The notes below the pieces were generated by a model. It saw only the letters and a list, made by a program, of their open reading frames with translations. It searched no databases and was not told where the DNA came from. A program made the translations under genes and the position numbers. From contig NZ_CP109427.1 of assembly GCF_036250695.1 (NCBI RefSeq), positions 62,001 to 126,000 of the forward strand: DNA of 64,000 bases. Direction: 5' to 3'. The stretch is from Streptomyces sp. NBC_01497. Its GTDB lineage: Bacteria; Actinomycetota; Actinomycetes; Streptomycetales; Streptomycetaceae. This document shows, piece after piece, positions 1-64,000 of this stretch (the first letter of the stretch is position 1; each line of letters starts with the position of its first letter).

Positions 1-254
1 GCGCAGATGGTCACGGAGACAACGACGGCCGTAAGCACCCGAACCGGTTGGCGTACTTGCTGGCCCAGTCGGCGGTGCTCGGCGCCTGACGTTCGGGCCG
101 CCTCATACTGGCGGGAGGCGACTACCGGGGGCCGCTCCGTGCACCGCCTAGGAGTGGGCTGCGAGGGAGCGCCGCGATATCACCGGTGGGTCGTCGCCGA
201 CGCTCACAGGCTGTCCGCCGCCACGTCGGTGCGCAGCCGCAGGAAGCGCACGGG

Positions 255-524
255 GTGTCGGTGGCGCCCGAGTCCTCCGACCAGCGTTCCATCGGCGAGG
301 AATACGCCGTCGCGTCCCCCGAAAGCACAGAGGCCATCCGCGAGCTGGCCCGAGCTGAAGGCGTCTTCGTCGGCCCCGTCTACACCGGCAAGGGACTCGC
401 CGGAATGCTCGACCACGCCCGCAGCGGACGGATCCCCGGCGACAGCAACGTCGCATTCCTGCACACCGGAGACACCGGCAACCTGTTCGAAATCCCCCAA
501 GTCGTCGGCCCCATCGCCGACTGA
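255..524 (+). pseudogene. C-terminal fragment of a PLP-dependent D-cysteine desulfhydrase / ACC-deaminase family protein
   Basis: The roughly 80 residues before the stop match the C-terminal end of the D-cysteine desulfhydrase/ACC deaminase family. The recognisable stretch is VGPVYTGKGLAGMLDHARSG followed by the FLHTGDTGNLF segment, which in intact enzymes lies near the C-terminus. Intact members are about 330 residues with the PLP lysine in the N-terminal third; nothing upstream in this frame supplies that lysine. I infer a 5'-truncated remnant that begins abruptly near a GTG at 255. It lies just before a second enzyme fragment, consistent with a deletion-scarred segment. Confidence 0.6.
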
Positions 525-649
525 GCCCGCAGTCTGCCAGCCGCGCCCGCCGTCGAGCTTCCGGCGCAGCCCCCGGCCTGGCTAAGCAGTCGCAGGCGAA
601 GACGTACGCACCGGCCTCGGCGCTGGTCTTCGACGTGATCGGCGGTAGG

Positions 650-810
650 TGCTGGCCAACGGCCCGGCGATCGACTTCGGTGTCTACTCCGACCGCGCCC
701 AACTGGGCGATCTTGCCCAGCGCACGCCTGCGGACAGTCACCGGCAACGTCGCAACCCTCGATGATGCGGTTGCGGCGTTCTCCGGCCAAGCGAATGACG
801 ATCAGCCAGA
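650..810 (+). pseudogene. Remnant of the C-terminus of a zinc-type NADP oxidoreductase
   Basis: The stretch reads IDFGVYSDRAQLGDLAQR, then after frame damage NVATLDDAVAAF. This parallels VDFVVVSDRAQLGEIARR and QVASLDDAVAAF at the end of the intact oxidoreductase encoded at 898-1839. DNA similarity is obvious by eye over both blocks, with a small deletion between them. It is therefore a decayed paralogous copy lying directly upstream of the intact gene, left by an old tandem duplication or by recombination between related genes. Confidence 0.6.
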
Positions 811-897
811 TCCGCCCGTAGGGAGCGGAGATACCACCCATATCCCGTCACGTCGTGACGGGGACGAACAAAGACCAGCGTAGAAAGAGGCAGGCAG

Positions 898-1839
898 ATG
901 AAAGCGATCGTGGTCACGGACCCGGCTGCCGGAACCGCAGGGATGACGCTGGCTGAGCGGCCCGATCCGGACGCGGCGCGGCTCGCCAGTCTTGACGGCG
1001 CGAACTACGGTGATGTCGTCGTGGAAGTTCATGCGTCGGGTTTCACCGGGAACGAGCTGGAGTGGCCCTCGACCTGGGTCGATCGCCTCGGCCGGGACCG
1101 GACGCCGTCGATCCCCGGTCACGAGGTGGCCGGAGTGGTCACCTCGCTCAGCTTTGGAACGGCGGGGCTGTCGGTCGGACAGCGTGTGTTCGGCATCACG
1201 GACTGGACCCGCGACGGCACCCTCGCGCAGTACGTCGTCGTCGAGGCGCGCAACCTCGCGCCGCTGCCCGGTGACGTCGACTTCACGGTCGGCGCGAGCG
1301 TCGCGATGACGGGCCTGACCGCCTGGCAGGGGCTGTTCGAGCACGGTCACCTCTCGGCGGGGCAGAGCGTGCTCGTGCACGGCGCCGCAGGCGCGGTCGG
1401 TTCGATGGCGGCGCAGCTCGCACGCGAGGCCGGTGCGTACGTCATCGGCACCGGACGCGCCGCCCATCGCAAGGGCGCACTCGACTTCGGCGCGTACGAG
1501 TTCGTCGACCTCGACAACGACACGCTGGAAGACGTCGGCGGAGTCGACTTCGTGTTCGACGTATTCGGCGGCGACATCGGCGCACGATCGGCCCGGCTGG
1601 TGCGAGCTGGAGGAACCTTCGTGACGGTCACCGGCCCGCCGGAGGCGCGGCCGGCCAACGGCCTGGCGGTCGACTTCGTTGTTGTCTCCGACCGCGCCCA
1701 ACTGGGCGAGATCGCTCGGCGAGTGCAGGACGGACGTTTGCGGACGCATATCGGCCAGGTCGCGAGCCTCGACGATGCTGTCGCTGCCTTCAACCCGACC
1801 CAGAAGATCAACGGAAAGACGATCATCCGCGTCCGGTGA
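898..1839 (+). CDS. NADP-dependent zinc-type (quinone oxidoreductase family) oxidoreductase
   Basis: The 313-residue product has the medium-chain dehydrogenase/reductase layout. A GroES-like domain covers roughly residues 1-125, with PGHEVAGVV near residue 75, and is followed by a Rossmann domain with VLVHGAAGAVGSMAAQLA near residue 160. The structural-zinc cysteine cluster is absent, which places it with quinone-oxidoreductase-like enzymes that use NADPH to reduce quinones or enones in the cytosol. The ATG is preceded by AAAGAGG at a normal distance. It stands alone and a decayed paralogous C-terminus lies just upstream. The substrate cannot be deduced. Confidence 0.88.
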   Translation: MKAIVVTDPAAGTAGMTLAERPDPDAARLASLDGANYGDVVVEVHASGFTGNELEWPSTWVDRLGRDRTPSIPGHEVAGVVTSLSFGTAGLSVGQRVFGITDWTRDGTLAQYVVVEARNLAPLPGDVDFTVGASVAMTGLTAWQGLFEHGHLSAGQSVLVHGAAGAVGSMAAQLAREAGAYVIGTGRAAHRKGALDFGAYEFVDLDNDTLEDVGGVDFVFDVFGGDIGARSARLVRAGGTFVTVTGPPEARPANGLAVDFVVVSDRAQLGEIARRVQDGRLRTHIGQVASLDDAVAAFNPTQKINGKTIIRVR

Positions 1840-2146
1840 AGCAGCGCTCACGCATCTGCACGTGCCTGCGGCCCGAATCGCCAACGGTGCGCACACTGCA
1901 CGCGCGCGGTGCGCAACTCCCGCGCCGGGTGGCAAGCGACGACGAGAGCGCCCCCTCGATGCCAGAGTCGCCAGGTCCCACGGGTCAAGCACCTGAGAAT
2001 GGACAGCGGACAGATCAGCCCTCTGTCCATAATTTCGGCTGGTACAGCGCGGGCGTCCGTCCGGTGGGAGGCAGGGCGAGAAGCGGACGGGCGAGCATCG
2101 GCTCGATCGGAGGCGTCAGCACGCCAGCCTCCTCCCCGGGGCGCGG

Positions 2147-2557
2147 TCAGGACCCGGCGGCGTTGCCGCTGTCCCACTCGTGCGGCGGATCTCCCCGCCA
2201 CTCCACCCACCGCGGATCATCCAACAGACCGGACAGGTCCGCGTCCGGCAGGCCGACCCGTTCGAGGAACACGTCCAGGTCATGGTCCGAGTGCGCGAGT
2301 CCGACGATCTCCCCGCGCACCACGACCCGCCGGCCACCCGTCCCGGACAGCCGGTGCACCACAATCGGAACGCCCGCCATACCCCCAGCCTGCACCTTCC
2401 GGGCCCAGACCTCGCGCGGGGGCCCCGCAGGCGGCAGGTCGAGGGGGAGCGGGAGACGGCCTCTTGCCGCTCGAGCGAGCTGCTGTCTGAAGCCATCTAG
2501 GTTCGACGCGGGAACCGCCTTTCGAACTGCTCGAAAGACGCTGCTCCTCGTCATCAA
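2147..2557 (-). CDS. Hypothetical protein, about 136 aa
   Basis: I do not recognise a named family. The C-terminal two thirds look genuinely coding, with a hydrophobic beta-like core (VPIVVHRLSGTGGRRVVVRG) and an acidic, tryptophan-bearing tail (RWVEWRGDPPHEWD). No signal peptide or membrane helix is visible. The first 20-30 residues are less convincing and no strong ribosome site precedes the ATG at 2557, so the true start may be internal. It lies between the oxidoreductase gene and an IS5-end remnant. Confidence 0.5.
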   Translation of the reverse strand: MMTRSSVFRAVRKAVPASNLDGFRQQLARAARGRLPLPLDLPPAGPPREVWARKVQAGGMAGVPIVVHRLSGTGGRRVVVRGEIVGLAHSDHDLDVFLERVGLPDADLSGLLDDPRWVEWRGDPPHEWDSGNAAGS

Positions 2558-2639
2558 CAGAGCCAGCCGTCGCTCCCACGCTCACGCGACCGGGTACGCG
2601 GCGGCCGGCGGTGAATGGCGCTGGACACCTGGTCACCCG

Positions 2640-2790
2640 TCACTGAAAAAAGGGACTCCATGAACCTTTTTCAACCTGGCTGAGGGCGGATGGTTGAGGT
2701 GTGCGGCGGTGTCGGCACGTGAGAAAGCTCCTGGTAGACGGGTTCACGACCAAGATCGCCTGTCCGACCAGGAGCTCCATGGTCGACCTG
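2640..2790. mobile_element. Remnant end of an IS5-family element with its stem-loop
   Basis: CTTTTTCAACCTG near 2670 matches the left end of the IS5 element at 15.9 kb. At 2726-2776 a stem-loop (AGCTCCTGGT pairing with ACCAGGAGCT) shares 27 identical loop-side bases with the stem-loop just upstream of that element's transposase (16652-16712). No transposase coding lies beside it, so it looks like an internally deleted or solo-end relic of a related element, in the opposite orientation. Confidence 0.5.
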
Positions 2791-2955
2791 GGGCGCACGT
2801 TGTACCTGCCGACGGGGCTGCCCCGCCCGCCGTGGCGGATCTCCAGCCACACCGACCCGCGCTCGGGGATGTAGGCCGCGCCGAGCACGTGGTCGTGCCC
2901 GGCCTGGCGCCGGACGTGGAGCTCCACCAGGGCCCCGGGGCCCGTTGAAGTCCGT

Positions 2956-3141
2956 CTATGCGAGGGTGTGTGCGACGGCCGCGGCGCGGGCGGGGGTGCC
3001 CGCGTAGACGAAGCCGTCCGGTTTGTGGGCGACCATCTCGGTGACCACCTGGGTGAGGTTTTCAGCCGACGCCGGTCCGACTCGCGGCTCACCGGCGATC
3101 TTGAGGGTCAGGTGGCAACCCGCAGCCCAAGAGCTCCACAT
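2956..3141 (-). pseudogene. Unrecognised gene remnant
   Basis: A 61-residue frame ends in a convincing coding stretch (LTQVVTEMVAHKPDGFVYAG, then TPARAAAVAHTLA) and stops. Downstream on the same strand another frame (2.78-2.95 kb) also looks coding but is out of register and runs into the IS5-end relic. I infer a broken gene. The GFVYAG/ARAAAVA pattern slightly resembles the ligand-binding fold of ABC-transporter substrate-binding proteins, but that is weak and I do not assign a function. Confidence 0.3.
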
Positions 3142-3334
3142 CGGCTCCTCCCCTGTACTGCAGCACGGCTGAGGAAGGCAGTCTCCTCGCGGACGCACGT
3201 CCGAACCTCGGCGACGAGCAAGCCGACCGCGCAGCGCATCGACGCCTTCACCACGACCCGGTTGTGCCGCGACAGACCGCTGACGCGGCGAGTCGGACGA
3301 GCCGCACACCCGCGGCCCGGAGGACAGTTAGGGC

Positions 3335-3727
3335 ATGATGCACGTACTGAGCAGCAGGATCCTGCTCCGGCCCACCGATCCCGAACGCTCGCGATCCTTC
3401 TACCGTGAGAAGCTCGGCCTGGAAGTCTTCCGTGAGTTCGGCACCGGACCCGAGCGCGGCACCGTCTACTTCCTCGGGGGAGGCTTCCTCGAGGTCTCGG
3501 GCCGCTCCGACAGCCCGCCGTCCGCCGGCCTCGAGCTCTGGCTGCAGGTAGGGGACGCCCAGGCGGCGTACGAGCAACTCGCCCGCCTGGGTGTCCCGAT
3601 CCAGCGGCCGCCCGCAAAAGAACCCTGGGGGCTGATCGAGATGTGGACCGCCGATCCGGACGGGGTGAACATCTGCGTGGTCGAAGTACCGGAAGACCAC
3701 CCGATGCGCTACCGGCCGGGCATCTGA
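3335..3727 (+). CDS. VOC family (glyoxalase/bleomycin-resistance-like) protein
   Basis: The 130-residue single-module protein has the vicinal-oxygen-chelate pattern: RILLRPTDPERSRSFYREKL at the N-terminus, a central LELWLQVGDAQAAYEQL, and a C-terminal WTADPDGVNICVVEV. The E/D residues near the ends of the beta strands are in the places that ligate metal in VOC enzymes. Such small proteins act in the cytosol as isomerases, lyases, dioxygenases or drug-binding proteins, and the substrate is not predictable. GGAGGA lies about 11 bases before the first ATG; a second ATG follows immediately. No partner gene is visible. Confidence 0.85.
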   Translation: MMHVLSSRILLRPTDPERSRSFYREKLGLEVFREFGTGPERGTVYFLGGGFLEVSGRSDSPPSAGLELWLQVGDAQAAYEQLARLGVPIQRPPAKEPWGLIEMWTADPDGVNICVVEVPEDHPMRYRPGI

Positions 3728-3972
3728 CCTTAACCGTCGGCCGGTGCGCCACACCACCCACCACGGGCGCCACGACATGCATGAGCAGCTCGTCGATCCC
3801 TCATGGACGATCGAGGTGATGACTTCGGTAAGAAGGTGACGTCGGAGCGTCGGCCGCCGCAGGGCTGGCTCCGCCAATGGCGCCGTTGAGGGGTCGGGCC
3901 GGGTCGGCGCAATTCGCCCATGGTTTGAGCTTGTTCCGCTTTGACGGACACCTTTGGTGTGGTGGTCAGGCT

Positions 3973-5322
3973 CAGGGCTTGATCAAGTTCCGGAGTCGTG
4001 TCGGTGGGTCAGGCAGTGACAGGTTGGGGTGCATAGCAGAGCAGGCACGGGGTCCGTGATCATTGGGGTGTCGAAGCTCAACGATCATGAGGTGGCCCGT
4101 GCCTGCCGCTGTATCTTCCCCTATTCCCGCGGTGCTGGTGAAGCTGGGCCCGCTGGACGCGGACCGGGTCGCTGACCTGCGCCCTTACCTGGACCTGGTG
4201 CCCGATCCTCGTGGGCGGCGGGGCCGCTGGTACTCGCTGACCGCTATTCTGCTGGTGTGCGCGTGCGCGGCCGTCTCGGGAGCGAGAAGCGTTGACGAGA
4301 TCGCCGAGTGGGCGCAACGCGCCTCGGACGCACTGCTGGCGGCGGTTGGTGTCCGCCGTCATCCGTTGCGGTGGCGGCGGGCTCCCTCGCGGACCACGAT
4401 CGGGCGGGTACTGGGGACTGTTGACGGTGACGCCCTGGACCGGGCATGGGCGCTTACCTCGCCGGCCGCCATGCCGTTGCCGCGGGGACCGCGTCCGGGC
4501 GGCGCGTGATCGCCGTCGACGCCAAGGCACTGAAGGGCTCCGTCCGTCTCACCGCCACCCGCAGGCACCTGCTCTCCGCGGTCACCCACCACCGCGCGGT
4601 GACCCTTGCCCAGGCGGAGGTCGGCACGAAGACGAACGAGACCGCGTACTTCCGGCCCCTGCTCGAGCCGCTGGACCTGGCCGGAGCCCTCGTCACCTTC
4701 GACGCCCTGCACTCGGTCCGGGCGAACGTCACTTGGCTGGTCGAGACCAAGAAGGCCCACTACGTCGCGGTGATCAAGGCAAAACAGCCGACCGCACACC
4801 GGCAGCTCGCCGCCCTGCCCTGGCGGGACATCGCCGTCCAGCACACCTCCTCCTCCACCGGCCACGGTCGCCGCGAATCCCGCTCGATCAAGACCTGCGG
4901 CATCGCGGACGAGCTCGCCGGGATCGCCTTCCCCCATGGCCGCCTGGCCATCCGGGTCCACCGCCGCCGCAAGCAGACCGGCCGCCGCGAGAGTCGCGAG
5001 ACGGTCTACGCCGTCACCAGCCTCGACGCCCACGAGGCCCGCCCGGTCGAACTCGCCGCCGCGGGCCGCGGCCACTGGACAATCGAAGCCCTGCACCACG
5101 TCAGAGACGTGACCTTCGCCGAGGACGCATCCACCGTCCACAACGGCACCGCACCCCGCGCCATGGCCACCCTCCGCAACCTCGCCATCGGCCTGCTCAA
5201 GACCCTCGGAGCCGACAACATCGCCAAGACCACCCGCGCGATCCGTGACCAACCCGAACGAGCACTCCCATTCCTGGGCATCACCAACAAGACGGGAACC
5301 GAGGGAACTTGATCAAGCCCTG
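3973..5322 (+). mobile_element. ISAs1-family insertion sequence
   Basis: The element is bounded by a perfect 19-bp inverted repeat, CAGGGCTTGATCAAGTTCC at 3973-3991 and its complement at 5304-5322. This gives a 1350-bp element around one transposase gene. I could not find a target duplication in the flanks (GTCAGGCT on the left, GGGGGGTG on the right). The gene it may have cut is the small reverse-strand frame at 5340-5573. Confidence 0.88.
4099..5312 (+). pseudogene. ISAs1-family DDE transposase, frameshifted
   Basis: The N-terminal part (RPYLDLVPDPRGRRGRWYSL onward) is the ISAs1/DUF4338-like start. After about 115 residues the frame changes: DALDRAW continues correctly only one frame over, as GAYLAGRHAVAAGTASGRR. 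The second part carries the DDE residues in VIAVDAKALKGS, VTFDALHSV and HWTIEALHHVRDV. The break lies near 4446-4452 and fits a single-base deletion. No slippery heptamer is present, so programmed frameshifting is unlikely. The GTG at 4099 is the family-like start. As sequenced the transposase should be inactive. Confidence 0.8.
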
Positions 5323-5339
5323 GGGGGTGGCCCGGTGAG

Positions 5340-5573
5340 TCACATCCGGGAATCGCACTGACCGTTTTCAGAGTGCCACTCGTGGACGTCCAGCAGCAGG
5401 CCGTCCAGCGGCCCGCCGACCAGCTCGGCATAGTTCCGATGTGGGACCGGGCCGGGGTGGGGGTCGTCGTACTCCGAGCCGTAAATGCGGCCGTTCAGCA
5501 GCTGCTCATCGCGGTTCCACGCGGGCCTGCCCAGGGCCGCCCGAGCGCCACAACTGTGTGCACTGCCTGGCAC
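5340..5573 (-). CDS. Hypothetical small protein, possibly truncated
   Basis: The 77-residue frame includes NYAELVGGPLDGLLLDVHEW. The same ELVGGPLDG-type motif is common in short proteins of actinophages and integrative elements. The stop lies only 18 bp from the right end of the ISAs1 element, so the natural C-terminus may have been replaced. The N-terminus has no clear ribosome site. It may be a fragment rather than a working gene. Confidence 0.35.
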   Translation of the reverse strand: MPGSAHSCGARAALGRPAWNRDEQLLNGRIYGSEYDDPHPGPVPHRNYAELVGGPLDGLLLDVHEWHSENGQCDSRM

Positions 5574-5691
5574 TGAGGGCCCTTTGCGTCCTGAGGGCGT
5601 CAGTCAGCGATGCCGAGTGGCGCTTCCTGAAGGCCACCGCTGCCGTCGCCGAGGCGTCGCCGCGGAGTCGGTGACGTTGCCGTGTGAGGCG

Positions 5692-6780
5692 CTAGTGTCC
5701 TGAGTCGTTAATTCGTGTGCAGTATGCGGCGAGGGTGTCGAGGATGTCGTCGGCGGTCTTCGTCCAGACGAACGGCTTGGGGTTCTTGTTCCACTCGTTG
5801 ATCCAGTGGCGGATGTCGCGTTCGAGTTCGATGACGCTGCGGTGGGCAGAGCGGCGGAGTTTGCGGCAGGTCAGCTCGGCGAACCAGCGCTCGACGAGGT
5901 TGAGCCATGACGCGGAGGTGGGGGTGAAGTGCAGGTGGAAGCGGGGGTGTCGGAGCAGCCACTTCTTGACCGGTTCGGTCTTGTGGGTGGCGTAGTTGTC
6001 CAGGACCAGGTGGAGTTCGAGGTGCTGGGGGACGGCGGCGTCGATGACCTTCAGGAAGCGGAGGAACTCTTGGTGGCGGTGGCGGCGGTAGTGCTGGGCT
6101 ATGACCGAGCCGGAGGCGATGTCCAGGGCGGCGAACAGGCTGGTCGTGCCGTGCCGGACGTAGTCGTGGGTCATCTTCGCCGGTGTGGCCGGCGCCATCG
6201 GCAGCACGGGCTGGGTGCGGTCCAGGGCTTGTATCTGCGACTTTTCGTCCACCGCCAGGACCAGGGCATTTTCCGGCGGGGCGAGGTAGATGCCGACCAC
6301 GTCGCGGACCTTGGTCACGAACTGTGGGTCGGTCGACAGCTTCCACGTCTCCACGATGTGCGGCTTGAGGCCGAACGCCCGCCAGATCCGCGAGACAGCC
6401 GACTGCGACATCCCCGCCGCCTGGGCCATCGAACGCGTCGACCAGTGGGAGTCGCCCGTCGGTGGCGCCTGGTCGAGTGTCCTGGCGACCAGGGCCTCGA
6501 CCTGCTCGTCCGTAATCTTCCGCGGCGGCCCCGACCGCGGCCGGTCTGCCAGGCCCTCCAGCCGGTCCGCGGCGAACCGGGACCGCCACTTGCGCACCGT
6601 CTCCCTCGACACACCGAGGTCATCCGCGACCCGCGCGTTCGACACACCATCCGCACACGCCAGCACGATCCTCGACCGCAGCACCAGCGCCTGAGGGGCG
6701 GTCTGCTTACGCAACTAGCCCCGCAGAACCCGACGTTCGTGATCGGACACTTCCAGCGGCAACGGCTTCGGACCAGGCAC
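5692..6780 (-). pseudogene. IS630-family transposase with an in-frame amber codon
   Basis: The frame from GTG 6780 reads PGPKPLPLEVSDHERRVLRG, then TAG at 6717-6715, then LRKQTAPQALVLRSR. Homologous transposases have tryptophan at this point, so TGG has become TAG. After the stop the protein is complete: an HTH (VADDLGVSRETVRKWRSRF) and the DDE core in LAVDEKSQIQALD, LVLDNYATHK and SWLNLVERWFAEL. Restart at TTG 6714, directly after the stop, could give a 340-residue product lacking about 22 N-terminal residues. Whether this still transposes is unknown. The stop codon lies in the terminal repeat. Confidence 0.8.
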
Positions 6781-6825
6781 CGCCCCACCCTACAACCGCA
6801 ACCGAACTAACGACTCAGGACACTA
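5693..6825 (-). mobile_element. IS630-family insertion sequence
   Basis: Terminal inverted repeats beginning GTGTCCTGAGTCGTTA (left, from 5695) and their complement (right, to 6823) differ at one position in the first 20. Each end abuts a TA dinucleotide (5693-5694 and 6824-6825), the expected IS630/Tc1 target duplication. The element holds one reverse-strand transposase gene. On its right it joins a GntR-like fragment in mid-gene. Confidence 0.9.
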
Positions 6826-6894
6826 GGACTCCCCGGGCGGGTCACGACCCACGGAAAAGGCAGCTACGTCCAGACCCGCACCGAGCCCAGCTGA
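6826..6894 (+). pseudogene. C-terminal scrap of a GntR-type winged helix
   Basis: Directly at the right IS630 end the plus strand reads GLPGRVTTHGKGSYVQTRTE and stops. The THGKGSYV pattern is the beta-wing of GntR-family regulators (compare SRHGKGSFV). No other GntR sequence is seen on the left side of the IS, so the remainder is lost. The assignment rests on a short motif only. Confidence 0.35.
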
Positions 6895-7173
6895 CCCGCC
6901 GTACCGGGGCCCCGAGCCACTGCGCCTGGACATGAAACCGCCCGGCAAGCCGAGGGACTCGGGCCGAGAAGAGGGTGGTCGCGGAGGGCGGTCGCCTCGC
7001 GGCGAAAGGCTCCGTGGGACTTCAGCCGAACGATCTTCCCCACGGGCAATATGTGGAGCCCGGGGACACTGTCCCCTCCACGGCCACGCTCGCTCCAACA
7101 CCCGCACTGGCCCAGGTGTTCCCCAGCGGCGTGGTCTGCGGCGTCCCGCGTCAGCGGCAGCCCCACACGACCT

Positions 7174-7602
7174 TCACGACGGCGTCGGGCCGCGCAGTTC
7201 GCGAGCGGCCGCCTCGCAGGCACGCGCGAGTGGCTCCCGGGCCATCTCCGGCAGGCCGCCCCGCGCTATGACCTGGCGCAGGTGAGCGAGGGCCTGGACC
7301 CACTCCACCGCGTCCTCCGGCAGCGTGTAGGGCTCGCCACTCAACCGGGCCGCCGGCACCTGCCGGACCCCGCCCGGCTCTGTGCGCACCACCGTCTCGG
7401 TGCGCTCGACGATCTGCGTCACCGGGTCCGGCGAGCGGCCACCCTCGGCAGGCGACAGGCCCGCGCGGGCCTGCGCGGTACGCAGCTCGTACGCGCGCGT
7501 GCGGTGAGCGGCGCTGCAGTACTTCGGGCGGCGCCCGGTCCCCGCGTATGGGACGGACTGACCGCACCAGGCGCATGTACGCTCCACCAGCCGCTCGCGC
7601 AT
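7174..7602 (-). CDS. Hypothetical protein with an N-terminal zinc-ribbon-like CxxC motif
   Basis: The 142-residue protein starts at ATG 7602. Near its N-terminus is CAWCGQ followed about 15 residues later by KYCSAAHRTRAYE, a C-x2-C...C-x3-H arrangement that probably binds zinc. The middle is charged (TQIVERTETVVRTEPGGVRQ) and the C-terminal half is helical (DAVEWVQALAHLRQVIARGG). Proteins of this kind, with a short Cys/His module and a helical tail, are frequent near integrative elements in Streptomyces, but no function is established. An IS3 remnant adjoins its 5' side. Confidence 0.6.
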   Translation of the reverse strand: MRERLVERTCAWCGQSVPYAGTGRRPKYCSAAHRTRAYELRTAQARAGLSPAEGGRSPDPVTQIVERTETVVRTEPGGVRQVPAARLSGEPYTLPEDAVEWVQALAHLRQVIARGGLPEMAREPLARACEAAARELRGPTPS

Positions 7603-7789
7603 AGTGCGCCGCTCCTGCGGCTCATCGCCGCCACTCAGCTGCCCGACACCCACTGGTTTCGTCACAGACGAAACGATAGGGCAAACGAAGTACGGGCAGG
7701 TGGAGGGCGAGTTACGGGGCGTTGCCTTCCCAATCCCACTTGGCCGGATTTTCAGGTGCAGGGTGTGGGGCTCGCCGCTCAACCGCTCC

Positions 7790-8160
7790 CGCTTCACGCC
7801 GTAACGGCGCTGGAGGTCGGCGACACACTGGAAGCGGTTCACCAGCGCGTCTCCCCGGCGAAATACTTCGCCGCCTTCCGCAGGATCTCGCGTTCCTCCT
7901 CGAGCTCGCGAACCTTCTTCCGAAGAGCCGCGTTCTCCGCCTCCAGCAGGGTCGGCGGCTGGGCCGCTTCCTGCGTCCGACGTCCCCTTGGACGGTTTAC
8001 TCCCGCAGCTCGCCCCCAGTTCCGTAGGGTCTCCGCATTGATCCCCAGATCGGCGGCGACCGACCTGATCGTCGCATCGGGCCGCGACTCGTACAGCGCG
8101 ACCCCGTCCGCCTTGAACTGTGGCGGGTAGTTCTTCATGACCACGAGATAAAACCGGTCG
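7790..8160 (-). mobile_element. IS3-family element remnant
   Basis: A complete orfA is followed by only the first 20 or so residues of orfB (VNRFQCVADLQRRYGVKR at 7842-7785). The orfB GTG overlaps the orfA stop as in IS3 elements, after which the sequence becomes unrelated. The rest of orfB, carrying the DDE catalytic core, is gone, so the element cannot move by itself. Its other end interrupts an FAD-oxidase gene. Confidence 0.75.
7839..8138 (-). CDS. IS3-family transposase OrfA
   Basis: The 99-residue protein starts MKNYPPQFKADGVALYESRP. It has an HTH (TIRSVAADLGINAETLRNW) and a C-terminal leucine-zipper-like coiled coil (LEAENAALRKKVRELEEER). This is the DNA-binding subunit normally fused by frameshifting to OrfB. 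OrfB is truncated here, so OrfA alone would at most bind IS ends or act as an inhibitor. Confidence 0.85.
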   Translation of the reverse strand: MKNYPPQFKADGVALYESRPDATIRSVAADLGINAETLRNWGRAAGVNRPRGRRTQEAAQPPTLLEAENAALRKKVRELEEEREILRKAAKYFAGETRW

Positions 8161-8780
8161 CGGTCGAGAGCCTGTCCGAGGCGCTGGGTGACTCGCTGGT
8201 CACCGAAGAAGTCATCTCGCTGCGCCCGACGGGCCGCGGCACGGTGGAGGTACTCAGTACCGCCGGCCGCGAAGAGTACGCGACGGCCGTGATGTGCGCG
8301 AGCCTGGGCATCGCGCGGCTGGCGCGCAACGTGGGGCTTTCGCTGCCCGTGCAGCCGGCGGCCCACATCCGCGCCATACCTTCCGGGTCAAGGGATCGCC
8401 CCCGAAACGGGTCGCCTGCCTGCAGGACAGTAGCGGCGACTTCGGAGAGGTGGGTGTCTACCCGGCTCCCTACCCGGGCAACAGCCGCTATGCGGTGGGC
8501 CTGAGCCAAACGGTCGAGGTGCGGGAGGATGGCAGGTTCGCGGACCCCGGAGAACTGGCGGCACTCGGCGACCGAGCCCGCGCGTACGTCTCCCACGCGT
8601 TGCCGGGTCTCGTCCCCGAGCCCGTCGAGTACCTCAACTGCTGGATGACAAGCCTGCCGTGGAGCGAGGACAGCATGGCGGTCTGGGAAGCCGACAGGAT
8701 CTTCTTCGCCGCCGGGCACAACCTCTTCAAACAGGCACCTCGGCTCGGGCGGGCGTTGGCCGGCGCGCCATGGACGAAGG
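8141..8780 (+). pseudogene. FAD-dependent oxidoreductase (DAO / N-methyltryptophan oxidase-like), truncated and frameshifted
   Basis: The coding sequence starts abruptly at the IS3 end. It reads LGDSLVTEEVISLRPTGRGT and YATAVMCASLGIARLARNVG in one frame. After about 8385 it continues one frame over with FRVKGSPPKRVACLQDSSGD and EPVEYLNCWMTSLPWSEDSM, fading out after FFAAGHNLFKQAPRLGRALA. That order matches the middle and C-terminal parts of DAO-fold amine oxidases such as sarcosine or N-methyltryptophan oxidase. The N-terminal FAD-binding GxGxxG part and the last residues are missing. Confidence 0.65.
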
Positions 8781-8922
8781 GGTCGAAGAGGATCTGCGCC
8801 CCGCAGCGGCGCTGGGCCAGCCTCGCTGAATGCCCTCTCGTCGGCGCCGCCCGCCCCGACGAGAGGGCCGGTACGCCCCCGCCTTTCCGGAGTGCAGGCG
8901 GGATGCCCGCTGTCCGGCGATG

Positions 8923-8954
8923 CCCCAGGCGCCCCGTCCTGCGGGCGCCTGGGG
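8923..8954 (-). terminator. Hairpin terminator
   Basis: A perfect 12-bp stem (CCCCAGGCGCCC paired with GGGCGCCTGGGG) with an 8-nt loop starts 16 bp after the stop of the DJ-1/PfpI gene on the minus strand. No U-tract follows, as is usual in Streptomyces. Confidence 0.7.
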
Positions 8955-8969
8955 CGCGTCACGGCCGGG

Positions 8970-9539
8970 TCAGGCGCCGGCGGAGACCGGGCTGCCGGTC
9001 CGGGCGAACTGCTCGATGATGGCGGCGCAGAAAGCGGGCAGGTCCGCGGGCGAACGGCTCGAGGTGAGTTGGCGGTCGATGACGACCTCTTCGTCGACGA
9101 CTTCGGCTCCGGCGTTTCGCAGATCCGTGCGGATGCTGGGCCACGAGGTGAGACGGCGTCCGCGTACGACATCGGCCTCCGCCAGGGTCCACGGGCCGTG
9201 GCAGATCGTGGCTACCGGCTTCCCCGCGTTCATGAAGGCTTGGACGAAGCCGATGGCGTCCTTGTTCGTACGCAGCTGGTCGGGGTTCATGGTGCCACCG
9301 GGCAGCAGCAGGGCGTCGTAGTCGTCGGCGGAGGCGTCCGAGACGAGTTGGTCGACGGGGAAGGTCCCCGCGGGGTCCAGGTCGCCCTGGCGGGCCTGTA
9401 TCTCTCCGGGGTGGATGGAGAGGACTTCTGTCGTCGCACCGGCGCCGTAGAGTGCGCCACGCGGCTGTTCGAGTTCGACGCGCTCAACGCCGTCTGTCGC
9501 CAGGATCGCAACCTTACGGCCGCGGAGTTCGTCTGCCAT
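8970..9539 (-). CDS. DJ-1/PfpI family protein (type 1 glutamine amidotransferase-like)
   Basis: The 189-residue protein has the PfpI layout. A KVAILATDGVERVEL strand carries the conserved acidic residue, then comes YDALLLPGGTMNPDQLRT, and the nucleophile elbow is VATICHGPWTLAEADVVRG with the reactive cysteine followed by histidine. Family members act in the cytosol as stress-induced deglycases, glyoxalases or proteases. ATG 9539 is preceded by AAGGA at 9 nt, so it is preferred to the ATG three codons upstream. A strong hairpin follows the stop. The next gene downstream in transcription is a broken oxidase. Confidence 0.88.
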   Translation of the reverse strand: MADELRGRKVAILATDGVERVELEQPRGALYGAGATTEVLSIHPGEIQARQGDLDPAGTFPVDQLVSDASADDYDALLLPGGTMNPDQLRTNKDAIGFVQAFMNAGKPVATICHGPWTLAEADVVRGRRLTSWPSIRTDLRNAGAEVVDEEVVIDRQLTSSRSPADLPAFCAAIIEQFARTGSPVSAGA

Positions 9540-9718
9540 GGTTCTCATTCCTTGTGTCGGGAGCTTGTGAGGGCTGCTGTCCGGGGAGTCAAGGACGGAC
9601 CCTGGACGCGGATCGTGCGTCATGACCGCTGGACGCGCGCGATCGCAGCTGGTTCAGATCGACCGCAGCGCATGCGGCTCATGCCTGTCCGACCTCGGCG
9701 GAGCCGGGGCGATCGCCG

Positions 9719-9748
9719 CCCGTCTCCCCGACCGGTCCAGGAGACGGG
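9719..9748 (-). terminator. Hairpin terminator after fdhA
   Basis: CCCGTCTCC pairs with GGAGACGGG across a 12-nt loop, about 20 bp past the stop of the formaldehyde dehydrogenase gene. Confidence 0.55.
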
Positions 9749-9768
9749 CGGCACGGCGGCGGCAGTCG

Positions 9769-10944
9769 TCACCGCTTGTGGCCGTTTCCGTGTCCGTCCG
9801 GGTGCAGGACCACCTTGGTCCAGCCCTCGTCGCGGGCGTCGAAGTGCTGGTAGGCGGTGGATGCCTCGTCCAGGGGCAGTTCGTGGGAGACGAGGAAGCT
9901 CGGTTTGGCCTTGCCGCCGGCGATCAGGTCCCGCAGGGCCCGGTTGTACCGCTTCACCGGCGCCTGTCCGGTGCCCATCTGCTGGCCCTTGAACCACATG
10001 AGGCCGAAGTCGATCGGAACCTTTCCCCGTGCCTCCAGCTTCCCCTGGGCCTGCTCGCCACCGGGATCCTGGGGCATGAACACACCTACCACGCCGATGT
10101 CGCCGGTGAACCTGACCGAGTCGATCAGTCCGTTGAGTGTGAGGCTGGCGTCCTCGTTGCCCTCGGCGTCGTGCGCCTGGTAGCCGACGCACTCACAACC
10201 GTTGTCGGCACCCAGACCGAGGGTGGCATCCTTGACGACCTCCGCCGGCTCGTGCTCGGCGGTGTTGATCGGGATGGCGCCCATCTCCTCCGCCTTCTGC
10301 AGCCGGTCGGGTTGGTGGTCGGCCACCCACACGCGGCCGGCTCCCTTCAGGAGGGCGGAGTAGGCGGCCATCAGCCCCACGGGGCCGGCCCCGTACACGA
10401 TGGTCTGGTCGCCCGGCTTGACGTGGGCCATCTCGGTGGCGTGGTACCCGGTGGGGAAGATGTCGGCGAGCATCACGTAGTCGCTCTGCCGCTCGGCGGC
10501 GTCCTCACCAAGACGCAGCGCGTTGAAGTCGCCGTAGGGCACGCGCAGCAGTTCCGCCTGGCCGCCCTGGTAGGGCCCCATGTCCGCGAATCCGTAGGCG
10601 GCTCCGGCGAGGGCCGGTTCCGGCTGCATGGTCAGGCAGTAGTTCGTCAGCCCCCTCTCGCACTGCTTGCAGAAGCCGCAGGCGATGTTGAACGGCAGAA
10701 CCACGTACTCGCCGACCTGGACCTTGCTGACGGCCGAGCCGACCTCCACGACCTGGCCCATGTTCTCGTGGCCGAGCGTGCGGCCCGTCTCGAACGAGGT
10801 GCGGCCCTCGTACATGTGCAGGTCCGAACCGCAGATGTTGGTTGTGGTGATCTTGACGATGATGTCGCAGGGGTGCTCGATCCTGGCGTCCGGTACGTCC
10901 TTCACCGTGACGTCCCGCGGACCTTCGTATACCGCTGCTTTCAT
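9769..10944 (-). CDS. fdhA: Glutathione-independent formaldehyde dehydrogenase (zinc-type ADH)
   Basis: The 391-residue enzyme would oxidise formaldehyde to formate with tightly bound NAD+. Catalytic-zinc residues lie in NICGSDLHMYEG and GHENMGQVVEV. The structural zinc knot is CGFCKQCERGLTNYC (C-x2-C-x2-C-x7-C). The cofactor motif VYGAGPVGLMAAYSALL starts near residue 185. The extended sequence after the knot and the length near 395 fit the Pseudomonas putida FdhA group rather than ordinary alcohol dehydrogenases. The start MKAAVYEGPRDVTVKDVPD is canonical. It is apparently monocistronic, with a hairpin 20 bp after the stop. Confidence 0.9.
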   Translation of the reverse strand: MKAAVYEGPRDVTVKDVPDARIEHPCDIIVKITTTNICGSDLHMYEGRTSFETGRTLGHENMGQVVEVGSAVSKVQVGEYVVLPFNIACGFCKQCERGLTNYCLTMQPEPALAGAAYGFADMGPYQGGQAELLRVPYGDFNALRLGEDAAERQSDYVMLADIFPTGYHATEMAHVKPGDQTIVYGAGPVGLMAAYSALLKGAGRVWVADHQPDRLQKAEEMGAIPINTAEHEPAEVVKDATLGLGADNGCECVGYQAHDAEGNEDASLTLNGLIDSVRFTGDIGVVGVFMPQDPGGEQAQGKLEARGKVPIDFGLMWFKGQQMGTGQAPVKRYNRALRDLIAGGKAKPSFLVSHELPLDEASTAYQHFDARDEGWTKVVLHPDGHGNGHKR

Positions 10945-11229
10945 GATGACTTCCCTGGTTGTCGTGGCATGACCGCAGCGGCGACGATGAGGAACACTGC
11001 GTGTGAGCCTGAGTCCCGTGAGGCGCTACAGCGATGCTCGGGTGCCTGTGCGGGCCCGCACACCAGGATCTTGGCGGCGGGGATCCCGTCGCCGGTTCGC
11101 CGGTCGAATTACGGCGCCCCGCGACGTAATGTCCGGGTGTCCCCCGGCCCGGTGGCGAAACAGCCATGCACGGACCGACCCGCCGGAATCCTCGAAGCGG
11201 GCGCCACCGACCGACCACGCGTCCGAAAC

Positions 11230-12310
11230 TCAGCCCTCCGCCCCCGACTGGTCACCGCCGGTGTCGCGGAGCATGTCACGACGTTCCTGCTCGCGCTTGG
11301 AGTAGGCGACCGCCCGCACCGCCTCGTCGCTCTCCAGCCCTTACCCCAGGACGCCGCACACCGTGGCGACCTAAGCAACGAACCAGGCCAGCGTCCAGTA
11401 CTGGGCGGCATGCAGCGGGGTCCGTGTCATGGAGGCGAACGTGGCCGTTGAGGATGAAGAGCGCCCACACGAAGTTGATGACCAGTAGCCCCGCGTAACA
11501 GACAACCACCCCGATGCCCACCGTCACGACCGTGGACGCGTTGTAGAGAGCCGCCCGCTTCCTCGCCTCCGGCGAGTCCTCCACCGACCGATGCCACAGG
11601 CGCGCGTCCACAATCAGCCAGCCGACCATGAGTGCGATGGAACCGACCGTGGCAATCACAAGACGTGGAATGTCGAGGGATGCGGCCAGATTCCAGAGTG
11701 TGGAGTTCACGGTGGCGACCGCCCCCGTGGCGAGCGCGGCCGCCAATGCCTTCGAGAGCCCCGGAACCAGGCGCCACGGCCGGTTGGGCCCGGACCATAC
11801 CGCCGAGCACCCTCGGGTAACCGCGCGGCCCGCCGACGACATACCGGAGATCCGCGGCCCCGTCGTCGCCAACCAAGGCGACCGGTGAAACCTCCCGCCG
11901 ACAGACGGCGGGCCCGTTCCGCCGCAGCAGCCTGACCACCGGCCAAGCTGACCACGACCCCCTCAGCCGCCCGCCGGGCCCTCCTGGAAACGCTGGCCCC
12001 CCAGCGAGGGGAGGGACAGCAGCGCCAGGCCGTGCTCATGGCTCAGCTCCACGACGAGCTTGCGCCCCTGCGCGTGCAACGGCAGGTCGGTGAGCGCTAC
12101 AACGACGTCCCAATCCTCTCCACGCCCGCGCGCCCGGATCCGGCCCGCCAACGTGGACAGATCCTCGGTCCCCGCGGTGAAGGGCTCTCTCACGACCCTG
12201 ATGTGGGATCGCCGATGCCGACCGATCCTGTCCACGAGGCGAGCGGGGAGGTCCCGAGCTGCGCACTGCGCGACTTCTGTCGGCGCGTCCGGGTCCGCCA
12301 GGAGCGCCAC
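11230..12310 (-). pseudogene. Decayed gene for a two-domain membrane protein
   Basis: The pieces lie in order on the minus strand. An N-terminal soluble domain (MALLADPDAPTEVAQCAARD, WDVVVALTDLPLHAQGRKLV) is followed after a frame change by ADLRYVVGGPRGYPRVLGGM. Another frame change leads to PWRLVPGLSKALAAALATGA and three hydrophobic helices (ATVGSIALMVGWLIV; VVTVGIGVVVCYAGLLVINF). The tail FASMTRTPLHAAQYWTLAWF is broken by TAG and then TAA before GLESDEAVRAVAYSKREQER and the final TGA at 11230. Streptomyces carries intact uncharacterised homologues with this arrangement. At least two frameshifts and two stops make it a pseudogene. Confidence 0.6.
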
Positions 12311-12694
12311 GACCGAACAGTTTGCGACGACTCACCCACGACAGCTCGTCAGCCACCCGGCGTTCAGAAGCGCCCAGAATGTCCCCGACATAACGTCGGC
12401 ACCCCCGTCGAGACGAAGACCTCTCCCCCGCCTGCAACGGGCGCACCGAGTTCGGCGCGCGAAGAGCGTGACGGAACGTCACAACCTCGACCGCAGGGCC
12501 TGCGAGGCCACCCTCACGGGTGTGTTCCCTTGGCCGGGGCCGCGGCCCCGTCTCCCGACCCGGCGGAGCTTCCCCCGGCGCCGGCCGACGCGGTCAAGGG
12601 TCCGGGGGAAGGCTGAGGCGGGGTTCCAGCGGGGCCCGGTAGCCCTCACGCATACGTCGCTCGCGAAGGGACGCCGTCGGTGAAGCGAGCCCAC

Positions 12695-12832
12695 CGAGAA
12701 CGGAGCGTTATCGCCGGCCAGGAGCACGACCTGGCGCTGGGCATCTGGCACAGCAACACCAAAACGCGGCGGGACGAACTCACCCCCGAGCAGCCGCACG
12801 CGCTCCGGGAGTTCGGCATCGAATGGGCCTGA
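12695..12832 (+). pseudogene. C-terminal scrap of a helicase-associated (HA) repeat protein
   Basis: The last 33 codons read LALGIWHSNTKTRRDELTPE, QPHALREFGIEWA, stop. The pattern of a W, a basic stretch, LT-E-, then LREFGIEWA matches the end of HA-domain repeats found after DEAD/DEAH helicases in Streptomyces accessory regions. Nothing upstream continues the helicase. The stretch from 12.3 to 12.7 kb shows no other supportable gene. Confidence 0.45.
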
Positions 12833-13168
12833 CCGCACAAGCACCGGCGGGGCCCGGCGCCATCACGCTCCCGGCCCCGCGGAGCCCGCCGTCACCTGGC
12901 TGCACCGCCTTTCAGGAGACTCTGTCAAAGGCCGCGGCGGCGGGGACCGACGGGATGCAAGCCCCTGCCACCGCGCCTCGTCGGCTCCGCCCTCGTGTGA
13001 CGATGGCGAGCCGACATCTCGTCACGGCTTCGGAGGCACCACACCCGCCGCCAAGTCCGGAGTCGCATCACCTTCGACCGCCGTTGCCGCCCCTGGTGCG
13101 ACAACGGCGCTCCGCCCGCCCTTGATCGGGCCGCCGTCCCGGCCCGGTCGGGGACCGAAGAGCGCGGG

Positions 13169-13516
13169 TCAGGCGACCGGGTTCTCCAGCAGCGTGACCC
13201 GGTTGCCGTCCAGGTCCTCCAGTGCGGCGATCCGGGTGCGCTCGCCACCCCTTTGAACCGGCCCCGCGCTCAAGCCGCGCTCCGCGATCCGCGCCAACGC
13301 CTCGTCCAGATCGGGCACTTCCAGGTTGAGAAGCGCCGATCCGGCACGCTCGGGATCCTCGAAGACCTGGAGCCAGCCGCCCGGCGTGAGGTGCCAGTCG
13401 GCCAGCGACGCCATCGGCCGGGTGTTCGCCGGGCGTCCCAGCAGCCGTCCGTACCAGACCACCGCGGTCTCGATGTTCCCCACGGGCGCAACCATCAGTA
13501 CGCGTGCGATGTCCAT
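13169..13516 (-). CDS. VOC family protein
   Basis: The 115-residue protein is a single VOC module: ARVLMVAPVGNIETAVVWYG, the LADWHLTPGGWLQVFEDPER strand pair, and the closing ALEDLDGNRVTLLENPVA. Histidine and glutamate positions typical of metal ligands are only partly kept, so it may bind a ligand rather than catalyse. ATG 13516 has AGGTGG about 6 nt upstream; a GTG three codons further up is an alternative. No operon partner is seen. The 320 bp on its left hold no recognisable gene. Confidence 0.8.
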   Translation of the reverse strand: MDIARVLMVAPVGNIETAVVWYGRLLGRPANTRPMASLADWHLTPGGWLQVFEDPERAGSALLNLEVPDLDEALARIAERGLSAGPVQRGGERTRIAALEDLDGNRVTLLENPVA

Positions 13517-13953
13517 AAATGCCACCTGCCTCTGAGTTGTGATCGGAGCGCTTCCCGTTGTGCAGACAGCTTGTAGGCACCAGAACTCATCGCCGGACAC
13601 CCCACACGCACGCCAGGAGTCCCTCGCGGCAGGCGCGGGGGCGTCCGGTCGCGACGGACCGGGTGCGGCCGGATGCCGCCGGCCAGGGGCGTCGGCCGAC
13701 CCGGTCGGTCGCGGGCTACGACACTTGCCACCTCCCGGCCGGACCGCGCCGAACCGGGGGTTCCCCCCCCCGGACTCCACGTCCGAGGGACGACCCGGGA
13801 CGCCAGGTCCGGGGGCGACCCGGCAGCCTCTGCCAGCCGTGCCCGCTCACCCAGCAGGCGTCTGCCGGCCCTGCTCCCTGATCGACTGTGCGATCAGGCG
13901 CGCACACGCAGTGGCTCGCCAGGCGCAGGGGCGCTCGCGAAACGGACTGCCGA

Positions 13954-14022
13954 GTAGCCGGGAGGAATCTCACCTCCCGGCTCTCACAGAACCGTGCGTA
14001 ACAGTCTCCCGTTACACGGCTC
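13954..14022 (-). ncRNA. Group II intron domains V and VI
   Basis: On the minus strand 14022-13989 is a 34-nt hairpin starting GAGCCGTGTAACGGGAGACT and closing ACGCACGGTTC. The length and GAGCCGU...ACGGUUC ends are those of catalytic domain V. It is followed by CTGTGAGA and a GCCGGGAGG/CCTCCCGGC hairpin at 13981-13957 with an unpaired A region, fitting domain VI and its branch point. The 3' splice site should lie close to 13954 (CTAC). Confidence 0.75.
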
Positions 14023-14127
14023 TTGTCGTTCTGATCGTCAGGTCATCACAGCTGCGACGGTGCAGCGCCAGTGCGCGAACATGCGGGGGTATCGCTGGGC
14101 GATCTCCAGCATTTTCGCGATGGCTTT

Positions 14128-14682
14128 TCTGCCGAAGCACGATGGTTGTCACCGGCAAAGCCGATTACGCTGGCGAAAGACCGGGTCGAAGCAGCCTGGT
14201 TGTCACCTGGAAGGCAGGCCACTTGTCACAGACTCTGCATCAGCGGCTCTCCTGCCACCCGGCCGCGGTGTGATACGCGACGACCTGACCGACATGCTCG
14301 GCGAGCAGACGACCGCATGTGGCCCTGCGCGCGACGCGTTGATCACCGGGGGGACCTTCATCGTCTGGGATGGCCTGGTTCCCGCCAATGAGCTCGCAGG
14401 CATCTACCGGGGCCGGCTCCGCTCCACCCAAAAGCGCGGACAGCCGACGCTGGCCCTCTCCGCCACCGTCGACCTCCTCTCCCAGGCAGCTGAAAAGCCC
14501 ATCCGTATCGGGCGCATCGACACTGCGGACGCGTCCTGGACATTCATGCTCTTCCTCAACGCCGCCGCTACCGCAGTACTGGCGTGCACCGGCGTTGCCA
14601 GAACCAAGTCCTCGGCAGAGCCAGGCTTCGACGCGGAGTGACACCAAGGCTGCCTTGGTGTCAATCATCGCGCCTCGGCTCA
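14128..14682 (+). mobile_element. 555-bp inverted-repeat element without a transposase
   Basis: The ends TCTGCCGAAGCACGATGG (from 14128) and TGAGCCGAGGCGCGATGA (reading in from 14682) form a terminal inverted repeat. It continues to 26 bp with 20 matches. The element is flanked by a perfect 5-bp direct repeat GCTTT (14123-14127 and 14683-14687). Removing it with one GCTTT copy rejoins the reverse-transcriptase frame exactly (AERKA-IAKMLE). It carries one plausible gene that does not look like a transposase, so it would need a helper in trans. Confidence 0.75.
14270..14641 (+). CDS. Hypothetical protein carried by the 555-bp element
   Basis: I do not recognise the family. The frame from GTG 14270 (or ATG 14294) encodes about 120 residues with good coding character: ALITGGTFIVWDGLVPANEL, AGIYRGRLRSTQKRGQPTLA and DASWTFMLFLNAAATAVLAC. 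It looks globular, alternating beta and helix, with no DDE, Tyr-recombinase or HUH motif and no signal peptide. It nearly fills the right two thirds of the element, ending about 40 bp from the right end, before a GACACCAAGGC/GCCTTGGTGTC hairpin. Confidence 0.5.
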   Translation: MIRDDLTDMLGEQTTACGPARDALITGGTFIVWDGLVPANELAGIYRGRLRSTQKRGQPTLALSATVDLLSQAAEKPIRIGRIDTADASWTFMLFLNAAATAVLACTGVARTKSSAEPGFDAE

Positions 14683-15880
14683 GCTTTCCGTTCGGCCGCA
14701 AGCCGTTTGTACTTCTGGCGGATCCAGCGCACCAGATAGGAGTTGATACGCATCAAGAAGGGATTCAGCTCCCACGGTCTGAACCGTCCGTAGTAGTTGA
14801 TCCAGCCGGCCACGACAGGGTTGGTCCTTCGGGCAAGCTCTCGGAAGGACAGATCGGACCGGGTGTGCAAACGCCAAGACCGCACTTCCCGTCCCATCTT
14901 CTTCAGGGCGTCTTTGCTGACAGCGGGGTCGAACGACTGGAATGACTTGCCGTATCGATCCTGGTTCTGTCTGGCTCGGAACGTGTATCCGAGGAAGGTG
15001 AACGCCGTATGCTCGAATGCTCTTTGGCGTCGTCCGTCCCTGCAAAATCCGGGTCTTGTCCGGGTGCAGGTGCAGCCCGACCTCAGCCATCCTGTCCACG
15101 AGCGCGGCCAGCACCGTCCGGGCCTGGCGCTCGGTGACGCAGTGCAAGACTGCATCGTCCGCATACCGCTCGAACCAGATGTTCGGGAACTCCCGTGCCA
15201 TCCAGGTGTCGAACGCGTAGTGCAGGAACAGGTTCGCCAACACAGGAGAAACTGGAGCCCCTTGCGGGGTTCCGCGTTCCCGTTGCAGCAGAGTGCCATC
15301 GGGCATGGCCAGCGGGGCTTTGAGCCAACGCCGGACATATAGTTTCACCCAGACGGCGTCGGTGTGCGCATCCACCGCCTTGACCAGCAGGTCCCAGGGC
15401 ACGCTGTCGAAGAACTTGGTGATGTCGAACTCCATCACCCAGTCCCGCTTCCAGCAGCGTTCCCGGCACTTCCCTACCGCGTCCAAAGCGGACCGACCTG
15501 GCCGATATCCATAGCTGTCTGGATGGAAAATAGGCTCCACCCTCCGCATCAGATGCCGTGCCACAACGGTCTGAGCCACACGGTCGGAGACGGCGGGAAT
15601 GCCGAGCATCCTCGTTCCATTTCCGTGCGACTTGGGAATAGCAACCGCACGCACCGGAGGCGGGAAGTAGGAGCCCGATGACATGCGGTTCCAGACCTTG
15701 TACAGATTACTCTTCAGGTATTTCTCGAACGCGTCGATACTCTGGCCGTCCACGCCGGGCGCGCCTCTGTTCGCTCTGACTTCCTCCCACGCCTCCTTGA
15801 CTTCCCACTTAGAAACATCAAACGGCTTGATCTGAGACTTCAACTGGCTCACCGAACTCCTCCCAGACACTGAGGCTTTT

Positions 15881-16651
15881 TCAACCTGCGGTTGAGCTGG
15901 CGTGATGCAGGGTGAGTACGGCCTGGACGAGGCCGGTGATGCGTGTGGTCGAGCAGCGAAGTTTGCGGAGTAGTCGCCAGGACTTGAGGGTGGCCATGGC
16001 TTGCTCGACGAGGGCTCGGATCTTGGCCTGAGATCGGTTCACGGCCTGCTGACCGGCGGAGAGAGCCTCCCATCGGCCGCGGAAGGGGACCCGGATCGTG
16101 CCGCCGGCGCCTTGGTAGCCCTTGTCCGCCCAGCAGGGGAGGTGGGCCTGGTCAAGAGCATCGATGATGCCGTGTTCCCGGGCTGCGCGAACGTCGTGGA
16201 CGGCCCCAGGCAGTGCCGGCGAGGCCCACAGCAGCCGGCCGAACGGGTCGGCGATGACCTGCACGTTCATGCCGTGTCCCTTGTGCTTGCCGGAGTAGTA
16301 GGGCCGGTCGGCAGCGATCCGGTCGATGGGCAGGAGAGTCCCGTCGAGCAGGACGTAAGCCTTCGTCGATGCGGCTTGGACAGCCTCGTCGAGGGTCGGT
16401 GCGAGGGCGGCCAGGAGGTCGACGGCCTCGCTGATGTAGCGGTAGACCGTGCTCGTCCCAATCTCGAAACCCGCTGCGAGCTGGGCGTACGTAGTCCCGT
16501 TGCGCAGATGCGCCAACACCAGCAGAGCTTGACGGCTGACCGATAGCCGGCGCCAGCGGCTTCCGATCCGGCGACGGTGTTCGCGCAGACGAGTGGCGAG
16601 GTACGTCAAGGACCGACTGGACACGTCCAGCCCGCACCGGTAGACAAGCAC
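15881..16651 (-). CDS. IS5-family transposase
   Basis: The 256-residue protein has an N-terminal HTH_4-type region (SVSRQALLVLAHLRNGTTYA, FEIGTSTVYRYISEAVDLLA). The DDE catalytic domain follows: AYVLLDGTLLPIDRI, the second D in LPCWADKGYQGAG, and E in RALVEQAMATLKSWRLLRKL. The frame is complete and undamaged. Translation starts at GTG 16651, immediately below a stem-loop that holds the only ribosome-site-like GAGG, suggesting protection from read-through transcripts. It is full length for the small IS5 subgroup. Confidence 0.9.
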   Translation of the reverse strand: MLVYRCGLDVSSRSLTYLATRLREHRRRIGSRWRRLSVSRQALLVLAHLRNGTTYAQLAAGFEIGTSTVYRYISEAVDLLAALAPTLDEAVQAASTKAYVLLDGTLLPIDRIAADRPYYSGKHKGHGMNVQVIADPFGRLLWASPALPGAVHDVRAAREHGIIDALDQAHLPCWADKGYQGAGGTIRVPFRGRWEALSAGQQAVNRSQAKIRALVEQAMATLKSWRLLRKLRCSTTRITGLVQAVLTLHHASSTAG

Positions 16652-16712
16652 GTGAAGCCTCTGGTGGGTATCGGGTGATCTTGGTCGTGAACCCGTCTAC
16701 CAGAGGCTTCAC
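16652..16712 (-). promoter_or_regulatory. Stem-loop covering the IS5 transposase ribosome site
   Basis: GTGAAGCCTCTGGT (16652-16665) is the perfect complement of ACCAGAGGCTTCAC (16699-16712), a 14-bp stem with a 33-nt loop. The GAGG nearest the transposase GTG is inside the stem. A similar hairpin with the same loop core lies at 2726-2776. Confidence 0.6.
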
Positions 16713-17329
16713 TCATGTGTCGAACCAACTGAGCCGCTACCGGGCGCAAGTTGGCAAAGGCTCACTGTCTGGTTGATGCGATCAACTCAGTCACGAACAA
16801 CCCGGCCCCTTCGCTCCACCTCCGTTAAGAGGCTTCATCACTACTACGGACCGGTCCGCCAGCAGGCCCCGCGTCGGTACTCTGCCCCTCACAGTTTCTG
16901 CTGCTCGGGGTACTTCCTCTCGCCCACTACCCACCGGGCAGTATCGGGACCTGCCTTCTCCTGTTCCGTACGAAAGCAGCAGACCGGACTCGCGTCACCT
17001 ACATGCCGGACACCACCTGGCCAATAAACGGGAACCCGCCAGGCTCATCCCGGGATAGTGGTCACACCCCGGTTTCGATGCCGTCTTTATCTTTTTCGAC
17101 ACGTCAGCAGCGATTCACTTGCGTTCGCCTTTCCGATCCCCACCTGACGCCTCTTACGACGCCTTCTCCTCATCGCTCACCACGACGGTCTTCAGCCAAC
17201 GCAGCATGAGGCGGTTTAGAGCCTCCCCCCGCAGGGCGACTCTGAAGGGCCATACCTTCATCTTTCGCACAGCACCATTTCCAGAAGCGGTCCTACAACC
17301 AACTCCCTTTCATGTTCAGGACACAAGAC

Positions 17330-17412
17330 CACCAAGGTCCACCCCACCACCCTTCTCACCCAACCACCAACACCCCAGCCCACACCCCTCCCCCGCACCA
17401 ACTACCCACCCG
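17330..17412 (-). other. Strongly strand-asymmetric C-rich/G-rich tract upstream of the intron
   Basis: The plus strand is almost free of G and rich in C and A (for example CACCCCTCCCCCGCACCAAC). The minus strand, which is the sense strand of the intron, therefore has many closely spaced G-runs of 3-5. This could form G-quadruplexes or mark a decayed exon. No gene is supportable between 17.27 and 17.45 kb. Confidence 0.5.
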
Positions 17413-17454
17413 CTTAATGTCAGCGGTGCACTGTCCGCAGCGAGGTCAGGGGCT

Positions 17455-18406
17455 CTACGTCATTGCCGGACGTAGCGCTGAACCACTGGGTACCAGCACC
17501 GCTCGGAAGCGCAGGTGGCCGGCAAGCATCTTCTCGTACGCCTGGCTGGCCTGTTCGAGGCGGAACTTTTAGAACATGGGGCGGATATCTTCCGCCACCG
17601 CGAAACCGAATGCCTGCTCCCGGTCCAGGGGCGTCCCGGAGATCAGACCGGTGATGCTGCGTGTGTTCGTGATGAGCTGCAGGGCGTTGAGAGACAGGTT
17701 CTCCTGGGGGATGCCGATCATGACCATCTCCCCTCGGCGCTTGAGGCCCTCGATCGCGCCGGAGACGGCTGCGGCCTCCGTGGTCGTGGAGACGATGAGC
17801 TGCGCTCCGCCGAGTCGGCGTAGTTCCTCGTCGAGGTCCTGGGCCGAGCCGTCGACGAAGTGGTCGGCGCCAAGCCGTCGGTCCAGATCCTCCTTGTCCC
17901 GCCCGCGGGAGACCGCCACCGTGACGAAACCCATTCGTGCGGCCATCTGGATCGACATGTGCCCGACACCACCGATGCCCAGGACGGCCACCACCTCGCC
18001 CGGCCTGGGACCGCTCTTCTGCAGGGCGTTGAAGGCGCTGACTCCCGTGCAGGCGAGCACGGACGTGTCGCGGTCGTCGATCTCGTCGGGGACGCGTGAC
18101 ACGCCGTTGGCCGGGACGACGACCGACTCAGCGCATCCACCGGGATAGGCGACGCCCGGGATGCGGCCCTCAGGGCAATTGTCGCTGTCCCCGGACCGGC
18201 ACGCTTCACAGCGCCCGCAGGACCCCGTGAAAGGGTCGGCCGCGACGCGCTGCCCGACCTCCAGCCGGAGCATCGGAGTGACAGAGCCCGCACGCACCCA
18301 CCGCGATCCGCACCTGGCCCGGAGCGGGCCCCGAGGCACTGGTCGTGGTGACGGTCAACTCCCCTTCGGGCCCGGCAACCCGCACGGCTCGCCTCTGGTC
18401 ACTCAC
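17455..18406 (-). pseudogene. Zinc-dependent alcohol dehydrogenase, deleted and with a premature stop
   Basis: The N-terminus (SDQRRAVRVAGPEGELTVTT, then VGACGLCHSDA with the catalytic cysteine and histidine) starts at ATG 18406. The next 25-30 residues, which should include the GHE zinc site, are missing. Sequence resumes in another frame with LRLEVGQRVAADPFTGSCGR (structural cysteines CGRCEACRSGDSDNC) and the Rossmann motif VLGIGGVGHMSIQMAARMG. EDIRPMF is followed by TAA, after which KFRLEQASQAYEKMLAGHLR continues to a real end near 17455. One deletion/frameshift and one nonsense codon make it non-functional. Confidence 0.75.
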
Positions 18407-18704
18407 AGTGAGGCCTTCCGATCCTGGATGTTCCGCGCCCCGGTCGGTCCCCCGTCGGCTCGTTGGCGAACAGTATGAGCCTAAACCGTGCGTAATGTGA
18501 TTATTCGTGCCTTATATTTACCGCTCGCTTCCTGTATCCACGGGCGTGTCCGACCCCCTCTATGGGTCACGCTGATATCCTCCGGTTCATACCTGATCAT
18601 CATGTTTTGTGCGGCTCTGGCCCGGGCCTCGCCGGACCGTGAGAAAGCCTGCGGCATGCCTCGTGCCGTATCGGTGCATACAGAGCGCAGTGGGATGGAG
18701 CACG

Positions 18705-19517
18705 ATGAAGAGGCAGCTGGACCTGCCCGACGCCCGCATCGTCTTCACCGTCACGGGGAACGGCGAGACGGTGCTGCTCCTGCACGGCGGCTTCTCGCCG
18801 GACTGGTTCACGCCTGTCGCCTCCCGCATGCCGGGATACCAGGTCGTCACGATGCAGCGGACCGGCTACGGGGAAAGCGAGGATCTGACTGGCGGCGCGA
18901 GCGTCGTCGCCTATGCCGACCACGCGGCCGCGGTGGTGCGCGCCGTCGGCACCGAAAGGGCTCACGTGGTCGGGCACTCGGCCGGTGGCGGTGTGGCCCT
19001 GCAGTTGACCAATGCCCATCCCGAGCTGGTGGGCACGCTGGCCCTGCTCGAGACCGCCTTCCCGTACGCCCCTGACGAACCGGCGATGCCCGGCATGCCC
19101 CGCGCGATCGCCGCAGCGAAGGAAGGGAACTACGAGCGGGCCTTCGACGAATTCATGAGCAGCCTGTCTGGGCCGGGCTACCGCGATGTCTTCACCCGCG
19201 AGCTGGGCGAGGCTGGTCTGCACCGAGCTGTCGACAACACCCCGTACTTCTTCGCGGCCGAGGGCCCGGCGTTCGCGGCGTGGTCCTTCGGGCCAGACGA
19301 AATGCGCGCGATCGGCGTTCCCGTGCTACTTGCCGTCGGGGCGGTGGGCGAGCAGCGCAACACCCCGCACCGCGCCCGGGCCGCGCACCTTGCGCGGTAC
19401 ATCCCTGACACCGAGAGCGCGGTCCTGCCCGGCGTCAGCCACAGCCTCCCGTTGGAGGACCCCGACCTGGTCGCCCGGACCATCACCGACTTCGTCTCCC
19501 GCCACCCGCTGTCCTGA
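18705..19517 (+). CDS. Alpha/beta hydrolase
   Basis: The 270-residue cytosolic hydrolase has an oxyanion-hole motif (VLLLHGGFSPDWF), the nucleophile elbow VVGHSAGGGVALQL (serine in GHSAG), an acid-bearing strand around GVPVLLAVGAVGEQ and the catalytic histidine in VLPGVSHSLPLEDPD. ATG 18705 has GGATGGAG just upstream, better than farther upstream starts. The preceding 18.48-18.6 kb contains a locally AT-richer stretch (GTGATTATTCGTGCCTTATA) that probably holds its promoter. The substrate is unknown. It is divergent from a broken alcohol dehydrogenase. Confidence 0.87.
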   Translation: MKRQLDLPDARIVFTVTGNGETVLLLHGGFSPDWFTPVASRMPGYQVVTMQRTGYGESEDLTGGASVVAYADHAAAVVRAVGTERAHVVGHSAGGGVALQLTNAHPELVGTLALLETAFPYAPDEPAMPGMPRAIAAAKEGNYERAFDEFMSSLSGPGYRDVFTRELGEAGLHRAVDNTPYFFAAEGPAFAAWSFGPDEMRAIGVPVLLAVGAVGEQRNTPHRARAAHLARYIPDTESAVLPGVSHSLPLEDPDLVARTITDFVSRHPLS

Positions 19518-19630
19518 ACTGCGCCCCCCTTTGCGGCAGTGTGGATGCCAGGGAAGGGGCCGAGCCGGTGGCGGCGTAGGATTCCAGGCCACCCAGAATC
19601 AGGAATCAGAAACACGCACTGAGCTTGTTC

Positions 19631-20029
19631 TTATCTACCGTCCGCGTCATAGGGCGGGGATTGACGGTTCCAGACGGCGTCTGACCGGCTGACAACCTTC
19701 TGAAGTTCGCGGACACTTCGGGGTAACAGGGCCTGCATCACGGTGCCGAAGAGGGCTCGGGATTCGAGGGGGTTGCCGCAGCAGTACCAATGCACGTTGC
19801 CCCACTCGTAGTCGTGCCACAGATCCCGCTCGGGCTGATGGACGTAGTTCATCCACAGGCCCACAGCTGTGCTGACATCGCCTGGCTGCAGATAGTTGCG
19901 GGTGCGCTCGAGACGGCTGATATCGGACAGTGCACGCGAAGACAGGCCGTCGATGACTGGCTTTGCACCCGTTGTCAGGTGGCTGCCGGGGGCGCCGGCA
20001 CGGATCTGTCCTGGCCGTCTACGCGGCAT
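19631..20029 (-). CDS. Hypothetical protein
   Basis: The 132-residue frame ends in a region with strong coding character: GLWMNYVHQPERDLWHDYEW, GNVHWYCCGNPLESRALFGT and VMQALLPRSVRELQKVVSRS. The last third resembles small Streptomyces proteins of unknown role, with helical RELxKVVxR segments. The first 30 residues (MPRRRPGQIRAGAPG...) look non-natural, so the gene may have lost its 5' end or begin later. No membrane segment is seen. Confidence 0.5.
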   Translation of the reverse strand: MPRRRPGQIRAGAPGSHLTTGAKPVIDGLSSRALSDISRLERTRNYLQPGDVSTAVGLWMNYVHQPERDLWHDYEWGNVHWYCCGNPLESRALFGTVMQALLPRSVRELQKVVSRSDAVWNRQSPPYDADGR

Positions 20030-20289
20030 GGACCTTTCGGTTGGTCGTCACGCCGTACATGGTGCCACGATCTCGAATGGCGTCTCGAACGGATTTGCTC
20101 GCATGGGGATTCGCCGGACGTGGTGGCTGCCTTCGTCTGATCATGTGCTCCGACCAAGGTCCACCTGACCACGACGAAGGCCGTGAGGGTGAGTCTGCTG
20201 CCTGATGCTGTCCGAAAGGAGGCGTTCGCGGAAGCGTCACGCTCGTGCACGGGCGCCGAGTCGGGGCGGATCGACGCGTCGGGGTCGAC

Positions 20290-20632
20290 GTTGGCCGCGG
20301 CCGAACGGCTTCGCCTGAAGCACGTCCGGGCCAACTGCCCCGAAATCGACGCCCTCACCAGGCACGTCCGGTCTTTCGCGACCATGCTCACCGAGCGCCG
20401 GGGCGAACTCCTGCCCGACTGGCTCGCCGCCGTAAGACAAGACGACCTCCCCAGCCTCCACACCCTCGCAGCAGGCATCGACCGCGATCGTGACACCGCC
20501 ACTGCCGGTCTCACCCTCCCCTGGAACTCAGGCGTCGTCGAAGGCCACGTCAACCGCATCAAGGTGCTCAAGCGCCAGTCGTTCGGCCGCGTCGGCTTCG
20601 AACTCCTCCGCAAGCGAGTCCTGCTGGCATGA
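20290..20632 (+). pseudogene. C-terminal fragment of an ISL3-family transposase
   Basis: The frame reads RLRLKHVRANCPEIDALTRH, LTERRGELLPDWLAAVRQDD and ends LPWNSGVVEGHVNRIKVLKR, QSFGRVGFELLRKRVLLA. The SGVVEGHVNRIKxLKRQxFGR signature with its catalytic glutamate is diagnostic for ISL3 transposases. Intact proteins exceed 400 residues; here about 110 remain. No ISL3 inverted repeats were identified around it. Confidence 0.8.
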
Positions 20633-20698
20633 CCGAGGTGCGTCGCGTCACAAACGACGAGCCCGAGTCCTGAACTCGAACAAAACAAACCAAAGGGA

Positions 20699-20965
20699 TC
20701 AGGTGGCGGAGCATTCGTCGATGACGGCGCAGGCGAGGCGGATGCCGCCCATGTAGGTGGAGACACCGTCGTCGCCGTGCATGTGGGGCGCATCCTGGAA
20801 CCACTGCCGCCACAGCCCGCCTTCCTGGAGGAGGCGGCCGGCCCGGTCACCGTGCAGGGCGGAGTCGGTGTAGGCCAGGGCGCCCACGGCCGTCGGCTGG
20901 TCGTAGGCGAGGTCGGGCCGACGCAGGTAGCGATCCAGGTACGTACTCGACGACGAAGTGATCAC
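20699..20965 (-). pseudogene. Fragment resembling the C-terminus of DUF6000-type proteins
   Basis: The segment TYLDRYLRRPDLAYDQPTAV, GALAYTDSALHGDRAGRLLQ, EGGLWRQW is like the LDRYL-R-DL--DQP---GAL----L---RA--FL--GGLW--W pattern of DUF6000 proteins. The upstream portion lies in other frames (THAEGDHFVVEY at about 20.98 kb), suggesting a frameshift. The assignment is from memory of the pattern and is tentative. From 21.0 to 21.5 kb I see no gene. Confidence 0.35.
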
Positions 20966-21475
20966 CCTCGGCGTGCGTCAGCACCTCGGCACGGCGCGCA
21001 CCAACCTCTGCTGAAGCTGCGCGAACCCCTCCTCGATCTTCCGCTCGGTGCTGCCTACCGAACCACCCCACCCACGATGCGACGACACATCGACCAGACG
21101 CTGCCCACCCACAGCCACCGCCGGCCGTCACACCGATCGGCCATACCCACAGCTGTCCGCGGTCGACTGGAACACGGCCGATCGCCCCTGCAGCAGCGGT
21201 CCCTGGTCTACCGTCACCGAACGAGGCGCTGGGGGCTACCGTTGGGTCTTCGCGACCCAGCGTCGAGCATGAGGCCGCCGAAGGCCGTCCGAGCAGTTCA
21301 GCGCCTCGGCCGAACCACCGCGACAGGTCACGGCGCTCGACCGCACCACAAGCGCGGGCAGCGGGCAGCGGCGCCCATGGGAGACGGTCGCAGGGGGCGA
21401 CTTCGACGGACGATCCGAGGGTCCGGGATGCCTGCGGCGACACGCGGCTGAACGCGCGTCCCGTCCGAAACGTCC

Positions 21476-21509
21476 GGGTGGTGGCCCCCGTCACGGGCGG
21501 CCACCACCC
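21476..21509 (-). terminator. Hairpin terminator after the amidase gene
   Basis: GGGTGGTGGCC (21476-21486) pairs perfectly with GGCCACCACCC (21499-21509) across a 12-nt loop, 50 bp beyond the amidase stop. Confidence 0.65.
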
Positions 21510-21558
21510 CTTCAACAGTCGGCGTCAAGTTGCGGCACGACTCGCCCTGTGGGGCGTC

Positions 21559-22965
21559 CTACGCTCCGATCGGGGCGAGGCCGCCCCGGAACTCGTTGGT
21601 CGCCTCATAGGCGCGCCCCACGCGCAGCACCTTCGCCTCGTCCAGCGGGCGCCCGATGAGCTGCATGCCGACGGGCATGCCGGCGCCGTCGTATCCGGCG
21701 GGCAGGCTCAGGGCGGGCACTCCGGTGATGTTGGCGGGCGCGCACAGGCGCAGACATGCGTCGGAGACGGACTCCACGGTGCCATCCGGCCATTCCATGC
21801 TCTGCTGCCCGGACGGGACGGCTGCCATGGGCACGGTGGGAGCGGCGATCACGTCGACCCGGCGGAACAGGTCCGACCACGCCTCGCGCATCATCGTCCG
21901 CGCACGCTGGGCCCGCAGGTAGTCCACCGCGGGAACGAGCGCGCCGGCCTCCAGCACGAGGCGGAGCTCGGGGCTGTAGAGGTCCGGCGTCGCGCGCAGC
22001 ATTTCCTCGTGGTACGCGCTCGCCTCGGGAACCAACAGCCCGGTCCCGACGGCCAGCATGTGACGCGCCATCGGGATCTCGACCTCGACCAGCTCCGCGC
22101 CCAGCTGGGCGAGTTGCTCCACGGCCGCGCGGACGATGGTCTCCACCTCGGCGGTGACGTGGTCGAAGTAGTAGGTGCGCGGCACCCCGACCCTGACGCC
22201 CGCCAGGTCCTGCGGGGCCTCCTCGTCACCGGCCGCGGCGAGCGCCGGGACGGTGACACGGCTCGCCGGGTCCCCCGGGTCGTGTCCCGCGACAGCGGCC
22301 AGTACGAGGGCCGCGTCCCGCACCGTGCGGGTGATCGGGCCGACGTGGTCGAGCGACCAGGAAAGTGAGGTCACTCCGGTCAGGGGGATCAGACCGTACG
22401 TGGGCTTGAGCCCCACCACGCCGTTGAGGGCGGACGGAACACGGACCGACCCGGCCGTGTCCGTGCCCAGCGCGAAGGTGGCCGCTCCCGCGGCGACGGC
22501 CACAGCCGATCCCCCGCTGGATCCGCCGGCGATCCGGTCCTGGTCCCAGGCGTTGTGCGTCTGCGGCGTGATCAGACCGGAGGCGAACTCGTGGGTGTGG
22601 GTCTTGCCGAGGAACACTGCCCCGGCCTCGTCCAGCCGGGCCGCCACGGCGCTGTCCTGTTTCGCGACGTGTCCCGACCGTACTTGGGAACTCGCCGACG
22701 TCGGCAGGCCCTCGACGTCGATCATGTCCTTGAGCGTCATGGGGATGCCGTGCAGCGGGCCGCGCCGGCGGCCGGCGGCGATCTCACGCTCGGCCCGGGC
22801 GGCCGACCTCAGTGCCGTCTCCCCCGCGACGGCGACGTAGGCGCACAACCGGTCGTCGACCGCGGTGAGCCGTTCGAGCACCGACTCGGTCAACTCGACC
22901 GGGGAGAGCTCCCGTCGGGCTATCGCGCCGGACGCGTCCGCGAGGGTCAGCTCAAACGGCTGCAT
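21559..22965 (-). CDS. Amidase (amidase-signature / GatA-like family)
   Basis: The 468-residue hydrolase has the Ser-cisSer-Lys triad of the amidase signature family: Lys in GIPMTLKDMIDVEG near residue 77, and both serines in RIAGGSSGGSAVAVAAGAA near residues 150-175. The C-terminal part (ANITGVPALSLPAGYDGAGM, PVGMQLIGRP) is also typical. It probably cleaves a small amide and is not necessarily part of tRNA amidation, since no gatB is present. ATG 22965 has GGAGAGGAG upstream and overlaps the end of the small upstream gene by 14 bp, so the two are translationally coupled. Confidence 0.88.
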   Translation of the reverse strand: MQPFELTLADASGAIARRELSPVELTESVLERLTAVDDRLCAYVAVAGETALRSAARAEREIAAGRRRGPLHGIPMTLKDMIDVEGLPTSASSQVRSGHVAKQDSAVAARLDEAGAVFLGKTHTHEFASGLITPQTHNAWDQDRIAGGSSGGSAVAVAAGAATFALGTDTAGSVRVPSALNGVVGLKPTYGLIPLTGVTSLSWSLDHVGPITRTVRDAALVLAAVAGHDPGDPASRVTVPALAAAGDEEAPQDLAGVRVGVPRTYYFDHVTAEVETIVRAAVEQLAQLGAELVEVEIPMARHMLAVGTGLLVPEASAYHEEMLRATPDLYSPELRLVLEAGALVPAVDYLRAQRARTMMREAWSDLFRRVDVIAAPTVPMAAVPSGQQSMEWPDGTVESVSDACLRLCAPANITGVPALSLPAGYDGAGMPVGMQLIGRPLDEAKVLRVGRAYEATNEFRGGLAPIGA

Positions 22966-23161
22966 CAGTGCTCTCCTCTCCGGCCGTGTACGAGGCGGCG
23001 GGCCGGGTCTCCCCGAAGTCGAGGCCACGCAGCCCGTCGAGCGCGGAGCTGAACACAGAGGCCACCGCCGCCACGTGCAGGCGGAGGTCCTGCGCCGGCG
23101 GCCGCCCCGCGGTCGCACCGGTACTGTCGGCTTCCGCGGGGACGGGTCCGGCTGTCGTCAT
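22952..23161 (-). CDS. Small AtzG/GatC-like partner of the amidase
   Basis: The 69-residue product begins MTTAGPVPAEADSTGATAGR and contains the helical stretch LRLHVAAVASVFSSALDGLR, then DFGETRPAASYTAGEESTDA. The size, a helix followed by an extended acidic and proline-containing tail, and its place directly upstream of and overlapping an amidase gene, resemble AtzG/GatC-type small subunits that wrap around amidases. The ribosome site GAGAGGG precedes the ATG. The homology is inferred from context and pattern, not certain. Confidence 0.6.
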   Translation of the reverse strand: MTTAGPVPAEADSTGATAGRPPAQDLRLHVAAVASVFSSALDGLRGLDFGETRPAASYTAGEESTDAAV

Positions 23162-23169
23162 CGATGGCC

Positions 23170-25320
23170 CTCTCACTCGTTGGGCGTCGTGTTTTGGAGG
23201 ACGCCTACCGCGGTACGAGGGGCCGGCCACGAGCTCCGGCCCGGCAAAATCCCGCCGCCGAACCGCGGTTGACCCGCGGGTGCGGGTGTGACGTGCGGGT
23301 GGTGTGCCCCGTGTCGCGCACCCGGGCCAGGTTACATCGCCGGCGGGTCGGCGCCGGGTGCGAGGGAGTTCGGCTTTCCGCTCGCGCACGGGCCGGCGCG
23401 TCCCGGCCCCCGGCCTCGGCGCCGGCCCTGGCGGCCTCGGACCGGAGGGCTTCCGGCGGTGCGTCCTCCGGTCTCCGCCGCATGGTTTTCTTGTACGGCC
23501 GCTTTGCTCGGGGGACGGCTTTCGGCTCCCTGTGCCGAGACCTCGAAGGAGGGCCGTTCTTCTCCGCAACTCCCCCAGCCCGCCTCCGGAGAAGGTCAGT
23601 TGGTCTGCACGTCCTACGAGGACGGCGAGGCCCGGTGGGGAGCTGCCTCGAGGAGATCGGAGGCCGCCGGGACGGCGACGTGCTCGTCCTAGAAGACGGC
23701 GGCGTCCGACTCCGTATGGTCGAGGATCCCGAAGGGGACGGCCTGCGCGGCGGGAACACACCTGGGCTCCTGCCCGACGGCCGCCCCGTCCCACCGGTCC
23801 TCGTGCCGGCGGACGTCTCCGTGGCAGCAGCGGGGACGGCCCGTTGACTGGTGGACCGGACCTCGATACCCGGCCGCGGGATCCGGGTCCCGAGAGCCCG
23901 TCTCGGCAAGGTCCTGGCCGATCTGCTGGACGGTGAGTGCGCTCGGGGATCTGGTACAGGACATGGCGCCTACGGTCTGTACCAGGGGGGCGGCGCCCGG
24001 GCTGCTTTCCCCATCCTGCCGTAGGCACGGCGTTTGTCCTTCCCTGCCATGCCCACCACCGACGTGGTTCTGCTGGTCCGCACCTCCTTCGGGGACGAGC
24101 AGGTTTACCGCCCGTTGCAGGCGCTGGCGGTCGACGACCGGCGTTTCGAAGACCTGCTCAATCAGGGACCGGCCATATCAGTGACGGCTCCTCCGACGCC
24201 CGCGACGGGGCCGGCAGCTGCTGCGCTGGTTCGAGGTGGGCTTGTCGTACTCGAACGGCGAACGCCGAGACAACCATCAACGGCTGACGGCTGACGGGGC
24301 CGCAACGGTCGGCGGTAGTCGGCGCCGCGGCACCCCGATGTTGCTGTGCGTGGCGTCGCACTTGGCGTAGGTGCCGTGACCTTGATGGCCGCAGTTCGGA
24401 GATGCCGCTGGAGACGTCGGAGTCGCTGGACTTCATGGTGGCGGCTGCACTCCGGCGCCCCGATGAGCTGATCCGCAGCCAGGTCCGGTGCGGTGAGTCT
24501 GACCACGCACTCGGTCAGCGGGTGGGCGTCCTTCGGTCGGCGGTCCGGCCCAGAGGGCCAGGTGATCGTTCCACGGATCCGGGGGCGGAGCGTCCAGGTC
24601 GAAGTTGGCGGCCTTCAGCAGGCAACCGCCCGGCGGCGTGAGCGTTGTCGTCGAGGACCTCGGCGGCCGTGACGGTGTGGCTGCTTCGACGGGGCTGTGT
24701 TCGTGGCGCTCGCTCGGGAGCGTCTCGGACCTGGTCGGACCGGCACTAGACGGTGCCGTCCCACCCGTAGCCGCCTTGCCGGAACAGGAGCCGGGCCCCC
24801 ACCAGTTGCTGTGCCGGCAGGAGGCGTCGTCCTCTCGGCCAGGAGGACAGTCCGGCCGTGGTGGGGGTGCTATCGACGATCCAGACGAGGTCGCTGCGGA
24901 TCGGGTCGGTCGTGAAAGCCAGCCAGGCGCCGCTCGTGGTGCGGTCCTTGTCCCAGCGGGACCAGGTACTGGCCCCCCTCATGGCGTCCGATCGCTTCGA
25001 CAGCGGCGAGGTCCCCGATCTGGACGCGCTCCGGGCCAGCGGAGCCCTCAGAATCCAGCCCACGACATCCTCCGGCCCCCGGCGAGCCTTGGCGCCGGTG
25101 GCCGCACCGAAGAAGGCCCGCGGCGGACAACTCCGCCTGACACGCCGCCGGACAGCACCGCCCGGGGAAGATCAGTACTGGGCAGTCCGCGGCCCACGAC
25201 TCCTGAACATGCGGGCTTACCAGTCCAGAGGCCGTTGCCCAACCCGGCGGACCGACCACGGCGGCGCTTACGCAGGCGTTTCACTTCACGTCACCGGCTG
25301 AGAACCCATCAGCCCTGGGC
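23170..25320. other. Gene-poor, degenerate stretch
   Basis: About 2.1 kb without an intact gene. Short plausible remnants are 24049-24170 (+), PTTDVVLLVRTSFGDEQVYR followed by LAVDDRRFEDLLNQG, which faintly resembles DUF6924-type proteins, and the reverse-strand piece at 24746-25063. Long frames on both strands elsewhere have low-complexity Arg/Pro/Gly compositions typical of GC-rich non-coding frames. Confidence 0.5.
24746..25063 (-). pseudogene. Remnant of a hypothetical protein
   Basis: A coding-like core reads TWSRWDKDRTTSGAWLAFTT, DPIRSDLVWIVDST and ends LLFRQGGYGWDGTV. The phrases SRWDKDRTT.GAWLAFTTDP and LLFR.GGY.WDG.. recall uncharacterised Streptomyces proteins in which the second phrase continues as WDGTTWYRP. 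Here the reading stops at WDGTV and the N-terminal part changes frame. The function is unknown. Confidence 0.35.
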
Positions 25321-25332
25321 CGGTCTCCGACC

Positions 25333-26046
25333 CTACTTGTCAACAGACGTACGGGGCTGCGCACTGGTGGGTGCGGGCTCGCCTGCGGCGGACCGGATGA
25401 GGGCGAGACCGGTGATCAGAGCCCAGAGGAGGTAGCTGTAGAGGGAGATACGTTCGGCCAGTCCGGTGGGCACCCATCCGTAGGTGAGAGGAATATTGAC
25501 CAGCCCGATGGCCCCCAGGTTGATGCTGACAGTCGAGAACCACCGGGGGAGCCCGAGGGATTCGCGGGAGAGGCCGGTGACTATGGCGAGGGCGTTCCCA
25601 GCGATGATCGAGACGAACGCTCCGATCAGATAGAGCGGGAGGGTCCCGTCGTCGAAGCGCGCTGGGTCGAGAGGGAACACCGCGAACAGGATCAGGGCGG
25701 TCCACTGGGCCACGCCGAGGGATCGGACCGTCCGTTGTTTCCAGCCGGTGAGCCGGTGGCTGACGGCTATACTCGCGGCGGCGACGAGCGTTCCGGCGAC
25801 GACCCACGCGAGGCTCATCAGCCACCACAGCGGAGAGGATATAAGGACGCCGCGGAATTTTCCGGCGAAGGGGCTGCCGAGGAAATTGACGTAGTCATCG
25901 ATGTAGCTGTAGGGACGCCGGTCCCATGCGGCGGCGACGATCGCTTCTGCGATCAGGCTGACAAGGGCTGCGGCGATGAGGGCGGGGCCGGTCCAACGGG
26001 CAATGGCTCGGGACGAGGTCGTCGGGGTAGCCGTGGTGGCGGACAT
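25333..26046 (-). CDS. DUF998 integral membrane protein
   Basis: The 237-residue protein has six or so hydrophobic helices: GPALIAAALVSLIAEAIVAA, SSPLWWLMSLAWVVAGTLVA, SLGVAQWTALILFAVFPLDP, YLIGAFVSIIAGNALAIVTG, TVSINLGAIGLVNIPLTYGW and a final SLYSYLLWALITGLALIRS. The number of helices, the FPLDP after helix 3 and the length match DUF998 proteins of unknown function. ATG 26046 (SATTATPTTSSRAIARW) is chosen because the longer N-terminus to 26163 contains Cys/charged sequence unlike a leader. Location: cytoplasmic membrane. Confidence 0.8.
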   Translation of the reverse strand: MSATTATPTTSSRAIARWTGPALIAAALVSLIAEAIVAAAWDRRPYSYIDDYVNFLGSPFAGKFRGVLISSPLWWLMSLAWVVAGTLVAAASIAVSHRLTGWKQRTVRSLGVAQWTALILFAVFPLDPARFDDGTLPLYLIGAFVSIIAGNALAIVTGLSRESLGLPRWFSTVSINLGAIGLVNIPLTYGWVPTGLAERISLYSYLLWALITGLALIRSAAGEPAPTSAQPRTSVDK

Positions 26047-26385
26047 GGTTGTGCTGATCTCCCTGTCTATCTTTACGGTGAACACGACGTCGGCCATCCG
26101 GTTGCAGGATGCACAGTGCCCTGCGGAGGCCTTTCGCCAATCAAGGACGATGCGGTCTGACACGCTTCGTCCCCGTGAACAACTTTGGCGGAGCCGCGCG
26201 GTGGTCCTGGTCCGGGCTTCGCCGCGGTTGTGAAGAGGACACCAGGGCCAGGTATGTCAGACACTGTTTTTGAACGCCTCGCTGACGGCATTACCGACGA
26301 TTTCTTCGACCCGAAGGGGCCTGGGGACCACCTCGGCAGAGCAGCCGAATGGAGCGCCCTCTATCGCGGCGCCGTGGTGCGAAGA

Positions 26386-27462
26386 TCACGGCGCGAGGAT
26401 GATTTTGCCGAGGTTGGTGCGGCCGGAGGACTCCGACAGTTCCATGGCCGCGGCCGCCTCGCTCAGCGGGAATCGGGCGGCAATCGTCGCGGTGAGTCGG
26501 CCGTCGCGAAGCAGGTCGAAGACGTGTGTGAGGTCGGTGCGCATCCGGGTCCGGAATGCCTCGCGCTTGGCCGAGTCCGGCTTGCCGGCGCCGGCCCAGA
26601 CGTCGTAGAAGCTCGCGTGCCTGTGTGTTGTGGGCAGGTGGTTCCAGAAGGTCAGCTTGGCCAGCAGCGGCAGGAAGTCGAGCAGCACGGGGCGGGTGTC
26701 GTCGAGCGCGGCCGCGATGCTGTACGAGACCAGAGTGCCGGTGCGGTTGAGCAGTCGGTAGGAGAGGGTGACGCTCTTGCCGCCGAGGTGGTCGAACACG
26801 GCGTCCACACCGTCGGGGGCCAGTTCCCGGACGCGGGCCGCCAGCTTGGGGTCCCGGTAGTCGATCGGCTCCGCTCCCAGGGCACGCAGCGCCTCGTGAT
26901 GGCGCGCGCCGGCCGTGCCGATCACGCGGGCTCCGGCGTCCCGAGCGAGTTGTACCAGGACTGAGCCCACGCCGCCGGCGGCGCCCGTTATGAGCACGGT
27001 CTGCCCAGCCCGTACCTTCGCGCTGCGATGCACCATCTGATAGGCGGTCAGTCCGTTGACGATCAGCGTCTCCGCCTCGTCGGGACCAATCCCGTCGGGT
27101 ACTTCCACCAGGTCGGCGGCGGTCAGCAGGGCGGCCGTGGTCCAGCCGCCGGTCTTGGTCAGCGCGGCGACCCGCCGGCCGACCATCGCGCGGTCCACTC
27201 GGGGGCCGACGGCCTCGACGACGCCGACGAGGTCGTAGCCAGGCACGAACGGGAACGCGGGCTGGCCGTAGTAGCGGCCTCGGCGCATCGCACTCTCGGC
27301 GAAGGACACGGCGGTCGACTCGACGCGCACAAGGGCCTGGCCCGCGGCGGGCGCGGGAAGCGCACGCCGGACCAACCGCAGGCCGGACGGCGCGACCTTG
27401 CCCGGGAGCACCACCTCGGTCGCGGTCACAGTGGCCTCGGCAGTTGCCTTCATTTCGGACAT
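26386..27462 (-). CDS. Medium-chain (quinone oxidoreductase-type) dehydrogenase
   Basis: The 358-residue protein has a GroES domain (ALVRVESTAVSFAESAMRRG, FPFVPGYDLVGVVEAVG) and an NADPH-binding domain with VLITGAAGGVGSVLVQLA and GARVIGTAGARHHEALRALG. No structural zinc cysteines are present. The C-terminus (FPLSEAAAAMELSESSGRTN, LGKIIL) is standard. It would reduce an unsaturated carbonyl or quinone. It is transcribed divergently from a TetR-family gene across about 190 bp containing an inverted repeat, so the TetR protein probably controls it. Confidence 0.87.
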   Translation of the reverse strand: MSEMKATAEATVTATEVVLPGKVAPSGLRLVRRALPAPAAGQALVRVESTAVSFAESAMRRGRYYGQPAFPFVPGYDLVGVVEAVGPRVDRAMVGRRVAALTKTGGWTTAALLTAADLVEVPDGIGPDEAETLIVNGLTAYQMVHRSAKVRAGQTVLITGAAGGVGSVLVQLARDAGARVIGTAGARHHEALRALGAEPIDYRDPKLAARVRELAPDGVDAVFDHLGGKSVTLSYRLLNRTGTLVSYSIAAALDDTRPVLLDFLPLLAKLTFWNHLPTTHRHASFYDVWAGAGKPDSAKREAFRTRMRTDLTHVFDLLRDGRLTATIAARFPLSEAAAAMELSESSGRTNLGKIILAP

Positions 27463-27499
27463 GATCGACCTTTCATAGGACCGGGACTGTTCGTCACTC

Positions 27500-27516
27500 A
27501 GTTAATGATCGTAACT
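27500..27516. promoter_or_regulatory. Candidate TetR operator
   Basis: AGTTA-N7-TAACT lies in the divergent promoter region, 38 bp upstream of the dehydrogenase ATG. Related half-sites are CGTAACC near 27546 and AGTTACG near 27594. A second palindrome, GTTGCGCAAC, is at 27604-27613. Confidence 0.4.
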
Positions 27517-27654
27517 CTGCACCGTCCTGTCATCCTGCGTCAATCCGTAACCTGCAGCGGCCCGGCGCTGCGGTCGAACGTGACCTCAAATCAGTTACGT
27601 ACCGTTGCGCAACGTCGCGTCCGTAGAAGTCCTATGGCACGTTACGATGCGACG

Positions 27655-28356
27655 ATGACCAACACACCGCCGACCATGAGCAGGCGCGAGCGGCTGCGGG
27701 TCCAGACGCTCCGGGAGATCGAGGAGGCGTCGTTCGCGATCATTGACGCTGACGGCGTGGACGCCCTGTCCATGGCAGCGCTGGCCCGGAGCCTGGCGAT
27801 GTCCGCACCGGCCCTCTACCGCTACTTCCGGTCGCGCGACGCGCTGGTGGCGCACCTGGTCACGCTGTCCTACCAGCAACTCGCGTCGGCGATGGGCCAC
27901 GCCGCGGGAGGGAGCAGGCGAGGGCCGCACGCGCGGGTACGGCTGCTGGTCACCGCGTACCGCGACTGGGCGCTGCAGAACCGGCGGCGCTACGGGATGC
28001 TGTTCGGCGAGCGGGCCGGGGACCTGCCGGGCGACGTCGGCGCGCAGACCCCGCTCGACCAGGCGATGGCGCTGCTGATCGACCTGTTGGTGATCGTCGA
28101 AGACACCACGCGGGAACGCAGCAGCAGCGGCGACCGAACGCTCGACGGGCAGTTGCGGCTGTGGGCTCGCTCGCAGGAACGACCGGGCACCACACCGCGC
28201 GTCGCCCGGGCGGCCCTACTGATCTGGTCGCGGGTCCACGGGATCGTGAGTCTTGAACTGGCCGGTATGTTCGACGGCCATCCGCTCGAAGCGCAGCGGC
28301 TGATCGATCTGGAGGTCGACGGCGCCATCCAATCGGTGGGGCCGGCCAACCCATGA
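27655..28356 (+). CDS. TetR/AcrR-family regulator with WHG domain
   Basis: The 233-residue repressor has an N-terminal HTH (VDALSMAALARSLAMSAPAL, YRYFRSRDALVAHLVTL). The C-terminal ligand domain contains NRRRYGMLFGERAGDLPGD and the WHG-type signature ALLIWSRVHGIVSLELAGMF. ATG 27655 is taken because the HTH spacing fits; an ATG at 27634 adds seven residues, and neither has a strong ribosome site, so the transcript could be nearly leaderless. The divergent dehydrogenase is its likely target, together with its own promoter. Confidence 0.85.
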   Translation: MTNTPPTMSRRERLRVQTLREIEEASFAIIDADGVDALSMAALARSLAMSAPALYRYFRSRDALVAHLVTLSYQQLASAMGHAAGGSRRGPHARVRLLVTAYRDWALQNRRRYGMLFGERAGDLPGDVGAQTPLDQAMALLIDLLVIVEDTTRERSSSGDRTLDGQLRLWARSQERPGTTPRVARAALLIWSRVHGIVSLELAGMFDGHPLEAQRLIDLEVDGAIQSVGPANP

Positions 28357-28414
28357 ACGGCAGTTTCAGGTGCTCCTGGGTTCACTACGCATGCCCGGGC
28401 TCGCCGCGCCCGCT

Positions 28415-28960
28415 GCGGAGGACGGGAGCTCACCTCGTCCACATCGCCCCGTCCTCCGCACCCCTTCCCCCAGTCCCGAGCCCCCAGGGGAAGAAGACCC
28501 CTCGTGCACGGTTCGCAGCCCCCGGCAGGAGCAGGACCAGGCGGGCACCCCACGCCGCACAAATCCTCACCGCGCAAACCCCCGGAACGCAGACGTAGCC
28601 CCTCAGCGGCTGGGCCTTCATCAAAAACCTCGCCACCCGCACCACTCGAACCCACCACCAGGAGGCTGCGCCGGCCTCTGCCCAAGCCCACTCCGACTCA
28701 CCCGCGGCATCGCCCGCTGACGACGAACCCCGCTCTGACGTGGATCAGTCAGACGTTTTCCGAGGTCCGATGACGCGGGCCCGTATCGTGTAGGCGGCGG
28801 TTTGGGGAGGCGGTGAGCACTGCCGCAACCACGGCCGCAGGCCCGCCGTGGGACGCCTGTGTCAGCCAGGTCAGCGCCTCACCCTCACTGTTCAGGCCGC
28901 GCAGCCGAGCCGAGCGTGCATCCAAGGGCCGGAACCACGCCCGAGTGGGACCGATCGTGA
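28415..28960 (+). repeat. Decayed third copy of the DUF2267 locus
   Basis: The segment is similar by eye to 54614-55800. It opens with the same GCGGAGGACGGG...CCCGTCCTCCGC hairpin that follows hsp18 at 54.6 kb. An internal piece of DUF2267 follows (ILTAQTPGTQT, then TAG where the other copy has CAG, then GWAFIKNLATRT). The flank CTGACGACGAACCCCGCTCT near 28.72 kb and the convergent tail EALTWLTQASHGGPAAVVAA are also shared. Large deletions separate the blocks, and no hsp18 or rheA sequence precedes it. Confidence 0.75.
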
Positions 28961-29410
28961 CCGCCCCAGGGCGCTCACGCCCAGCAGGCCTGCCGTTCGC
29001 GGATGAGATCCGAACCGCCCGACCAGCGAGCCGGTGGGCAGCACGAACCTGCGGCCCGTAGCCGTAGCCGCAGCGGCAGCCCGGTGAGACATCCCCAGCC
29101 ACTCCCACAGCCCCCGCCGCGCTGCCGTCCAGGGTGCTGTCGAGGCCACCGGGCGGGGCCGTGACGACCGCCACGAGAAGCAGTATCGCCACAGCGAGCA
29201 CGGTGCCGCGCAGCTCGCCCTTGTCACTGAAGACCGCTGCCGGCAGGGACCCGATGGGTGGCCGCTACCGAGCGCTCTCGCCGGCCCGCCGTAGCCACAA
29301 GGCTGATGAACCTCCCGACCCGCCCCAGATGCCGCGAGCCAGAACAGCCACCGCCCGCCCGGCGCATCTGCAAACCGCGAAAGCCCGTCTACGGCAACGA
29401 CCGTCCCGAA
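28960..29410. other. Stretch without a supportable gene
   Basis: A reverse-strand hydrophobic run (TVLAVAILLLVAVVTAPPGG near 29.2 kb) could be the start of a decayed small membrane protein, but the frame downstream is not coding-like. Otherwise nothing is recognisable. Confidence 0.35.
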
Positions 29411-29414
29411 CATG

Positions 29415-29452
29415 CGTGGTCCCGCCGGCCTACAGAGGCGGGCGGGACCACG
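29415..29452 (-). terminator. Hairpin terminator after csbD
   Basis: CGTGGTCCCGCC pairs perfectly with GGCGGGACCACG across a 14-nt loop, starting 15 bp beyond the csbD stop. Confidence 0.7.
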
Positions 29453-29467
29453 GCAGCACTCGGGTCT

Positions 29468-29641
29468 TCAGTGGTCGAGGGCGTCCTTGGCATGCTCGAC
29501 GGCCTGCTTGGCGTCGCCCTTGACCTGGTCGGCCTTGCCTTCGGCCTTGAGGCGCTCGTTGCCAGTGACGTGGCCGACCGCTTCCTTGGCCTTGCCCTTG
29601 ACCTTGTCCCCGGTGTTCTCGACCTTGTTTTCCGCGCTCAT
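29468..29641 (-). CDS. csbD: CsbD-family general stress protein
   Basis: This 57-residue gene reads MSAENKVENTGDKVKGKAKE, AVGHVTGNERLKAEGKADQV, KGDAKQAVEHAKDALDH. The K-GK-KE--G--TGN--L-AEGKADQ-KG pattern is diagnostic of CsbD, a small, highly charged, helical cytosolic protein induced in the general stress response of many bacteria; its biochemical role is unknown. The ribosome site GAAGAGG sits 6 nt before ATG 29641 and a perfect hairpin follows. It lies close to the RsbQ/RsbP operon, consistent with a stress regulon. Confidence 0.92.
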   Translation of the reverse strand: MSAENKVENTGDKVKGKAKEAVGHVTGNERLKAEGKADQVKGDAKQAVEHAKDALDH

Positions 29642-30128
29642 GCCGCTACCTCTTCCGCCTCACGTTGACCCTGCGCATCCACTGGCAGGGAACCTGAACC
29701 CCTCGTGCCCCTGATTCCCCTGCCCATGCCGGCTCGCCGACCGCGACAGCAGCAGGAGCCGCCGCCCCCTTCCCGTATCCGTCGGCTACAGGGGGCTGCG
29801 CCACTGCAGGGGCGCGTGGGATGGACGCGGCCACCCGGAGCACAGAGCGGAGCAGCGACGGCCGGGCGCACGCGCGCCCCATATCGTCGCCTCGGGCCGT
29901 CGGTCGGCCAAGCGGCACTGACCCTCCCTCGGCCACCGACTCAACCGGTCCGCATACAAGGAAGGTGGAGGCGGCGGGCGGCCGAGTGGGATGCTGAGCA
30001 CGGCGAAACCGAGCCGATGGTCACAGGGTGAGCGGGCGCTGGTCGACGACCCGGCGGCCGACCCGTGGTCCGGCGAGCGCGGAGCCCAGCAGGATGGCCG
30101 GGAACGAGCCCGCGGGCCACGGGCTCAC

Positions 30129-30145
30129 GCCCCGCTTCGCGGGGC
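30129..30145 (-). terminator. Short hairpin after the STAS gene
   Basis: GCCCCGC-TTC-GCGGGGC is a 7-bp GC stem with a tight loop, 33 bp beyond the STAS gene stop, at the end of the RsbQ-RsbP-STAS operon. The stretch 29.65-30.18 kb otherwise holds no gene I can support. Confidence 0.45.
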
Positions 30146-30177
30146 CCGGCAGGGCGTCACCGCTCGACGCGCCGGGA

Positions 30178-30531
30178 TCAGGACGCGGCGTAGTTGCGTG
30201 CGCCGGCCGCTGAGGCGTCCGGGTGGATGGTGAAAACCCGGTCCAGACCGACGAGGCGCAGGATGCGGGCGGTGTTGGCGGGGACCGCGGCCAGAGCGAC
30301 GCCGCTGCCTTGTTCCCTCGCCAGGTTCCGGGCCGCCAGCAGGGCGCTGATGCCACTGGAGTCGCAGAAATCCAGGGCTGCCAGATCCAGGACCAGCAGC
30401 TGCCCCGCGGCGAGGGTGAGGCCGTCCACGGCCCTGCGGAGCTCCGGCGCCGTCGTGTGGTCGAGGTCACCGGTGATCTCCAATACGGGACCGGTGACAG
30501 CGTTGCGGGATGTGATCGTCAGGGGGGTCAT
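30178..30531 (-). CDS. STAS-domain anti-anti-sigma factor (RsbV-like)
   Basis: The 117-residue protein has the STAS pattern: LEITGDLDHTTAPELRRAVD, then LLVLDLAALDFCDSSGISAL with the phosphorylatable serine in the DSSG loop, and LAAVPANTARILRLVGLDRV. When dephosphorylated such proteins bind anti-sigma HATPases and free the sigma factor. ATG 30531 starts 1 nt after the stop of the phosphatase gene, so the three genes 32625-30178 are one tightly coupled operon. The upstream phosphatase is the obvious enzyme to dephosphorylate this protein. A GTG at 30543 is an alternative start. Confidence 0.9.
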   Translation of the reverse strand: MTPLTITSRNAVTGPVLEITGDLDHTTAPELRRAVDGLTLAAGQLLVLDLAALDFCDSSGISALLAARNLAREQGSGVALAAVPANTARILRLVGLDRVFTIHPDASAAGARNYAAS

Positions 30532-30532
30532 C

Positions 30533-31825
30533 TCAGGTTTCACTCACGGGGGTGTGAACAGCGACCGCAAGCGGAGCCGGTACGCCGAAGGCGAGCAGCG
30601 CGGTGTCGTCGTCGAGGCCGTCGCCGAAACGAGCGAGCAGCCCGGTCAGGGCGGTGATCAGGGCCTGCGGACCTGACGGCGGCTGACCGGCGGTGAAGGC
30701 ACGCAGGGCATCGTCGCCATACAGCTCGCGCCCGGGTCCCGTGCGGGCCTCGGTCAGGCCGTCGGTATACAGGAGCAGGGTGTCGCCGGGCGACAGCCGG
30801 GTGCGGGCGGCGGTGAACTGGACCTGGGGCAGGACACCGATGAGCATCCCGCCCGGGGTCGGCAGATAGTCGGCGGTGCCGTCCGCGCGTTGGATCAGCG
30901 CCGAGGGGTGTCCGCCAGAGGCCAGGTGCACGCCGACGTGGTCGCCGCCGGGTTCCAAGACACCGAATATGGCGGTGCAGTAGCGGGTATCGCCGCGGGT
31001 GTATCGCTCGTGAAGGACCGTATTCAACGTACTGAGCACGGTGACGGGGTCGGCGTCGTGCAGGGCCGCGGCGCGCAGCGTGTACCGGGTCAGCGAGGTG
31101 ACGGCCGCGGCCTGGGGGCCCTTGCCGCACACGTCGCCGAGGAAGAACGCCCACCGGCCGGTGTCCAGGGGGAACAGATCGTAGAAGTCTCCGCCGAGCA
31201 GATCCGGGGAGGCTGTGTGGTAGTACGAGGCGGCTTCCAGGCCCGGAACGGTGGGCAGTTGGGCGGGCAGCAGGCTCTGCTGCAGGACGGCGAGAGCCTC
31301 CTGGAGCCGTTCACGGTCGGTCTCCGCCTGCCGGCGCGCTTCCTCAGCCGCCCGACGGGCGCGCAGCAACTCGGCCTCGTAGGCACGGCGGTCCCGGGCG
31401 TCGAAGACGGTGGTACGGATCAGCAGCGGCTCGCTGTCCTCACTCACCTTCACCTTCGAGGTGACCAGTACCGGCATCCGCTCGCCGGTGGCGCCCTTGA
31501 TGTCCAGGGCAATACCGCTGACCTCGCCCTTCATCTGCAACAGTGGCGCGAAGTGCGTCTCGTGGTAGAGCTTCCCGCCCACGGTGAGCAGATCGGTGAA
31601 CCGCATCCGCCCCACCACCCGGGACCGATCCAGGCCCAGCCATTCCAGCAACGTGGTGTTGATCTTGGCGATGGTGCCGTCCATCAGGGTCGATAGGTAG
31701 CCGCAGGGGGCCTGCTCGTACAGCTCCTCGGCACTGTCCTCCAGCAGCGAGGTGAACATCGCGTCCGTGGCGTCGGTGTCCTGCTCCCCGCCCGGCTCCG
31801 GAGCCTGGTCGGTACCGCACATCAT
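30533..31825 (-). CDS. rsbP: PAS-SpoIIE (PP2C-type) phosphatase, RsbP-like
   Basis: The 430-residue protein has an N-terminal PAS domain (about residues 30-140: QAPCGYLSTLMDGTIAKINT, MRFTDLLTVGGKLYHETHFA) and a coiled-coil linker (AELLRARRAAEEARRQAETD). A SpoIIE-type PP2C domain follows from about residue 195, with metal-binding acids in LGGDFYDLFPLD, FFLGDVCGKGPQAAAV, LLLYTDGLTEART and DDDTALLAF. This is the architecture of Bacillus RsbP, which dephosphorylates RsbV under energy stress. It is preceded by an RsbQ-like hydrolase gene whose stop overlaps its ATG and followed by a STAS gene. GGAGGTG lies just upstream. Confidence 0.88.
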   Translation of the reverse strand: MMCGTDQAPEPGGEQDTDATDAMFTSLLEDSAEELYEQAPCGYLSTLMDGTIAKINTTLLEWLGLDRSRVVGRMRFTDLLTVGGKLYHETHFAPLLQMKGEVSGIALDIKGATGERMPVLVTSKVKVSEDSEPLLIRTTVFDARDRRAYEAELLRARRAAEEARRQAETDRERLQEALAVLQQSLLPAQLPTVPGLEAASYYHTASPDLLGGDFYDLFPLDTGRWAFFLGDVCGKGPQAAAVTSLTRYTLRAAALHDADPVTVLSTLNTVLHERYTRGDTRYCTAIFGVLEPGGDHVGVHLASGGHPSALIQRADGTADYLPTPGGMLIGVLPQVQFTAARTRLSPGDTLLLYTDGLTEARTGPGRELYGDDALRAFTAGQPPSGPQALITALTGLLARFGDGLDDDTALLAFGVPAPLAVAVHTPVSET

Positions 31826-32625
31826 CGGACACCTCCGATGAAGTCGGTGATCGCCCCCGCGGTGGCCTGCGGTGCGCTCAGTTGCGGGCAGTGGCCTGTC
31901 GCCTCCAGGGTGACCAGGCGGCTGCCGGGAATCGCGTCGCGGACGTACGCGCCGACCTCACGGGGAGCGATCACGTCTTGCCGGCAGTCCAGGATCAGCG
32001 TCGGCACCGTGACCGTCTTGAGGTCCTCACGACTGTCGGACAGGAACGTGGTGTGCGCGAAGACCCGGGCCATGTCCGGGTCGGTCGCGCAGAACGAGGC
32101 CGTCAGCTCCTGACCGAGCTCGGGCCGGTCCGCGTTGCCCATGATGACCGGCGCCATCGCCGCCGACCAGCCCAGATAGTTTGAATCCAGGGATTCCAGC
32201 AGCTCGTCGATGTCGTCGGCGCTGAACCCGCCCCGGTAACCGTCGTCGTCGATGTAGCGGGGCGAGGGGGCGACCATGACCAGGCGGCAGATACGCCGCG
32301 GCTCCTTCGCGGCCGCGAGGACCCCCACCATCGCGCTGACCGAATGCCCCACAAAGGTCACGTCCCGCAGGTCCAGCTCCTCGGCCACCTCCAGCACATC
32401 GAGCGCGTAACCCTCCAGAGAGCTGTAGCGCCGCTCATCCCAGGCCGACGGATCTGCTCGGCCGGAGCCCACGTAGTCGAAGAGCACCACCCTGTAGCTC
32501 TCAGCCAGAGTGGGGAGCACCAGACGCCACATGTTCTGATCGCAGCCGAAGCCGTGCGCCAGAAGAAGTACCGGCCCGTCGGCACGGCCAGTGACGGTCA
32601 CGTTGTTCCTGCGGCGTATATCCAT
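31822..32625 (-). CDS. rsbQ: RsbQ-like alpha/beta hydrolase
   Basis: The 267-residue hydrolase starts MDIRRRNNVTVTGRADGPVL, with oxyanion hole LLAHGFGCDQNMWRLVLP, nucleophile elbow VTFVGHSVSAMVGVLAAAKE (GHSVS), acid VTVPTLILDCRQDVIAP and histidine LEATGHCPQLSAPQA. The HGFGCDQNMW and GHSVSAMV words are those of RsbQ and its plant relatives D14/KAI2. In Bacillus, RsbQ is required for RsbP activation. It is the first gene of the RsbQ-RsbP-STAS operon, overlapping the next gene at ATGATG. The ligand it processes is unknown. Confidence 0.9.
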   Translation of the reverse strand: MDIRRRNNVTVTGRADGPVLLLAHGFGCDQNMWRLVLPTLAESYRVVLFDYVGSGRADPSAWDERRYSSLEGYALDVLEVAEELDLRDVTFVGHSVSAMVGVLAAAKEPRRICRLVMVAPSPRYIDDDGYRGGFSADDIDELLESLDSNYLGWSAAMAPVIMGNADRPELGQELTASFCATDPDMARVFAHTTFLSDSREDLKTVTVPTLILDCRQDVIAPREVGAYVRDAIPGSRLVTLEATGHCPQLSAPQATAGAITDFIGGVR

Positions 32626-32838
32626 ACCCGCCAGTTTCCCATCACCCTATCCGGGTGAAGCAGAGGCCTGGCCCCCCGGATCATGATCACGAGGCTCCAG
32701 TACGCGCGGACCGCACGCTCGTCGTCAGACAGGTAGCCGCAAAACCACCGCCACTCGGTCCCGACGGCCCCACTCCTGCCCCCCGCGGCCCAGGTTCGCT
32801 GCGCGCCAGCAGTCAAGCGAGGGCAATCTGGGCACCGG

Positions 32839-33090
32839 TCACCGCGGGTCCGTCGCGGTCCGAGCAATCCGCTCGACCAGCGCCAGGTCGGCGTCGGGAT
32901 TCTCCTTTCGGAAGCGCGGGAGGATATGGCGCAGGTCCCGCCCTGCGATCGCGACCGGGTACGGTACTCCGCCGGTCAGGAGTCCCCGGCCGAGCGGCGC
33001 GTAGGACACACATCCGATCCCCAACTCCCGGACGCTCTCCAACACCCCGTTCATCTCCACCTCGGGCGTACCCGTCGTGTCGCTCAGGTA
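32839..33090 (-). pseudogene. Aldo/keto reductase fragment
   Basis: The C-terminal frame reads EMNGVLESVRELGIGCVSYA, PLGRGLLTGGVPYPV, then RHILPRFRKENPDADLALVE before the stop. The SxxELGIxxVxYxPLGRGxLTG phrase and the PRF...N...LVE stretch are typical of the second half of AKR-fold oxidoreductases. The N-terminal half with the catalytic Tyr/Lys/Asp is absent. It is cut off near 33090, about 100 bp before an opposing membrane-protein gene. Confidence 0.7.
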
Positions 33091-33183
33091 GTGCACGTCA
33101 GGGTGCAGAGCGGTCGCAGAAGTGGTGGTGTGGGAGCATCGGCGCGCCCGCGCCGTCCTCGCGAGGAACTGTTGGAGCAGACT

Positions 33184-33741
33184 ATGACGGTAACGGGTTG
33201 GCGGAGCGCGCACGATCTGGGACTGGCCGCCTGGTTCGGAGGCGCCCTGATGGGCGCGGTAGGGGTCAACCGTGCCGGTGAGGGCGAGGAAGCAGCCTCG
33301 ACGGAGCGGGTGGCGGCCCACGGTTGGGCGGTGTGGACGCCGGTGAACGCCGCCGCCATCACCGCGCACCTGGCCGGCGGGGCGGCGTTGCTGGCGGACA
33401 ACGCCCACCGTGTCGCCACACAGAAGGGCGTGATGGCCTCGACCATCGCCAAGGGGGCGGTCACCGCCGCTGCGCTGGCAGCGACCGCCTACAGCGCCGT
33501 CCTGGGCAGCAAGGTGCAGCTGGCCGTTTCGGAGAAGCTCGGCAACCAGGAGAAGGCCGAGAAACACCCCATCGACCTCGACTCGGCACGCAGGCAACTG
33601 AGGATCGCCCAGTGGGCGGTCCCCGCACTGACAGGGGCCCTGGTCATCCTCAACGCCCTGCATGGCGAACAGCAACGTCCCGCCAAGCAGGCGGGAGGCA
33701 TTGTCGAACGGGCGCGCCGCATGACCGGCCTCGGCAGCTGA
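33184..33741 (+). CDS. Hypothetical membrane protein
   Basis: The 185-residue protein has three hydrophobic segments: LGLAAWFGGALMGAVGVNRA near the start, VNAAAITAHLAGGAALLADN, and TIAKGAVTAAALAATAYSAV, with a weaker fourth (QWAVPALTGALVILNALHG). The tail is charged. Similar small membrane proteins of unknown role are common in Streptomyces stress-related regions. ATG 33184 has a GGAG about 9 nt upstream. The 630 bp after it (33.74-34.38 kb) hold no confident gene. Confidence 0.75.
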   Translation: MTVTGWRSAHDLGLAAWFGGALMGAVGVNRAGEGEEAASTERVAAHGWAVWTPVNAAAITAHLAGGAALLADNAHRVATQKGVMASTIAKGAVTAAALAATAYSAVLGSKVQLAVSEKLGNQEKAEKHPIDLDSARRQLRIAQWAVPALTGALVILNALHGEQQRPAKQAGGIVERARRMTGLGS

Positions 33742-33980
33742 CCCGTCGCTTGCCCTGTTCGCCGAGCAGCGCTGGCCGTCGGCTACTCGGTGTCCGGGGT
33801 CGCCGCGATCCCGGCGCGTCCTCGGCGCGTGCCGGTGTCAACTAAAGACGTGTAGGCGGCTGGACTGAGCGGCGCTCGTCACCTGCCTGAGCCCCTTCCT
33901 CGTAGGGCATCCGGCCGCGCAGGCCCGGATCAGGTGAGGACCGAGATGATGTGATCGGTCGCCTCGGCGACCGGGGTGTC

Positions 33981-34010
33981 GTCGATCGGGGTCTGGTCGA
34001 TCGGGGTCTG
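33981..34010. repeat. 15-bp tandem duplication
   Basis: GTCGATCGGGGTCTG occurs twice in immediate succession, and part of the unit is echoed just upstream. On the minus strand it would encode DQTPIDQTPIDDTPV. The surrounding frame is not convincingly a gene. Confidence 0.6.
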
Positions 34011-34377
34011 GTCGGCTACGTTCCACCCCCTGGGCAGGCCGGCCTGGATGCGGGTGGCGCTGGTGGTGCGGCGTTCGAGCCGGCCGGTGGGCAGGGCGCG
34101 TTTGGCGTGGGCAGCGCGTCGCCGAGGGCGACCTCGCGGCAGGTGCGCAGATCTTCCGGGGGGCGTCCGGATCGTTCGTGCGGTCCCTGTTGAGCTGGGG
34201 CTCGTAGTGCTCCACGCGACTGGTGACGTCCCCGAGTAGGGGCGGTCAGTTGTGCCGCGCCACCGTGATTGCCTCGCCTGAAAGTACACGGCTCGCCTCG
34301 GTGGATCGGGGGCCGGCGGGTGTGCGCGGAACGTATCGGGGGTTCCCGTAATCGTCTGTTCCACTGTGGTGCCATGT

Positions 34378-35046
34378 TCAGTTGCGGACACGTTCCTGAT
34401 GGCTGTGTTCCCGCAACTTTTCGGCGTGTCCGGTGACGGCGTCGAGACGGGCGGCCAGGTCGTTGTGGTCTGATCCGAGGTGCTGGCGGGTGTCGGCGAG
34501 CCGACTGATCAGGTGCGCCGGGTCGTTGTCGCCGAGTGCCTCCCCGAGGCGGTCGATGGGGGGCCTCGACCGGGCTGGGAGGTCCGTGAGGGCGGTGATC
34601 TGGCCGGCCAGCCGGCGCAGGGTCGCTGCGTTGTCCCGTGCCCAGGCGTTGACCGAGCGGTCGGCGGCGCGTCGGTTGCGCGTGGCGGTCACGCGCTGCT
34701 CGCCGGTGGTCCCGGTGGCGTCCGGTCGCCCGCGCAGGTAGCGGCGTTCGGCGGCCTGACGACTTGCGACGCCCAAGGGTGCGGCAAGGTCGGCCCAACT
34801 GGCTCCGCCTTCCCGGGCAGCCTCGATCAATCCGTTCTCCCAGCCCGCCAACTGCTCCCGAATCTCGCGGAGCAGCACGAGGGAGGCGAGGACATCCTCC
34901 GTGGTCGTCGCCGGATCATCGTCTTCCTGGGCCGCCTCACGCACGGTCCGTTCGATGACGCGGAGGGCTGTGACGGCCGCGTGGGCGGTCACCAGGGGTG
35001 GGTCTTCGACGCTCTCCGGAGCCCGGGGGCCTTCTGGTGCCGACAT
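34378..35046 (-). CDS. rheA: RheA-type hsp18 transcriptional regulator (copy 1)
   Basis: The 222-residue protein has a central segment ENGLIEAAREGGASWADLAA, PLGVASRQAAERRYLRGRPD, which fits an HTH (ASWADLAAPLGVASRQAAERR). Flanking helices are rich in Arg and Asp. It closely parallels the protein at 53363-54019 and the family annotated as HSP18 regulators in Streptomyces. In S. albus, RheA is a heat-sensing repressor of hsp18. The gene diverges from hsp18 across 126 bp holding the RheA-type operator. ATG 35046 has AAGGAGAG upstream. Autoregulation is expected. Confidence 0.85.
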   Translation of the reverse strand: MSAPEGPRAPESVEDPPLVTAHAAVTALRVIERTVREAAQEDDDPATTTEDVLASLVLLREIREQLAGWENGLIEAAREGGASWADLAAPLGVASRQAAERRYLRGRPDATGTTGEQRVTATRNRRAADRSVNAWARDNAATLRRLAGQITALTDLPARSRPPIDRLGEALGDNDPAHLISRLADTRQHLGSDHNDLAARLDAVTGHAEKLREHSHQERVRN

Positions 35047-35087
35047 ATTCTCTCCTTCTTTGTCGTCTGCTGGACGACCTCGATAGT

Positions 35088-35106
35088 TGTCATCCTTTGG
35101 ATGACA
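35088..35106. promoter_or_regulatory. RheA operator (TGTCATC-N5-GATGACA)
   Basis: TGTCATCCTTTGGATGACA is a perfect inverted repeat between divergent rheA and hsp18. It is the same form as the operator described for S. albus RheA, and it recurs at 54063-54081. Confidence 0.85.
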
Positions 35107-35172
35107 TGCTACAACAGTGGCAACGACCAGCGCATTGGCACTTGTTGCCTGGAGCTTCGGAGGTGTTCGACC

Positions 35173-35610
35173 ATGTTGATGCGCACTGACCCCTTCCGCG
35201 AGTTCGATCGTCTCGCCCAGCAGCTGATGGCCCCGGGGACCTGGTCCCGGCCGGCCTCGATGCCCATGGACGCCTACCGGGAGGGCGACACGTACGTGGT
35301 GGCGTTCGACCTTCCCGGCATGGCACCGGACGCGATCGACGTCGATGTCGAGGACACCGTGCTCACCGTCAAAGCGGAGCGGCGGCCCGCCGCGAAGGAC
35401 GATGTGGTGCGGATGGATCTCAGCGAGCGGCCACTCGGGGTGTTCTCCCGCAGCATCGTCCTCGCCGACAGCCTGGACACGGAGCACATTCACGCCGCCT
35501 ACGACGCCGGAGTGCTGACGCTGCGCATCCCCATCGCCGAGCGGGCGAAGTCACGCAAGATCACGGTCTCCGCCGGTGTGTCGTCCAGCCCGCGCCGGAT
35601 CACGGGCTAA
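35173..35610 (+). CDS. hsp18: Hsp20-family small heat-shock protein (copy 1)
   Basis: The 145-residue protein starts MLMRTDPFREFDRLAQQLMA. Its alpha-crystallin domain spans about residues 38-130 (MPMDAYREGDTYVVAFDLPG to the AYDAGVLTLRIPIAERAK signature), with a short C-terminal extension. It would act as an ATP-independent cytosolic holdase. The proposed operator lies 67-85 bp upstream of the ATG, and AGGTG precedes the ATG. Copy 2 at 54150 is clearly similar throughout. A strong hairpin follows the stop and a DUF2267 gene lies downstream. Confidence 0.92.
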   Translation: MLMRTDPFREFDRLAQQLMAPGTWSRPASMPMDAYREGDTYVVAFDLPGMAPDAIDVDVEDTVLTVKAERRPAAKDDVVRMDLSERPLGVFSRSIVLADSLDTEHIHAAYDAGVLTLRIPIAERAKSRKITVSAGVSSSPRRITG

Positions 35611-35645
35611 AGGCCTGGACGGGCCGCACGGGCCCCTGCCTCATC

Positions 35646-35689
35646 CCCCGTCGGCCCTTCGAAGAGAGGCTTCGAAGGGCCGACAGGGG
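35646..35689 (+). terminator. Hairpin terminator after hsp18 copy 1
   Basis: GTCGGCCCTTCGAAG pairs with CTTCGAAGGGCCGAC across AGAGG. The stem is extended by C-runs and G-runs beyond a one-base bulge. It begins 35 bp past the hsp18 stop, separating it from the DUF2267 gene. Confidence 0.75.
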
Positions 35690-35880
35690 CGGCCGGACCG
35701 AGGAAGGTGCCATAAGCGCGCGGCATCCGGGTACTGGTCCCAGAGAGAGCACGGGCTGTCGCGCACCCTGGTGGATCGCAGGAAAGAGTTCCGGCTCCCC
35801 CTCAGCAAGTCCCACGGCTCGGCTTTACCCGGCTGCAGGGACGGGCGTCTGGATACGATCAGAAAGGCTTGAGTCAAGCC

Positions 35881-36321
35881 ATGCGACACAGTGTTCCGGT
35901 AGTCGAGTTGAAGCCAACGATCAGCTTCGAGCAGATGCTGGAGCGCATCCGATACGCGGGCGCCTATCCCACGCGGGAACGCGCCGAGGAAGCTGTACGT
36001 CTGGTCCTCGGCGGGCTGGGCCGCCAGTTGGCCAGGCCGGAACGCGAGAAGCTCGCCGAGCGACTCCCCCGGCAAGCCGCACAGGTTCTCGCCGCGCAGG
36101 CCCCCGACCCCGAAGGTGAGCCCCTCACCGGTTGCGGCTTCGTCAAGGAACTGGCATCCCGCACCGACACCGCTCTCGCCCCCACCCGCTGGGATACAGG
36201 ATCGGTACTCACTGCCGTCGCCGCACTGGCCGGTCCCGAACTCCTCACCCACATCCTGGCCCAGCTCCCTACGGGCTGGGCGCTCCTCTTCGGCCGGCCC
36301 GAACTCAGACAGGCGGCCTGA
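35881..36321 (+). CDS. DUF2267 family protein (copy 1)
   Basis: The 146-residue protein has the DUF2267 pattern: FEQMLERIRYAGAYPTRERA, EEAVRLVLGGLGRQLARPER, EKLAERLPRQAAQVLAAQ and a second helical half (TAVAALAGPELLTHILAQLP). It is soluble and all-helical, of unknown function, repeatedly found beside Hsp20 genes in actinobacteria. ATG 35881 is used; the upstream TTG 35869 is possible. It is the third member of the rheA-hsp18-DUF2267 cassette, repeated at 55002. The copies match mostly in the YAGAYPTRERAE region and end. Confidence 0.85.
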   Translation: MRHSVPVVELKPTISFEQMLERIRYAGAYPTRERAEEAVRLVLGGLGRQLARPEREKLAERLPRQAAQVLAAQAPDPEGEPLTGCGFVKELASRTDTALAPTRWDTGSVLTAVAALAGPELLTHILAQLPTGWALLFGRPELRQAA

Positions 36322-36339
36322 ACAGCGGTGTCGTGAATG

Positions 36340-36590
36340 GCCGCAAGCCGCCGGGTCGTACACGAATTGAGCGTGTCCTTGAAGCCGGGGTCGTCGGTCA
36401 TGTTGTAGAGCCGGGCGGTCTGCAGGGCCGGCTCTGCTCCTCGGCGGCCACGTTGGCGCAGACGTCCGCCAGGAGGGTGCCGCCGGCAACGGAGTAGCGG
36501 CCGTTCCACAGGCAGCCATTGCTGTCTGCGGGCAGTGCCCCGCCACCGGCGATGATCGCCTGCTGCGGATCCGTGCCGCCCAGCACCGCG
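36340..36590 (-). pseudogene. Manganese catalase fragment
   Basis: On the minus strand VLGGTDPQQAIIAGGGALPA, DSNGCLWNGRYSVAGGTLLA and DVCANVAAEEQ are followed one frame over by TARLYNMTDDPGFKDTLN. These match the core of Mn-catalases (IVAGGG---DS-G-PWN--Y--ASGNLLAD---NV-AE-QGRLQ--RLY-MTDD-G-KD-L), including the dimanganese helix region. A frameshift lies near 36.44 kb, and the continuation IARDTMHQ is missing. The 5' side is cut by an IS5 remnant. Confidence 0.75.
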
Positions 36591-36705
36591 CCTTTCGACA
36601 AGGAGCGCTACAAGCAGCGCAACGTCGTCGAACGCTGCTTCAACACGTTGAAGCAGTACTGGGCCATCTCCGCACGCTACGACAAAAACCGCGAATCCTA
36701 ACGAA
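36591..36705 (+). mobile_element. IS5-family transposase C-terminal remnant
   Basis: The plus strand reads FDKERYKQRNVVERCFNTLK, QYWAISARYDKNRES, stop. The YK-RN-VERCFN-LKQ----A-RYDK word contains the catalytic E of IS5-family transposases. It abuts the Mn-catalase fragment, so an element of this family probably truncated that gene before decaying. A different IS5 subgroup from the copy at 15.9 kb. Confidence 0.75.
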
Positions 36706-37536
36706 AACAGCCATCACCATCGCGCCACTCCTCATGCGGGCATGGCCCGTTGAAGACAGCCCTGAGACGCCGTCGTCCCCACACCGTCACCGATTACGCG
36801 TGACCCGGGCATGGATGAGGCGCGACGGATGACCCAGGAGGGCGGATCAACGAGATGGCGAGCCGGCAGAGGGAGGCAGCAGGGTGGTCGCGCCGCAGCC
36901 GGCCGAGACAAAGCTGCTCGGCGGTTCGCACGGCGGGTCGAGAACGCCGGTTCCGTATACCTTCCGCGCTCTGCGCCACCCCTGCTGGCGCTACGAGCCC
37001 TGCAAGAGGAGAGTGTGCCCCCGCACGACACTCGCCACGGCTCCGTGGCCGAGGCCCCCGGCAAGCGGGCCGCCGTACATCCGCGCCGGGCCCTGTGGGG
37101 CCTCTCGTGCGCTGCCCGAGGCCACCCGCTACTGGTCACGCGTGACAGCGCATCCGCCTTGGCCTACCGGTTCGTGTGGATCCGCGTGCGCAACGGACCC
37201 TGCGCGGCCGGGCTGCGGACCTGCGCACTGTGGAACCATCGCCACGCTCTCCGGCGCGGTGAGCCCGAGGTCGGTTCCCGCGTGGCGAGACTCCGCCGAC
37301 CGAGGAAGAGTGGTTTTTGAACGGCAGACGCGCCGTGAAAATCACAAGAAACCTCGGGCGGAGCGCGGCGCGAACGGCTCGCGAACGCCGCCCCCGGCGG
37401 CCGTGCTGAGCGGCCCGCAGGGGACCGCGGAGAAAGACGCGGACACCGCGATCTTGGCGGGTGTGCCCGCGGAGCGAACACCTCGAATCCTCAAGGCCGG
37501 CGGCTGAGCGACCGCCGCCGCTCATCAGGGAGCGCC
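36706..37536. other. 830 bp without a supportable gene
   Basis: Long frames on both strands are Arg/Ala/Pro-rich with no recognisable motif. Immediately after the IS5 remnant the plus strand still shows a short IS5-like phrase (TAITIAPLLM). A promoter for the gene at 37537 may lie at the right end. Confidence 0.45.
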
Positions 37537-37857
37537 ATGACCAGCAAACGGCAGGACCCAGAGGGGGTCGACACACGCGGCAAGACCGTACCCCCTTACA
37601 AGGGGCGAAAAGAGGGGGGCCGCGTCAGGGGCCACAGTGAGTCGACGGAGAACGGCCCGCGCACTGGCGGTGCCACCGGCCCCGTCGAGGATGACGCGAT
37701 GAAGGCGCCGGATCCCGAGCGCACACCGGGGGGTGCGACCACCTCGCCGGCGCGTGAGAAGCCGGCCGGCGGTTCGCACCGCTCCCGGCGCGACCCCGAG
37801 AAGGGAACGGGGCCCGCGCACCAGCAGGGCGTACGCCGCGCGGAGGACCAGGGCTGA
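37537..37857 (+). CDS. Small hydrophilic protein of unknown function
   Basis: The 106-residue protein is highly charged and probably disordered: MTSKRQDPEGVDTRGKTVPP, YKGRKEGGRVRGHSESTENG, then GGATGPVEDDAMKAPDPERT. The DTRGK-VPPY-GR and GGATGPVEDD-MKAPDP phrases are what make it look like a real, conserved Streptomyces gene. There is no signal or membrane segment. GGGAG lies 6 nt before ATG 37537. The role is unknown; the composition resembles stress-associated hydrophilins. Confidence 0.65.
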   Translation: MTSKRQDPEGVDTRGKTVPPYKGRKEGGRVRGHSESTENGPRTGGATGPVEDDAMKAPDPERTPGGATTSPAREKPAGGSHRSRRDPEKGTGPAHQQGVRRAEDQG

Positions 37858-37983
37858 GTACGGCCCGCGGCAAGATGAACACACGACGTCCGCCAGGTCG
37901 TGGTACCCGGTCAAGAAGGCGGCGACCGGAGGAGTCGGGCCACCGTGGCACGGCCCGCGCGTGGTGCCCGTCGCCGTGAGGGG

Positions 37984-39801
37984 TCAGTCCGGGGCTCCCG
38001 GACGGTCCTGGCGCTGGTGGCGACCGGGCAGCATCTCCTGCACCTTGGCCTTGATGCCCTGGCGGACCATCCCGGTCCGGTCGGCGTCGCCATGCAGCAC
38101 GGCGGACGCGGCCGCTGCGATCTGGTCCAGCGAGGCGTGCGGCGGGATGGGCGGGACGGCCGGGTCGGTGCGGAAGTCGAGGACGAACGGCCGGTCCGCG
38201 GCAAGAGCGCGCTCCCAGGCGCCGCGCACCTCGTCCGGCTTCTCCACGCGGACGCCGTCCAGGCCGATGGAGCGGGCGAAGTCCGCGTAGGGGACGTCGG
38301 GCAGGCCCTGTGAGGGCAGGAACTGGGGGGCGCCCTCCATCGCGCGCATCTCCCACGTCACCTGGTTGAGATCCTGGTTGTTCAGGACCGCCACGACCAG
38401 CCGCGGGTCCTGCCAGTCCTGCCAGTACTTGGCGGCCGTGATGAGTTCGGCCATGTTGTTCATCTGCATGGCACCGTCGCCGACGAGGGAGATCGCGGGT
38501 CGTTCGGGATGGGCGAACTTGGCCCCGATGGCGTACGGCACGGCGGGGCCCATCGTGGCGAGGGTGCCCGAGAGCGACCCGCGCATGGCGCCCCGCAGCC
38601 GCAGATGTCGGGCGTACCAGTTCGCGGAGGACCCGGAGTCGGCCGAGATCATGACATTGTCGGGCAGCAGGTCGTCGAGTGCGTGCACGACATATTCGGG
38701 GTTGATCGGGACGGCGTCGACGGCGGCCCTGCGTTGCATGACCTCCCACCACCGGGCGGTGTCCTCCTCGATCTTCCTTCGCCACGAACCGTGTTTCTTC
38801 GGTTTCAGATAAGGAAGCAACGCGGCGAGGGTCGCGCGGGCGTCGCCCACGAGATTGACCTCGAACGGATAACGCAGGCCGATCATGAAGGGGTCGATGT
38901 CGATCTGCACGGCCCGGGCCTGGTCCAGGCCCGGCATGAACTGCGTGTACGGAAAACTCGAGCCGACCATCAGGAGTGTGTCGCAGCCCTGCATCAGCTC
39001 GTAGGAAGGGCGGGTGCCGAGCAGCCCGATCGCGCCGGTGACGTAGGGAAGCTCATCGGACAGAACGTCCTTGCCCAGCAGAGCTTTCGCGACCCCCGCG
39101 CTGAGGACGTCGGCGTACCGCTCCACCTCGGCGCGGGCTCCACGTGCGCCCTGGCCGATCAGGATGGCCACCTTCTCACCCGCGTTGAGCACCTCGGCGG
39201 CCCGTTCAAGGTCCGCGTCCTCCGGCACCGGCGCGGAGCGTCCGAGCCCGAGGCTGGAAGGGACCATCTTGAAGGCGTGCGTGGGTGGCGAGTAGTCGAG
39301 TTCCTGCACGTCGCCGGGGATGATGACGGCGGTGACGGTACGTTTGCCGTACGCGGTGCGCATCGCCCGATCGAGGACGTTCGGCAACTGCTCAGGGACG
39401 GTGACCATTTCGCAGAACTCAGCGGCCACGTCCTTGTAGAGACTCAGCAGGTCGACCTCCTGCTGATAGGAACCGCCCATGGCTGTTCGGTCGGTCTGGC
39501 CGACGATCGCGACCACAGGCACGTGGTCGAGCTTGGCGTCGTACAGACCGTTGAGCAGGTGAATGGCGCCGGGTCCCGACGTCGCCGCACAGACCCCCAC
39601 TCTGCCGGAGAACTTCGCGTAGCCGACCGCCTCGAATGCCGCCATCTCCTCATGCCGAGCCTGGACGAACCGGGGCTTGTTCCCGGCCCGCCCCCACGCG
39701 GCGAGCAGTCCGTTGATGCCGTCGCCCGCGTACGCGAAGACGTGCTCGACGTCCCACTCACGCAAGCGCTGGAGCACGTAGTCGGAGACCTTCATCGACA
39801 C
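37984..39801 (-). CDS. ThDP-dependent pyruvate oxidase / dehydrogenase-like enzyme
   Basis: The 605-residue protein has the three-domain ThDP layout. The Pyr domain has the catalytic glutamate in VQARHEEMAAFEAVGYAKFS and VCAATSGPGAIHLLNGLYDA. The central FAD-type domain has DADLERAAEVLNAGEKVAIL. The PP domain has SLVGDGAMQMNNMAELITAA, the GDG...NN metal site, near residue 440. The closest architecture is pyruvate oxidase/PoxB; acetolactate synthase-like alternatives are less likely. It would decarboxylate pyruvate to acetate (or acetyl-P). GTG 39801, six bases above ATG 39795, has GAGAGGAAG at good distance. Confidence 0.85.
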   Translation of the reverse strand: MSMKVSDYVLQRLREWDVEHVFAYAGDGINGLLAAWGRAGNKPRFVQARHEEMAAFEAVGYAKFSGRVGVCAATSGPGAIHLLNGLYDAKLDHVPVVAIVGQTDRTAMGGSYQQEVDLLSLYKDVAAEFCEMVTVPEQLPNVLDRAMRTAYGKRTVTAVIIPGDVQELDYSPPTHAFKMVPSSLGLGRSAPVPEDADLERAAEVLNAGEKVAILIGQGARGARAEVERYADVLSAGVAKALLGKDVLSDELPYVTGAIGLLGTRPSYELMQGCDTLLMVGSSFPYTQFMPGLDQARAVQIDIDPFMIGLRYPFEVNLVGDARATLAALLPYLKPKKHGSWRRKIEEDTARWWEVMQRRAAVDAVPINPEYVVHALDDLLPDNVMISADSGSSANWYARHLRLRGAMRGSLSGTLATMGPAVPYAIGAKFAHPERPAISLVGDGAMQMNNMAELITAAKYWQDWQDPRLVVAVLNNQDLNQVTWEMRAMEGAPQFLPSQGLPDVPYADFARSIGLDGVRVEKPDEVRGAWERALAADRPFVLDFRTDPAVPPIPPHASLDQIAAAASAVLHGDADRTGMVRQGIKAKVQEMLPGRHQRQDRPGAPD

Positions 39802-40585
39802 GGACTTCCTCTCGTAACGATCGGCCGGCGAGTCCGCGCCTGCGGAAATAGCGGCAGCTCAGGTGGGCAGTGCGGCGGCCGGCATCGACGTGTCGTGCCA
39901 GCAGAGCCAGGTCCCTCCGCCCAGGACACGGCGTGCCAGTGACCGAGGCAACGACGCGGCCTTCGCCCCGTCCACCTCCAACGTGTGGCACTCGCACACA
40001 GGGTGGGCCCACTCTGGCAGCTCGGTCACCGAACCCTCTGGCTGACACGCGCACGCAGTGCGCGACACACCAACCCCCTGAGCCCGTTGACCGACACCCC
40101 GCCCTTCCCCATACGGCCCCTGCCTGCCCGTGTGCCCCACGCGGCGGAACGGACGTTTCGGCGGTACACGGTGGGCAAAGCGCCAGATGCGGTGGGTGCA
40201 AGCCCACCGATCCCGGACGCGTCTCCTCGGTACCGCAACAGCAACCGCACTGATCAGCCGGCTCCGAACACGATCGGGCGGACGGGCTCTCAGTGATTTC
40301 GCGGTGACCCACCACTTCGCGGAGCGCATCCGATTTCGGGCTGAAGAGGGGCAGTGGCACATCATCCGACGGAGAAGCCTCGGTGCAGGGTCCCGACACG
40401 TTGATCCTCCTCGGTGTCCGTTTCGGCTGTGAGACAGAAAGCGGACCGACACAACCCATGCTGGGGCAGTCCGGGTGTGGGCGAAACGGCGGAAGCATTC
40501 CGGCAGTGAGTGAAGGGGACAGGCGGGGCGGGAAGACGTGTCGAGATGATCCCACGCGCACTGTCGACCGGACGGAGAACAGGCG
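39802..40585. other. 780 bp without a supportable gene
   Basis: Frames on both strands look non-coding. The segment must contain the promoters of the divergent pyruvate-oxidase-like gene and DUF2243 gene. The stretch near 40.3-40.5 kb is less GC-rich than its surroundings. Confidence 0.4.
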
Positions 40586-41152
40586 ATGGCCGGCACGGCA
40601 GACGAAGCCCGACCAGTTCTGGCGGTGCCGAACAGTCTGCAGTCGCCGGGGCTCATCCTCGGAGTGGGACTCGGTGGGTTCGTCGACGGCATCCTGTTGC
40701 ACCAGCTACTGCAGTGGCACCACATGCTCACCAGCACCAACCACGACCGCATCGGGGTGAAGTACTACAACCCGAAAACGGTGTCGGGACTGGAAATGAA
40801 CACGGTGTGGGACGGCATCTTCCACGCCGTGTGCTGGATCGCCGTCCTCCTGGGCCTGGCGATCCTCTATGCACGAGTCACGAACAATCGCCGGGCGGTG
40901 TGGGCCTCACGGGTGCTGTGGGGCTGGATTTTCGCGGGCTGGGGGCTGTTCAACCTGGTCGAGGGGATCTTGGACCACCAGATCCTGGGAATCCACCACG
41001 TCCACGGCGGCCCCTACCAGGCGTGGTGGGATGCCGGTTTCCTCGTCCTGGGCGGATCGCTCATCATCGGCGGTTACCTCCTCCAGCGCAGTGGCCGTCC
41101 CTTCGATCCTGACGCACCACACGGCTCCCGGCGTGCCGGAGGCCGGGCCTGA
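40586..41152 (+). CDS. DUF2243 membrane protein
   Basis: The 188-residue protein has four hydrophobic helices: SPGLILGVGLGGFVDGILLH, FHAVCWIAVLLGLAILYARV, VLWGWIFAGWGLFNLVEGIL and WWDAGFLVLGGSLIIGGYLL. Conserved histidine and aspartate groups occur in DGILLHQLLQWHHM, GIFHAVCW and VEGILDHQILGIHHVH, and could bind metal or haem. This is the DUF2243 pattern; the function is unknown. ATG 40586 is 3 bp after ACAGGCG. Its stop overlaps the start of the CtaG-like gene (TGATGG), so the two work together. Confidence 0.87.
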   Translation: MAGTADEARPVLAVPNSLQSPGLILGVGLGGFVDGILLHQLLQWHHMLTSTNHDRIGVKYYNPKTVSGLEMNTVWDGIFHAVCWIAVLLGLAILYARVTNNRRAVWASRVLWGWIFAGWGLFNLVEGILDHQILGIHHVHGGPYQAWWDAGFLVLGGSLIIGGYLLQRSGRPFDPDAPHGSRRAGGRA

Positions 41153-41988
41153 TGGACGGCATGCGGCACGACGGCAGCGACGGCGGTCTGGTGGGGTCGG
41201 TACTGACCGCGCTGGTCCTCCTCCCGGTGGGGAGCGGCTACCTGCTGGCCGCACGCCGAGCACGACACAGCAATCCCGCTCGGGGCTGGAACCCCTGGCG
41301 CTCGGCCTCCTTCGTCGTCGGGCTCGCCCTACTCGGCGTCGCGCTGCTTCCACCACTGGGTCCTGCCGCGCACACCGACTTCCGCGGCCATATGGCCCAG
41401 CACATGCTCATCGGCATGTTCGCTCCCCTGGCGCTGGTCCTCGCCGCGCCCGTCACACTCCTGCTGCGCGTCTTGCCGACTGCTCGGGCGCGGCGAGTGA
41501 CGGCGGTACTGCACAGCCTGCCCGCGCGAGCCCTGGCCCACCCCGTGGTGGCGCTCGCGCTCAGCACCGGCACCCTGGGGGTGCTCTACTTCACCCCCCT
41601 GTACAACACCGCCATGGCGCACACCCCGGGGCACTGGCTGATGGACGCACACTTCTTCGCGTCCGGGTGCCTGTTCGCCCACGTCATCGCAGGCCCCGAC
41701 CCAGCTCCCGCCCGGCCAGGTGTACCGGCCCGGATCGTCTGCCTCGGCGCCGCGATCACCGTTCACGCCCTGATCGCCGAGGCCATGTACGGCGGATTCT
41801 TCATCGACATCCACTCCCCCATCAGCCAGGTGCAACAGGGCGCCGAGATCATGTACTACGGCGGGGACATCGCCGAACTCCTGCTTGCCGGTGCGCTGGT
41901 GACCACGTGGCGGCCCGAACCGCGGACCCGGACGGCAGCCACCCGGTCACGGCCCGCCGGGCTGAGTGCCACCGCCACCCCGCGCTGA
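41152..41988 (+). CDS. CtaG/Caa3-type cytochrome c oxidase assembly-like protein
   Basis: The 278-residue polytopic membrane protein has about six helices: LVGSVLTALVLLPVGSGYLL, SASFVVGLALLGVALLPPLG, AQHMLIGMFAPLALVLAAPV, PVVALALSTGTLGVLYFTPL and others. The histidine words GHMAQHMLIGM and MDAHFFASGCLFAHVIAGPD are hallmarks of the Caa3_CtaG family, linked to copper delivery or oxidase assembly. No oxidase subunit gene is nearby, so with the DUF2243 partner it may have another role in metal or redox homeostasis. It is translationally coupled to the upstream gene. Confidence 0.85.
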   Translation: MDGMRHDGSDGGLVGSVLTALVLLPVGSGYLLAARRARHSNPARGWNPWRSASFVVGLALLGVALLPPLGPAAHTDFRGHMAQHMLIGMFAPLALVLAAPVTLLLRVLPTARARRVTAVLHSLPARALAHPVVALALSTGTLGVLYFTPLYNTAMAHTPGHWLMDAHFFASGCLFAHVIAGPDPAPARPGVPARIVCLGAAITVHALIAEAMYGGFFIDIHSPISQVQQGAEIMYYGGDIAELLLAGALVTTWRPEPRTRTAATRSRPAGLSATATPR

Positions 41989-42054
41989 GCGATCCCGGGT
42001 CGTTCGCATCTGCGCCCGTCCCGGCATCCGAGCGAGGAGGGTCATCGGCTCGAC

Positions 42055-42151
42055 GATCACAGACGACCTCCAGGGGTCCTTCGATCAGGACCGGACCTTC
42101 GCGATCAACGATCACGCACCTGGCGCGGTCAGGTTCGGCACGGATGACCAC
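42055..42151 (-). pseudogene. N-terminal scrap of a CDGSH iron-sulfur protein
   Basis: The minus strand reads AEPDRARCVIVDREGPVLIE, GPLEVVCD, and then the frame is lost. REGPVLIEGP(V/L)EV is the start of small actinobacterial CDGSH-type (2Fe-2S) proteins. The cluster-binding C-C-...-D-H part is missing. The segment lies between the CtaG-like gene and transketolase, and the rest of 41.99-42.33 kb shows nothing else. Confidence 0.45.
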
Positions 42152-42326
42152 CAGCTCCTCGTCGGCGCCGATCAGGGCCTGGGCACGCAGCCATGGCAGC
42201 CGTCACGTGACCACGGGCCCGATCGGCGTCGGTGTCGTGTGCCCCTCCGGGAGACACGCCGGCTTGTCGTTCTGTGCCGTGGCAGTGCCTTTCGGGCTCG
42301 CTGGGTGGGAGGCGCGGGCGACGCGG

Positions 42327-44564
42327 TCAGCGATCGGCGGTAGGGGTGTGCAGGACGCCGGCACTGTCCGGGCCAGTGGGGGCCACCGGTGGCGCCACGA
42401 CGGCGGCGAGGCTTTCCCGGGCCGCGGCGACGACTGCGTCAGCGGTGAGGCCGAACTGCTCGTACAGAACGGTGTACGCCGCGCTGGCGCCGTAGTGGTG
42501 CAGGCCGACGATCCGGCCGGCGTCGCCGACGAACTCGCGCCAGCCCATCGGCACGCCGGCCTCGACGCTCACCCGGGCGCGGACCGTGGGCGGCAGCACC
42601 TCCTCGCGGTAGGCCCGGGTTTGGGCCGCGAACCACTCCCAGCACGGCAGTGACACGACCCTCGTGGGGACGCCGTCGGCTTCCAGGGCCTCTCGGGCGG
42701 CGACGGCGATCTGCACCTCGGAGCCGGTACCCATCAAAATGACGTCGGGGGTGCCGCCGGAGGCTTCGGCCAGCACGTAGCCGCCCCTGGCGGCACCCTC
42801 GGCCGACGCGAACCGTGTGCGATCGAAGACAGGCAGGTTCTGCCGGGACAACGAGAGCCCGGCCGGGCGGTCGTTGTGCTCCAGGATGGTGCGCCACGCC
42901 ACCGCGGTCTCGTTGGCGTCGGCCGGGCGGACGAAGTCCAGGCCGGGAATGGCCCTCAGCGCCGCGTAGTGCTCGATCGGCTGGTGGGTGGGGCCGTCCT
43001 CGCCCAGTCCGATGGAGTCGTGCGTCCACACGTAGGTGACCGGGAGCTGCATGAGCGCGGCCAGCCGCACCGCACCGCGCATGTAGTCGGAGAAGGTGAG
43101 GAACGTACCGCCGTACACGCGGGTCCCGCCGTGCAGCGTGATGCCGTTCATGATCGCGCCCATGGCGTGCTCGCGGACGCCGAAGTGCAGCGTGCGCCCG
43201 TACGGGCCGCCCGACCACATCTTGGTCTGCCGGTCCGCGGGCAGGAACGACGCCTCCCCCTTGACCGCCGTGTTGTTGCTCTCCGCCAGGTCGGCCGAAC
43301 CGCCCCACAGCTCCGGCAGCACCGGATACAGGGCGGCAAGGATCTCGCCGGAGGCCTTCCGGGTGGCCACGCCCTTCGGATCGGCGTCCCAGGCCGGCAG
43401 GTCGTCCGCCCAGCCCTGTGGCAGCCGACGGGTGGACAGCCGCTCCAGCAGAGCGGCGCCTTCGGGATTGTCGGCCCGCCAGGCGTCGAAGCCCTGCTGC
43501 CACTTCGCGTGCGCCTGTTCGCCCCGCTCGGCGACCCGGCGGGCGTGCTCCAGCACCTCCGGGGCGACCTCGAACGCCATGTCGGGGCCGAAGCCGAGGA
43601 TCTCCTTGGTCGCCCGGACTTCGTCCTCGCCCAGCGCCGAGCCGTGGGCCGCGCCGGTGTTCTGCTTGTTCGGTGCGGGCCAGCCGATGATCGTCCGCAG
43701 CACGATCAGCGACGGGCGACCGGCCTCGTCCCGGGCAGCGGCCAGCGCGCGATCAACCGCAGCCAGGTCCTCGCCGTCGTCGACGTGCTGCACGTGCCAG
43801 CCGTAGGCCTCGTACCGCTTACCGACGTCCTCGGTGAACGCGACATCGGTGTTGTCCTCGATCGAGATCCGGTTGGCGTCATAGACCAGGACCAGGTTCC
43901 CCAGCTCCTGGGTCCCGGCCAGCGACGACGCCTCCGCGCTGACGCCTTCTTCGAGGTCGCCGTCGGAGGCGAACGCCCAGACCGTGTGGTCGAAGACGCT
44001 CTCGCCCAGGGGAGCGTTGGGGTCCAGCAGACCGCGCTCGCGACGAGCGGCCATCGCCATGCCGACAGCGTTGGCGACGCCCTGGCCCAGCGGGCCGGTC
44101 GTGGTCTCCACCCCCGGCGTGTGATTGACCTCGGGGTGGCCCGGCGTCAAAGAGCCCCAGGTCCGCAGCGCTTGCAGGTCGGAGACCTCCAGGCCGTAGC
44201 CGGAGAGGAAGAGCTGAATGTAAAGGGTGAGGCTTGAGTGTCCCATCGACAGGACGAAGCGGTCACGGCCGACCCAGTTCGGGTCGCTCGGGTCGTGGCG
44301 CAGCCATTTCTGGAAGAGGAGGTAAGCCGTGGGAGCCATGCTCATCGCAGTGCCGGGGTGGCCGTTGCCGGTCTTCTGCACGGCATCCATCGCCAGCACG
44401 CGCACGGTGTCGATAGCGCGCCGGTCGAGGTCGCCCATCCCTTCGGGGAGAGTGGGGTGCGGCTGGAAGGGATGGCCGGTGGGCGCGTCGCTCGCGGCTT
44501 CGGCGGGTGCTTCGGGGCGGGTACTCTTCGCCCCGGTGTCGGGATCTGTCTCATTGGCGGTCAT
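42327..44564 (-). CDS. tkt: Transketolase
   Basis: The 745-residue enzyme transfers C2 units between sugar phosphates in the pentose-phosphate pathway with ThDP. Visible features: GNGHPGTAMSMAPTAYLLFQ near residue 65, the ThDP motif FASDGDLEEGVSAEASSLAG near residue 200, YDANRISIEDNTD, and in the second half LHFGVREHAMGAIMNGITLH and WTHDSIGLGEDGPTHQPIEH. The C-terminal domain is complete. ATG 44564 (TANETDPDTGAKSTRP) adds an acidic leader of 40 residues longer than in housekeeping copies. It may be a second, accessory transketolase, clustered with a HAD phosphatase. Confidence 0.92.
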   Translation of the reverse strand: MTANETDPDTGAKSTRPEAPAEAASDAPTGHPFQPHPTLPEGMGDLDRRAIDTVRVLAMDAVQKTGNGHPGTAMSMAPTAYLLFQKWLRHDPSDPNWVGRDRFVLSMGHSSLTLYIQLFLSGYGLEVSDLQALRTWGSLTPGHPEVNHTPGVETTTGPLGQGVANAVGMAMAARRERGLLDPNAPLGESVFDHTVWAFASDGDLEEGVSAEASSLAGTQELGNLVLVYDANRISIEDNTDVAFTEDVGKRYEAYGWHVQHVDDGEDLAAVDRALAAARDEAGRPSLIVLRTIIGWPAPNKQNTGAAHGSALGEDEVRATKEILGFGPDMAFEVAPEVLEHARRVAERGEQAHAKWQQGFDAWRADNPEGAALLERLSTRRLPQGWADDLPAWDADPKGVATRKASGEILAALYPVLPELWGGSADLAESNNTAVKGEASFLPADRQTKMWSGGPYGRTLHFGVREHAMGAIMNGITLHGGTRVYGGTFLTFSDYMRGAVRLAALMQLPVTYVWTHDSIGLGEDGPTHQPIEHYAALRAIPGLDFVRPADANETAVAWRTILEHNDRPAGLSLSRQNLPVFDRTRFASAEGAARGGYVLAEASGGTPDVILMGTGSEVQIAVAAREALEADGVPTRVVSLPCWEWFAAQTRAYREEVLPPTVRARVSVEAGVPMGWREFVGDAGRIVGLHHYGASAAYTVLYEQFGLTADAVVAAARESLAAVVAPPVAPTGPDSAGVLHTPTADR

Positions 44565-44663
44565 CTGTTGCGGTGCTCCCTCAAGGGTGGGCGGTGGACG
44601 CTCGAACCGTACGGCCGGACCTGGCATGCAACATGGGGGCACGGTCCTGGGGCGGCAGGAGCG

Positions 44664-45329
44664 TCAGGCAAGTGGGGTGTCGTCCAGCGACTTCGCGAGG
44701 TCGCCGGGGGTGTCATAGATGGCGACGGCGCCGGCCTTCTGCAGCTCGTCGTCACCGAAGCCGCCGGAACGCACGACGATCGCCGGCATCCCTGCTTTCT
44801 TCGCCGCTTCAACATCCCACACCGAGTCGCCGACCATCACACTCGGCGCGTCGGGCGGCGCGCCCAGCTTCCTCAGCGCCACCCGCAGCAGGTCCGGCGC
44901 AGGCTTGGACGCTTCGACGTCGGCGCTGGTGGTCCACGCGTCGACGATGTCGCGGGCGTCCAGCTTGTCCAGGAAGACGTCCGCGTGGCGCTGCTGAGCG
45001 GAGCTCGCCAGCACCAGCGGGTGACCGCGTTCCTTGATGGCCACGAGCAGCTCGCGCGCACCGGGCAACGGCGCCATCTCCTCCAGCAGCGCGTCGACCT
45101 CCTTGCCCTGCTGTTCGCGGGCCCGGTCGCCCGCCCGACGTTCCAGCTCCCTGCCTCCCACAGCGGTGACCACCTGGTCCCCGCCCATCCCGATCAGCCG
45201 GTGCAGCCGCCACACCGGACGGGTCTCCCCCACCGAGCGCAGTGCCCGGTACCAAGCGAGCGCATGCTGATAGTTGGAGTCGATGAGCGTGCCGTCGATG
45301 TCGAGAACGGCGATTGCGGATTCGGTCAC
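44664..45329 (-). CDS. HAD-superfamily phosphatase (phosphoglycolate phosphatase-like)
   Basis: The 221-residue hydrolase has HAD motif I AVLDIDGTLIDSNYQHALAW, motif II LVLASSAQQRHADVFL, motif III Lys in ADVEASKPAPDLLRVALRKL and motif IV SVMVGDSVWDVEAAKKAGMP. The helical cap between motifs I and II identifies the phosphoglycolate-phosphatase/beta-phosphoglucomutase subgroup. GTG 45329, directly before TESAIAVLDIDG, is the natural start; a longer frame reaches 45404. It lies upstream of transketolase on the same strand with a 99-bp gap, so they may be co-transcribed for sugar-phosphate housekeeping. Confidence 0.85.
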   Translation of the reverse strand: MTESAIAVLDIDGTLIDSNYQHALAWYRALRSVGETRPVWRLHRLIGMGGDQVVTAVGGRELERRAGDRAREQQGKEVDALLEEMAPLPGARELLVAIKERGHPLVLASSAQQRHADVFLDKLDARDIVDAWTTSADVEASKPAPDLLRVALRKLGAPPDAPSVMVGDSVWDVEAAKKAGMPAIVVRSGGFGDDELQKAGAVAIYDTPGDLAKSLDDTPLA

Positions 45330-45429
45330 GTCCGCCGAGTACCCGCCGACCCGGTGCCCACACAGAGCCCGCGAGACGAGCGAGACGATCCTCGGCGCGG
45401 ACACCGGCTCCCGGCTCTCACTGATCGTT

Positions 45430-45740
45430 TCAGAATGAGGTTCGGGGTCGTCTCAAGCAGATGATGCTGCAGGCGAGTTGGAGGAGTGCGAGGTGGAGTT
45501 CGGCGCGTATTCCGTAGCGGATGCGGAGTCGTTTGAACCGGTGGAGCCAGGCCAACGTGCGCTCGACCACTCAGCGGGTCTTGCGCAGGCCGGAGCGTGC
45601 GGGGCTCCGCGGCGCGCGATCTTCGGTGCAACCCGCCGTCCGAATGAGGCGGCGGTACGTGTCGTAGCCGCGGTCCGCGAACAGTCGCCGGGGCTGGTGG
45701 CGCGGCCGGCCGCATAAGCCACGGATATGGCGAAATTGTG
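45430..45740 (-). mobile_element. IS5-family transposase remnant with a nonsense codon
   Basis: The minus strand reads LIRTAGCTEDRAPRSPARSG, LRKTR, TGA, VVERTLAWLHRFKRLRIRYG, IRAELHLALLQLACSIICLR and stops. R(W)VVERT-AWLH-FKRLRIRYE is the catalytic-glutamate region of IS5 transposases, with W converted to a stop. Only about 80 residues remain, with no recognisable inverted repeats. Confidence 0.75.
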
Positions 45741-46570
45741 TCCAGCAGGGGCATGAGAGGACGCCGCGGAGGCGTCTGGGTGGCCTGTCGGCAGCGACTG
45801 TCGATCTGCCGCCGCCTGGCCGCCCTCAGCCGGCGTGGGCCGCGCAGCCTGCCGCGATCGATACGCCGCCAGCAAGTGGGCCCTGGAGGCGAAGACGCGG
45901 CCACCCCACTCGCCGACACACTCGAACTACCCTTCCCCCCGGCTGCGCCTCCGGGCGGGCGAGCCCGCCAGGACCGCCTTGGCGGCCCGCAAAGCCGCAC
46001 CGGAAGACGCTCCCTTCGTACCGCTCCCACTCGACTGGTAACCACCCAGCCCGGAAGCAACCGCTCCCCCGCCTCGACGACGAGACACGCCCGCCGTCAG
46101 GCGTTCCGAGACGGCCGGGCCTTCACCACTGCACAGCCGCCTGCCTGTGCCAGGCTGAGTGGTTCTGTTCGCGGGGCCCGGTCCGGCTCGGCTTCGGTGA
46201 TCGCCTTACGCCGCTGGGCAGAGCCGTGCCGTGCCGTGCCGTAATGACGGAAGATCCGCACATCACGTGGCGGGTCCCGCGTTACTGGCGTGTGCGTCGA
46301 CAACGACATTGCTTCCGACCCTGGCGGAGGCCATGACTGAGCTCAACCAGCCTGCTCCCTACCGGCGAGAGCTCTCGGTGACGGCCCAGCCGTGGCAAGG
46401 GAAGGTTGTCGCCGATGTCATGTTCGTCCGCGGGCTGAGCGAGGGTGCAGAACGGCCAGGGCTCGGGCCTTAAGGTCGGACCCACAGGGCCGGTGCGCGC
46501 ACGGCGGTCAGTAAGCGCGGAGGTGTCTTCTGCCGCTGTGCGACGAGTGCGTGCGTGAACCCGCGGGCTG
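45741..46570. other. 830 bp without a supportable gene
   Basis: A short plus-strand phrase near 46.33-46.47 kb (TELNQPAPYRRELSVTAQPW, QGKVVADVMFVRG) looks coding but has no recognisable family and ends at 46473. The remainder is Arg/Pro-rich out-of-frame translation. Confidence 0.4.
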
Positions 46571-47527
46571 TTACCAGGAGCGGGCTGCCCGCACGAGGTG
46601 CGTCCGCACGGCGACAAGCGCGGGACGGGGGAGGGCACCGGCACGCTCGACCAGGAAACCGGTGTTGATGGGTGGGTCTTGCGGGGAGAGCAGGGCCAGC
46701 AGCGTGCCGGAGGCGAGTTCGTCCTTGCACAGGTAACGGGGCAGGACGGTGATGCCCGCGCCCGCGACGACGCAGGCCCGGACACCGCGCAGGTCCGGGA
46801 CGACGACGGCGGGCCGTGCGGACAGGCGCGTACGGAAGACGTGGCGCCAGTAACGGCGCAGGATCGGCAGGTCCTCGCCGTAGGCGACGAGCGGTACACC
46901 CTGGAGTGGCCCCGGATCCTTGCAGTTGAGCGGCCCGATCCGCTCCGCCCATGCCGGTGCGGCGACGAGGACGAACTCCTCGTCCATGAGCGGAACGGCG
47001 CTCAGGGAGCGGCCCCTGGGCCGCACGGCCGACAGGACCAGGTCGAAGCGGCCGGCGTGCAGGCCGTCGAGCAGTTCGTCAGCGAGTCCGGCGGTGACGC
47101 GCAGCAGGACACCGTGTTGTGTCAACGGCGCGAGGGCGGGCAACGCCAGCACCGAGAGCATCTCGGCGGGGCCGCCCAGATGGACCGGTTCGGCAAGGGC
47201 CTCCGCGTCGGAGCGTCCACGGTCCGCGACGGCCGCGAGCGCGTCGAGCGGCGCGGCGATCTCGCCGGCCAGGGCGTCGGCCACCGTGGTGGAGGCCACG
47301 CCGCGCGGCAGACGCTCGAAGAGCTGGCGGCCCAACTGCTGCTCCAGGGCCTGTACCTGCGCGCTCACAGTGGGTTGAGAAATGCCCAGGGCCCGTGCCG
47401 CGCCGGTGAGCGAGCGGGCCCGGTGGACGGCCAGGAAGGTCCGCAGCAGGCCGAGGTCCAGCGACCCGCCATCGGACGGGCGAGTTCCGGGCACACCTCG
47501 CGATACATCGGAATTCTGATGGTTCAT
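46571..47527 (-). CDS. LysR-family transcriptional regulator
   Basis: The 318-residue protein has the LysR HTH at residues 22-80 (LDLGLLRTFLAVHRARSLTG, AARALGISQPTVSAQVQALE, QQLGRQLFERLPRG). The effector-binding domain follows (AVADRGRSDAEALAEPVHLG, LLDGLHAGRFDLVLSAVRPR, VACVVAGAGITVLPRYL-like end). ATG 47527 has AGGAAG upstream. It diverges from the DJ-1 family gene across 118 bp, the classical arrangement in which the LysR protein controls the neighbour. Confidence 0.88.
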   Translation of the reverse strand: MNHQNSDVSRGVPGTRPSDGGSLDLGLLRTFLAVHRARSLTGAARALGISQPTVSAQVQALEQQLGRQLFERLPRGVASTTVADALAGEIAAPLDALAAVADRGRSDAEALAEPVHLGGPAEMLSVLALPALAPLTQHGVLLRVTAGLADELLDGLHAGRFDLVLSAVRPRGRSLSAVPLMDEEFVLVAAPAWAERIGPLNCKDPGPLQGVPLVAYGEDLPILRRYWRHVFRTRLSARPAVVVPDLRGVRACVVAGAGITVLPRYLCKDELASGTLLALLSPQDPPINTGFLVERAGALPRPALVAVRTHLVRAARSW

Positions 47528-47645
47528 GTCGGGCTTCCTATTGGTTTGCCGATGAGTGTGCGGCCTAGTGTCGTCCATGTCAGGCCGCCGGTCCACCGGC
47601 GGCTCCATCCCGGTAAACCCGGGACGTTCAGGGAGCACACACGGC

Positions 47646-48341
47646 ATGGCAGAGATACTCATGGTGATGACCGGCGCCGACCACCTCGAGATGGCTGACG
47701 GCAGCAAGCACCGCACCGGTTACTGGGCCGAGGAGTTCACGGTGCCCCACCGCGCCTTCACGGAGGCCGGCCATCGGGTGTCGATCGCCACGCCGGGCGG
47801 CATCGAGCCCAGCGTCGACCCCGCGAGCCTGCGGCCGGAGGTCAACGGCGGCCCCGAGGGTGCCGCCGCGGCCGCTGCCGCGCTGAACGGCGTCGCCGGG
47901 CTGAGCCACCCGCTCCTCCTGGCAGACGTCGATCCCGACGACTACGACGCTGTCTTCTACGTGGGCGGGCACGGACCGATGCAGGACCTCTCGCGGGACG
48001 CCGACTCCGCCCGGCTCCTGCGTACCGTCCTGGACGGGGGCACACCGCTGGCCGTGGTGTGCCACGGGGTGGCCGCCTTGCTCGCGACGCGGCAGGCGGA
48101 CGGCACCTGGCCGTTCGCCGGATACCGGCTCACCGGCTTCAGTTCCGCCGAGGAGAAGCTCACAGGTCTGGCCGACGGCCTGCCGTGGTTGCTGGAGGAC
48201 CGTCTCGTCGCCCTGGGCGCCGAGTACTCCGCAGGTGAGCCCTGGGCGCCGCACGTGGTCATCGACCGCACCCTGCACACCGGGCAGAACCCCCAGTCCT
48301 CGGCATCCCTGGCAGCCGCTCTCCTCAAGACCCTCAGCTGA
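47646..48341 (+). CDS. DJ-1/PfpI family protein, Hsp31-like
   Basis: The 231-residue protein has MAEILMVMTGADHLEMADGS, KHRTGYWAEEFTVPHRAFTE with the conserved glutamate pair, DYDAVFYVGGHGPMQDLSRD and the nucleophile elbow TPLAVVCHGVAALLATRQAD (Cys, then His). The extra N-terminal segment (GYWAEE) puts it with the larger Hsp31-type glyoxalase III/chaperone group rather than short PfpI proteins. It is likely a cytosolic enzyme acting on methylglyoxal or a similar carbonyl. It is controlled, by position, by the divergent LysR protein. A broken MFS gene follows 49 bp downstream. Confidence 0.87.
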   Translation: MAEILMVMTGADHLEMADGSKHRTGYWAEEFTVPHRAFTEAGHRVSIATPGGIEPSVDPASLRPEVNGGPEGAAAAAAALNGVAGLSHPLLLADVDPDDYDAVFYVGGHGPMQDLSRDADSARLLRTVLDGGTPLAVVCHGVAALLATRQADGTWPFAGYRLTGFSSAEEKLTGLADGLPWLLEDRLVALGAEYSAGEPWAPHVVIDRTLHTGQNPQSSASLAAALLKTLS

Positions 48342-48390
48342 GCCATCCACCCGGCCGGCACACCACTCGCGAACATGGGAACACCCACTC

Positions 48391-48792
48391 ATGACAACGC
48401 CGAACCGCGGGTCGGACACCCCATGCCCCGCCCACCGCATCCCGTCCATCCCCGGCAGCAGACCCGCTGCCAGGCGTGCCGCGGTCAGGGTGGCAAGCCG
48501 CCCGCCGCGCGGCGGGCGGGGCCTCGCCCTCGCCCTCGGGCCGGGCGCGACGATGGTCTCGATGGTGCAGACGCTGACGGTGCCTGCCTCGGCACCTCCA
48601 GCAGGACCTGAACGCCTCGGCCACCGACATCAGCCGGCTCGCCACGGCGACACTGTTGCCCGGCGCCGTCGGCACGCCGCTGCTCAGCAGGCTGGGCGGC
48701 CGGCACGGCAGGCGGCAGGTCCTGCTCGCCGTGCTGGCCGTCACCGTGGCCGGGTCCGTGCTGGGCGCCCTCGCCGACAGTCTTCCTTTGCG
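48391..48792 (+). pseudogene. MFS transporter N-terminal fragment, frameshifted
   Basis: From ATG 48391 the frame gives a leader and LALGPGATMVSMVQTLTVP. Then a frame change near 48.59 kb leads to QQDLNASATDISRLATATLL, PGAVGTPLLSRLGGRHGRRQ and VLLAVLAVTVAGSVLGALAD. The last parts are helices 2-3 of a drug-type MFS permease with the GRxGRR loop between them. Nothing continues after about 48.79 kb, so the remaining 9-12 helices are lost. It was probably the third gene of the LysR/DJ-1 locus. Confidence 0.7.
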
Positions 48793-48799
48793 AAGTACC

Positions 48800-49262
48800 A
48801 CCTACATGGCGGTGAACCCACCTTGGGGATGTACAGCTCCATGCCAGCGGTCAAGGCGCACAGCACCAAGCCCTCGGCAGCCGGGCGGACAGGGGCGACC
48901 GACCGTAGAACTGCCTCTCCAGGTCAACCGTCGCTGCCACAAGCTCACTGACATGAAGCCGACACCTCGCGATGGTCCCTTGGGTCACTCGACCTGCTCG
49001 CGCCACGCCTACCTCGCCGTCGCCCGCGCAGGAGAACGCGACCGTCGTCCCGCATTCGATGCCCCCGCACCGCTCGCCTGCGACGAGATCGCCCCGGCGG
49101 AAACGCGTCAGGAGCGCCTCCGCGGTCGCCGGTGCGCCTGGCCTGTGCGCCTGGCCTGTGCGGTCAGCGGTCAGCGGTACGTACGCATCAGATAAGAGAG
49201 AGCGATTTTCCCGCACATGGCGCCGCCCAGCGGGGGCACACGGCGTTCCGGAGGTAATAACT
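48800..49262. other. 460 bp without a supportable gene
   Basis: No motif-bearing frame on either strand. The right end should carry the promoter of the small hydrophobic-protein gene (an AGATAAGAGAGAGCGATTTT stretch near 49.19 kb is less GC-rich). Confidence 0.4.
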
Positions 49263-49436
49263 ATGGTTCCCATTCTGCTCGTTCTTCTTCTCGCACTCAT
49301 TCTCGCCGGTGCGGGTTTCGCTCTGCACTTGCTGTGGTGGATCGCGATCATCGTCCTCGTCGTGTGGGCGCTGGGCTTCCTGATCCGCCCGGCCGCGCAC
49401 AGCGGTGGCAAGCGAAGCCGCTGGTACCGCTGGTAG
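49263..49436 (+). CDS. Small hydrophobic membrane protein
   Basis: The 57-residue protein has two adjacent transmembrane helices, VPILLVLLLALILAGAGFAL and HLLWWIAIIVLVVWALGFLI, followed by a basic tail GGKRSRWYRW. Such hydrophobic mini-proteins recur in Streptomyces genomes and are reminiscent of stress-induced small membrane proteins, but their role is unknown. GGAGG sits 8 nt before ATG 49263 and a perfect 38-nt palindrome follows the stop, both supporting a real transcription unit. Confidence 0.82.
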   Translation: MVPILLVLLLALILAGAGFALHLLWWIAIIVLVVWALGFLIRPAAHSGGKRSRWYRW

Positions 49437-49454
49437 AAGCGTCCATGCGCAGTG

Positions 49455-49492
49455 GTGAGGGCGGCCCACCGGATCCGGTGGGCCGCCCTCAC
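49455..49492. terminator. Perfect 38-nt palindromic terminator
   Basis: The segment from GTGAGGGCGGCCCACCGG to its complement CCGGTGGGCCGCCCTCAC is fully self-complementary, beginning 18 bp beyond the small membrane protein gene. It could terminate in both directions. Confidence 0.75.
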
Positions 49493-49499
49493 CATTTGT

Positions 49500-49990
49500 C
49501 TGTTTCCCCTCACGCAACGGGTGGGAGGCACGGTGTCGGGTAGTCGCAGAAGTGGCCGGGACGGCCCTCGTAGCAGCGATAGGGAACCGCTCCTCCAACG
49601 CGGCGGACGCCCTCGCGTATCCGGGCCTTGCCGGAAAGGCAGTTAATCGCATTTCCAACAAGGCCCGAAGCTCTGTTCAGGAATTGGTCGCCCGGGGGGC
49701 AAACGCCCATCCCGGTACGTCGGCAGACCGACCCCGCCGCTATTGGCGGGGTGACCGGAACACGGGCGTCGGCCATATTGACGGGCCCGCGAAAGTAAAC
49801 CGGTGGGGGCGCCTCGGGCCCCGGCGCCCTGTCAACCTCGTTGACCCGCCCTTCATCCCGGTCTCCGGCAGGACGGCCATCGGGGATGTCCACCACAGGC
49901 TCGACGGACGCCGACTCGTGCTCCACCGGGTCCGTTTGCCCACCTCTCCCCAGAACTGCTGGCTCATCCGCGTGCGTCCGCCACAGCTCA
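49500..49990. other. 490 bp without a supportable gene
   Basis: Both strands have long open frames, but none has a recognisable motif. The plus frame begins AGTALVAAIGNRSSNAADAL and becomes Arg/Gly/Pro-rich, so I treat them as GC-rich artefacts. Confidence 0.4.
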
Positions 49991-49996
49991 GCGTCA

Positions 49997-50044
49997 CACG
50001 CAGGGGTGGGGCCCGCTGGACTCGGCGGGCCCCACCCCTGCGTG
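49997..50044 (-). terminator. Long hairpin terminator after the sigma-factor gene
   Basis: CACGCAGGGGTGGGGCCCGC pairs perfectly with GCGGGCCCCACCCCTGCGTG across an 8-nt loop (20-bp stem), about 107 bp beyond the sigma-factor stop. Confidence 0.75.
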
Positions 50045-50150
50045 ACCCGACCTCCGCAGGCCCTGCCACTCTCACAGCGAACACTCGGTACCCGCGCTGA
50101 CCCGGACAACCGGGCAGGCGACCGGCCCTCCACGGTAACGAAGGGAGTAC

Positions 50151-51026
50151 TCACTGACAGGTGAGCAGGCCCGCGCGCAGCGTCTTGATCGCGCGAGCGA
50201 GGAGTCGGGAGACGTGCATCTGCGAGACGCCGAGCTCCTCACCGATCTGGGACTGGGTCATCTCCTCGACGAAGCGCATGTGCAGGATCCGACGATCGCG
50301 TTCACCGAGCTTGGCGATGAGCGGGGCGAGGGACGTGAGGTCCTCCACGAGTTCCATACCCGGATCGAGGGCGCCGGTGAACTCGGAAAGGCTGACGTTG
50401 CGGCCCCGGGCCCCGTCGCCGCTGTCGTAGGGCATGTCGAGGGATTCGCTGCTGTAGGCGTTGGCGGCGATGATGCCCTCGGCCACCTCCTCCTGCGGCC
50501 GCTTCACGTACGCGGCCAGCTCGGCGACCGACGGATCGCGATCCAGGCGCGCGTGCAGGACGTCACGGGCCTTGGCCAACTCCACCCGCAGCTCCTGCAG
50601 ACGCCGCGGGACGTGCACGTCCCAACTGGTGTCCCGGAAGAACCGCTTGATCTCCCCGACGATGTAGGGGATCGCGAAGGTGGTGAACTCTGTCTCGCGG
50701 GAGAGATCGAAGCGGTCAATGGCCTTGATCAGGCCGATCATGCCGACCTGGACCACGTCCTCCATCTGGTCCCTGCGGTGGAAACGCTTGGCGGCATAGT
50801 GGACCAGGGTCATGTTCATCTCGACGAGGGTGTTGCGCGCGTACGCGTACTCACGCGTCCCCTCCTCCACGCTCTGCAACCGGTCGAAGAACACCTTCGA
50901 CAGCGCACGCGCGTCGGACGGGGCGACCGCCTGGGGGTCCTCCACCCACGGCAGTTCACCCATCGTCAACACGGAGACGGACGTGGGGGCGGGATCGGGG
51001 GCGGGAAGAGCGGAGCCGGCAGACAT
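50151..51026 (-). CDS. RNA polymerase sigma factor of the SigB/SigF stress group
   Basis: The 291-residue factor has region 2 (MNMTLVHYAAKRFHRRDQME, DVVQVGMIGLIKAIDRFDLS, TEFTTFAIPYIVGEIKRFFR), region 3 (VPRRLQELRVELAKARDVLH) and region 4 (LGERDRRILHMRFVEEMTQS, QIGEELGVSQMHVSRLLARA). The wording of region 2 is that of the SigB/SigF/SigG group controlled by partner switching with HATPase anti-sigma and STAS proteins. No anti-sigma gene adjoins; the HATPase at 52450 and STAS protein at 30178 are candidates. ATG 51026 has GAGGAGG-like sequence upstream (AGGAGGTTCACCGT). Confidence 0.92.
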   Translation of the reverse strand: MSAGSALPAPDPAPTSVSVLTMGELPWVEDPQAVAPSDARALSKVFFDRLQSVEEGTREYAYARNTLVEMNMTLVHYAAKRFHRRDQMEDVVQVGMIGLIKAIDRFDLSRETEFTTFAIPYIVGEIKRFFRDTSWDVHVPRRLQELRVELAKARDVLHARLDRDPSVAELAAYVKRPQEEVAEGIIAANAYSSESLDMPYDSGDGARGRNVSLSEFTGALDPGMELVEDLTSLAPLIAKLGERDRRILHMRFVEEMTQSQIGEELGVSQMHVSRLLARAIKTLRAGLLTCQ

Positions 51027-51278
51027 ACGGTGAACCTCCTCAAACGCTGATCGGCGCTACCCCCGCTATCCCCCACACGGCCGAGTAAACCTGCCTCTTT
51101 CGCGAGGTCATCGACCCCGGGCCACCAGGCTTGCGGGCGCCGGGTGCCAGCCGCTGAAGCGTCCTGCGCGCAGCGGTCGAGGCTCACCCGGGACGCGGCC
51201 GCGCTCAGGCCTCCGGCCATCGTGCGTGTGCGGCAAGGAACCAAAGTGGCGGAGGCAAGGCCGCAGGTCCCAGCCGTA

Positions 51279-51617
51279 TCAGAGCGCGGTAGACGGGGCC
51301 TGGGCTTGAGCGGTGCGGTGGTGTTCGGCGTTGAGCCGCTGGGCTTCTGCTAGTTGGTCTTCGAGGATGACGATGCGGCAGGCGGCGTCGATGGGAGTGC
51401 CGGCGTCGACGAGTTCGCGGGCGCGGGCGGCGATGCGCAGTTGGTAGCGGGAGTAGCGGCGGTGCCCGCCCTGGGATGGCAGGGGTGTGATGAGGCGGGC
51501 CGCGCCGACGGCGCGCAGGAAAGCGGGGGTGGTGTGGAGTATTTCCGCGGCCCGGCCCATGGTGTAGGCGGGATAGTCGTCGTCATCGAGACGGCCGTAG
51601 GAGACCTCTGCTGCCAT
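51279..51617 (-). CDS. MerR-like helix-turn-helix regulator
   Basis: The 112-residue protein has the MerR winged HTH: YPAYTMGRAAEILHTTPAFL, RAVGAARLITPLPSQGGHRR, YSRYQLRIAARARELVDAGT. A short helix follows (RIVILEDQLAEAQRLNAEHH). The C-terminal effector domain is minimal and has no metal-binding cysteines. ATG 51617 has GAGAGGTG upstream. A strong hairpin sits 27 bp above the start, within the probable leader. The targets are unknown; it is next to the stress sigma factor in the same orientation. Confidence 0.82.
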   Translation of the reverse strand: MAAEVSYGRLDDDDYPAYTMGRAAEILHTTPAFLRAVGAARLITPLPSQGGHRRYSRYQLRIAARARELVDAGTPIDAACRIVILEDQLAEAQRLNAEHHRTAQAQAPSTAL

Positions 51618-51643
51618 CGCACCTCTCTCGTGGAACATGCGGA

Positions 51644-51674
51644 GGGGCCCTGGTGCCATTGGCACCAGGGCCCC
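51644..51674 (-). promoter_or_regulatory. Strong hairpin just upstream of the MerR-like gene
   Basis: GGGGCCCTGGTGCC pairs perfectly with GGCACCAGGGCCCC across ATT. Since no minus-strand gene ends nearby, it is either a leader hairpin (attenuator or processing site) or an orphan terminator. Confidence 0.5.
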
Positions 51675-51679
51675 GAAGG

Positions 51680-52440
51680 AACTGCTACACCATCCGCCGG
51701 CCCTCATACTGCGCCGGCCCTCTGTATCCGCACGACCGTCCGGGAGAGGACGGGGCATGCGGGGATCGCGGTTGCTTGACCGGAGACCACCCCACTATCG
51801 ATGTCCTGCGGTACCCGGGCTCTGGGACTCCGCCCGGGCGATCCTGATGGCGCTCAACTCCTCCGTTCTTCCCTCAGCGATCACGTACCTACTGCCGATA
51901 CTGCTGGTGATGCGTACTGCTCGGTGACCTGTGACAGCGCCACTCTTCGACAGCCAGCCCCGTCGCCCGTCGTGCATCTGCCCTGGCTTGGAACCCCACT
52001 GCCGAACCTCCCGGTGCGCGCGCCCGCAGCCGACGCCTTCACCAAGGTGCTGCTCTGTGACTTCACTGCTGGGTACTGCTGGGTACTGCTGAACCGCACT
52101 GCTACTGGCGGCGGCCCCTGATCACCGCGGGCCACCCGGTGCGGTCGTCAGTCCCGTCGCCGTCCTGCGACAACCCTGGCTTCGAAACTCCACCACCGCA
52201 CCGTCCTGCGTACTGCAACTGCTGCACAACTGCCCGCCAGTTCATCTCTGCCGGGCCCTCGCTCGATCTCGGCTACGAGAGAAACCATAACCACGCCCAC
52301 CCCCCAATGTCTACTCCAGCCGACACAGATTTCCCTTAGCCCAGCAGTGAGGCAATCGCGCTCCGCAAGGGTTGAGATTTGCCCCGGCAGGGCACAAACC
52401 GCGGGTACGCAGGGACAGGCACTGACGAACCAGAGACCAG
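51680..52440. other. 760 bp without a supportable gene
   Basis: No recognisable coding sequence. A 10-bp direct duplication (ACTGCTGGGT, 52072-52091) lies in otherwise unremarkable sequence. Near 52.28 kb the base composition becomes less GC-rich (GAGAGAAACCATAACCACGC), probably marking the promoter of the HATPase gene. Confidence 0.4.
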
Positions 52441-52449
52441 GGGGACCAG

Positions 52450-52842
52450 ATGGACACGATCTGCCGCAACACCACGGCCGTCCACTCCCCGGCCACCGTC
52501 GCCGACGCACGCGAGAGCACCCGAGGCTTCCTCGAAGCCCTCCAGCAGCCGGCCATCGCCTCCGATGCGGCCGACAGCGTCGTCCTGGTCGTCTCCGAAC
52601 TCGTCACCAACGCAGTTCGACACGGCGGCGGCACCTACACCCTCCACCTCACCGCCCACCCCGACCTCATCGAGGTCGCCGTCGACGACCCCAGCTCGCA
52701 GGCGCCGCGCATGCGCACCCCCGACCTGGACGGCGCAGGCGGAGGCTTCGGCTGGGGCATGGTCAACGACCTCGCCCACTCCACCAACGTGACCCACCGG
52801 CCATCCGGCGGCAAGACCGTCAGCGCCCTGCTCCCCCGTTAA
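52450..52842 (+). CDS. ATP-binding protein (HATPase_c_2, anti-sigma kinase-like)
   Basis: The 130-residue protein has the GHKL ATPase fold: N box VVLVVSELVTNAVRHGGGTY, G1-type VAVDDPSSQAPRM, and G2 GGGFGWGMVNDLAHSTNVTH. This is the RsbW-like serine kinase/anti-sigma class common in Streptomyces, which binds a sigma factor or phosphorylates STAS proteins. ATG 52450 follows GGGGGA at 5 nt. It lies 1.4 kb from the stress sigma factor, in the opposite orientation, and is followed by the 10-bp minisatellite. Partner assignment is by inference. Confidence 0.88.
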   Translation: MDTICRNTTAVHSPATVADARESTRGFLEALQQPAIASDAADSVVLVVSELVTNAVRHGGGTYTLHLTAHPDLIEVAVDDPSSQAPRMRTPDLDGAGGGFGWGMVNDLAHSTNVTHRPSGGKTVSALLPR

Positions 52843-52962
52843 AGCCAACGCCAAGGCGCCAACCCCGTTCACAGCAGATGGCGGGCGGTGGGGTGGATCC
52901 CCGTGAGCGTCTTCCAATGCCGTGAGGGCCATCGCGGCGACGCACCAAAGGCGACGCGCGTA

Positions 52963-53094
52963 CCGCGCCGGGCCGCGCCGGGCCGCGCCGGGCCGCGCCG
53001 GGCCGCGCCGGGCCGCGCCGGGCCGCGCCGGGCCGCGCCGGGCCGCGCCGGGCCGCGCCGGGCCGCGCCGGGCCGCGCCGGGCCGCGCCGGGCC
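52963..53094. repeat. Pure 10-bp minisatellite, about 13 copies
   Basis: The unit GGCCGCGCCG repeats 12 times exactly from 52971 to 53090, with partial units on each side. All copies are identical. It lies between the HATPase gene and the convergent rheA copy 2. All frames through it are open but cyclic (RAGPRRAAPG), so apparent genes there are artefacts. Confidence 0.95.
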
Positions 53095-53362
53095 ATGGAG
53101 CACATCAGCCAGAATGCGGCGGATTCGCGGGAACCGTCGCGATCACCTCCTCACTGGCGTACGCGCGCACGCCCATGACCACGAGGACGCGGGACTTCGT
53201 CCGGACAACCGGCGTTCGCAGCGTCCGCCGTCTCGGTGAGCTGCGACCGATCGCCCGGGAACGCACGCCGATCACGCCCCACCCGAGCGCCGGTCCACAG
53301 GTCATGAGCCGTGCTCGATGTGGCGGCGAGAGCGGGAAAGGCCCCGTAGCCGGCGGGCCGTG

Positions 53363-54019
53363 TCACCGGTGTGGGTGGCGTTCGTCCCCGCTGGCTTGGC
53401 GCAGGTCGTCGGTGTGGCGGGTGAGGGAATCCAGGCGGGCGGCCAGATCCGGGTGACTCGCGGCGAGATGCTCGCGGGTGGCGGCCAGAGGGGTAAGGAG
53501 TACGGCGACGTCGTCCTGGCCGAGTGCCCGCACGAGGGGCCGGCGGAATGCGTCCGGGAGATCGGTCAGGTCGCTGATCGCTCCGGCGAGCCGGCGTAGG
53601 TCGCCGGCGTTGCCTCGGGCCCACGTCGTGACGGTGCGTTCGGCGGCGCGGTGGTCGCGGGTGGCCTGGATACGCTGTTCGCCGGTACTGCCGGGGGCTC
53701 CGGGACGCAGGCGCAGATAGCGGCGTTCAGCGGACTGGCGGTTGGCGACGCCGAGGGGCTCGGCGAGGTCGGCCCAGCTCGCACCGGCCTCGCGGGCGGT
53801 TTCGATCAGGCCCGACTCCCAGCCCGCCAGCTGATCGCGCATCTGGCGCAGCAGCAGCAGCGCCGCCAGCACCTGGTCCGCCCCGGCTCCAGGTTCCGAC
53901 CGCCCGCCGGACCCCGACTGCTGGGCGGCGAGGACGGCGTCCTCGATCGTCTTCAAAGCCTCCTTGGCGGCCAGGAAGGAGGTGGGAGGGGGCGACGGGT
54001 CCTGGTCGGCCGCGGTCAT
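53363..54019 (-). CDS. rheA: RheA-type hsp18 transcriptional regulator (copy 2)
   Basis: The 218-residue protein parallels copy 1 in its core: LAGWESGLIETAREAGASWA, DLAEPLGVANRQSAERRYLR, LRPGAPGSTGEQRIQATRDH. It differs more at both ends. ATG 54019 has a near-perfect GGGAGG ribosome site. It diverges from hsp18 copy 2 with the TGTCATC-N5-GATGACA operator between them. By analogy with S. albus RheA it should repress hsp18 and itself until heat changes its conformation. The end adjoins the minisatellite region. Confidence 0.85.
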   Translation of the reverse strand: MTAADQDPSPPPTSFLAAKEALKTIEDAVLAAQQSGSGGRSEPGAGADQVLAALLLLRQMRDQLAGWESGLIETAREAGASWADLAEPLGVANRQSAERRYLRLRPGAPGSTGEQRIQATRDHRAAERTVTTWARGNAGDLRRLAGAISDLTDLPDAFRRPLVRALGQDDVAVLLTPLAATREHLAASHPDLAARLDSLTRHTDDLRQASGDERHPHR

Positions 54020-54062
54020 GAGCTACCTCCCTTTGTGTCACCCGACAGGCGACACCATCACT

Positions 54063-54081
54063 TGTCATCGTCTTGATGACA
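54063..54081. promoter_or_regulatory. RheA operator (TGTCATC-N5-GATGACA), copy 2
   Basis: TGTCATCGTCTTGATGACA is the same inverted repeat as at 35088-35106, with different spacer bases. The following ATGTTACAACAGG parallels ATGCTACAACAGT in copy 1, so operator and adjacent promoter are conserved. Confidence 0.88.
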
Positions 54082-54149
54082 TGTTACAACAGGAGCAGTC
54101 AACAGGGCACGGGCAAGAACAGCCCGATCGCACATGGAGGTGTTTTCTG

Positions 54150-54593
54150 ATGCTGATGATGCGCACCGATCCCTTCCGTGAGCTGGACCGGCTCACCCAG
54201 CAGCTTCTGGTGAACGGGTCGTCCGGCACCTGGTCGCGGCCCTCGGCGATGCCGATGGACGCCTACCGCGAAGGCGACGAGTACGTCATCGCCCTCGATC
54301 TTCCCGGCGTCGACCCCGAGGCGATCGACATCGACGTCGAGCGCAACATGCTCACCGTCAAGGCCGAACGCCGCCCCGCCGCCAACAGCGACGAGGTCCA
54401 CAGGGAGCTCTCCGAGCGCCCCCTCGGCGTCTTCTCACGCCAGGTCATGCTGGCCGACAGCCTGGACACCGAGCAGATCAACGCCGGCTATGACGCAGGT
54501 GTCCTCACCCTGCGCATCCCCATCGCCGAACGCGCCAAGCCCCGCAAGATCTCCATCACCCCCGGCTCACAGCGCAAGGCCATCCGCGGCTGA
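54150..54593 (+). CDS. hsp18: Hsp20-family small heat-shock protein (copy 2)
   Basis: The 147-residue protein starts MLMMRTDPFRELDRLTQQLL. The alpha-crystallin domain is from MPMDAYREGDEYVIALDLPG to NAGYDAGVLTLRIPIAERAK, ending PRKISITPGSQRKAIRG. Long stretches are identical to copy 1 (RTDPFRE, MPMDAYREGD, LSERPLGVFSR, AGVLTLRIPIAERAK), while spacing around residues 22-28 differs. GGAGGT precedes the ATG. A GC-rich hairpin follows and then the DUF2267 gene. It would act as a cytosolic holdase under RheA control. Confidence 0.92.
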   Translation: MLMMRTDPFRELDRLTQQLLVNGSSGTWSRPSAMPMDAYREGDEYVIALDLPGVDPEAIDIDVERNMLTVKAERRPAANSDEVHRELSERPLGVFSRQVMLADSLDTEQINAGYDAGVLTLRIPIAERAKPRKISITPGSQRKAIRG

Positions 54594-54613
54594 AACCCAG
54601 CCTCAAAGCCACA

Positions 54614-54657
54614 GCGGAGGACGGGCCCCTCTCCTCGTCCCAAGGCCCGTCCTCCGC
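54614..54657 (+). terminator. Hairpin terminator after hsp18 copy 2
   Basis: GCGGAGGACGGGCC pairs perfectly with GGCCCGTCCTCCGC across a 16-nt loop, 21 bp beyond the hsp18 stop. The same hairpin opens the decayed copy at 28415. Confidence 0.75.
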
Positions 54658-55001
54658 ACCCCTCCCGCCAGTCCCCCGGGGAAGATGACCCTCGGGCACG
54701 GCGGTTCGCAGCCCTCAGGCAAGAGCAGGACCCGGCGGGCACTACAGAGCCCGCCCGCCGAATCCGCCGCGGCCCTCCGGCCCGTTCACCGCGAAGGGTC
54801 CGTTCAGGATCCGCCGGCACGAGACGAGAAAAATGCCGACCGCGCCTCCGAACATCGACGCTTGACTCAGCTCGTTGCGCCAACCCGCCGGGCAACCACT
54901 CCCCCGCGGCAAGCTGCCCCGCACCGCTCCGGGGCCGGCCCAGGCCGCTGCCGCACATGCCCCACGTCCCCCGCCGAACACCGCGAAAGGCCCACCCTCC
55001 G

Positions 55002-55439
55002 ATGCAGCTCACCTCTCAGCAGGCCCCGAGCGAAACGACCATGTCGTACACGCAGATGCTGGAACGCGTCCGCTACAACGGCGCCTACCCCACCCGCGAA
55101 AGAGCCGAGGCCGTCACGGCTGATGTCCTGACCGCCCTCGGACGCCAACTCACCCACCACGACCGCGTCGACCTCGCGGCCCATCTCCCCCACGAAGCCG
55201 CACGGATCCTCACCGCGCAAAACCCCGGAACGCAGACGCAGTCCCTCACAGGCTGGGCCTTCGTCAAGGACCTCGCCACCCGCACCGGCGGAACCCCCGC
55301 CACCACCCGCTGGGACGTCGGCTCCGTCCTGGGCGTCGTCGCCCACCTCGCCGGCCCCACCGTCGACCACATCCTCACCCACCTCCCCTCCGGCTACGCC
55401 ATCCTCTTCGGCCGCGCCGAACTCCTCCAAGCCGCCTGA
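55002..55439 (+). CDS. DUF2267 family protein (copy 2)
   Basis: The 145-residue protein reads SYTQMLERVRYNGAYPTRER, AEAVTADVLTALGRQLTHHD, RVDLAAHLPHEAARILTAQN, then GWAFVKDLATRTGG and a final helix ending FGRAELLQAA. It is all-helical, soluble, of unknown function. ATG 55002 is taken; ATG 55041 directly before SYTQML is equally plausible. It is the downstream member of cassette 2, 400 bp after hsp18. That gap (54.66-55.0 kb) shows no gene and partly matches the decayed copy at 28.4 kb. It shares the GAYPTRERAE and FGR-EL-QAA words with copy 1. Confidence 0.85.
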   Translation: MQLTSQQAPSETTMSYTQMLERVRYNGAYPTRERAEAVTADVLTALGRQLTHHDRVDLAAHLPHEAARILTAQNPGTQTQSLTGWAFVKDLATRTGGTPATTRWDVGSVLGVVAHLAGPTVDHILTHLPSGYAILFGRAELLQAA

Positions 55440-55621
55440 CCCCCCACACCGCTCGAACCACACCGCTCGAACCACACCACCGCCACCATCGACAGATGGC
55501 TGCGCCGGCCTCTGTCGCGGCCCACTCCGCCTCACCTGCGGCATCGTCCGCTGACGACGAACCCCGCTCTGGCGTGGACCAGTCAGACGTTTTCCGAGAT
55601 GTCCGAGGACGCGGGCCCACA

Positions 55622-55800
55622 TCACGTGGGCGGGATCTTGGTGGCATCGAGCACTGCCGCCACCACCGCCGCGGGTCGGCTGTCGGACGCCTGTCTCAGC
55701 CAGGTCAGCGCCTCACCCGCAGTGTTCACGCCGCGCCGCCGCGCCGAGCGTCCACTCCGGAGGCATCAACCACGCCCGAGCGGTTCCGATCGTGCCCGAG
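55622..55800 (-). pseudogene. Tail of an unknown protein, convergent with DUF2267
   Basis: The minus strand reads TIGTARAWLMPPEWTLGA, then VNTAGEALTWLRQASDSRPA, AVVAAVLDATKIPPT and stops at 55622. The same tail occurs at about 28.95-28.78 kb (SEGEALTWLTQASHGGPAAV). The upstream part cannot be read through in one frame. The family is unrecognised. Its repetition next to both DUF2267 sequences suggests it belongs to the duplicated block. Confidence 0.45.
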
Positions 55801-56269
55801 TCGGACACGGGGAGCCCCGTCGCGGACCGTGCCTGTCGCGACAGGCTCCACGGCGCAGCCCGGGGTGCGTGCTCGTCTGCCGGCTTCATCCTGCTTGAGT
55901 TCACCCCGCTGCAGGCAACGTGCACGACGGTGGACGAACTGCTGGGGAAGCAGGTGCGCGCGTCAATGGGCCGCCGGCGGGACACAGGGCCGAGCCGACC
56001 GTGGACAGCCGCCTCCTGACGCCCGCGCGGGTGCCCACCTTCGCGAAGGCTCCGGCCGGCCGGTACCCCGCGGACGCACTGAACCAATCACGGTCGACGG
56101 CCAGGTCGAGCCCGGCCAGGGTGAAGCTCGCGTACAGGATTCGAAGACCTGCGCCAGGCGAAGCTCACCCCCGCACTACCGGGCACGCTACGGAAACCGG
56201 GCATGGAGTGGGCGCGGCGGGCGGGCGGTTCCGGCGTGGGCGAAGCGGTCACCGCGCCGGACTCCGACA

Positions 56270-56860
56270 CCTCGGCCCAGTCGAAGTGGCGATCGACCGG
56301 CTGATCCCTCGCCGGGAGGTGAACCTGCGAGAGAGAAGGATAGAGGTCGACGTCGAGCACCTGGACGTGGCCGGCCGCCGCTGTCCGTTGAGGCAAGGTG
56401 GGCCCAGCGCACGGTTCGACGCAGCGGCCAGGCGCAAGGACTTCTCGCTGGGGACCGTGTGCTGGGAGGCGGCACGGCCCTCCTGCCGTGACTGCCCAAG
56501 CGCCGCGCCCAGGGGCGGGTTCGTCGCCCCCCGGCGCCCAGGGCCCGGCAAGGCTGTCGGCCGGCTCGCGTGAGTCGGCCGCCCGGACACCGGCCTTGCC
56601 CGGCCGCCTACGGCCGGGCTCGCGCGCTGCTGGACGAGCACACCGCGGTCCACGGGCCTGGGGCAGGCGGAGACCTCCACGAGTGGCGCCACTCCGGGCT
56701 TGACGCACCTCGGCGGGGCCGGGGCGAGCCCTGCTGATGCTGATGGCCAAGGCGAGGCACAACAGGACGGAGAACGTCCGCCGCCCCTTCAAGCCCCACC
56801 TCGGGGGGCGATCGCCGAGCTCACCAGCCTGCTCGCACCTGGCATCAGCATCCACTGATG
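56270..56860 (+). pseudogene. Decayed tyrosine-recombinase (site-specific integrase)
   Basis: The plus strand holds, over several frames, [95 protein letters not shown] and MAKARHNRTENVRRPFKP. Streptomyces integrases have the same order ([63 protein letters not shown]). Several frameshifts are present, and the catalytic tyrosine of RRYFKP is replaced by proline. It is a dead integrase, a trace of an integrated element. Confidence 0.65.
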
Positions 56861-56961
56861 ACAAGGGTCAGCTTCGTGGGTCCGGCGCCCCGGATCATCC
56901 GGCGATGTCGCGGAGGATCGCTGACTTTCGGTTCTGTCCGCCGCGCGTCCTGCTCGGCGGG

Positions 56962-58273
56962 TCACAGGCCGTTGGTGGCCGCCAGGGCGAGAACCCCGGG
57001 CAGGTCGTGGGCGGGGCGGCGGGCGGCGATGTAGCCGTCGGGGCGGATGAGGACGAGTTCGTCGCCGGTGACTCCATAGGCGTGGTGGGCGATGTCGTCG
57101 GTGTCGATGACGGCGCCGGCATCGTTGGCGGCCAGGTCGGTGCTCACCCGGACGATACGCGGACCGCCCGGGGCCTGCTGGACGACGGTGCCCCCGAAGG
57201 AGAGCAGGGTCCAGTGGGGGCCGCGCAGCAGGTCGAACAGCCGGGTGGGGCGGCCGGTCTCGGCATCGCGGCAGGGTGCGTCGGGGGCGCGGACCCCCGC
57301 GCCGGGACCGTGGGTGAGCGGGCTGTCAGCGTAGGAGATGCCCAAGCCGGTGGTGTGGTCGTCGGTGAGCCCCTGCTGGGCGGAGGCGCCTTCGCTCTCG
57401 GCTGCCGCGCGCATCACGTTTTCCAGGCGGGTTGTGCTGTCGTCCAGGACGTTGCGGGCGACGGGGCGGCGTTCGTGCTCGTAGGTGTCGAGCAGGGCCG
57501 GGTCCGCGCCGTCGAGGAGGGCGGCGAACTTCCAGCCGAGGTTGTAGGCATCCTGGATGCCGGTGTTCATGCCCTGGCCGCCGGCTGGGGAGTGGATGTG
57601 CGCCGCGTCGCCGGCCAGGAGGATCCGCCCGGAGCGGTAGTGGTCAGCCAGGACCACGTTGATCCGGTAGAGGGAGAGCCATGAGACGTCCTGGATGACC
57701 ACGCCGGGGACTCCTGCGCGCTCGGTGAAGATGCGGCGGAACAGCTCAAGCGACGGCTCCTCGGGCTCGGCCCGGTCGGCGGGAATGGAGGCCTGGAACT
57801 GCCACAGGTCGGTTCCGGGCAGCGGGAACAGGGACAGTAGGCCGTCCTTCTTGCTGGTCCACAGGTGCTGGCAGTGGCGGGAGAGGCCGGTGACGCGTAC
57901 GTCGCCCAGGTGCCAGCGCTGGTCGGTCAGGGAGGTGCCGTGCAGTGCGATGCCGGCCAGTGCGCGGACGGTGCTGCGTCCGCCGTCGGCACCGACGACG
58001 TAGCGGGCGTGGACGACGCTTACGCCCGCGTCGGGCCCGGCCGTGGTCTCGATGGTGGCGGTGACGCCGTCGTCGTCCTGCTGGAGGTCGGTGACCTGGC
58101 TTCCCCAGCGGATGGTTCCGCCGAGCTCGGCCAGGCGCTCGCGCAGGATGTGCTCGAACCGCGGCTGGGAAAGCCAGACCGGCGGGTAGGGGGCGTCCGT
58201 GGTGTGCATCCCTCCGGCGAGTTCCACCGCCTCTGAGACCACCCGCTCACCGTCGTAGCGGCGGGTGGGGACG
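56962..58273 (-). pseudogene. FAD-dependent aromatic monooxygenase, N-terminus lost at the IS21 junction
   Basis: About 435 residues of a PheA/TfdB-type flavin hydroxylase remain: VWLSQPRFEHILRERLAELG, the second FAD motif VHARYVVGADGGRSTVRALA, the GD motif RILLAGDAAHIHSPAGGQGM, NTGIQDAYNLGWKFAALLDG, and the thioredoxin-like C-terminal domain to the stop at 56962. The N-terminal GxGxxG dinucleotide fold (about 100 residues) is missing because the gene is joined to the left end of IS21. The remaining sequence is in one frame, so the loss appears recent. It probably acted on an aromatic antibiotic or phenol. Confidence 0.82.
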
Positions 58274-58411
58274 TTCACCCGGCCCTCGTGTCGGCGTACA
58301 CATGAACGTCCCCACCCGCGTACGGATGAACGTCCCCAGTTCTTGACGTGTTGAGGGGCCGCTTTCGGCACTCTGCTGCATGTCGGTGTGGGTGGCGAAG
58401 GGTGGTCGGCG

Positions 58412-59830
58412 ATGGTTTTGGATCCACGTCGCTGGTTGGAACTGCGGCGTTTTCGTGGCCTCTTGGAGTCCGGGGCGATGAGCCTGTCGGAGATTTCCAG
58501 GGAGACCGGGCTGGACCGCAAGACGGTCCGCAAGTACCTCTCGGCACCGGGGCCGGCGACTCCGCCGCGGCGGTCGACGAACGGGCGGTCGTTGGCGAGG
58601 GTGATCGACGAGTTCGCGCCGCTGATCGATTCGATGCTCCGGGCAGAGATCTTGATGAAGGCCGCGGTCATCCACGAGCGGCTGGCCAGGGAGTACGGGT
58701 TCACGGGCAACTATCAGCGGGTCAAGCTCTACGTTCAGAAAGCCCGCCCGAGGGTCGCCGAGGAACTGGGGATCACGCCGCGGGAACTGGCGGGCATGCA
58801 CCGCCGGTTCGAGGTGATCCCGGGGGCCCAGGCCCAGGTCGACTGGGGTGACGAGGGGAAGATCCTCGCGCATATGGGCATCCCGAAGGTCTACTCCTTC
58901 CACATGGTCCTGTCGTACTCGCGAGATCCGTTCTGCTGTTTTACCAGCAGCCAGGACCTGCAGACGTTCTTCGACTGCCACCGGCGGGCGTTCGCGCACT
59001 TCGGCGGGGCGCCGATGACGATCGTCTACGACCGCACCAAGACCGTCGTCCGCCGCCACGTCGCTCCTGGTGAGGCGGTTCCCCTGCATCCGGAGGCGGC
59101 CGGATTCGCCGGCCACTACGACTTCGACATCGACGTGCTGGCTGCCTACCGGCCCACCGGAAAAGGCCGGGTCGAACGCCAGGTTCTGATCGTCCGTGAT
59201 CATGTTCTGTCCGGGCGGGCCTTCTCCTCCACCGATGAGATGGACGCCGCGTTCACCGCGTGGGTGCCGCACCGGCGGGCTCAGATCCACAAGACGCACC
59301 GGGAAGTCATCGGCGAGCGGGCTGCCCGCGATCACGCGGCTCTACGACCGTTGCCGCCCACCCCGTATCTGGTGGCCGAAAGGCATCTGCGACCGGTCGG
59401 CAAGGACTGCCTGGTGGCCTTCGGCGGCAACCTCTACTCAGTACCCGCCCGCAAGGTCCGACCCCGCCAGCTGATCGAGATCCGCGCTACGAAGTCGCAG
59501 GTCATGCTGTATTCGACCGCCCCCGATACCAGCGGCGAGACCTTGCTGGCCATGCACCCGCGGGCGGTCGGCCGCGGAGCGCGGGTCGTCGAGGAGAAGC
59601 ACTGGGACGGCCTCCCCACCGGCAAGGGGCGCCGGACGACCACCGGCGACATCCCGCTCCAACCCCGCCAAGGGCGTCCCCGCAGTGAGGAATCCGGGCC
59701 GCTGCAGGCCCTGTTGAACAGGGCCGCGGCCAGCCGGATCGAGGTCGGACGCCGGCCGTTGTCGGTCTATGACGAGCTGACCGGCACCCGCCCCTTCACC
59801 ACCCGTTCCCAGAGCAAGGACACGTCTTGA
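58412..59830 (+). CDS. istA: IS21-family transposase IstA
   Basis: The 472-residue protein has an N-terminal HTH (SGAMSLSEISRETGLDRKTV, RKYL). The DDE integrase core includes GAQAQVDWGDEGKIL, FGGAPMTIVYDRTKTVV and a glutamate in PTGKGRVERQVLIVRDHVL. The C-terminal beta-barrel (NLYSVPARKVRPRQLIEIRA) is complete. ATG 58412 (VLDPRRWLELRRFRG) is the family-like start; an in-frame GTG lies at 58388. Its stop overlaps the istB start (ATGA-type overlap at 59827-59830), the usual coupling. Confidence 0.9.
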   Translation: MVLDPRRWLELRRFRGLLESGAMSLSEISRETGLDRKTVRKYLSAPGPATPPRRSTNGRSLARVIDEFAPLIDSMLRAEILMKAAVIHERLAREYGFTGNYQRVKLYVQKARPRVAEELGITPRELAGMHRRFEVIPGAQAQVDWGDEGKILAHMGIPKVYSFHMVLSYSRDPFCCFTSSQDLQTFFDCHRRAFAHFGGAPMTIVYDRTKTVVRRHVAPGEAVPLHPEAAGFAGHYDFDIDVLAAYRPTGKGRVERQVLIVRDHVLSGRAFSSTDEMDAAFTAWVPHRRAQIHKTHREVIGERAARDHAALRPLPPTPYLVAERHLRPVGKDCLVAFGGNLYSVPARKVRPRQLIEIRATKSQVMLYSTAPDTSGETLLAMHPRAVGRGARVVEEKHWDGLPTGKGRRTTTGDIPLQPRQGRPRSEESGPLQALLNRAAASRIEVGRRPLSVYDELTGTRPFTTRSQSKDTS

Positions 59831-60597
59831 GCGAGCTGACCGGCAACCGCATCCGCACCACGGCCGCCAAGCTCGGCCTGCCCCACCTGGCCGAAGCCGT
59901 CAACGAGTACACCCGGCGGGCGGATGAGGCGAAGATGGGCTATCTCGACTTCCTCGACCTGGTGCTTTCCGAGGAACTCGCCGTCCGCGACGACCGGCGC
60001 TTCCGCAGCGGCCTGAGGACCTCGAAACTGCCGCACCACAAGACGCTCGACGAATACGACTTCTCCTTCCAGCCCGAGCTCGACCCGCGCAAGATCAAGG
60101 ACCTCGCGACCCTGTCGTTCGTCGAGGCCAAGGCGAACGTGGCCCTGCTCGGGCCGCCCGGAGTCGGCAAAACACACATCGCCGTCGCGCTGGCGGTCGC
60201 GGCCTGCCGGGCCGGCTACTCGATCTACTTCACCAGCCTCGACGACATGGTCCGCAACCTCAAGACCGCCGAGGCCGCCGGCAGATTGACCAGCAAACTC
60301 GGCTCCTACCTGCGGCCGAGTGTCCTGGTGGTCGATGAAGTCGGCTACCAGCCGCTGGAGCGAGCCGAGGCGAACCTGGTCTTCCAAGTGATCTCCAAGC
60401 GCTACGAGAAGGGCTCGATCATCCTCACCTCGAACAAGACCTTCAGCGAATGGGGCCAGGTCTTCGGCGACGAAGTCCTCGCCACCGCGATCCTCGACCG
60501 CCTCCTCCACCACTGCGAAGTAGTCCCCATCAACGGCAACAGCTACCGGCTGAAGAACCGCCTCAAGGCCCTCGAGCGAGAGACCGAAGTGGCCTGA
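59827..60597 (+). CDS. istB: IS21-family ATP-binding helper protein IstB
   Basis: The 256-residue AAA+ ATPase has N-terminal helices (IRTTAAKLGLPHLAEAVNEY), Walker A VALLGPPGVGKTHIAVALAV, Walker B SVLVVDEVGYQPLERAEANL, sensor motif GSIILTSNKTFSEWGQVFGD and the C-terminal LLHHCEVVPINGNSYRLKNR. It assembles on target DNA and activates IstA. Full length and undamaged, so this IS21 copy may be active. Confidence 0.92.
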   Translation: MSELTGNRIRTTAAKLGLPHLAEAVNEYTRRADEAKMGYLDFLDLVLSEELAVRDDRRFRSGLRTSKLPHHKTLDEYDFSFQPELDPRKIKDLATLSFVEAKANVALLGPPGVGKTHIAVALAVAACRAGYSIYFTSLDDMVRNLKTAEAAGRLTSKLGSYLRPSVLVVDEVGYQPLERAEANLVFQVISKRYEKGSIILTSNKTFSEWGQVFGDEVLATAILDRLLHHCEVVPINGNSYRLKNRLKALERETEVA

Positions 60598-60632
60598 CAC
60601 CTGGGGACGTTCGTCTGTACGCAACTGGGGAG

Positions 60633-61019
60633 CTAAAGCCGTACGCCGACAGCTGCGGAGGTGCTCGTCAACAGCTGCCCCATGGCGGCCAGCACGGACG
60701 GCTCCACCCGGTAGTACACCCAGGTGCCGCGCCGCTCGGACGTCAGCAGCCCCGCGTCCTTGAGCTTCTTCAGGTGGTGCGAGACGGTCGGCTGGGAGAC
60801 CCCGACATCGGAGATGTCGCACACGCATGCTTCCCCGGCCTCGTGGGAGGCGACGGAGGAGAACAGCCGCAGACGCACCGGGTCGCCGAGCGCCTTGAAC
60901 ATGCGCGCGGCCCTCTCGGCCTCATCGGCACTCATCGGGCGCTCGGTCAGCGGAGGACAGCACGGCGCCACACCCTGATTCTCGGGTTCGAGCAGCGGCA
61001 GCACCTTGGCATTCGACAT
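60633..61019 (-). CDS. arsR: ArsR-family metalloregulator with an IS-derived tail
   Basis: The 128-residue repressor has a winged HTH (FKALGDPVRLRLFSSVASHE, AGEACVCDISDVGVSQPTVS, HHLKKLKDAGLLTSERRGTW). The metal-sensing ACVCD pair on helix alpha-3 is the classic As(III) site, with a third cysteine pair near the N-terminus (VAPCCPP). The last six or so residues (AVGVRL) and the stop are encoded by the right end of IS21, so the native C-terminus was replaced. ATG 61019 follows a CTATGTTGAC motif likely to be its operator. It should derepress on arsenite or antimonite. Confidence 0.87.
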   Translation of the reverse strand: MSNAKVLPLLEPENQGVAPCCPPLTERPMSADEAERAARMFKALGDPVRLRLFSSVASHEAGEACVCDISDVGVSQPTVSHHLKKLKDAGLLTSERRGTWVYYRVEPSVLAAMGQLLTSTSAAVGVRL

Positions 61020-61023
61020 ACGT

Positions 61024-61043
61024 CTATGTTGACACATGTCGAA
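61024..61043. promoter_or_regulatory. Candidate ArsR operator at arsR
   Basis: CTATGTTGACACATGTCGAA lies 5 bp above the arsR ATG. Its first ten bases recur at 61638-61647. Confidence 0.45.
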
Positions 61044-61149
61044 GCAGTCCGTCGATGGCTGTCAGGGCCGCGCGAGGTGAGCGGCCAGCTGCCGGGCGAT
61101 GCGGCCTGCCTCGCGGCCCACGCCGCGCAGCGAGTTCGACGACAGGCTG

Positions 61150-61612
61150 CGCTGCCGTGCAGCACCTGGCCGGTGAAGTCCTCCAGGCCCGCCAGCAACG
61201 GGCGGTAGGGGCGGCCGAACGACCCGGAGGCCGCCACGACTGCCCGCGCGGACAACGGGCGAGTGCCCTCCAGTTCCACCGTGAAGCCGTCGCCGGTACG
61301 ACGGACGGCACTGACCCGGCACCCGGTGCGGATCTGCGCGTCCAGGCGCTCGGCATAAGCACTGAGGTAGGCGACGACCTCGTCGCGGTGCGCGTAGCGG
61401 TCCGGATCGCGGCCGGGGAAGGGCATGCCGGGCGGGGAGCTGTAGTGGGCTGGCGAGAACAGCGTGAGGCTGTCGTAGTAGCGCGGCCAAGACCCGACCG
61501 GCCGATCGGACGCCTCCAGGACCACGGGCCGCAGACCGCGGCGCAGCAGGGCATGAGCGGTGGCGAGTCCGGACTGCCCGCCGCCGACGACGGCGACGTC
61601 GGTGTGCTCCAT
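61150..61612 (-). pseudogene. ArsO-like flavin monooxygenase, truncated
   Basis: From ATG 61612 the frame gives TDVAVVGGGQSGLATAHALL (FAD-binding GxGxxG), VGSWPRYYDSLTLFSPAHYS, PGMPFPGRDPDRYAHRDEVV and ARAVVAASGSFGRPYRPLLA. It then degenerates after GQVLHGSA near 61.15 kb, where FADxx enzymes of this family should continue to the NADPH-binding GxGxSA motif. A short out-of-frame stretch joins it to the arsR region. ArsO-type flavoproteins are recurrent members of Streptomyces ars operons. About 155 of some 350 residues remain. Confidence 0.7.
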
Positions 61613-61637
61613 CAGCAACCGCTGATTCGATGAATGC

Positions 61638-61656
61638 CTATGTTGACGTTTATCAA
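61638..61656. promoter_or_regulatory. Candidate ArsR operator between the two flavoprotein genes
   Basis: CTATGTTGACGTTTATCAA contains TTGA-N6-TCAA and shares CTATGTTGAC with the site at arsR. It lies between divergent genes at 61612 and 61719. Confidence 0.45.
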
Positions 61657-61718
61657 TACAGGTGTGATGCTGGACGGCGCAAGCCATCGACAAAGGTCGA
61701 AACACGCAAGGAGTCGCC

Positions 61719-63104
61719 GTGAATGCGTCCGCACCCACCGACCTGCCGGTCGTCGTCATCGGCGCCGGCCCGACCGGCCTGGCCGCAGCCTCCCGCCTCG
61801 TCCAGCGCGGCCTGTCCCCGCTGGTCCTCGAGCAGGGCCCGGCCGCCGCCCACGCCGTGCGCGACTGGCAGCACGTGCGGCTGTTCTCCACGTGGGCGGA
61901 GCTGACCGACCCGGCAGCGGAGAAGCTCCTCGCCCCCACCGGCTGGAGCAAGCCCGACCCGGCGACCTACCCCACCGGCGGGGACTGGACCGCGCTCTAC
62001 CTCCAGCCGCTGGCCAACGCCCTCGGCGACGCCGTGCGCTACGGCGCGCGCGTCACCGGCGTCTCCCGTCTCGGGCGGGACCGGATCGTGGACACCGAGC
62101 GCGACGCCCAGCCCTTGACCGTCCACTACGCGCTGCCCGACGGCCGCGAGGAACGGATCCTGGCCCGGCAGGTCATCGACGCCTCCGGCACCTGGTCCCT
62201 GCCCTCACCCGCAGGCGGCAACGGCCTGCCGGCCCTCGGCGAACACGCGGCGGCGGAGCGCATCGCCTACCGCGTCCCCGACCTCAAGGACCCGGCCGTC
62301 CGCGCCCGCTACACGGGCAAGCACACCGCGGTCATCGGCTCCGGCGCCTCCGCCTTCACCACCCTGGCCGCCCTCGCCGACCTCGCCCAGGCCGACGACG
62401 GCGCCGGCACCCATGCGTTGTGGGTGCTGCGCCGCGGCATCTCCGGCTCCACCTTCGGCGGCGGCAGCGCCGATCAGCTCCCCGCCCGCGGCGCCCTCGG
62501 CCTCGCCGCGAAAGCCGCCGTCGAGCAGGGGCACGCGGACGCCGTCACCGGCTTCCGCACCGACGCGATCGAACCGGGCAGCGACGGCCGGCTGGTACTG
62601 GTCGGCGACGACGGGCAGCGCCTGGACGCGGTGGACGAGGCAATCGTCCTCACCGGCCTGCGCCCGGACCTGTCCTTCCTGACAGAACTGCGCCTCGCCC
62701 TGGACGAACGTCTTCAAGCACCGGTCGCTCTCGCGCCTCTGATCGACCCCAACCAGCACTCGTGCGGCACCGTCTACCCCCACGGCCACCGCGAACTGTC
62801 CCACCCCGAAGCGGGCGTGTACCTGGTCGGGATGAAGTCCTACGGCCGCGCCCCCACGTTCCTGGCGATGACCGGCTACGAACAGGTCCGCTCCGTGGTC
62901 GCCGCCATCGCCGGGGACCTGGAAGCCGCCGACCACGTCGAACTCGCTCTGCCCGAAACCGGAGTCTGCAGCGGCGCAGGACTGCTCGACGACTCGACCG
63001 CCGAAAAAGGCGGCGGCTGTGCTCCCGCACCGCAGCTGGTGCAGATCGGCGTCGGCGCCACGACCGTCGTGCAGGAGGGTTCGGCGGGCGGCTGCTGCGG
63101 CTGA
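61719..63104 (+). CDS. FAD/NAD(P)-dependent oxidoreductase with a cysteine-rich C-terminus
   Basis: The 461-residue flavoprotein has FAD motif PVVVIGAGPTGLAAASRLVQ at the start, NADPH motif KHTAVIGSGASAFTTLAALA near residue 205 and a C-terminal ATG-like FLAMTGYEQVRSVVAAI. Uniquely, its tail carries CSGAGLL, GGGCAP and a terminal GGCCG, five or so cysteines suited to bind As(III) or another soft metal. GTG 61719 has AAGGAG upstream. It diverges from the arsO-like gene and has an ArsR-type site in its promoter. I infer an arsenic- or thiol-linked oxidoreductase; the actual reaction is unknown. Confidence 0.8.
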   Translation: MNASAPTDLPVVVIGAGPTGLAAASRLVQRGLSPLVLEQGPAAAHAVRDWQHVRLFSTWAELTDPAAEKLLAPTGWSKPDPATYPTGGDWTALYLQPLANALGDAVRYGARVTGVSRLGRDRIVDTERDAQPLTVHYALPDGREERILARQVIDASGTWSLPSPAGGNGLPALGEHAAAERIAYRVPDLKDPAVRARYTGKHTAVIGSGASAFTTLAALADLAQADDGAGTHALWVLRRGISGSTFGGGSADQLPARGALGLAAKAAVEQGHADAVTGFRTDAIEPGSDGRLVLVGDDGQRLDAVDEAIVLTGLRPDLSFLTELRLALDERLQAPVALAPLIDPNQHSCGTVYPHGHRELSHPEAGVYLVGMKSYGRAPTFLAMTGYEQVRSVVAAIAGDLEAADHVELALPETGVCSGAGLLDDSTAEKGGGCAPAPQLVQIGVGATTVVQEGSAGGCCG

Positions 63105-63370
63105 TGACCAGCACCGACCATGTGCGCGCCGTCGCGACCGGTACGGGGGACCTGTCGCGGCCCCGGGCCTTCTCCGCCGGCTGGGCCACCAAAGACACGC
63201 TGGATGTCACGCTTGTCCTACCCGAGCTCGTCGTCGAGGTACGAGCCGACATCGCCCGGGATTCCGCAGGGCGATGGCGTCACCCGGTGAGACTCGCCCG
63301 CTTCCGCGACGACCTCGCCCCCAGCGATGTACCCCTGTTCGACGCCGACGATGACACCCCCGCCGACTGA
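63104..63370 (+). CDS. Short ORF resembling the C-terminal OB fold of ATP-dependent DNA ligases
   Basis: The ATG overlaps the flavoprotein stop (TGATG), so it would be translationally coupled. The 88 residues include WATKDTLDVTLVLPELVVEV, RADIARDSAGRWRHPVRLAR, FRDDLAPSDVPLF. The PELVVEV-AD...-G-WRHPVR--R-R-D--P--VP-F run is that of the OB domain of LigD/LigC-type ATP-dependent ligases. No catalytic lysine domain exists upstream. It is probably a ligase remnant captured downstream of the ars-type gene, though coupling could keep it expressed. Confidence 0.5.
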   Translation: MTSTDHVRAVATGTGDLSRPRAFSAGWATKDTLDVTLVLPELVVEVRADIARDSAGRWRHPVRLARFRDDLAPSDVPLFDADDDTPAD

Positions 63371-63730
63371 ACCATCCTTGCTCGCTCCAACGACGCTGCT
63401 TCCGACTGCCGGTCTCTTTCATGGGCATGTCGGGACGTCCCATCCGTGTCCGTGGATTCCACGGGTCCTACTCTCGTCCTGCCGCCGCGCCGCACCACCG
63501 CATCTGACATGGCCGGCTTCCGCACGACGATCATGCAGGCATGCCACACGACTGGCGAGCCGATTGCTCCAGAAGCATGCCGCTCGTCACCGATTCGACC
63601 GTCCGCCACGTCGGACGGGCCGGCGCCGTGCCTCCGTCGCTTCATGGCCGCGGAGCGCAGGGGTTTTCACACGCATCTTCTCCTGTGACACCTCGGGCAG
63701 CACGACCGTGCTACCCGAGCCTGATTCCGG
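63371..63730. other. 360 bp without a supportable gene
   Basis: No motif-bearing frame on either strand between the ligase-like ORF and the stop of the GtrA gene. Confidence 0.4.
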
Positions 63731-64000
63731 CTACGAGGGATCGAGGCGTCGTCCAGGAGCCGCCGACCCCGGTGATCGTGCTGATCGCATGGCGGTCGCT
63801 CCTGTGGGCCGTGCCCGCCCTCGTGGTCGATGGCCCGTTGTGCTGCCTGGCACGAAGGGTTGCCGTTCCGCTGTGATAGGCGTCTTCCGGGGTGGAGCGT
63901 GCGTTGCGGTGCCGCGTTCCGGGAGGACACGAAATACCCAGGTCCGGTAGGAAAGGAAGCGAAACAGAGTCGCGACCGCTATCCCGGTGAACTTGAAGAC
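63731..64000 (-). CDS. GtrA-family membrane protein, 3' part
   Basis: The frame enters from the right window edge as VFKFTGIAVATLFRFLSYRT, WVFRVLPERGTATHAPPRKT and runs as a basic tail to TAG at 63731. The final hydrophobic helix followed by RFLSYRTWVFR is the C-terminal signature of GtrA proteins, four-helix membrane proteins associated with moving lipid-linked sugars. The first three helices and the start lie outside the window. The long hydrophilic tail of about 60 residues after the helix is unusual but seen in actinobacterial members. Confidence 0.7.
   Translation of the reverse strand, partial: VFKFTGIAVATLFRFLSYRTWVFRVLPERGTATHAPPRKTPITAERQPFVPGSTTGHRPRGRARPTGATAMRSARSPGSAAPGRRLDPS

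Follow-up and report, generated by a model that had tools for sequence, protein, structure and literature searches.

Two rheA-hsp18-DUF2267 cassettes in a Streptomyces terminal inverted repeat point to a probable heat-shock operon that includes DUF2267

The window analyzed here, a stretch of 64,000 nucleotides from Streptomyces sp. NBC_01497, contains two cassettes, A and B, which lie 19 kb apart and share the order rheA, operator, divergent hsp18, and DUF2267 (Table 1). The initial annotation had reported this three-gene order twice, and it is confirmed here, with the Hsp20 and DUF2267 domains scoring above the Pfam cutoffs in both cassettes. Its count of two copies has nevertheless to be amended: the window is part of the terminal inverted repeat of the chromosome, which consequently has four intact cassettes (A and B, each with a twin), and a relict third copy is also present. 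Alignment of A with B gives protein identities of 57% for RheA, 71% for Hsp18, and 54 to 56% for DUF2267, and the gap between hsp18 and DUF2267 measures 270 nt in A and 408 nt in B.

Table 1. Cassette features and the relict copy, in window coordinates
Feature	Position	Strand	Remarks
Cassette A	34378-36321	rheA (-), hsp18 and DUF2267 (+)	
rheA-A, RheA-type repressor, 222 aa	34378-35046	-	Family of rheA genes divergent from Streptomyces hsp18
rheO-A, TGTCATCCTTTGGATGACA	35088-35106		In hsp18 promoter spacer: -35 TTGTCA 35087-35092, -10 TACAAC 35110-35115
hsp18-A, small heat-shock protein	35173-35610	+	Pfam HSP20, 72 bits (cutoff 20.8)
Hairpin after hsp18-A, strong	35645-35689	+	Sequence unlike the stem recurring in other cassettes
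DUF2267 of cassette A, D2 subfamily	35881-36321	+	Pfam 68.8 bits (cutoff 29.8); D2 200.9 versus D1 82.4 bits; tree
Cassette B	53363-55439	rheA (-), hsp18 and DUF2267 (+)	
rheA-B, RheA-type repressor, 218 aa	53363-54019	-	Relatives and tree grouping
rheO-B, TGTCATCGTCTTGATGACA	54063-54081		-35 TTGTCA 54062-54067, -10 TACAAC 54085-54090
hsp18-B, small heat-shock protein	54150-54593	+	Pfam HSP20, 73.4 bits (cutoff 20.8)
Hairpin after hsp18-B, GCGGAGGACGGG..CCCGTCCTCCGC	54614-54657	+	Stem recurs in other cassettes
DUF2267 of cassette B, D2 subfamily	55002-55439	+	Pfam 79 bits (cutoff 29.8); D2 215.8 versus D1 78.5 bits
Relict of a third, B-related cassette (parts of hairpin and of D2, plus downstream flank)	28415-28963	+	blastn

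In both cassettes, a repressor gene is divergent from a small heat-shock gene, as expected of a RheA-hsp18 pair, and homology is indicated by 63% identity of RheA to the protein of the S. albus NRRL B-1811 locus. Relatives of RheA-B include proteins of S. violens (72% identity), of another Streptomyces (73%), and of a metagenome contig (89%). Neither RheA-A nor RheA-B has a match in Pfam or NCBIfam, and a sequence search of the PDB returned nothing significant. The predicted structure of RheA-B consists entirely of helices at middling model confidence, and the best match in a fold search of the PDB with a model of this quality was no better than E 2.8. Relatives were found on 70 plasmid records, 19 of which cover at least 80% of the RheA length; some of these plasmid proteins are annotated as HSP18 transcriptional regulator, while many RheA relatives carry the label type III effector protein, which hides them from view. 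A near-invariant block in RheA is putatively the part that reads DNA, and the palindromic operator suggests that the protein is probably a dimer.

The arrangement of the intergenic region corresponds to that of the RheA-hsp18 system of S. albus/S. albidoflavus J1074, which likewise has divergent genes with the operator between them (PMC11754652). An inverted repeat lies between rheA and hsp18 and overlaps the hsp18 promoter; its assignment as rheO is based on this layout. The initial annotation described the half-sites of the two operators as identical, which was borne out, and the exact palindrome TGTCATC-N5-GATGACA occurs at just four sites in the 9.08-Mb genome, namely, cassettes A and B and their twins in the other arm. 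Among 41 Streptomyces genomes, 33 of 34 exact TTG-rheO sites adjoin rheA or a piece of it. The same promoter and operator layout is seen in 74 related loci, which were chosen for TTG-rheO, with a -10 element of TACAAC in 61 and TACAAG in 11. As A and B share both the half-sites and the near-invariant RheA block, RheA-A and RheA-B probably cross-control both operators. Control in trans would also fit a genome (G037) whose second hsp18 has a perfect rheO and only a short piece of rheA detectable by profile. In S. albus, RheA, HrcA, and HspR are described as showing no mutual cross-regulation (PMC11754652), a statement that concerns repressors other than the RheA pair considered here.

Hsp18-A and Hsp18-B share the domain of the HSP20/alpha-crystallin family, and no NCBIfam equivalog model attains its cutoff for either protein. 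Downstream of hsp18, the terminator hairpin proposed in the initial annotation stands in part: hairpins exist in both cassettes, but the T-run that would mark a Rho-independent terminator is absent behind either stem. A terminator scan likewise placed no plus-strand site at the window hairpins, although with loops limited to 8 it could not have detected the B hairpin anyway. The recurrent stem is exact in 25 of 73 cassettes and similar in 50 of 73, and hence not universal. Some of its changes preserve pairing across cassettes in an alignment that comprises 40 of the 44 short-gap loci (L162, L163, L203, and L219 omitted) and the window B hairpin. Hairpin strength itself was dropped as evidence, as the 100 nt after the last DUF2267 gene, taken as a control, are nearly equal (median best hairpin, -27 kcal/mol). 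An RNA thermometer, in which the loop would mask the ribosome-binding site of D1, was also rejected, as hairpin loops did not pair or co-vary with their own D1 leaders better than in permuted combinations (fraction 0.39, 40 loci), and an Rfam search of four related loci (L219, L159, L211, and L240) returned tRNAs only.

The complete form of the cassette is rheA/rheO/hsp18-D1-D2, in which D1 and D2 are DUF2267 paralogues in fixed order. Cassettes A and B are reduced forms that keep D2 and lack the proximal D1, no hidden copy of which was found in the window gaps by tblastn or profile; D1 is frequently lost or broken among cassettes. The DUF2267 tree has few columns and long branches and includes two rows of wrong-strand junk (own1039 and own536), of which the D1/D2 split is independent. 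In structural terms, the AlphaFold model of DUF2267-B (mean pLDDT, 87.4), the copy used for comparison, has the fold of TTHA1432 of Thermus thermophilus (PDB 2ysk, PF10025), to which the DUF2267 proteins here are about 20% identical. The same entry was the sole, weak match in a sequence search of the PDB (E 0.28); another DUF2267 protein of this genome matched it at E 0.0016, with single stretches not significant. A match of DUF2267-B to Cas4c in an anti-phage library was set aside as weak (16 bits). A scan restricted to sigma-70-type promoters found none for the window DUF2267 genes, and none was expected by chance either; the long gaps behind hsp18 here make a promoter of their own possible.

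When the cassette is placed into the context of the genus, its regularity becomes apparent. Across the 41 Streptomyces genomes, 28 hsp20 genes are paired with a divergent rheA, and 26 of these are followed by DUF2267 (by two copies in 11 cases); this count omits 24 of 67 RheA-model matches as weak, all of which are more than 17 kb from any hsp20 match. Of 68 hsp20 genes, 29 stand without rheA and without DUF2267. In a second collection, the best 80 of 483 rheA relatives, a sample thus skewed to close kin, have hsp18 at 76 loci, with DUF2267 at 73 of the 76 and two or more copies at 43; two of the three loci without it (L176 and L190) stop at a contig edge just after hsp18. Near-identical cassettes on several contigs of one genome (G032) were each counted and are perhaps an assembly effect. 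The proposal that DUF2267 has a fixed place beside hsp18 therefore extends genus-wide. When 65 loci were compared with 2.5 kb on either side, flanks were shared in 16 and 34 out of 2,080 locus pairs; a constant gene set in surroundings that are almost never shared indicates a unit that is kept while its setting changes. On this basis, the order rheA/rheO/hsp18/DUF2267 is a conserved Streptomyces module. The initial annotation held that DUF2267 genes found equally often without hsp18 would speak against a link, and here the answer depends on scope: within the genus, hsp20 precedes 49 of 83 DUF2267 matches but not the other 34 (some at contig ends), whereas in the sampled genomes outside Streptomyces, none of 29 has an hsp20 gene within 2 kb. 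The latter result is unaffected by the omission of most hsp20 rows from DUF2267-free genomes, as their contigs hold no DUF2267, or by one missed weak row (G101:C26). The link accordingly concerns the hsp18-type DUF2267 of Streptomyces, the D1 and D2 subfamilies of PF10025, and not the entire family.

Taken together, we consider it reasonably probable that the cassette as a whole is a RheA-controlled heat-shock operon with DUF2267 as a regular member. Gene order, operator, promoter layout, hairpin, conservation, and the absence of D1 are features of the sequence itself; this anatomy backs control of hsp18 by RheA in the window, and heat sensing is taken from the description of RheA as an autoregulated, reversible heat-sensing repressor of hsp18 (PMC11754652). 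At normal temperature, RheA would sit on rheO, which fills the hsp18 promoter spacer and lies between the two genes, such that both rheA and hsp18 would be repressed. Upon heating, RheA would be reversibly inactivated and RNA polymerase could transcribe hsp18. The hairpin just past the hsp18 stop codon may then end, trim, or protect a share of the transcripts, and we infer that a read-through share would supply D1 and D2, or D2 alone in the present genome. The helical DUF2267 proteins would act with Hsp18, in the simplest case by tuning Hsp18 assemblies or handing on clients. The two cassettes, probably of different lineage and doubled by the terminal inverted repeat, could be joined through cross-control. 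It might further be speculated, as a tentative and somewhat doubtful extension, that D1 and D2 form a dedicated partner pair of Hsp18, a new kind of co-chaperone produced together with Hsp18 from one heat-switched operon, with the recurrent hairpin setting the ratio, and that this pair was drawn from a widespread family without known function and became established in Streptomyces.

Whereas RheA/hsp18 control is known, the literature searched contained no link of DUF2267 to heat shock and no description of the DUF2267 part of the cassette. The term DUF does not occur in the main text of PMC11754652, and PMC4500146, the one paper there to name DUF2267, uses it just to illustrate what protein names look like. 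The S. albus NRRL B-1811 locus has the same hsp18 and operator type as the window and two DUF2267 genes downstream, so that these are part of the conserved unit there too; the present genome differs from the S. albus system in having two cassettes, doubled by the terminal inverted repeats. For a family without known function, membership in a heat-controlled operon that has already been cloned as a gene switch makes a direct test possible, and those who engineer RheA switches may note that the native unit extends beyond hsp18.

DUF2267 could instead be a passenger in a relocating stress module that is inherited jointly, expressed from a promoter of its own and serving a purpose unconnected with Hsp18 or heat. 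Plasmid-borne RheA relatives suggest that the linkage could partly stem from joint transfer, and the differing flanks, the many DUF2267 genes away from hsp20 within and outside the genus, a solitary D2 distant from the cassette in one genome (L249), and the listing of a fatty acid-CoA ligase, rather than a chaperone, as operon partner of Thermus TTHA1432 (PMC5597230) all agree with this reading. It is nonetheless unlikely, as adjacency and order are maintained under two promoter types, the complete form has operon-like spacing (hsp18-D1 and D1-D2 gaps are mostly below 120 nt, leaving scant room for separate promoters), and D1 lies directly on rheO at a locus from which hsp18 is missing (rheA-rheO-D1, L240). 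A feedback role for DUF2267 within the circuit, for example, as an anti-repressor or co-repressor of RheA, is less likely still, given that the hsp18-DUF2267 pair survives without rheA, under a different promoter, at seven loci and that the match of DUF2267 to the IHF structure is below the level deemed meaningful for helical folds. If the hairpin were a full terminator, the hsp18 promoter would yield no DUF2267 at all; strong stems and the changes that retain pairing would suit such a role, yet neither window hairpin has a T-run and, in the short-gap form, most of the gap is occupied by the hairpin together with the ribosome-binding region, with scant room left for a second promoter, making this rather improbable.

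The initial annotation spoke of a duplication, and this is probably the wrong word for cassettes A and B, which probably represent different lineages. B clusters with the cassettes of S. violens and S. ochraceiscleroticus (SH-aLRT 96 and 98) and falls within larger supported sets without A, and the two also fall into different starred sets of the DUF2267 tree. An old tandem duplication within the lineage would be in keeping with the distance of just 19 kb and with the long branch of A, whose placement is unsure. In the cassette trees, obtained by quick searches, forcing A and B together costs 23 to 40 log units, and the AU test is borderline, leaving their sisterhood unrejected at 5% (P = 0.0575 and 0.0625). 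Against the supported grouping of B, we regard tandem duplication as an unlikely origin. The related suggestion that both copies are kept by selection fares better: dN/dS (NG86) falls under 1 in rheA, hsp18, and DUF2267 alike, and A and B look selected on this basis, whereas the relict, which is nearer to B in DNA (blastn identity of 79% to 54614-54742, 87% to 55188-55286, and 81% to 55456-55798), is broken.

The combination of rheA (encoding the repressor RheA), its operator rheO, a divergent hsp18, and a downstream DUF2267 gene extends beyond cassettes A and B of the window, both of which the initial annotation had placed correctly. Searches of 41 Streptomyces genomes, the window's own among them, gave 68 HSP20 and 83 DUF2267 matches, and a DUF2267 gene on the same strand, at most 2 kb downstream, accompanies 37 of the 68 hsp20 genes. 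Where rheA is divergent to hsp20, DUF2267 follows in 26/28 cases (22/24 without the four cassettes of the window's genome), with two DUF2267 genes in 11 of these; hsp20 genes without rheA are followed by DUF2267 in 11/40. One of the two exceptions (G035, L245) holds pieces of D1, the DUF2267 paralogue adjoining hsp18, in two frames and therefore represents a broken gene. In a second collection, of named species, 76 of the best 80 rheA loci have hsp18, and 73 of these 76 have DUF2267 (at least two in 43), so that the three-gene neighborhood proposed from the window is borne out in other Streptomyces. The 80 include S. albus NRRL B-1811 (L219), whose species provided the original description of RheA. 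No conservation extends to the flanks: of the 2080 pairs formed by 65 loci, only 16 have a common protein in the 2.5 kb past DUF2267 and 34 past rheA. Relatives of RheA occur in 70 plasmid records, in 19 of which at least 80% of the RheA length is covered; of three inspected, two carry rheA, hsp20, and two DUF2267 genes, and the third has one DUF2267 gene.

Components of the two cassettes and the relict copy in the window
Feature	Position	Strand	Remark
Cassette A rheA	34378-35046	-	
Cassette A hsp18	35173-35610	+	HSP20 by Pfam
Cassette A DUF2267	35881-36321	+	DUF2267 by Pfam
Cassette B rheA	53363-54019	-	
Cassette B hsp18	54150-54593	+	HSP20 by Pfam
Cassette B DUF2267	55002-55439	+	DUF2267 by Pfam
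Relict third cassette	28415-28963		Post-hsp18 hairpin, DUF2267 gene piece, and downstream flank; 79 to 87% identical to B

The RheA-hsp18 system is already known, and the window cassettes share this part with the S. albus system; what is new here, within the literature searched, is the DUF2267 part. That literature describes neither the DUF2267 part nor the paralogues nor the hairpin and gave no account linking DUF2267 to heat shock; PMC4500146 has DUF2267 only as a naming example. According to PMC11754652, RheA is an autoregulated repressor of hsp18 that acts at low temperature and is released reversibly by heating. By the same scheme, low temperature would leave hsp18 and rheA silenced by RheA, with reversible release on heating, and the anatomy of A and B fits such a heat switch. 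In both, the hsp18 promoter is TTGTCA-N17-TACAAC, with the palindrome TGTCATC-N5-GATGACA inside the 17-bp spacer; the exact palindrome has four sites in the 9.08-Mb genome, every one at cassette A or B or at their twins in the opposite chromosome arm. Across the 41 genomes, rheO with its TTG occurs at 34 places, 33 of them beside rheA or a rheA piece, and the reversed control pattern at none.

RheA of A and B gave no match in Pfam or NCBIfam, and both contain the block GASWADLA.PLGVA.RQ.AERRYLR, nearly invariant in 16 aligned relatives and a putative DNA contact. As this block is so conserved and the operator half-sites of A and B are identical, as originally stated, cross-control between RheA-A and RheA-B is likely. 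In genome G037, a second hsp18 has a perfect rheO but only a short piece of rheA by the profile, an arrangement that control in trans would permit. For the DUF2267 protein, the simplest guess is a partner of Hsp18. Many public RheA relatives are labeled "type III effector protein," likely a naming error, and others "HSP18 transcriptional regulator."

A tree of the linked DUF2267 genes, built on few columns and with some long branches, splits D1 from D2, the paralogue following D1 (support of 88/79 for the D2 side), and for every member the scores against the two profiles differ by over 120 bits. The median pI is acidic for D1 (4.7) and nearly neutral for D2 (6.3). Single DUF2267 genes are D2 in 29 of 32 cases, including the two of the window. 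No D1-like gene was found among the other DUF2267 genes of the window's genome, nor any D1 remnant in the hsp18-DUF2267 gaps of the window, and D1 is decaying elsewhere, held in two frames in G009 (L244) as well as in G035. The best reading of both window cassettes is therefore a reduced version of rheA | hsp18 - D1 - D2.

The initial annotation regarded A and B as a duplication. Both cassettes are intact, with identities of 57% (RheA), 71% (Hsp18), and 54-56% (DUF2267); a common local origin is disfavored. In the RheA and Hsp18 tree, B clusters with the cassettes of S. violens and S. ochraceiscleroticus (SH-aLRT 96, or 98 with D2 added), and A lies on a long branch outside the supported sets holding B. 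Forcing A and B to be sisters costs 23.4 and 39.8 log units, with AU p values of 0.0575 and 0.0625; two separate arrivals are therefore favored, though not proven. Both S. violens-type cassettes retain D1, from which it follows that the loss in B would postdate that split and, if the trees are right, that A lost D1 independently.

Each cassette is present twice in the chromosome, since the window (bases 62001-126000 of an 8.55-Mb contig) lies inside the contig's terminal inverted repeat. Identity between the ends was 99.97 to 100% in all stretches compared, up to window base 60658, the comparison leaving out window 15979-33978 and contig 20001-62000; if continuous, the repeat spans about 122.7 kb. 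It ends just past an IS21-type transposase gene pair (58388-60597), a possible source of the junction. The suggestion that both copies are kept by selection has gained ground. The relict is closer in DNA to B than is A (70-73%), yet it is broken and A is whole in three genes; together with dN/dS (NG86) of 0.24-0.54 for A versus B and 0.28-0.39 for B versus S. violens, this gives good evidence for selective maintenance of both cassettes.

Past the hsp18 stop of cassette B lies a stem, GCGGAGGACGGG..CCCGTCCTCCGC, whose core is found exactly within 100 nt of the stop in 25/73 cassettes of the second collection and, exact or similar by a loose pattern, in 50/73. Cassette A has a hairpin of different sequence. 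The exact pattern has 13 places in seven of the 41 genomes; hsp18 or D1 adjoins 11 of them, and the other two are the window relict and its twin. The stem is thus specific to the unit, though not universal. In 41 hairpin sequences, 95.9% of cells are paired (42-62% when slid), with 12 cells of double-sided changes versus 2.3 in shuffles; shuffled hairpins are still 93.3% paired, and pair types are not unusually numerous (61/500 as high). As the sequences are related, the pairing is support rather than proof, and hairpin energy by itself proves nothing. The terminator assigned earlier is present as a hairpin but lacks a T-run in both A and B. The hsp18 stop and the DUF2267 domain match lie only 68-124 nt apart in 44 short-gap loci, and read-through from hsp18 would be the simplest reading of DUF2267 expression there.

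As to whether DUF2267 occurs equally often without hsp18, 49 of the 83 genes in the 41 genomes lie on the same strand at most 2 kb downstream of hsp20, whereas in a phylum sample of 78 genomes outside the genus no HSP20 match lay at 2 kb or less from any of the 29 DUF2267 matches, the closest pair being 3.1 kb apart, middle to middle. Seven hsp20-DUF2267 pairs without rheA (L232-L238) share a conserved promoter and leader of another type; GTAGGGCATCGCA is fixed in the hsp18 leader of all seven, and the pair thus persists under two types of control. Five of them (L233-L237) have a conserved, aligned divergent gene of about 100 codons with no Pfam match. Other loci carry rheA-rheO-D1 with hsp18 missing (L240), an intact D2 alongside D1 and rheA remnants (L241), or a lone D2 far from that genome's cassette (L249).

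Another perfect rheO precedes a DUF6098 gene by about 50 nt, with neither rheA nor hsp18 nearby (L239 2088-2570, G037:C5); this gene may be an additional target of RheA. Two loci (L156 and L166) have an intact rheO with rheA and without hsp18; a LigT-like phosphoesterase gene lies beside rheA in L166 and after hsp18 in L171, and hsp18 may therefore have been lost. In the window's genome, a third, distant hsp20 (G000:C1:1046649-1047715, L243) is also followed by DUF2267, as are then all five hsp20 matches of that genome. Two genes adjoin cassette B, one for a sigma factor containing regions 2, 3, and 4 (50151-51026) and the other for a small, anti-sigma-like HATPase protein (52450-52842), and a short tandem repeat, its period about 10 bases, occupies 52963-53094; a SpoIIE-type phosphatase is encoded at 30533-31825.
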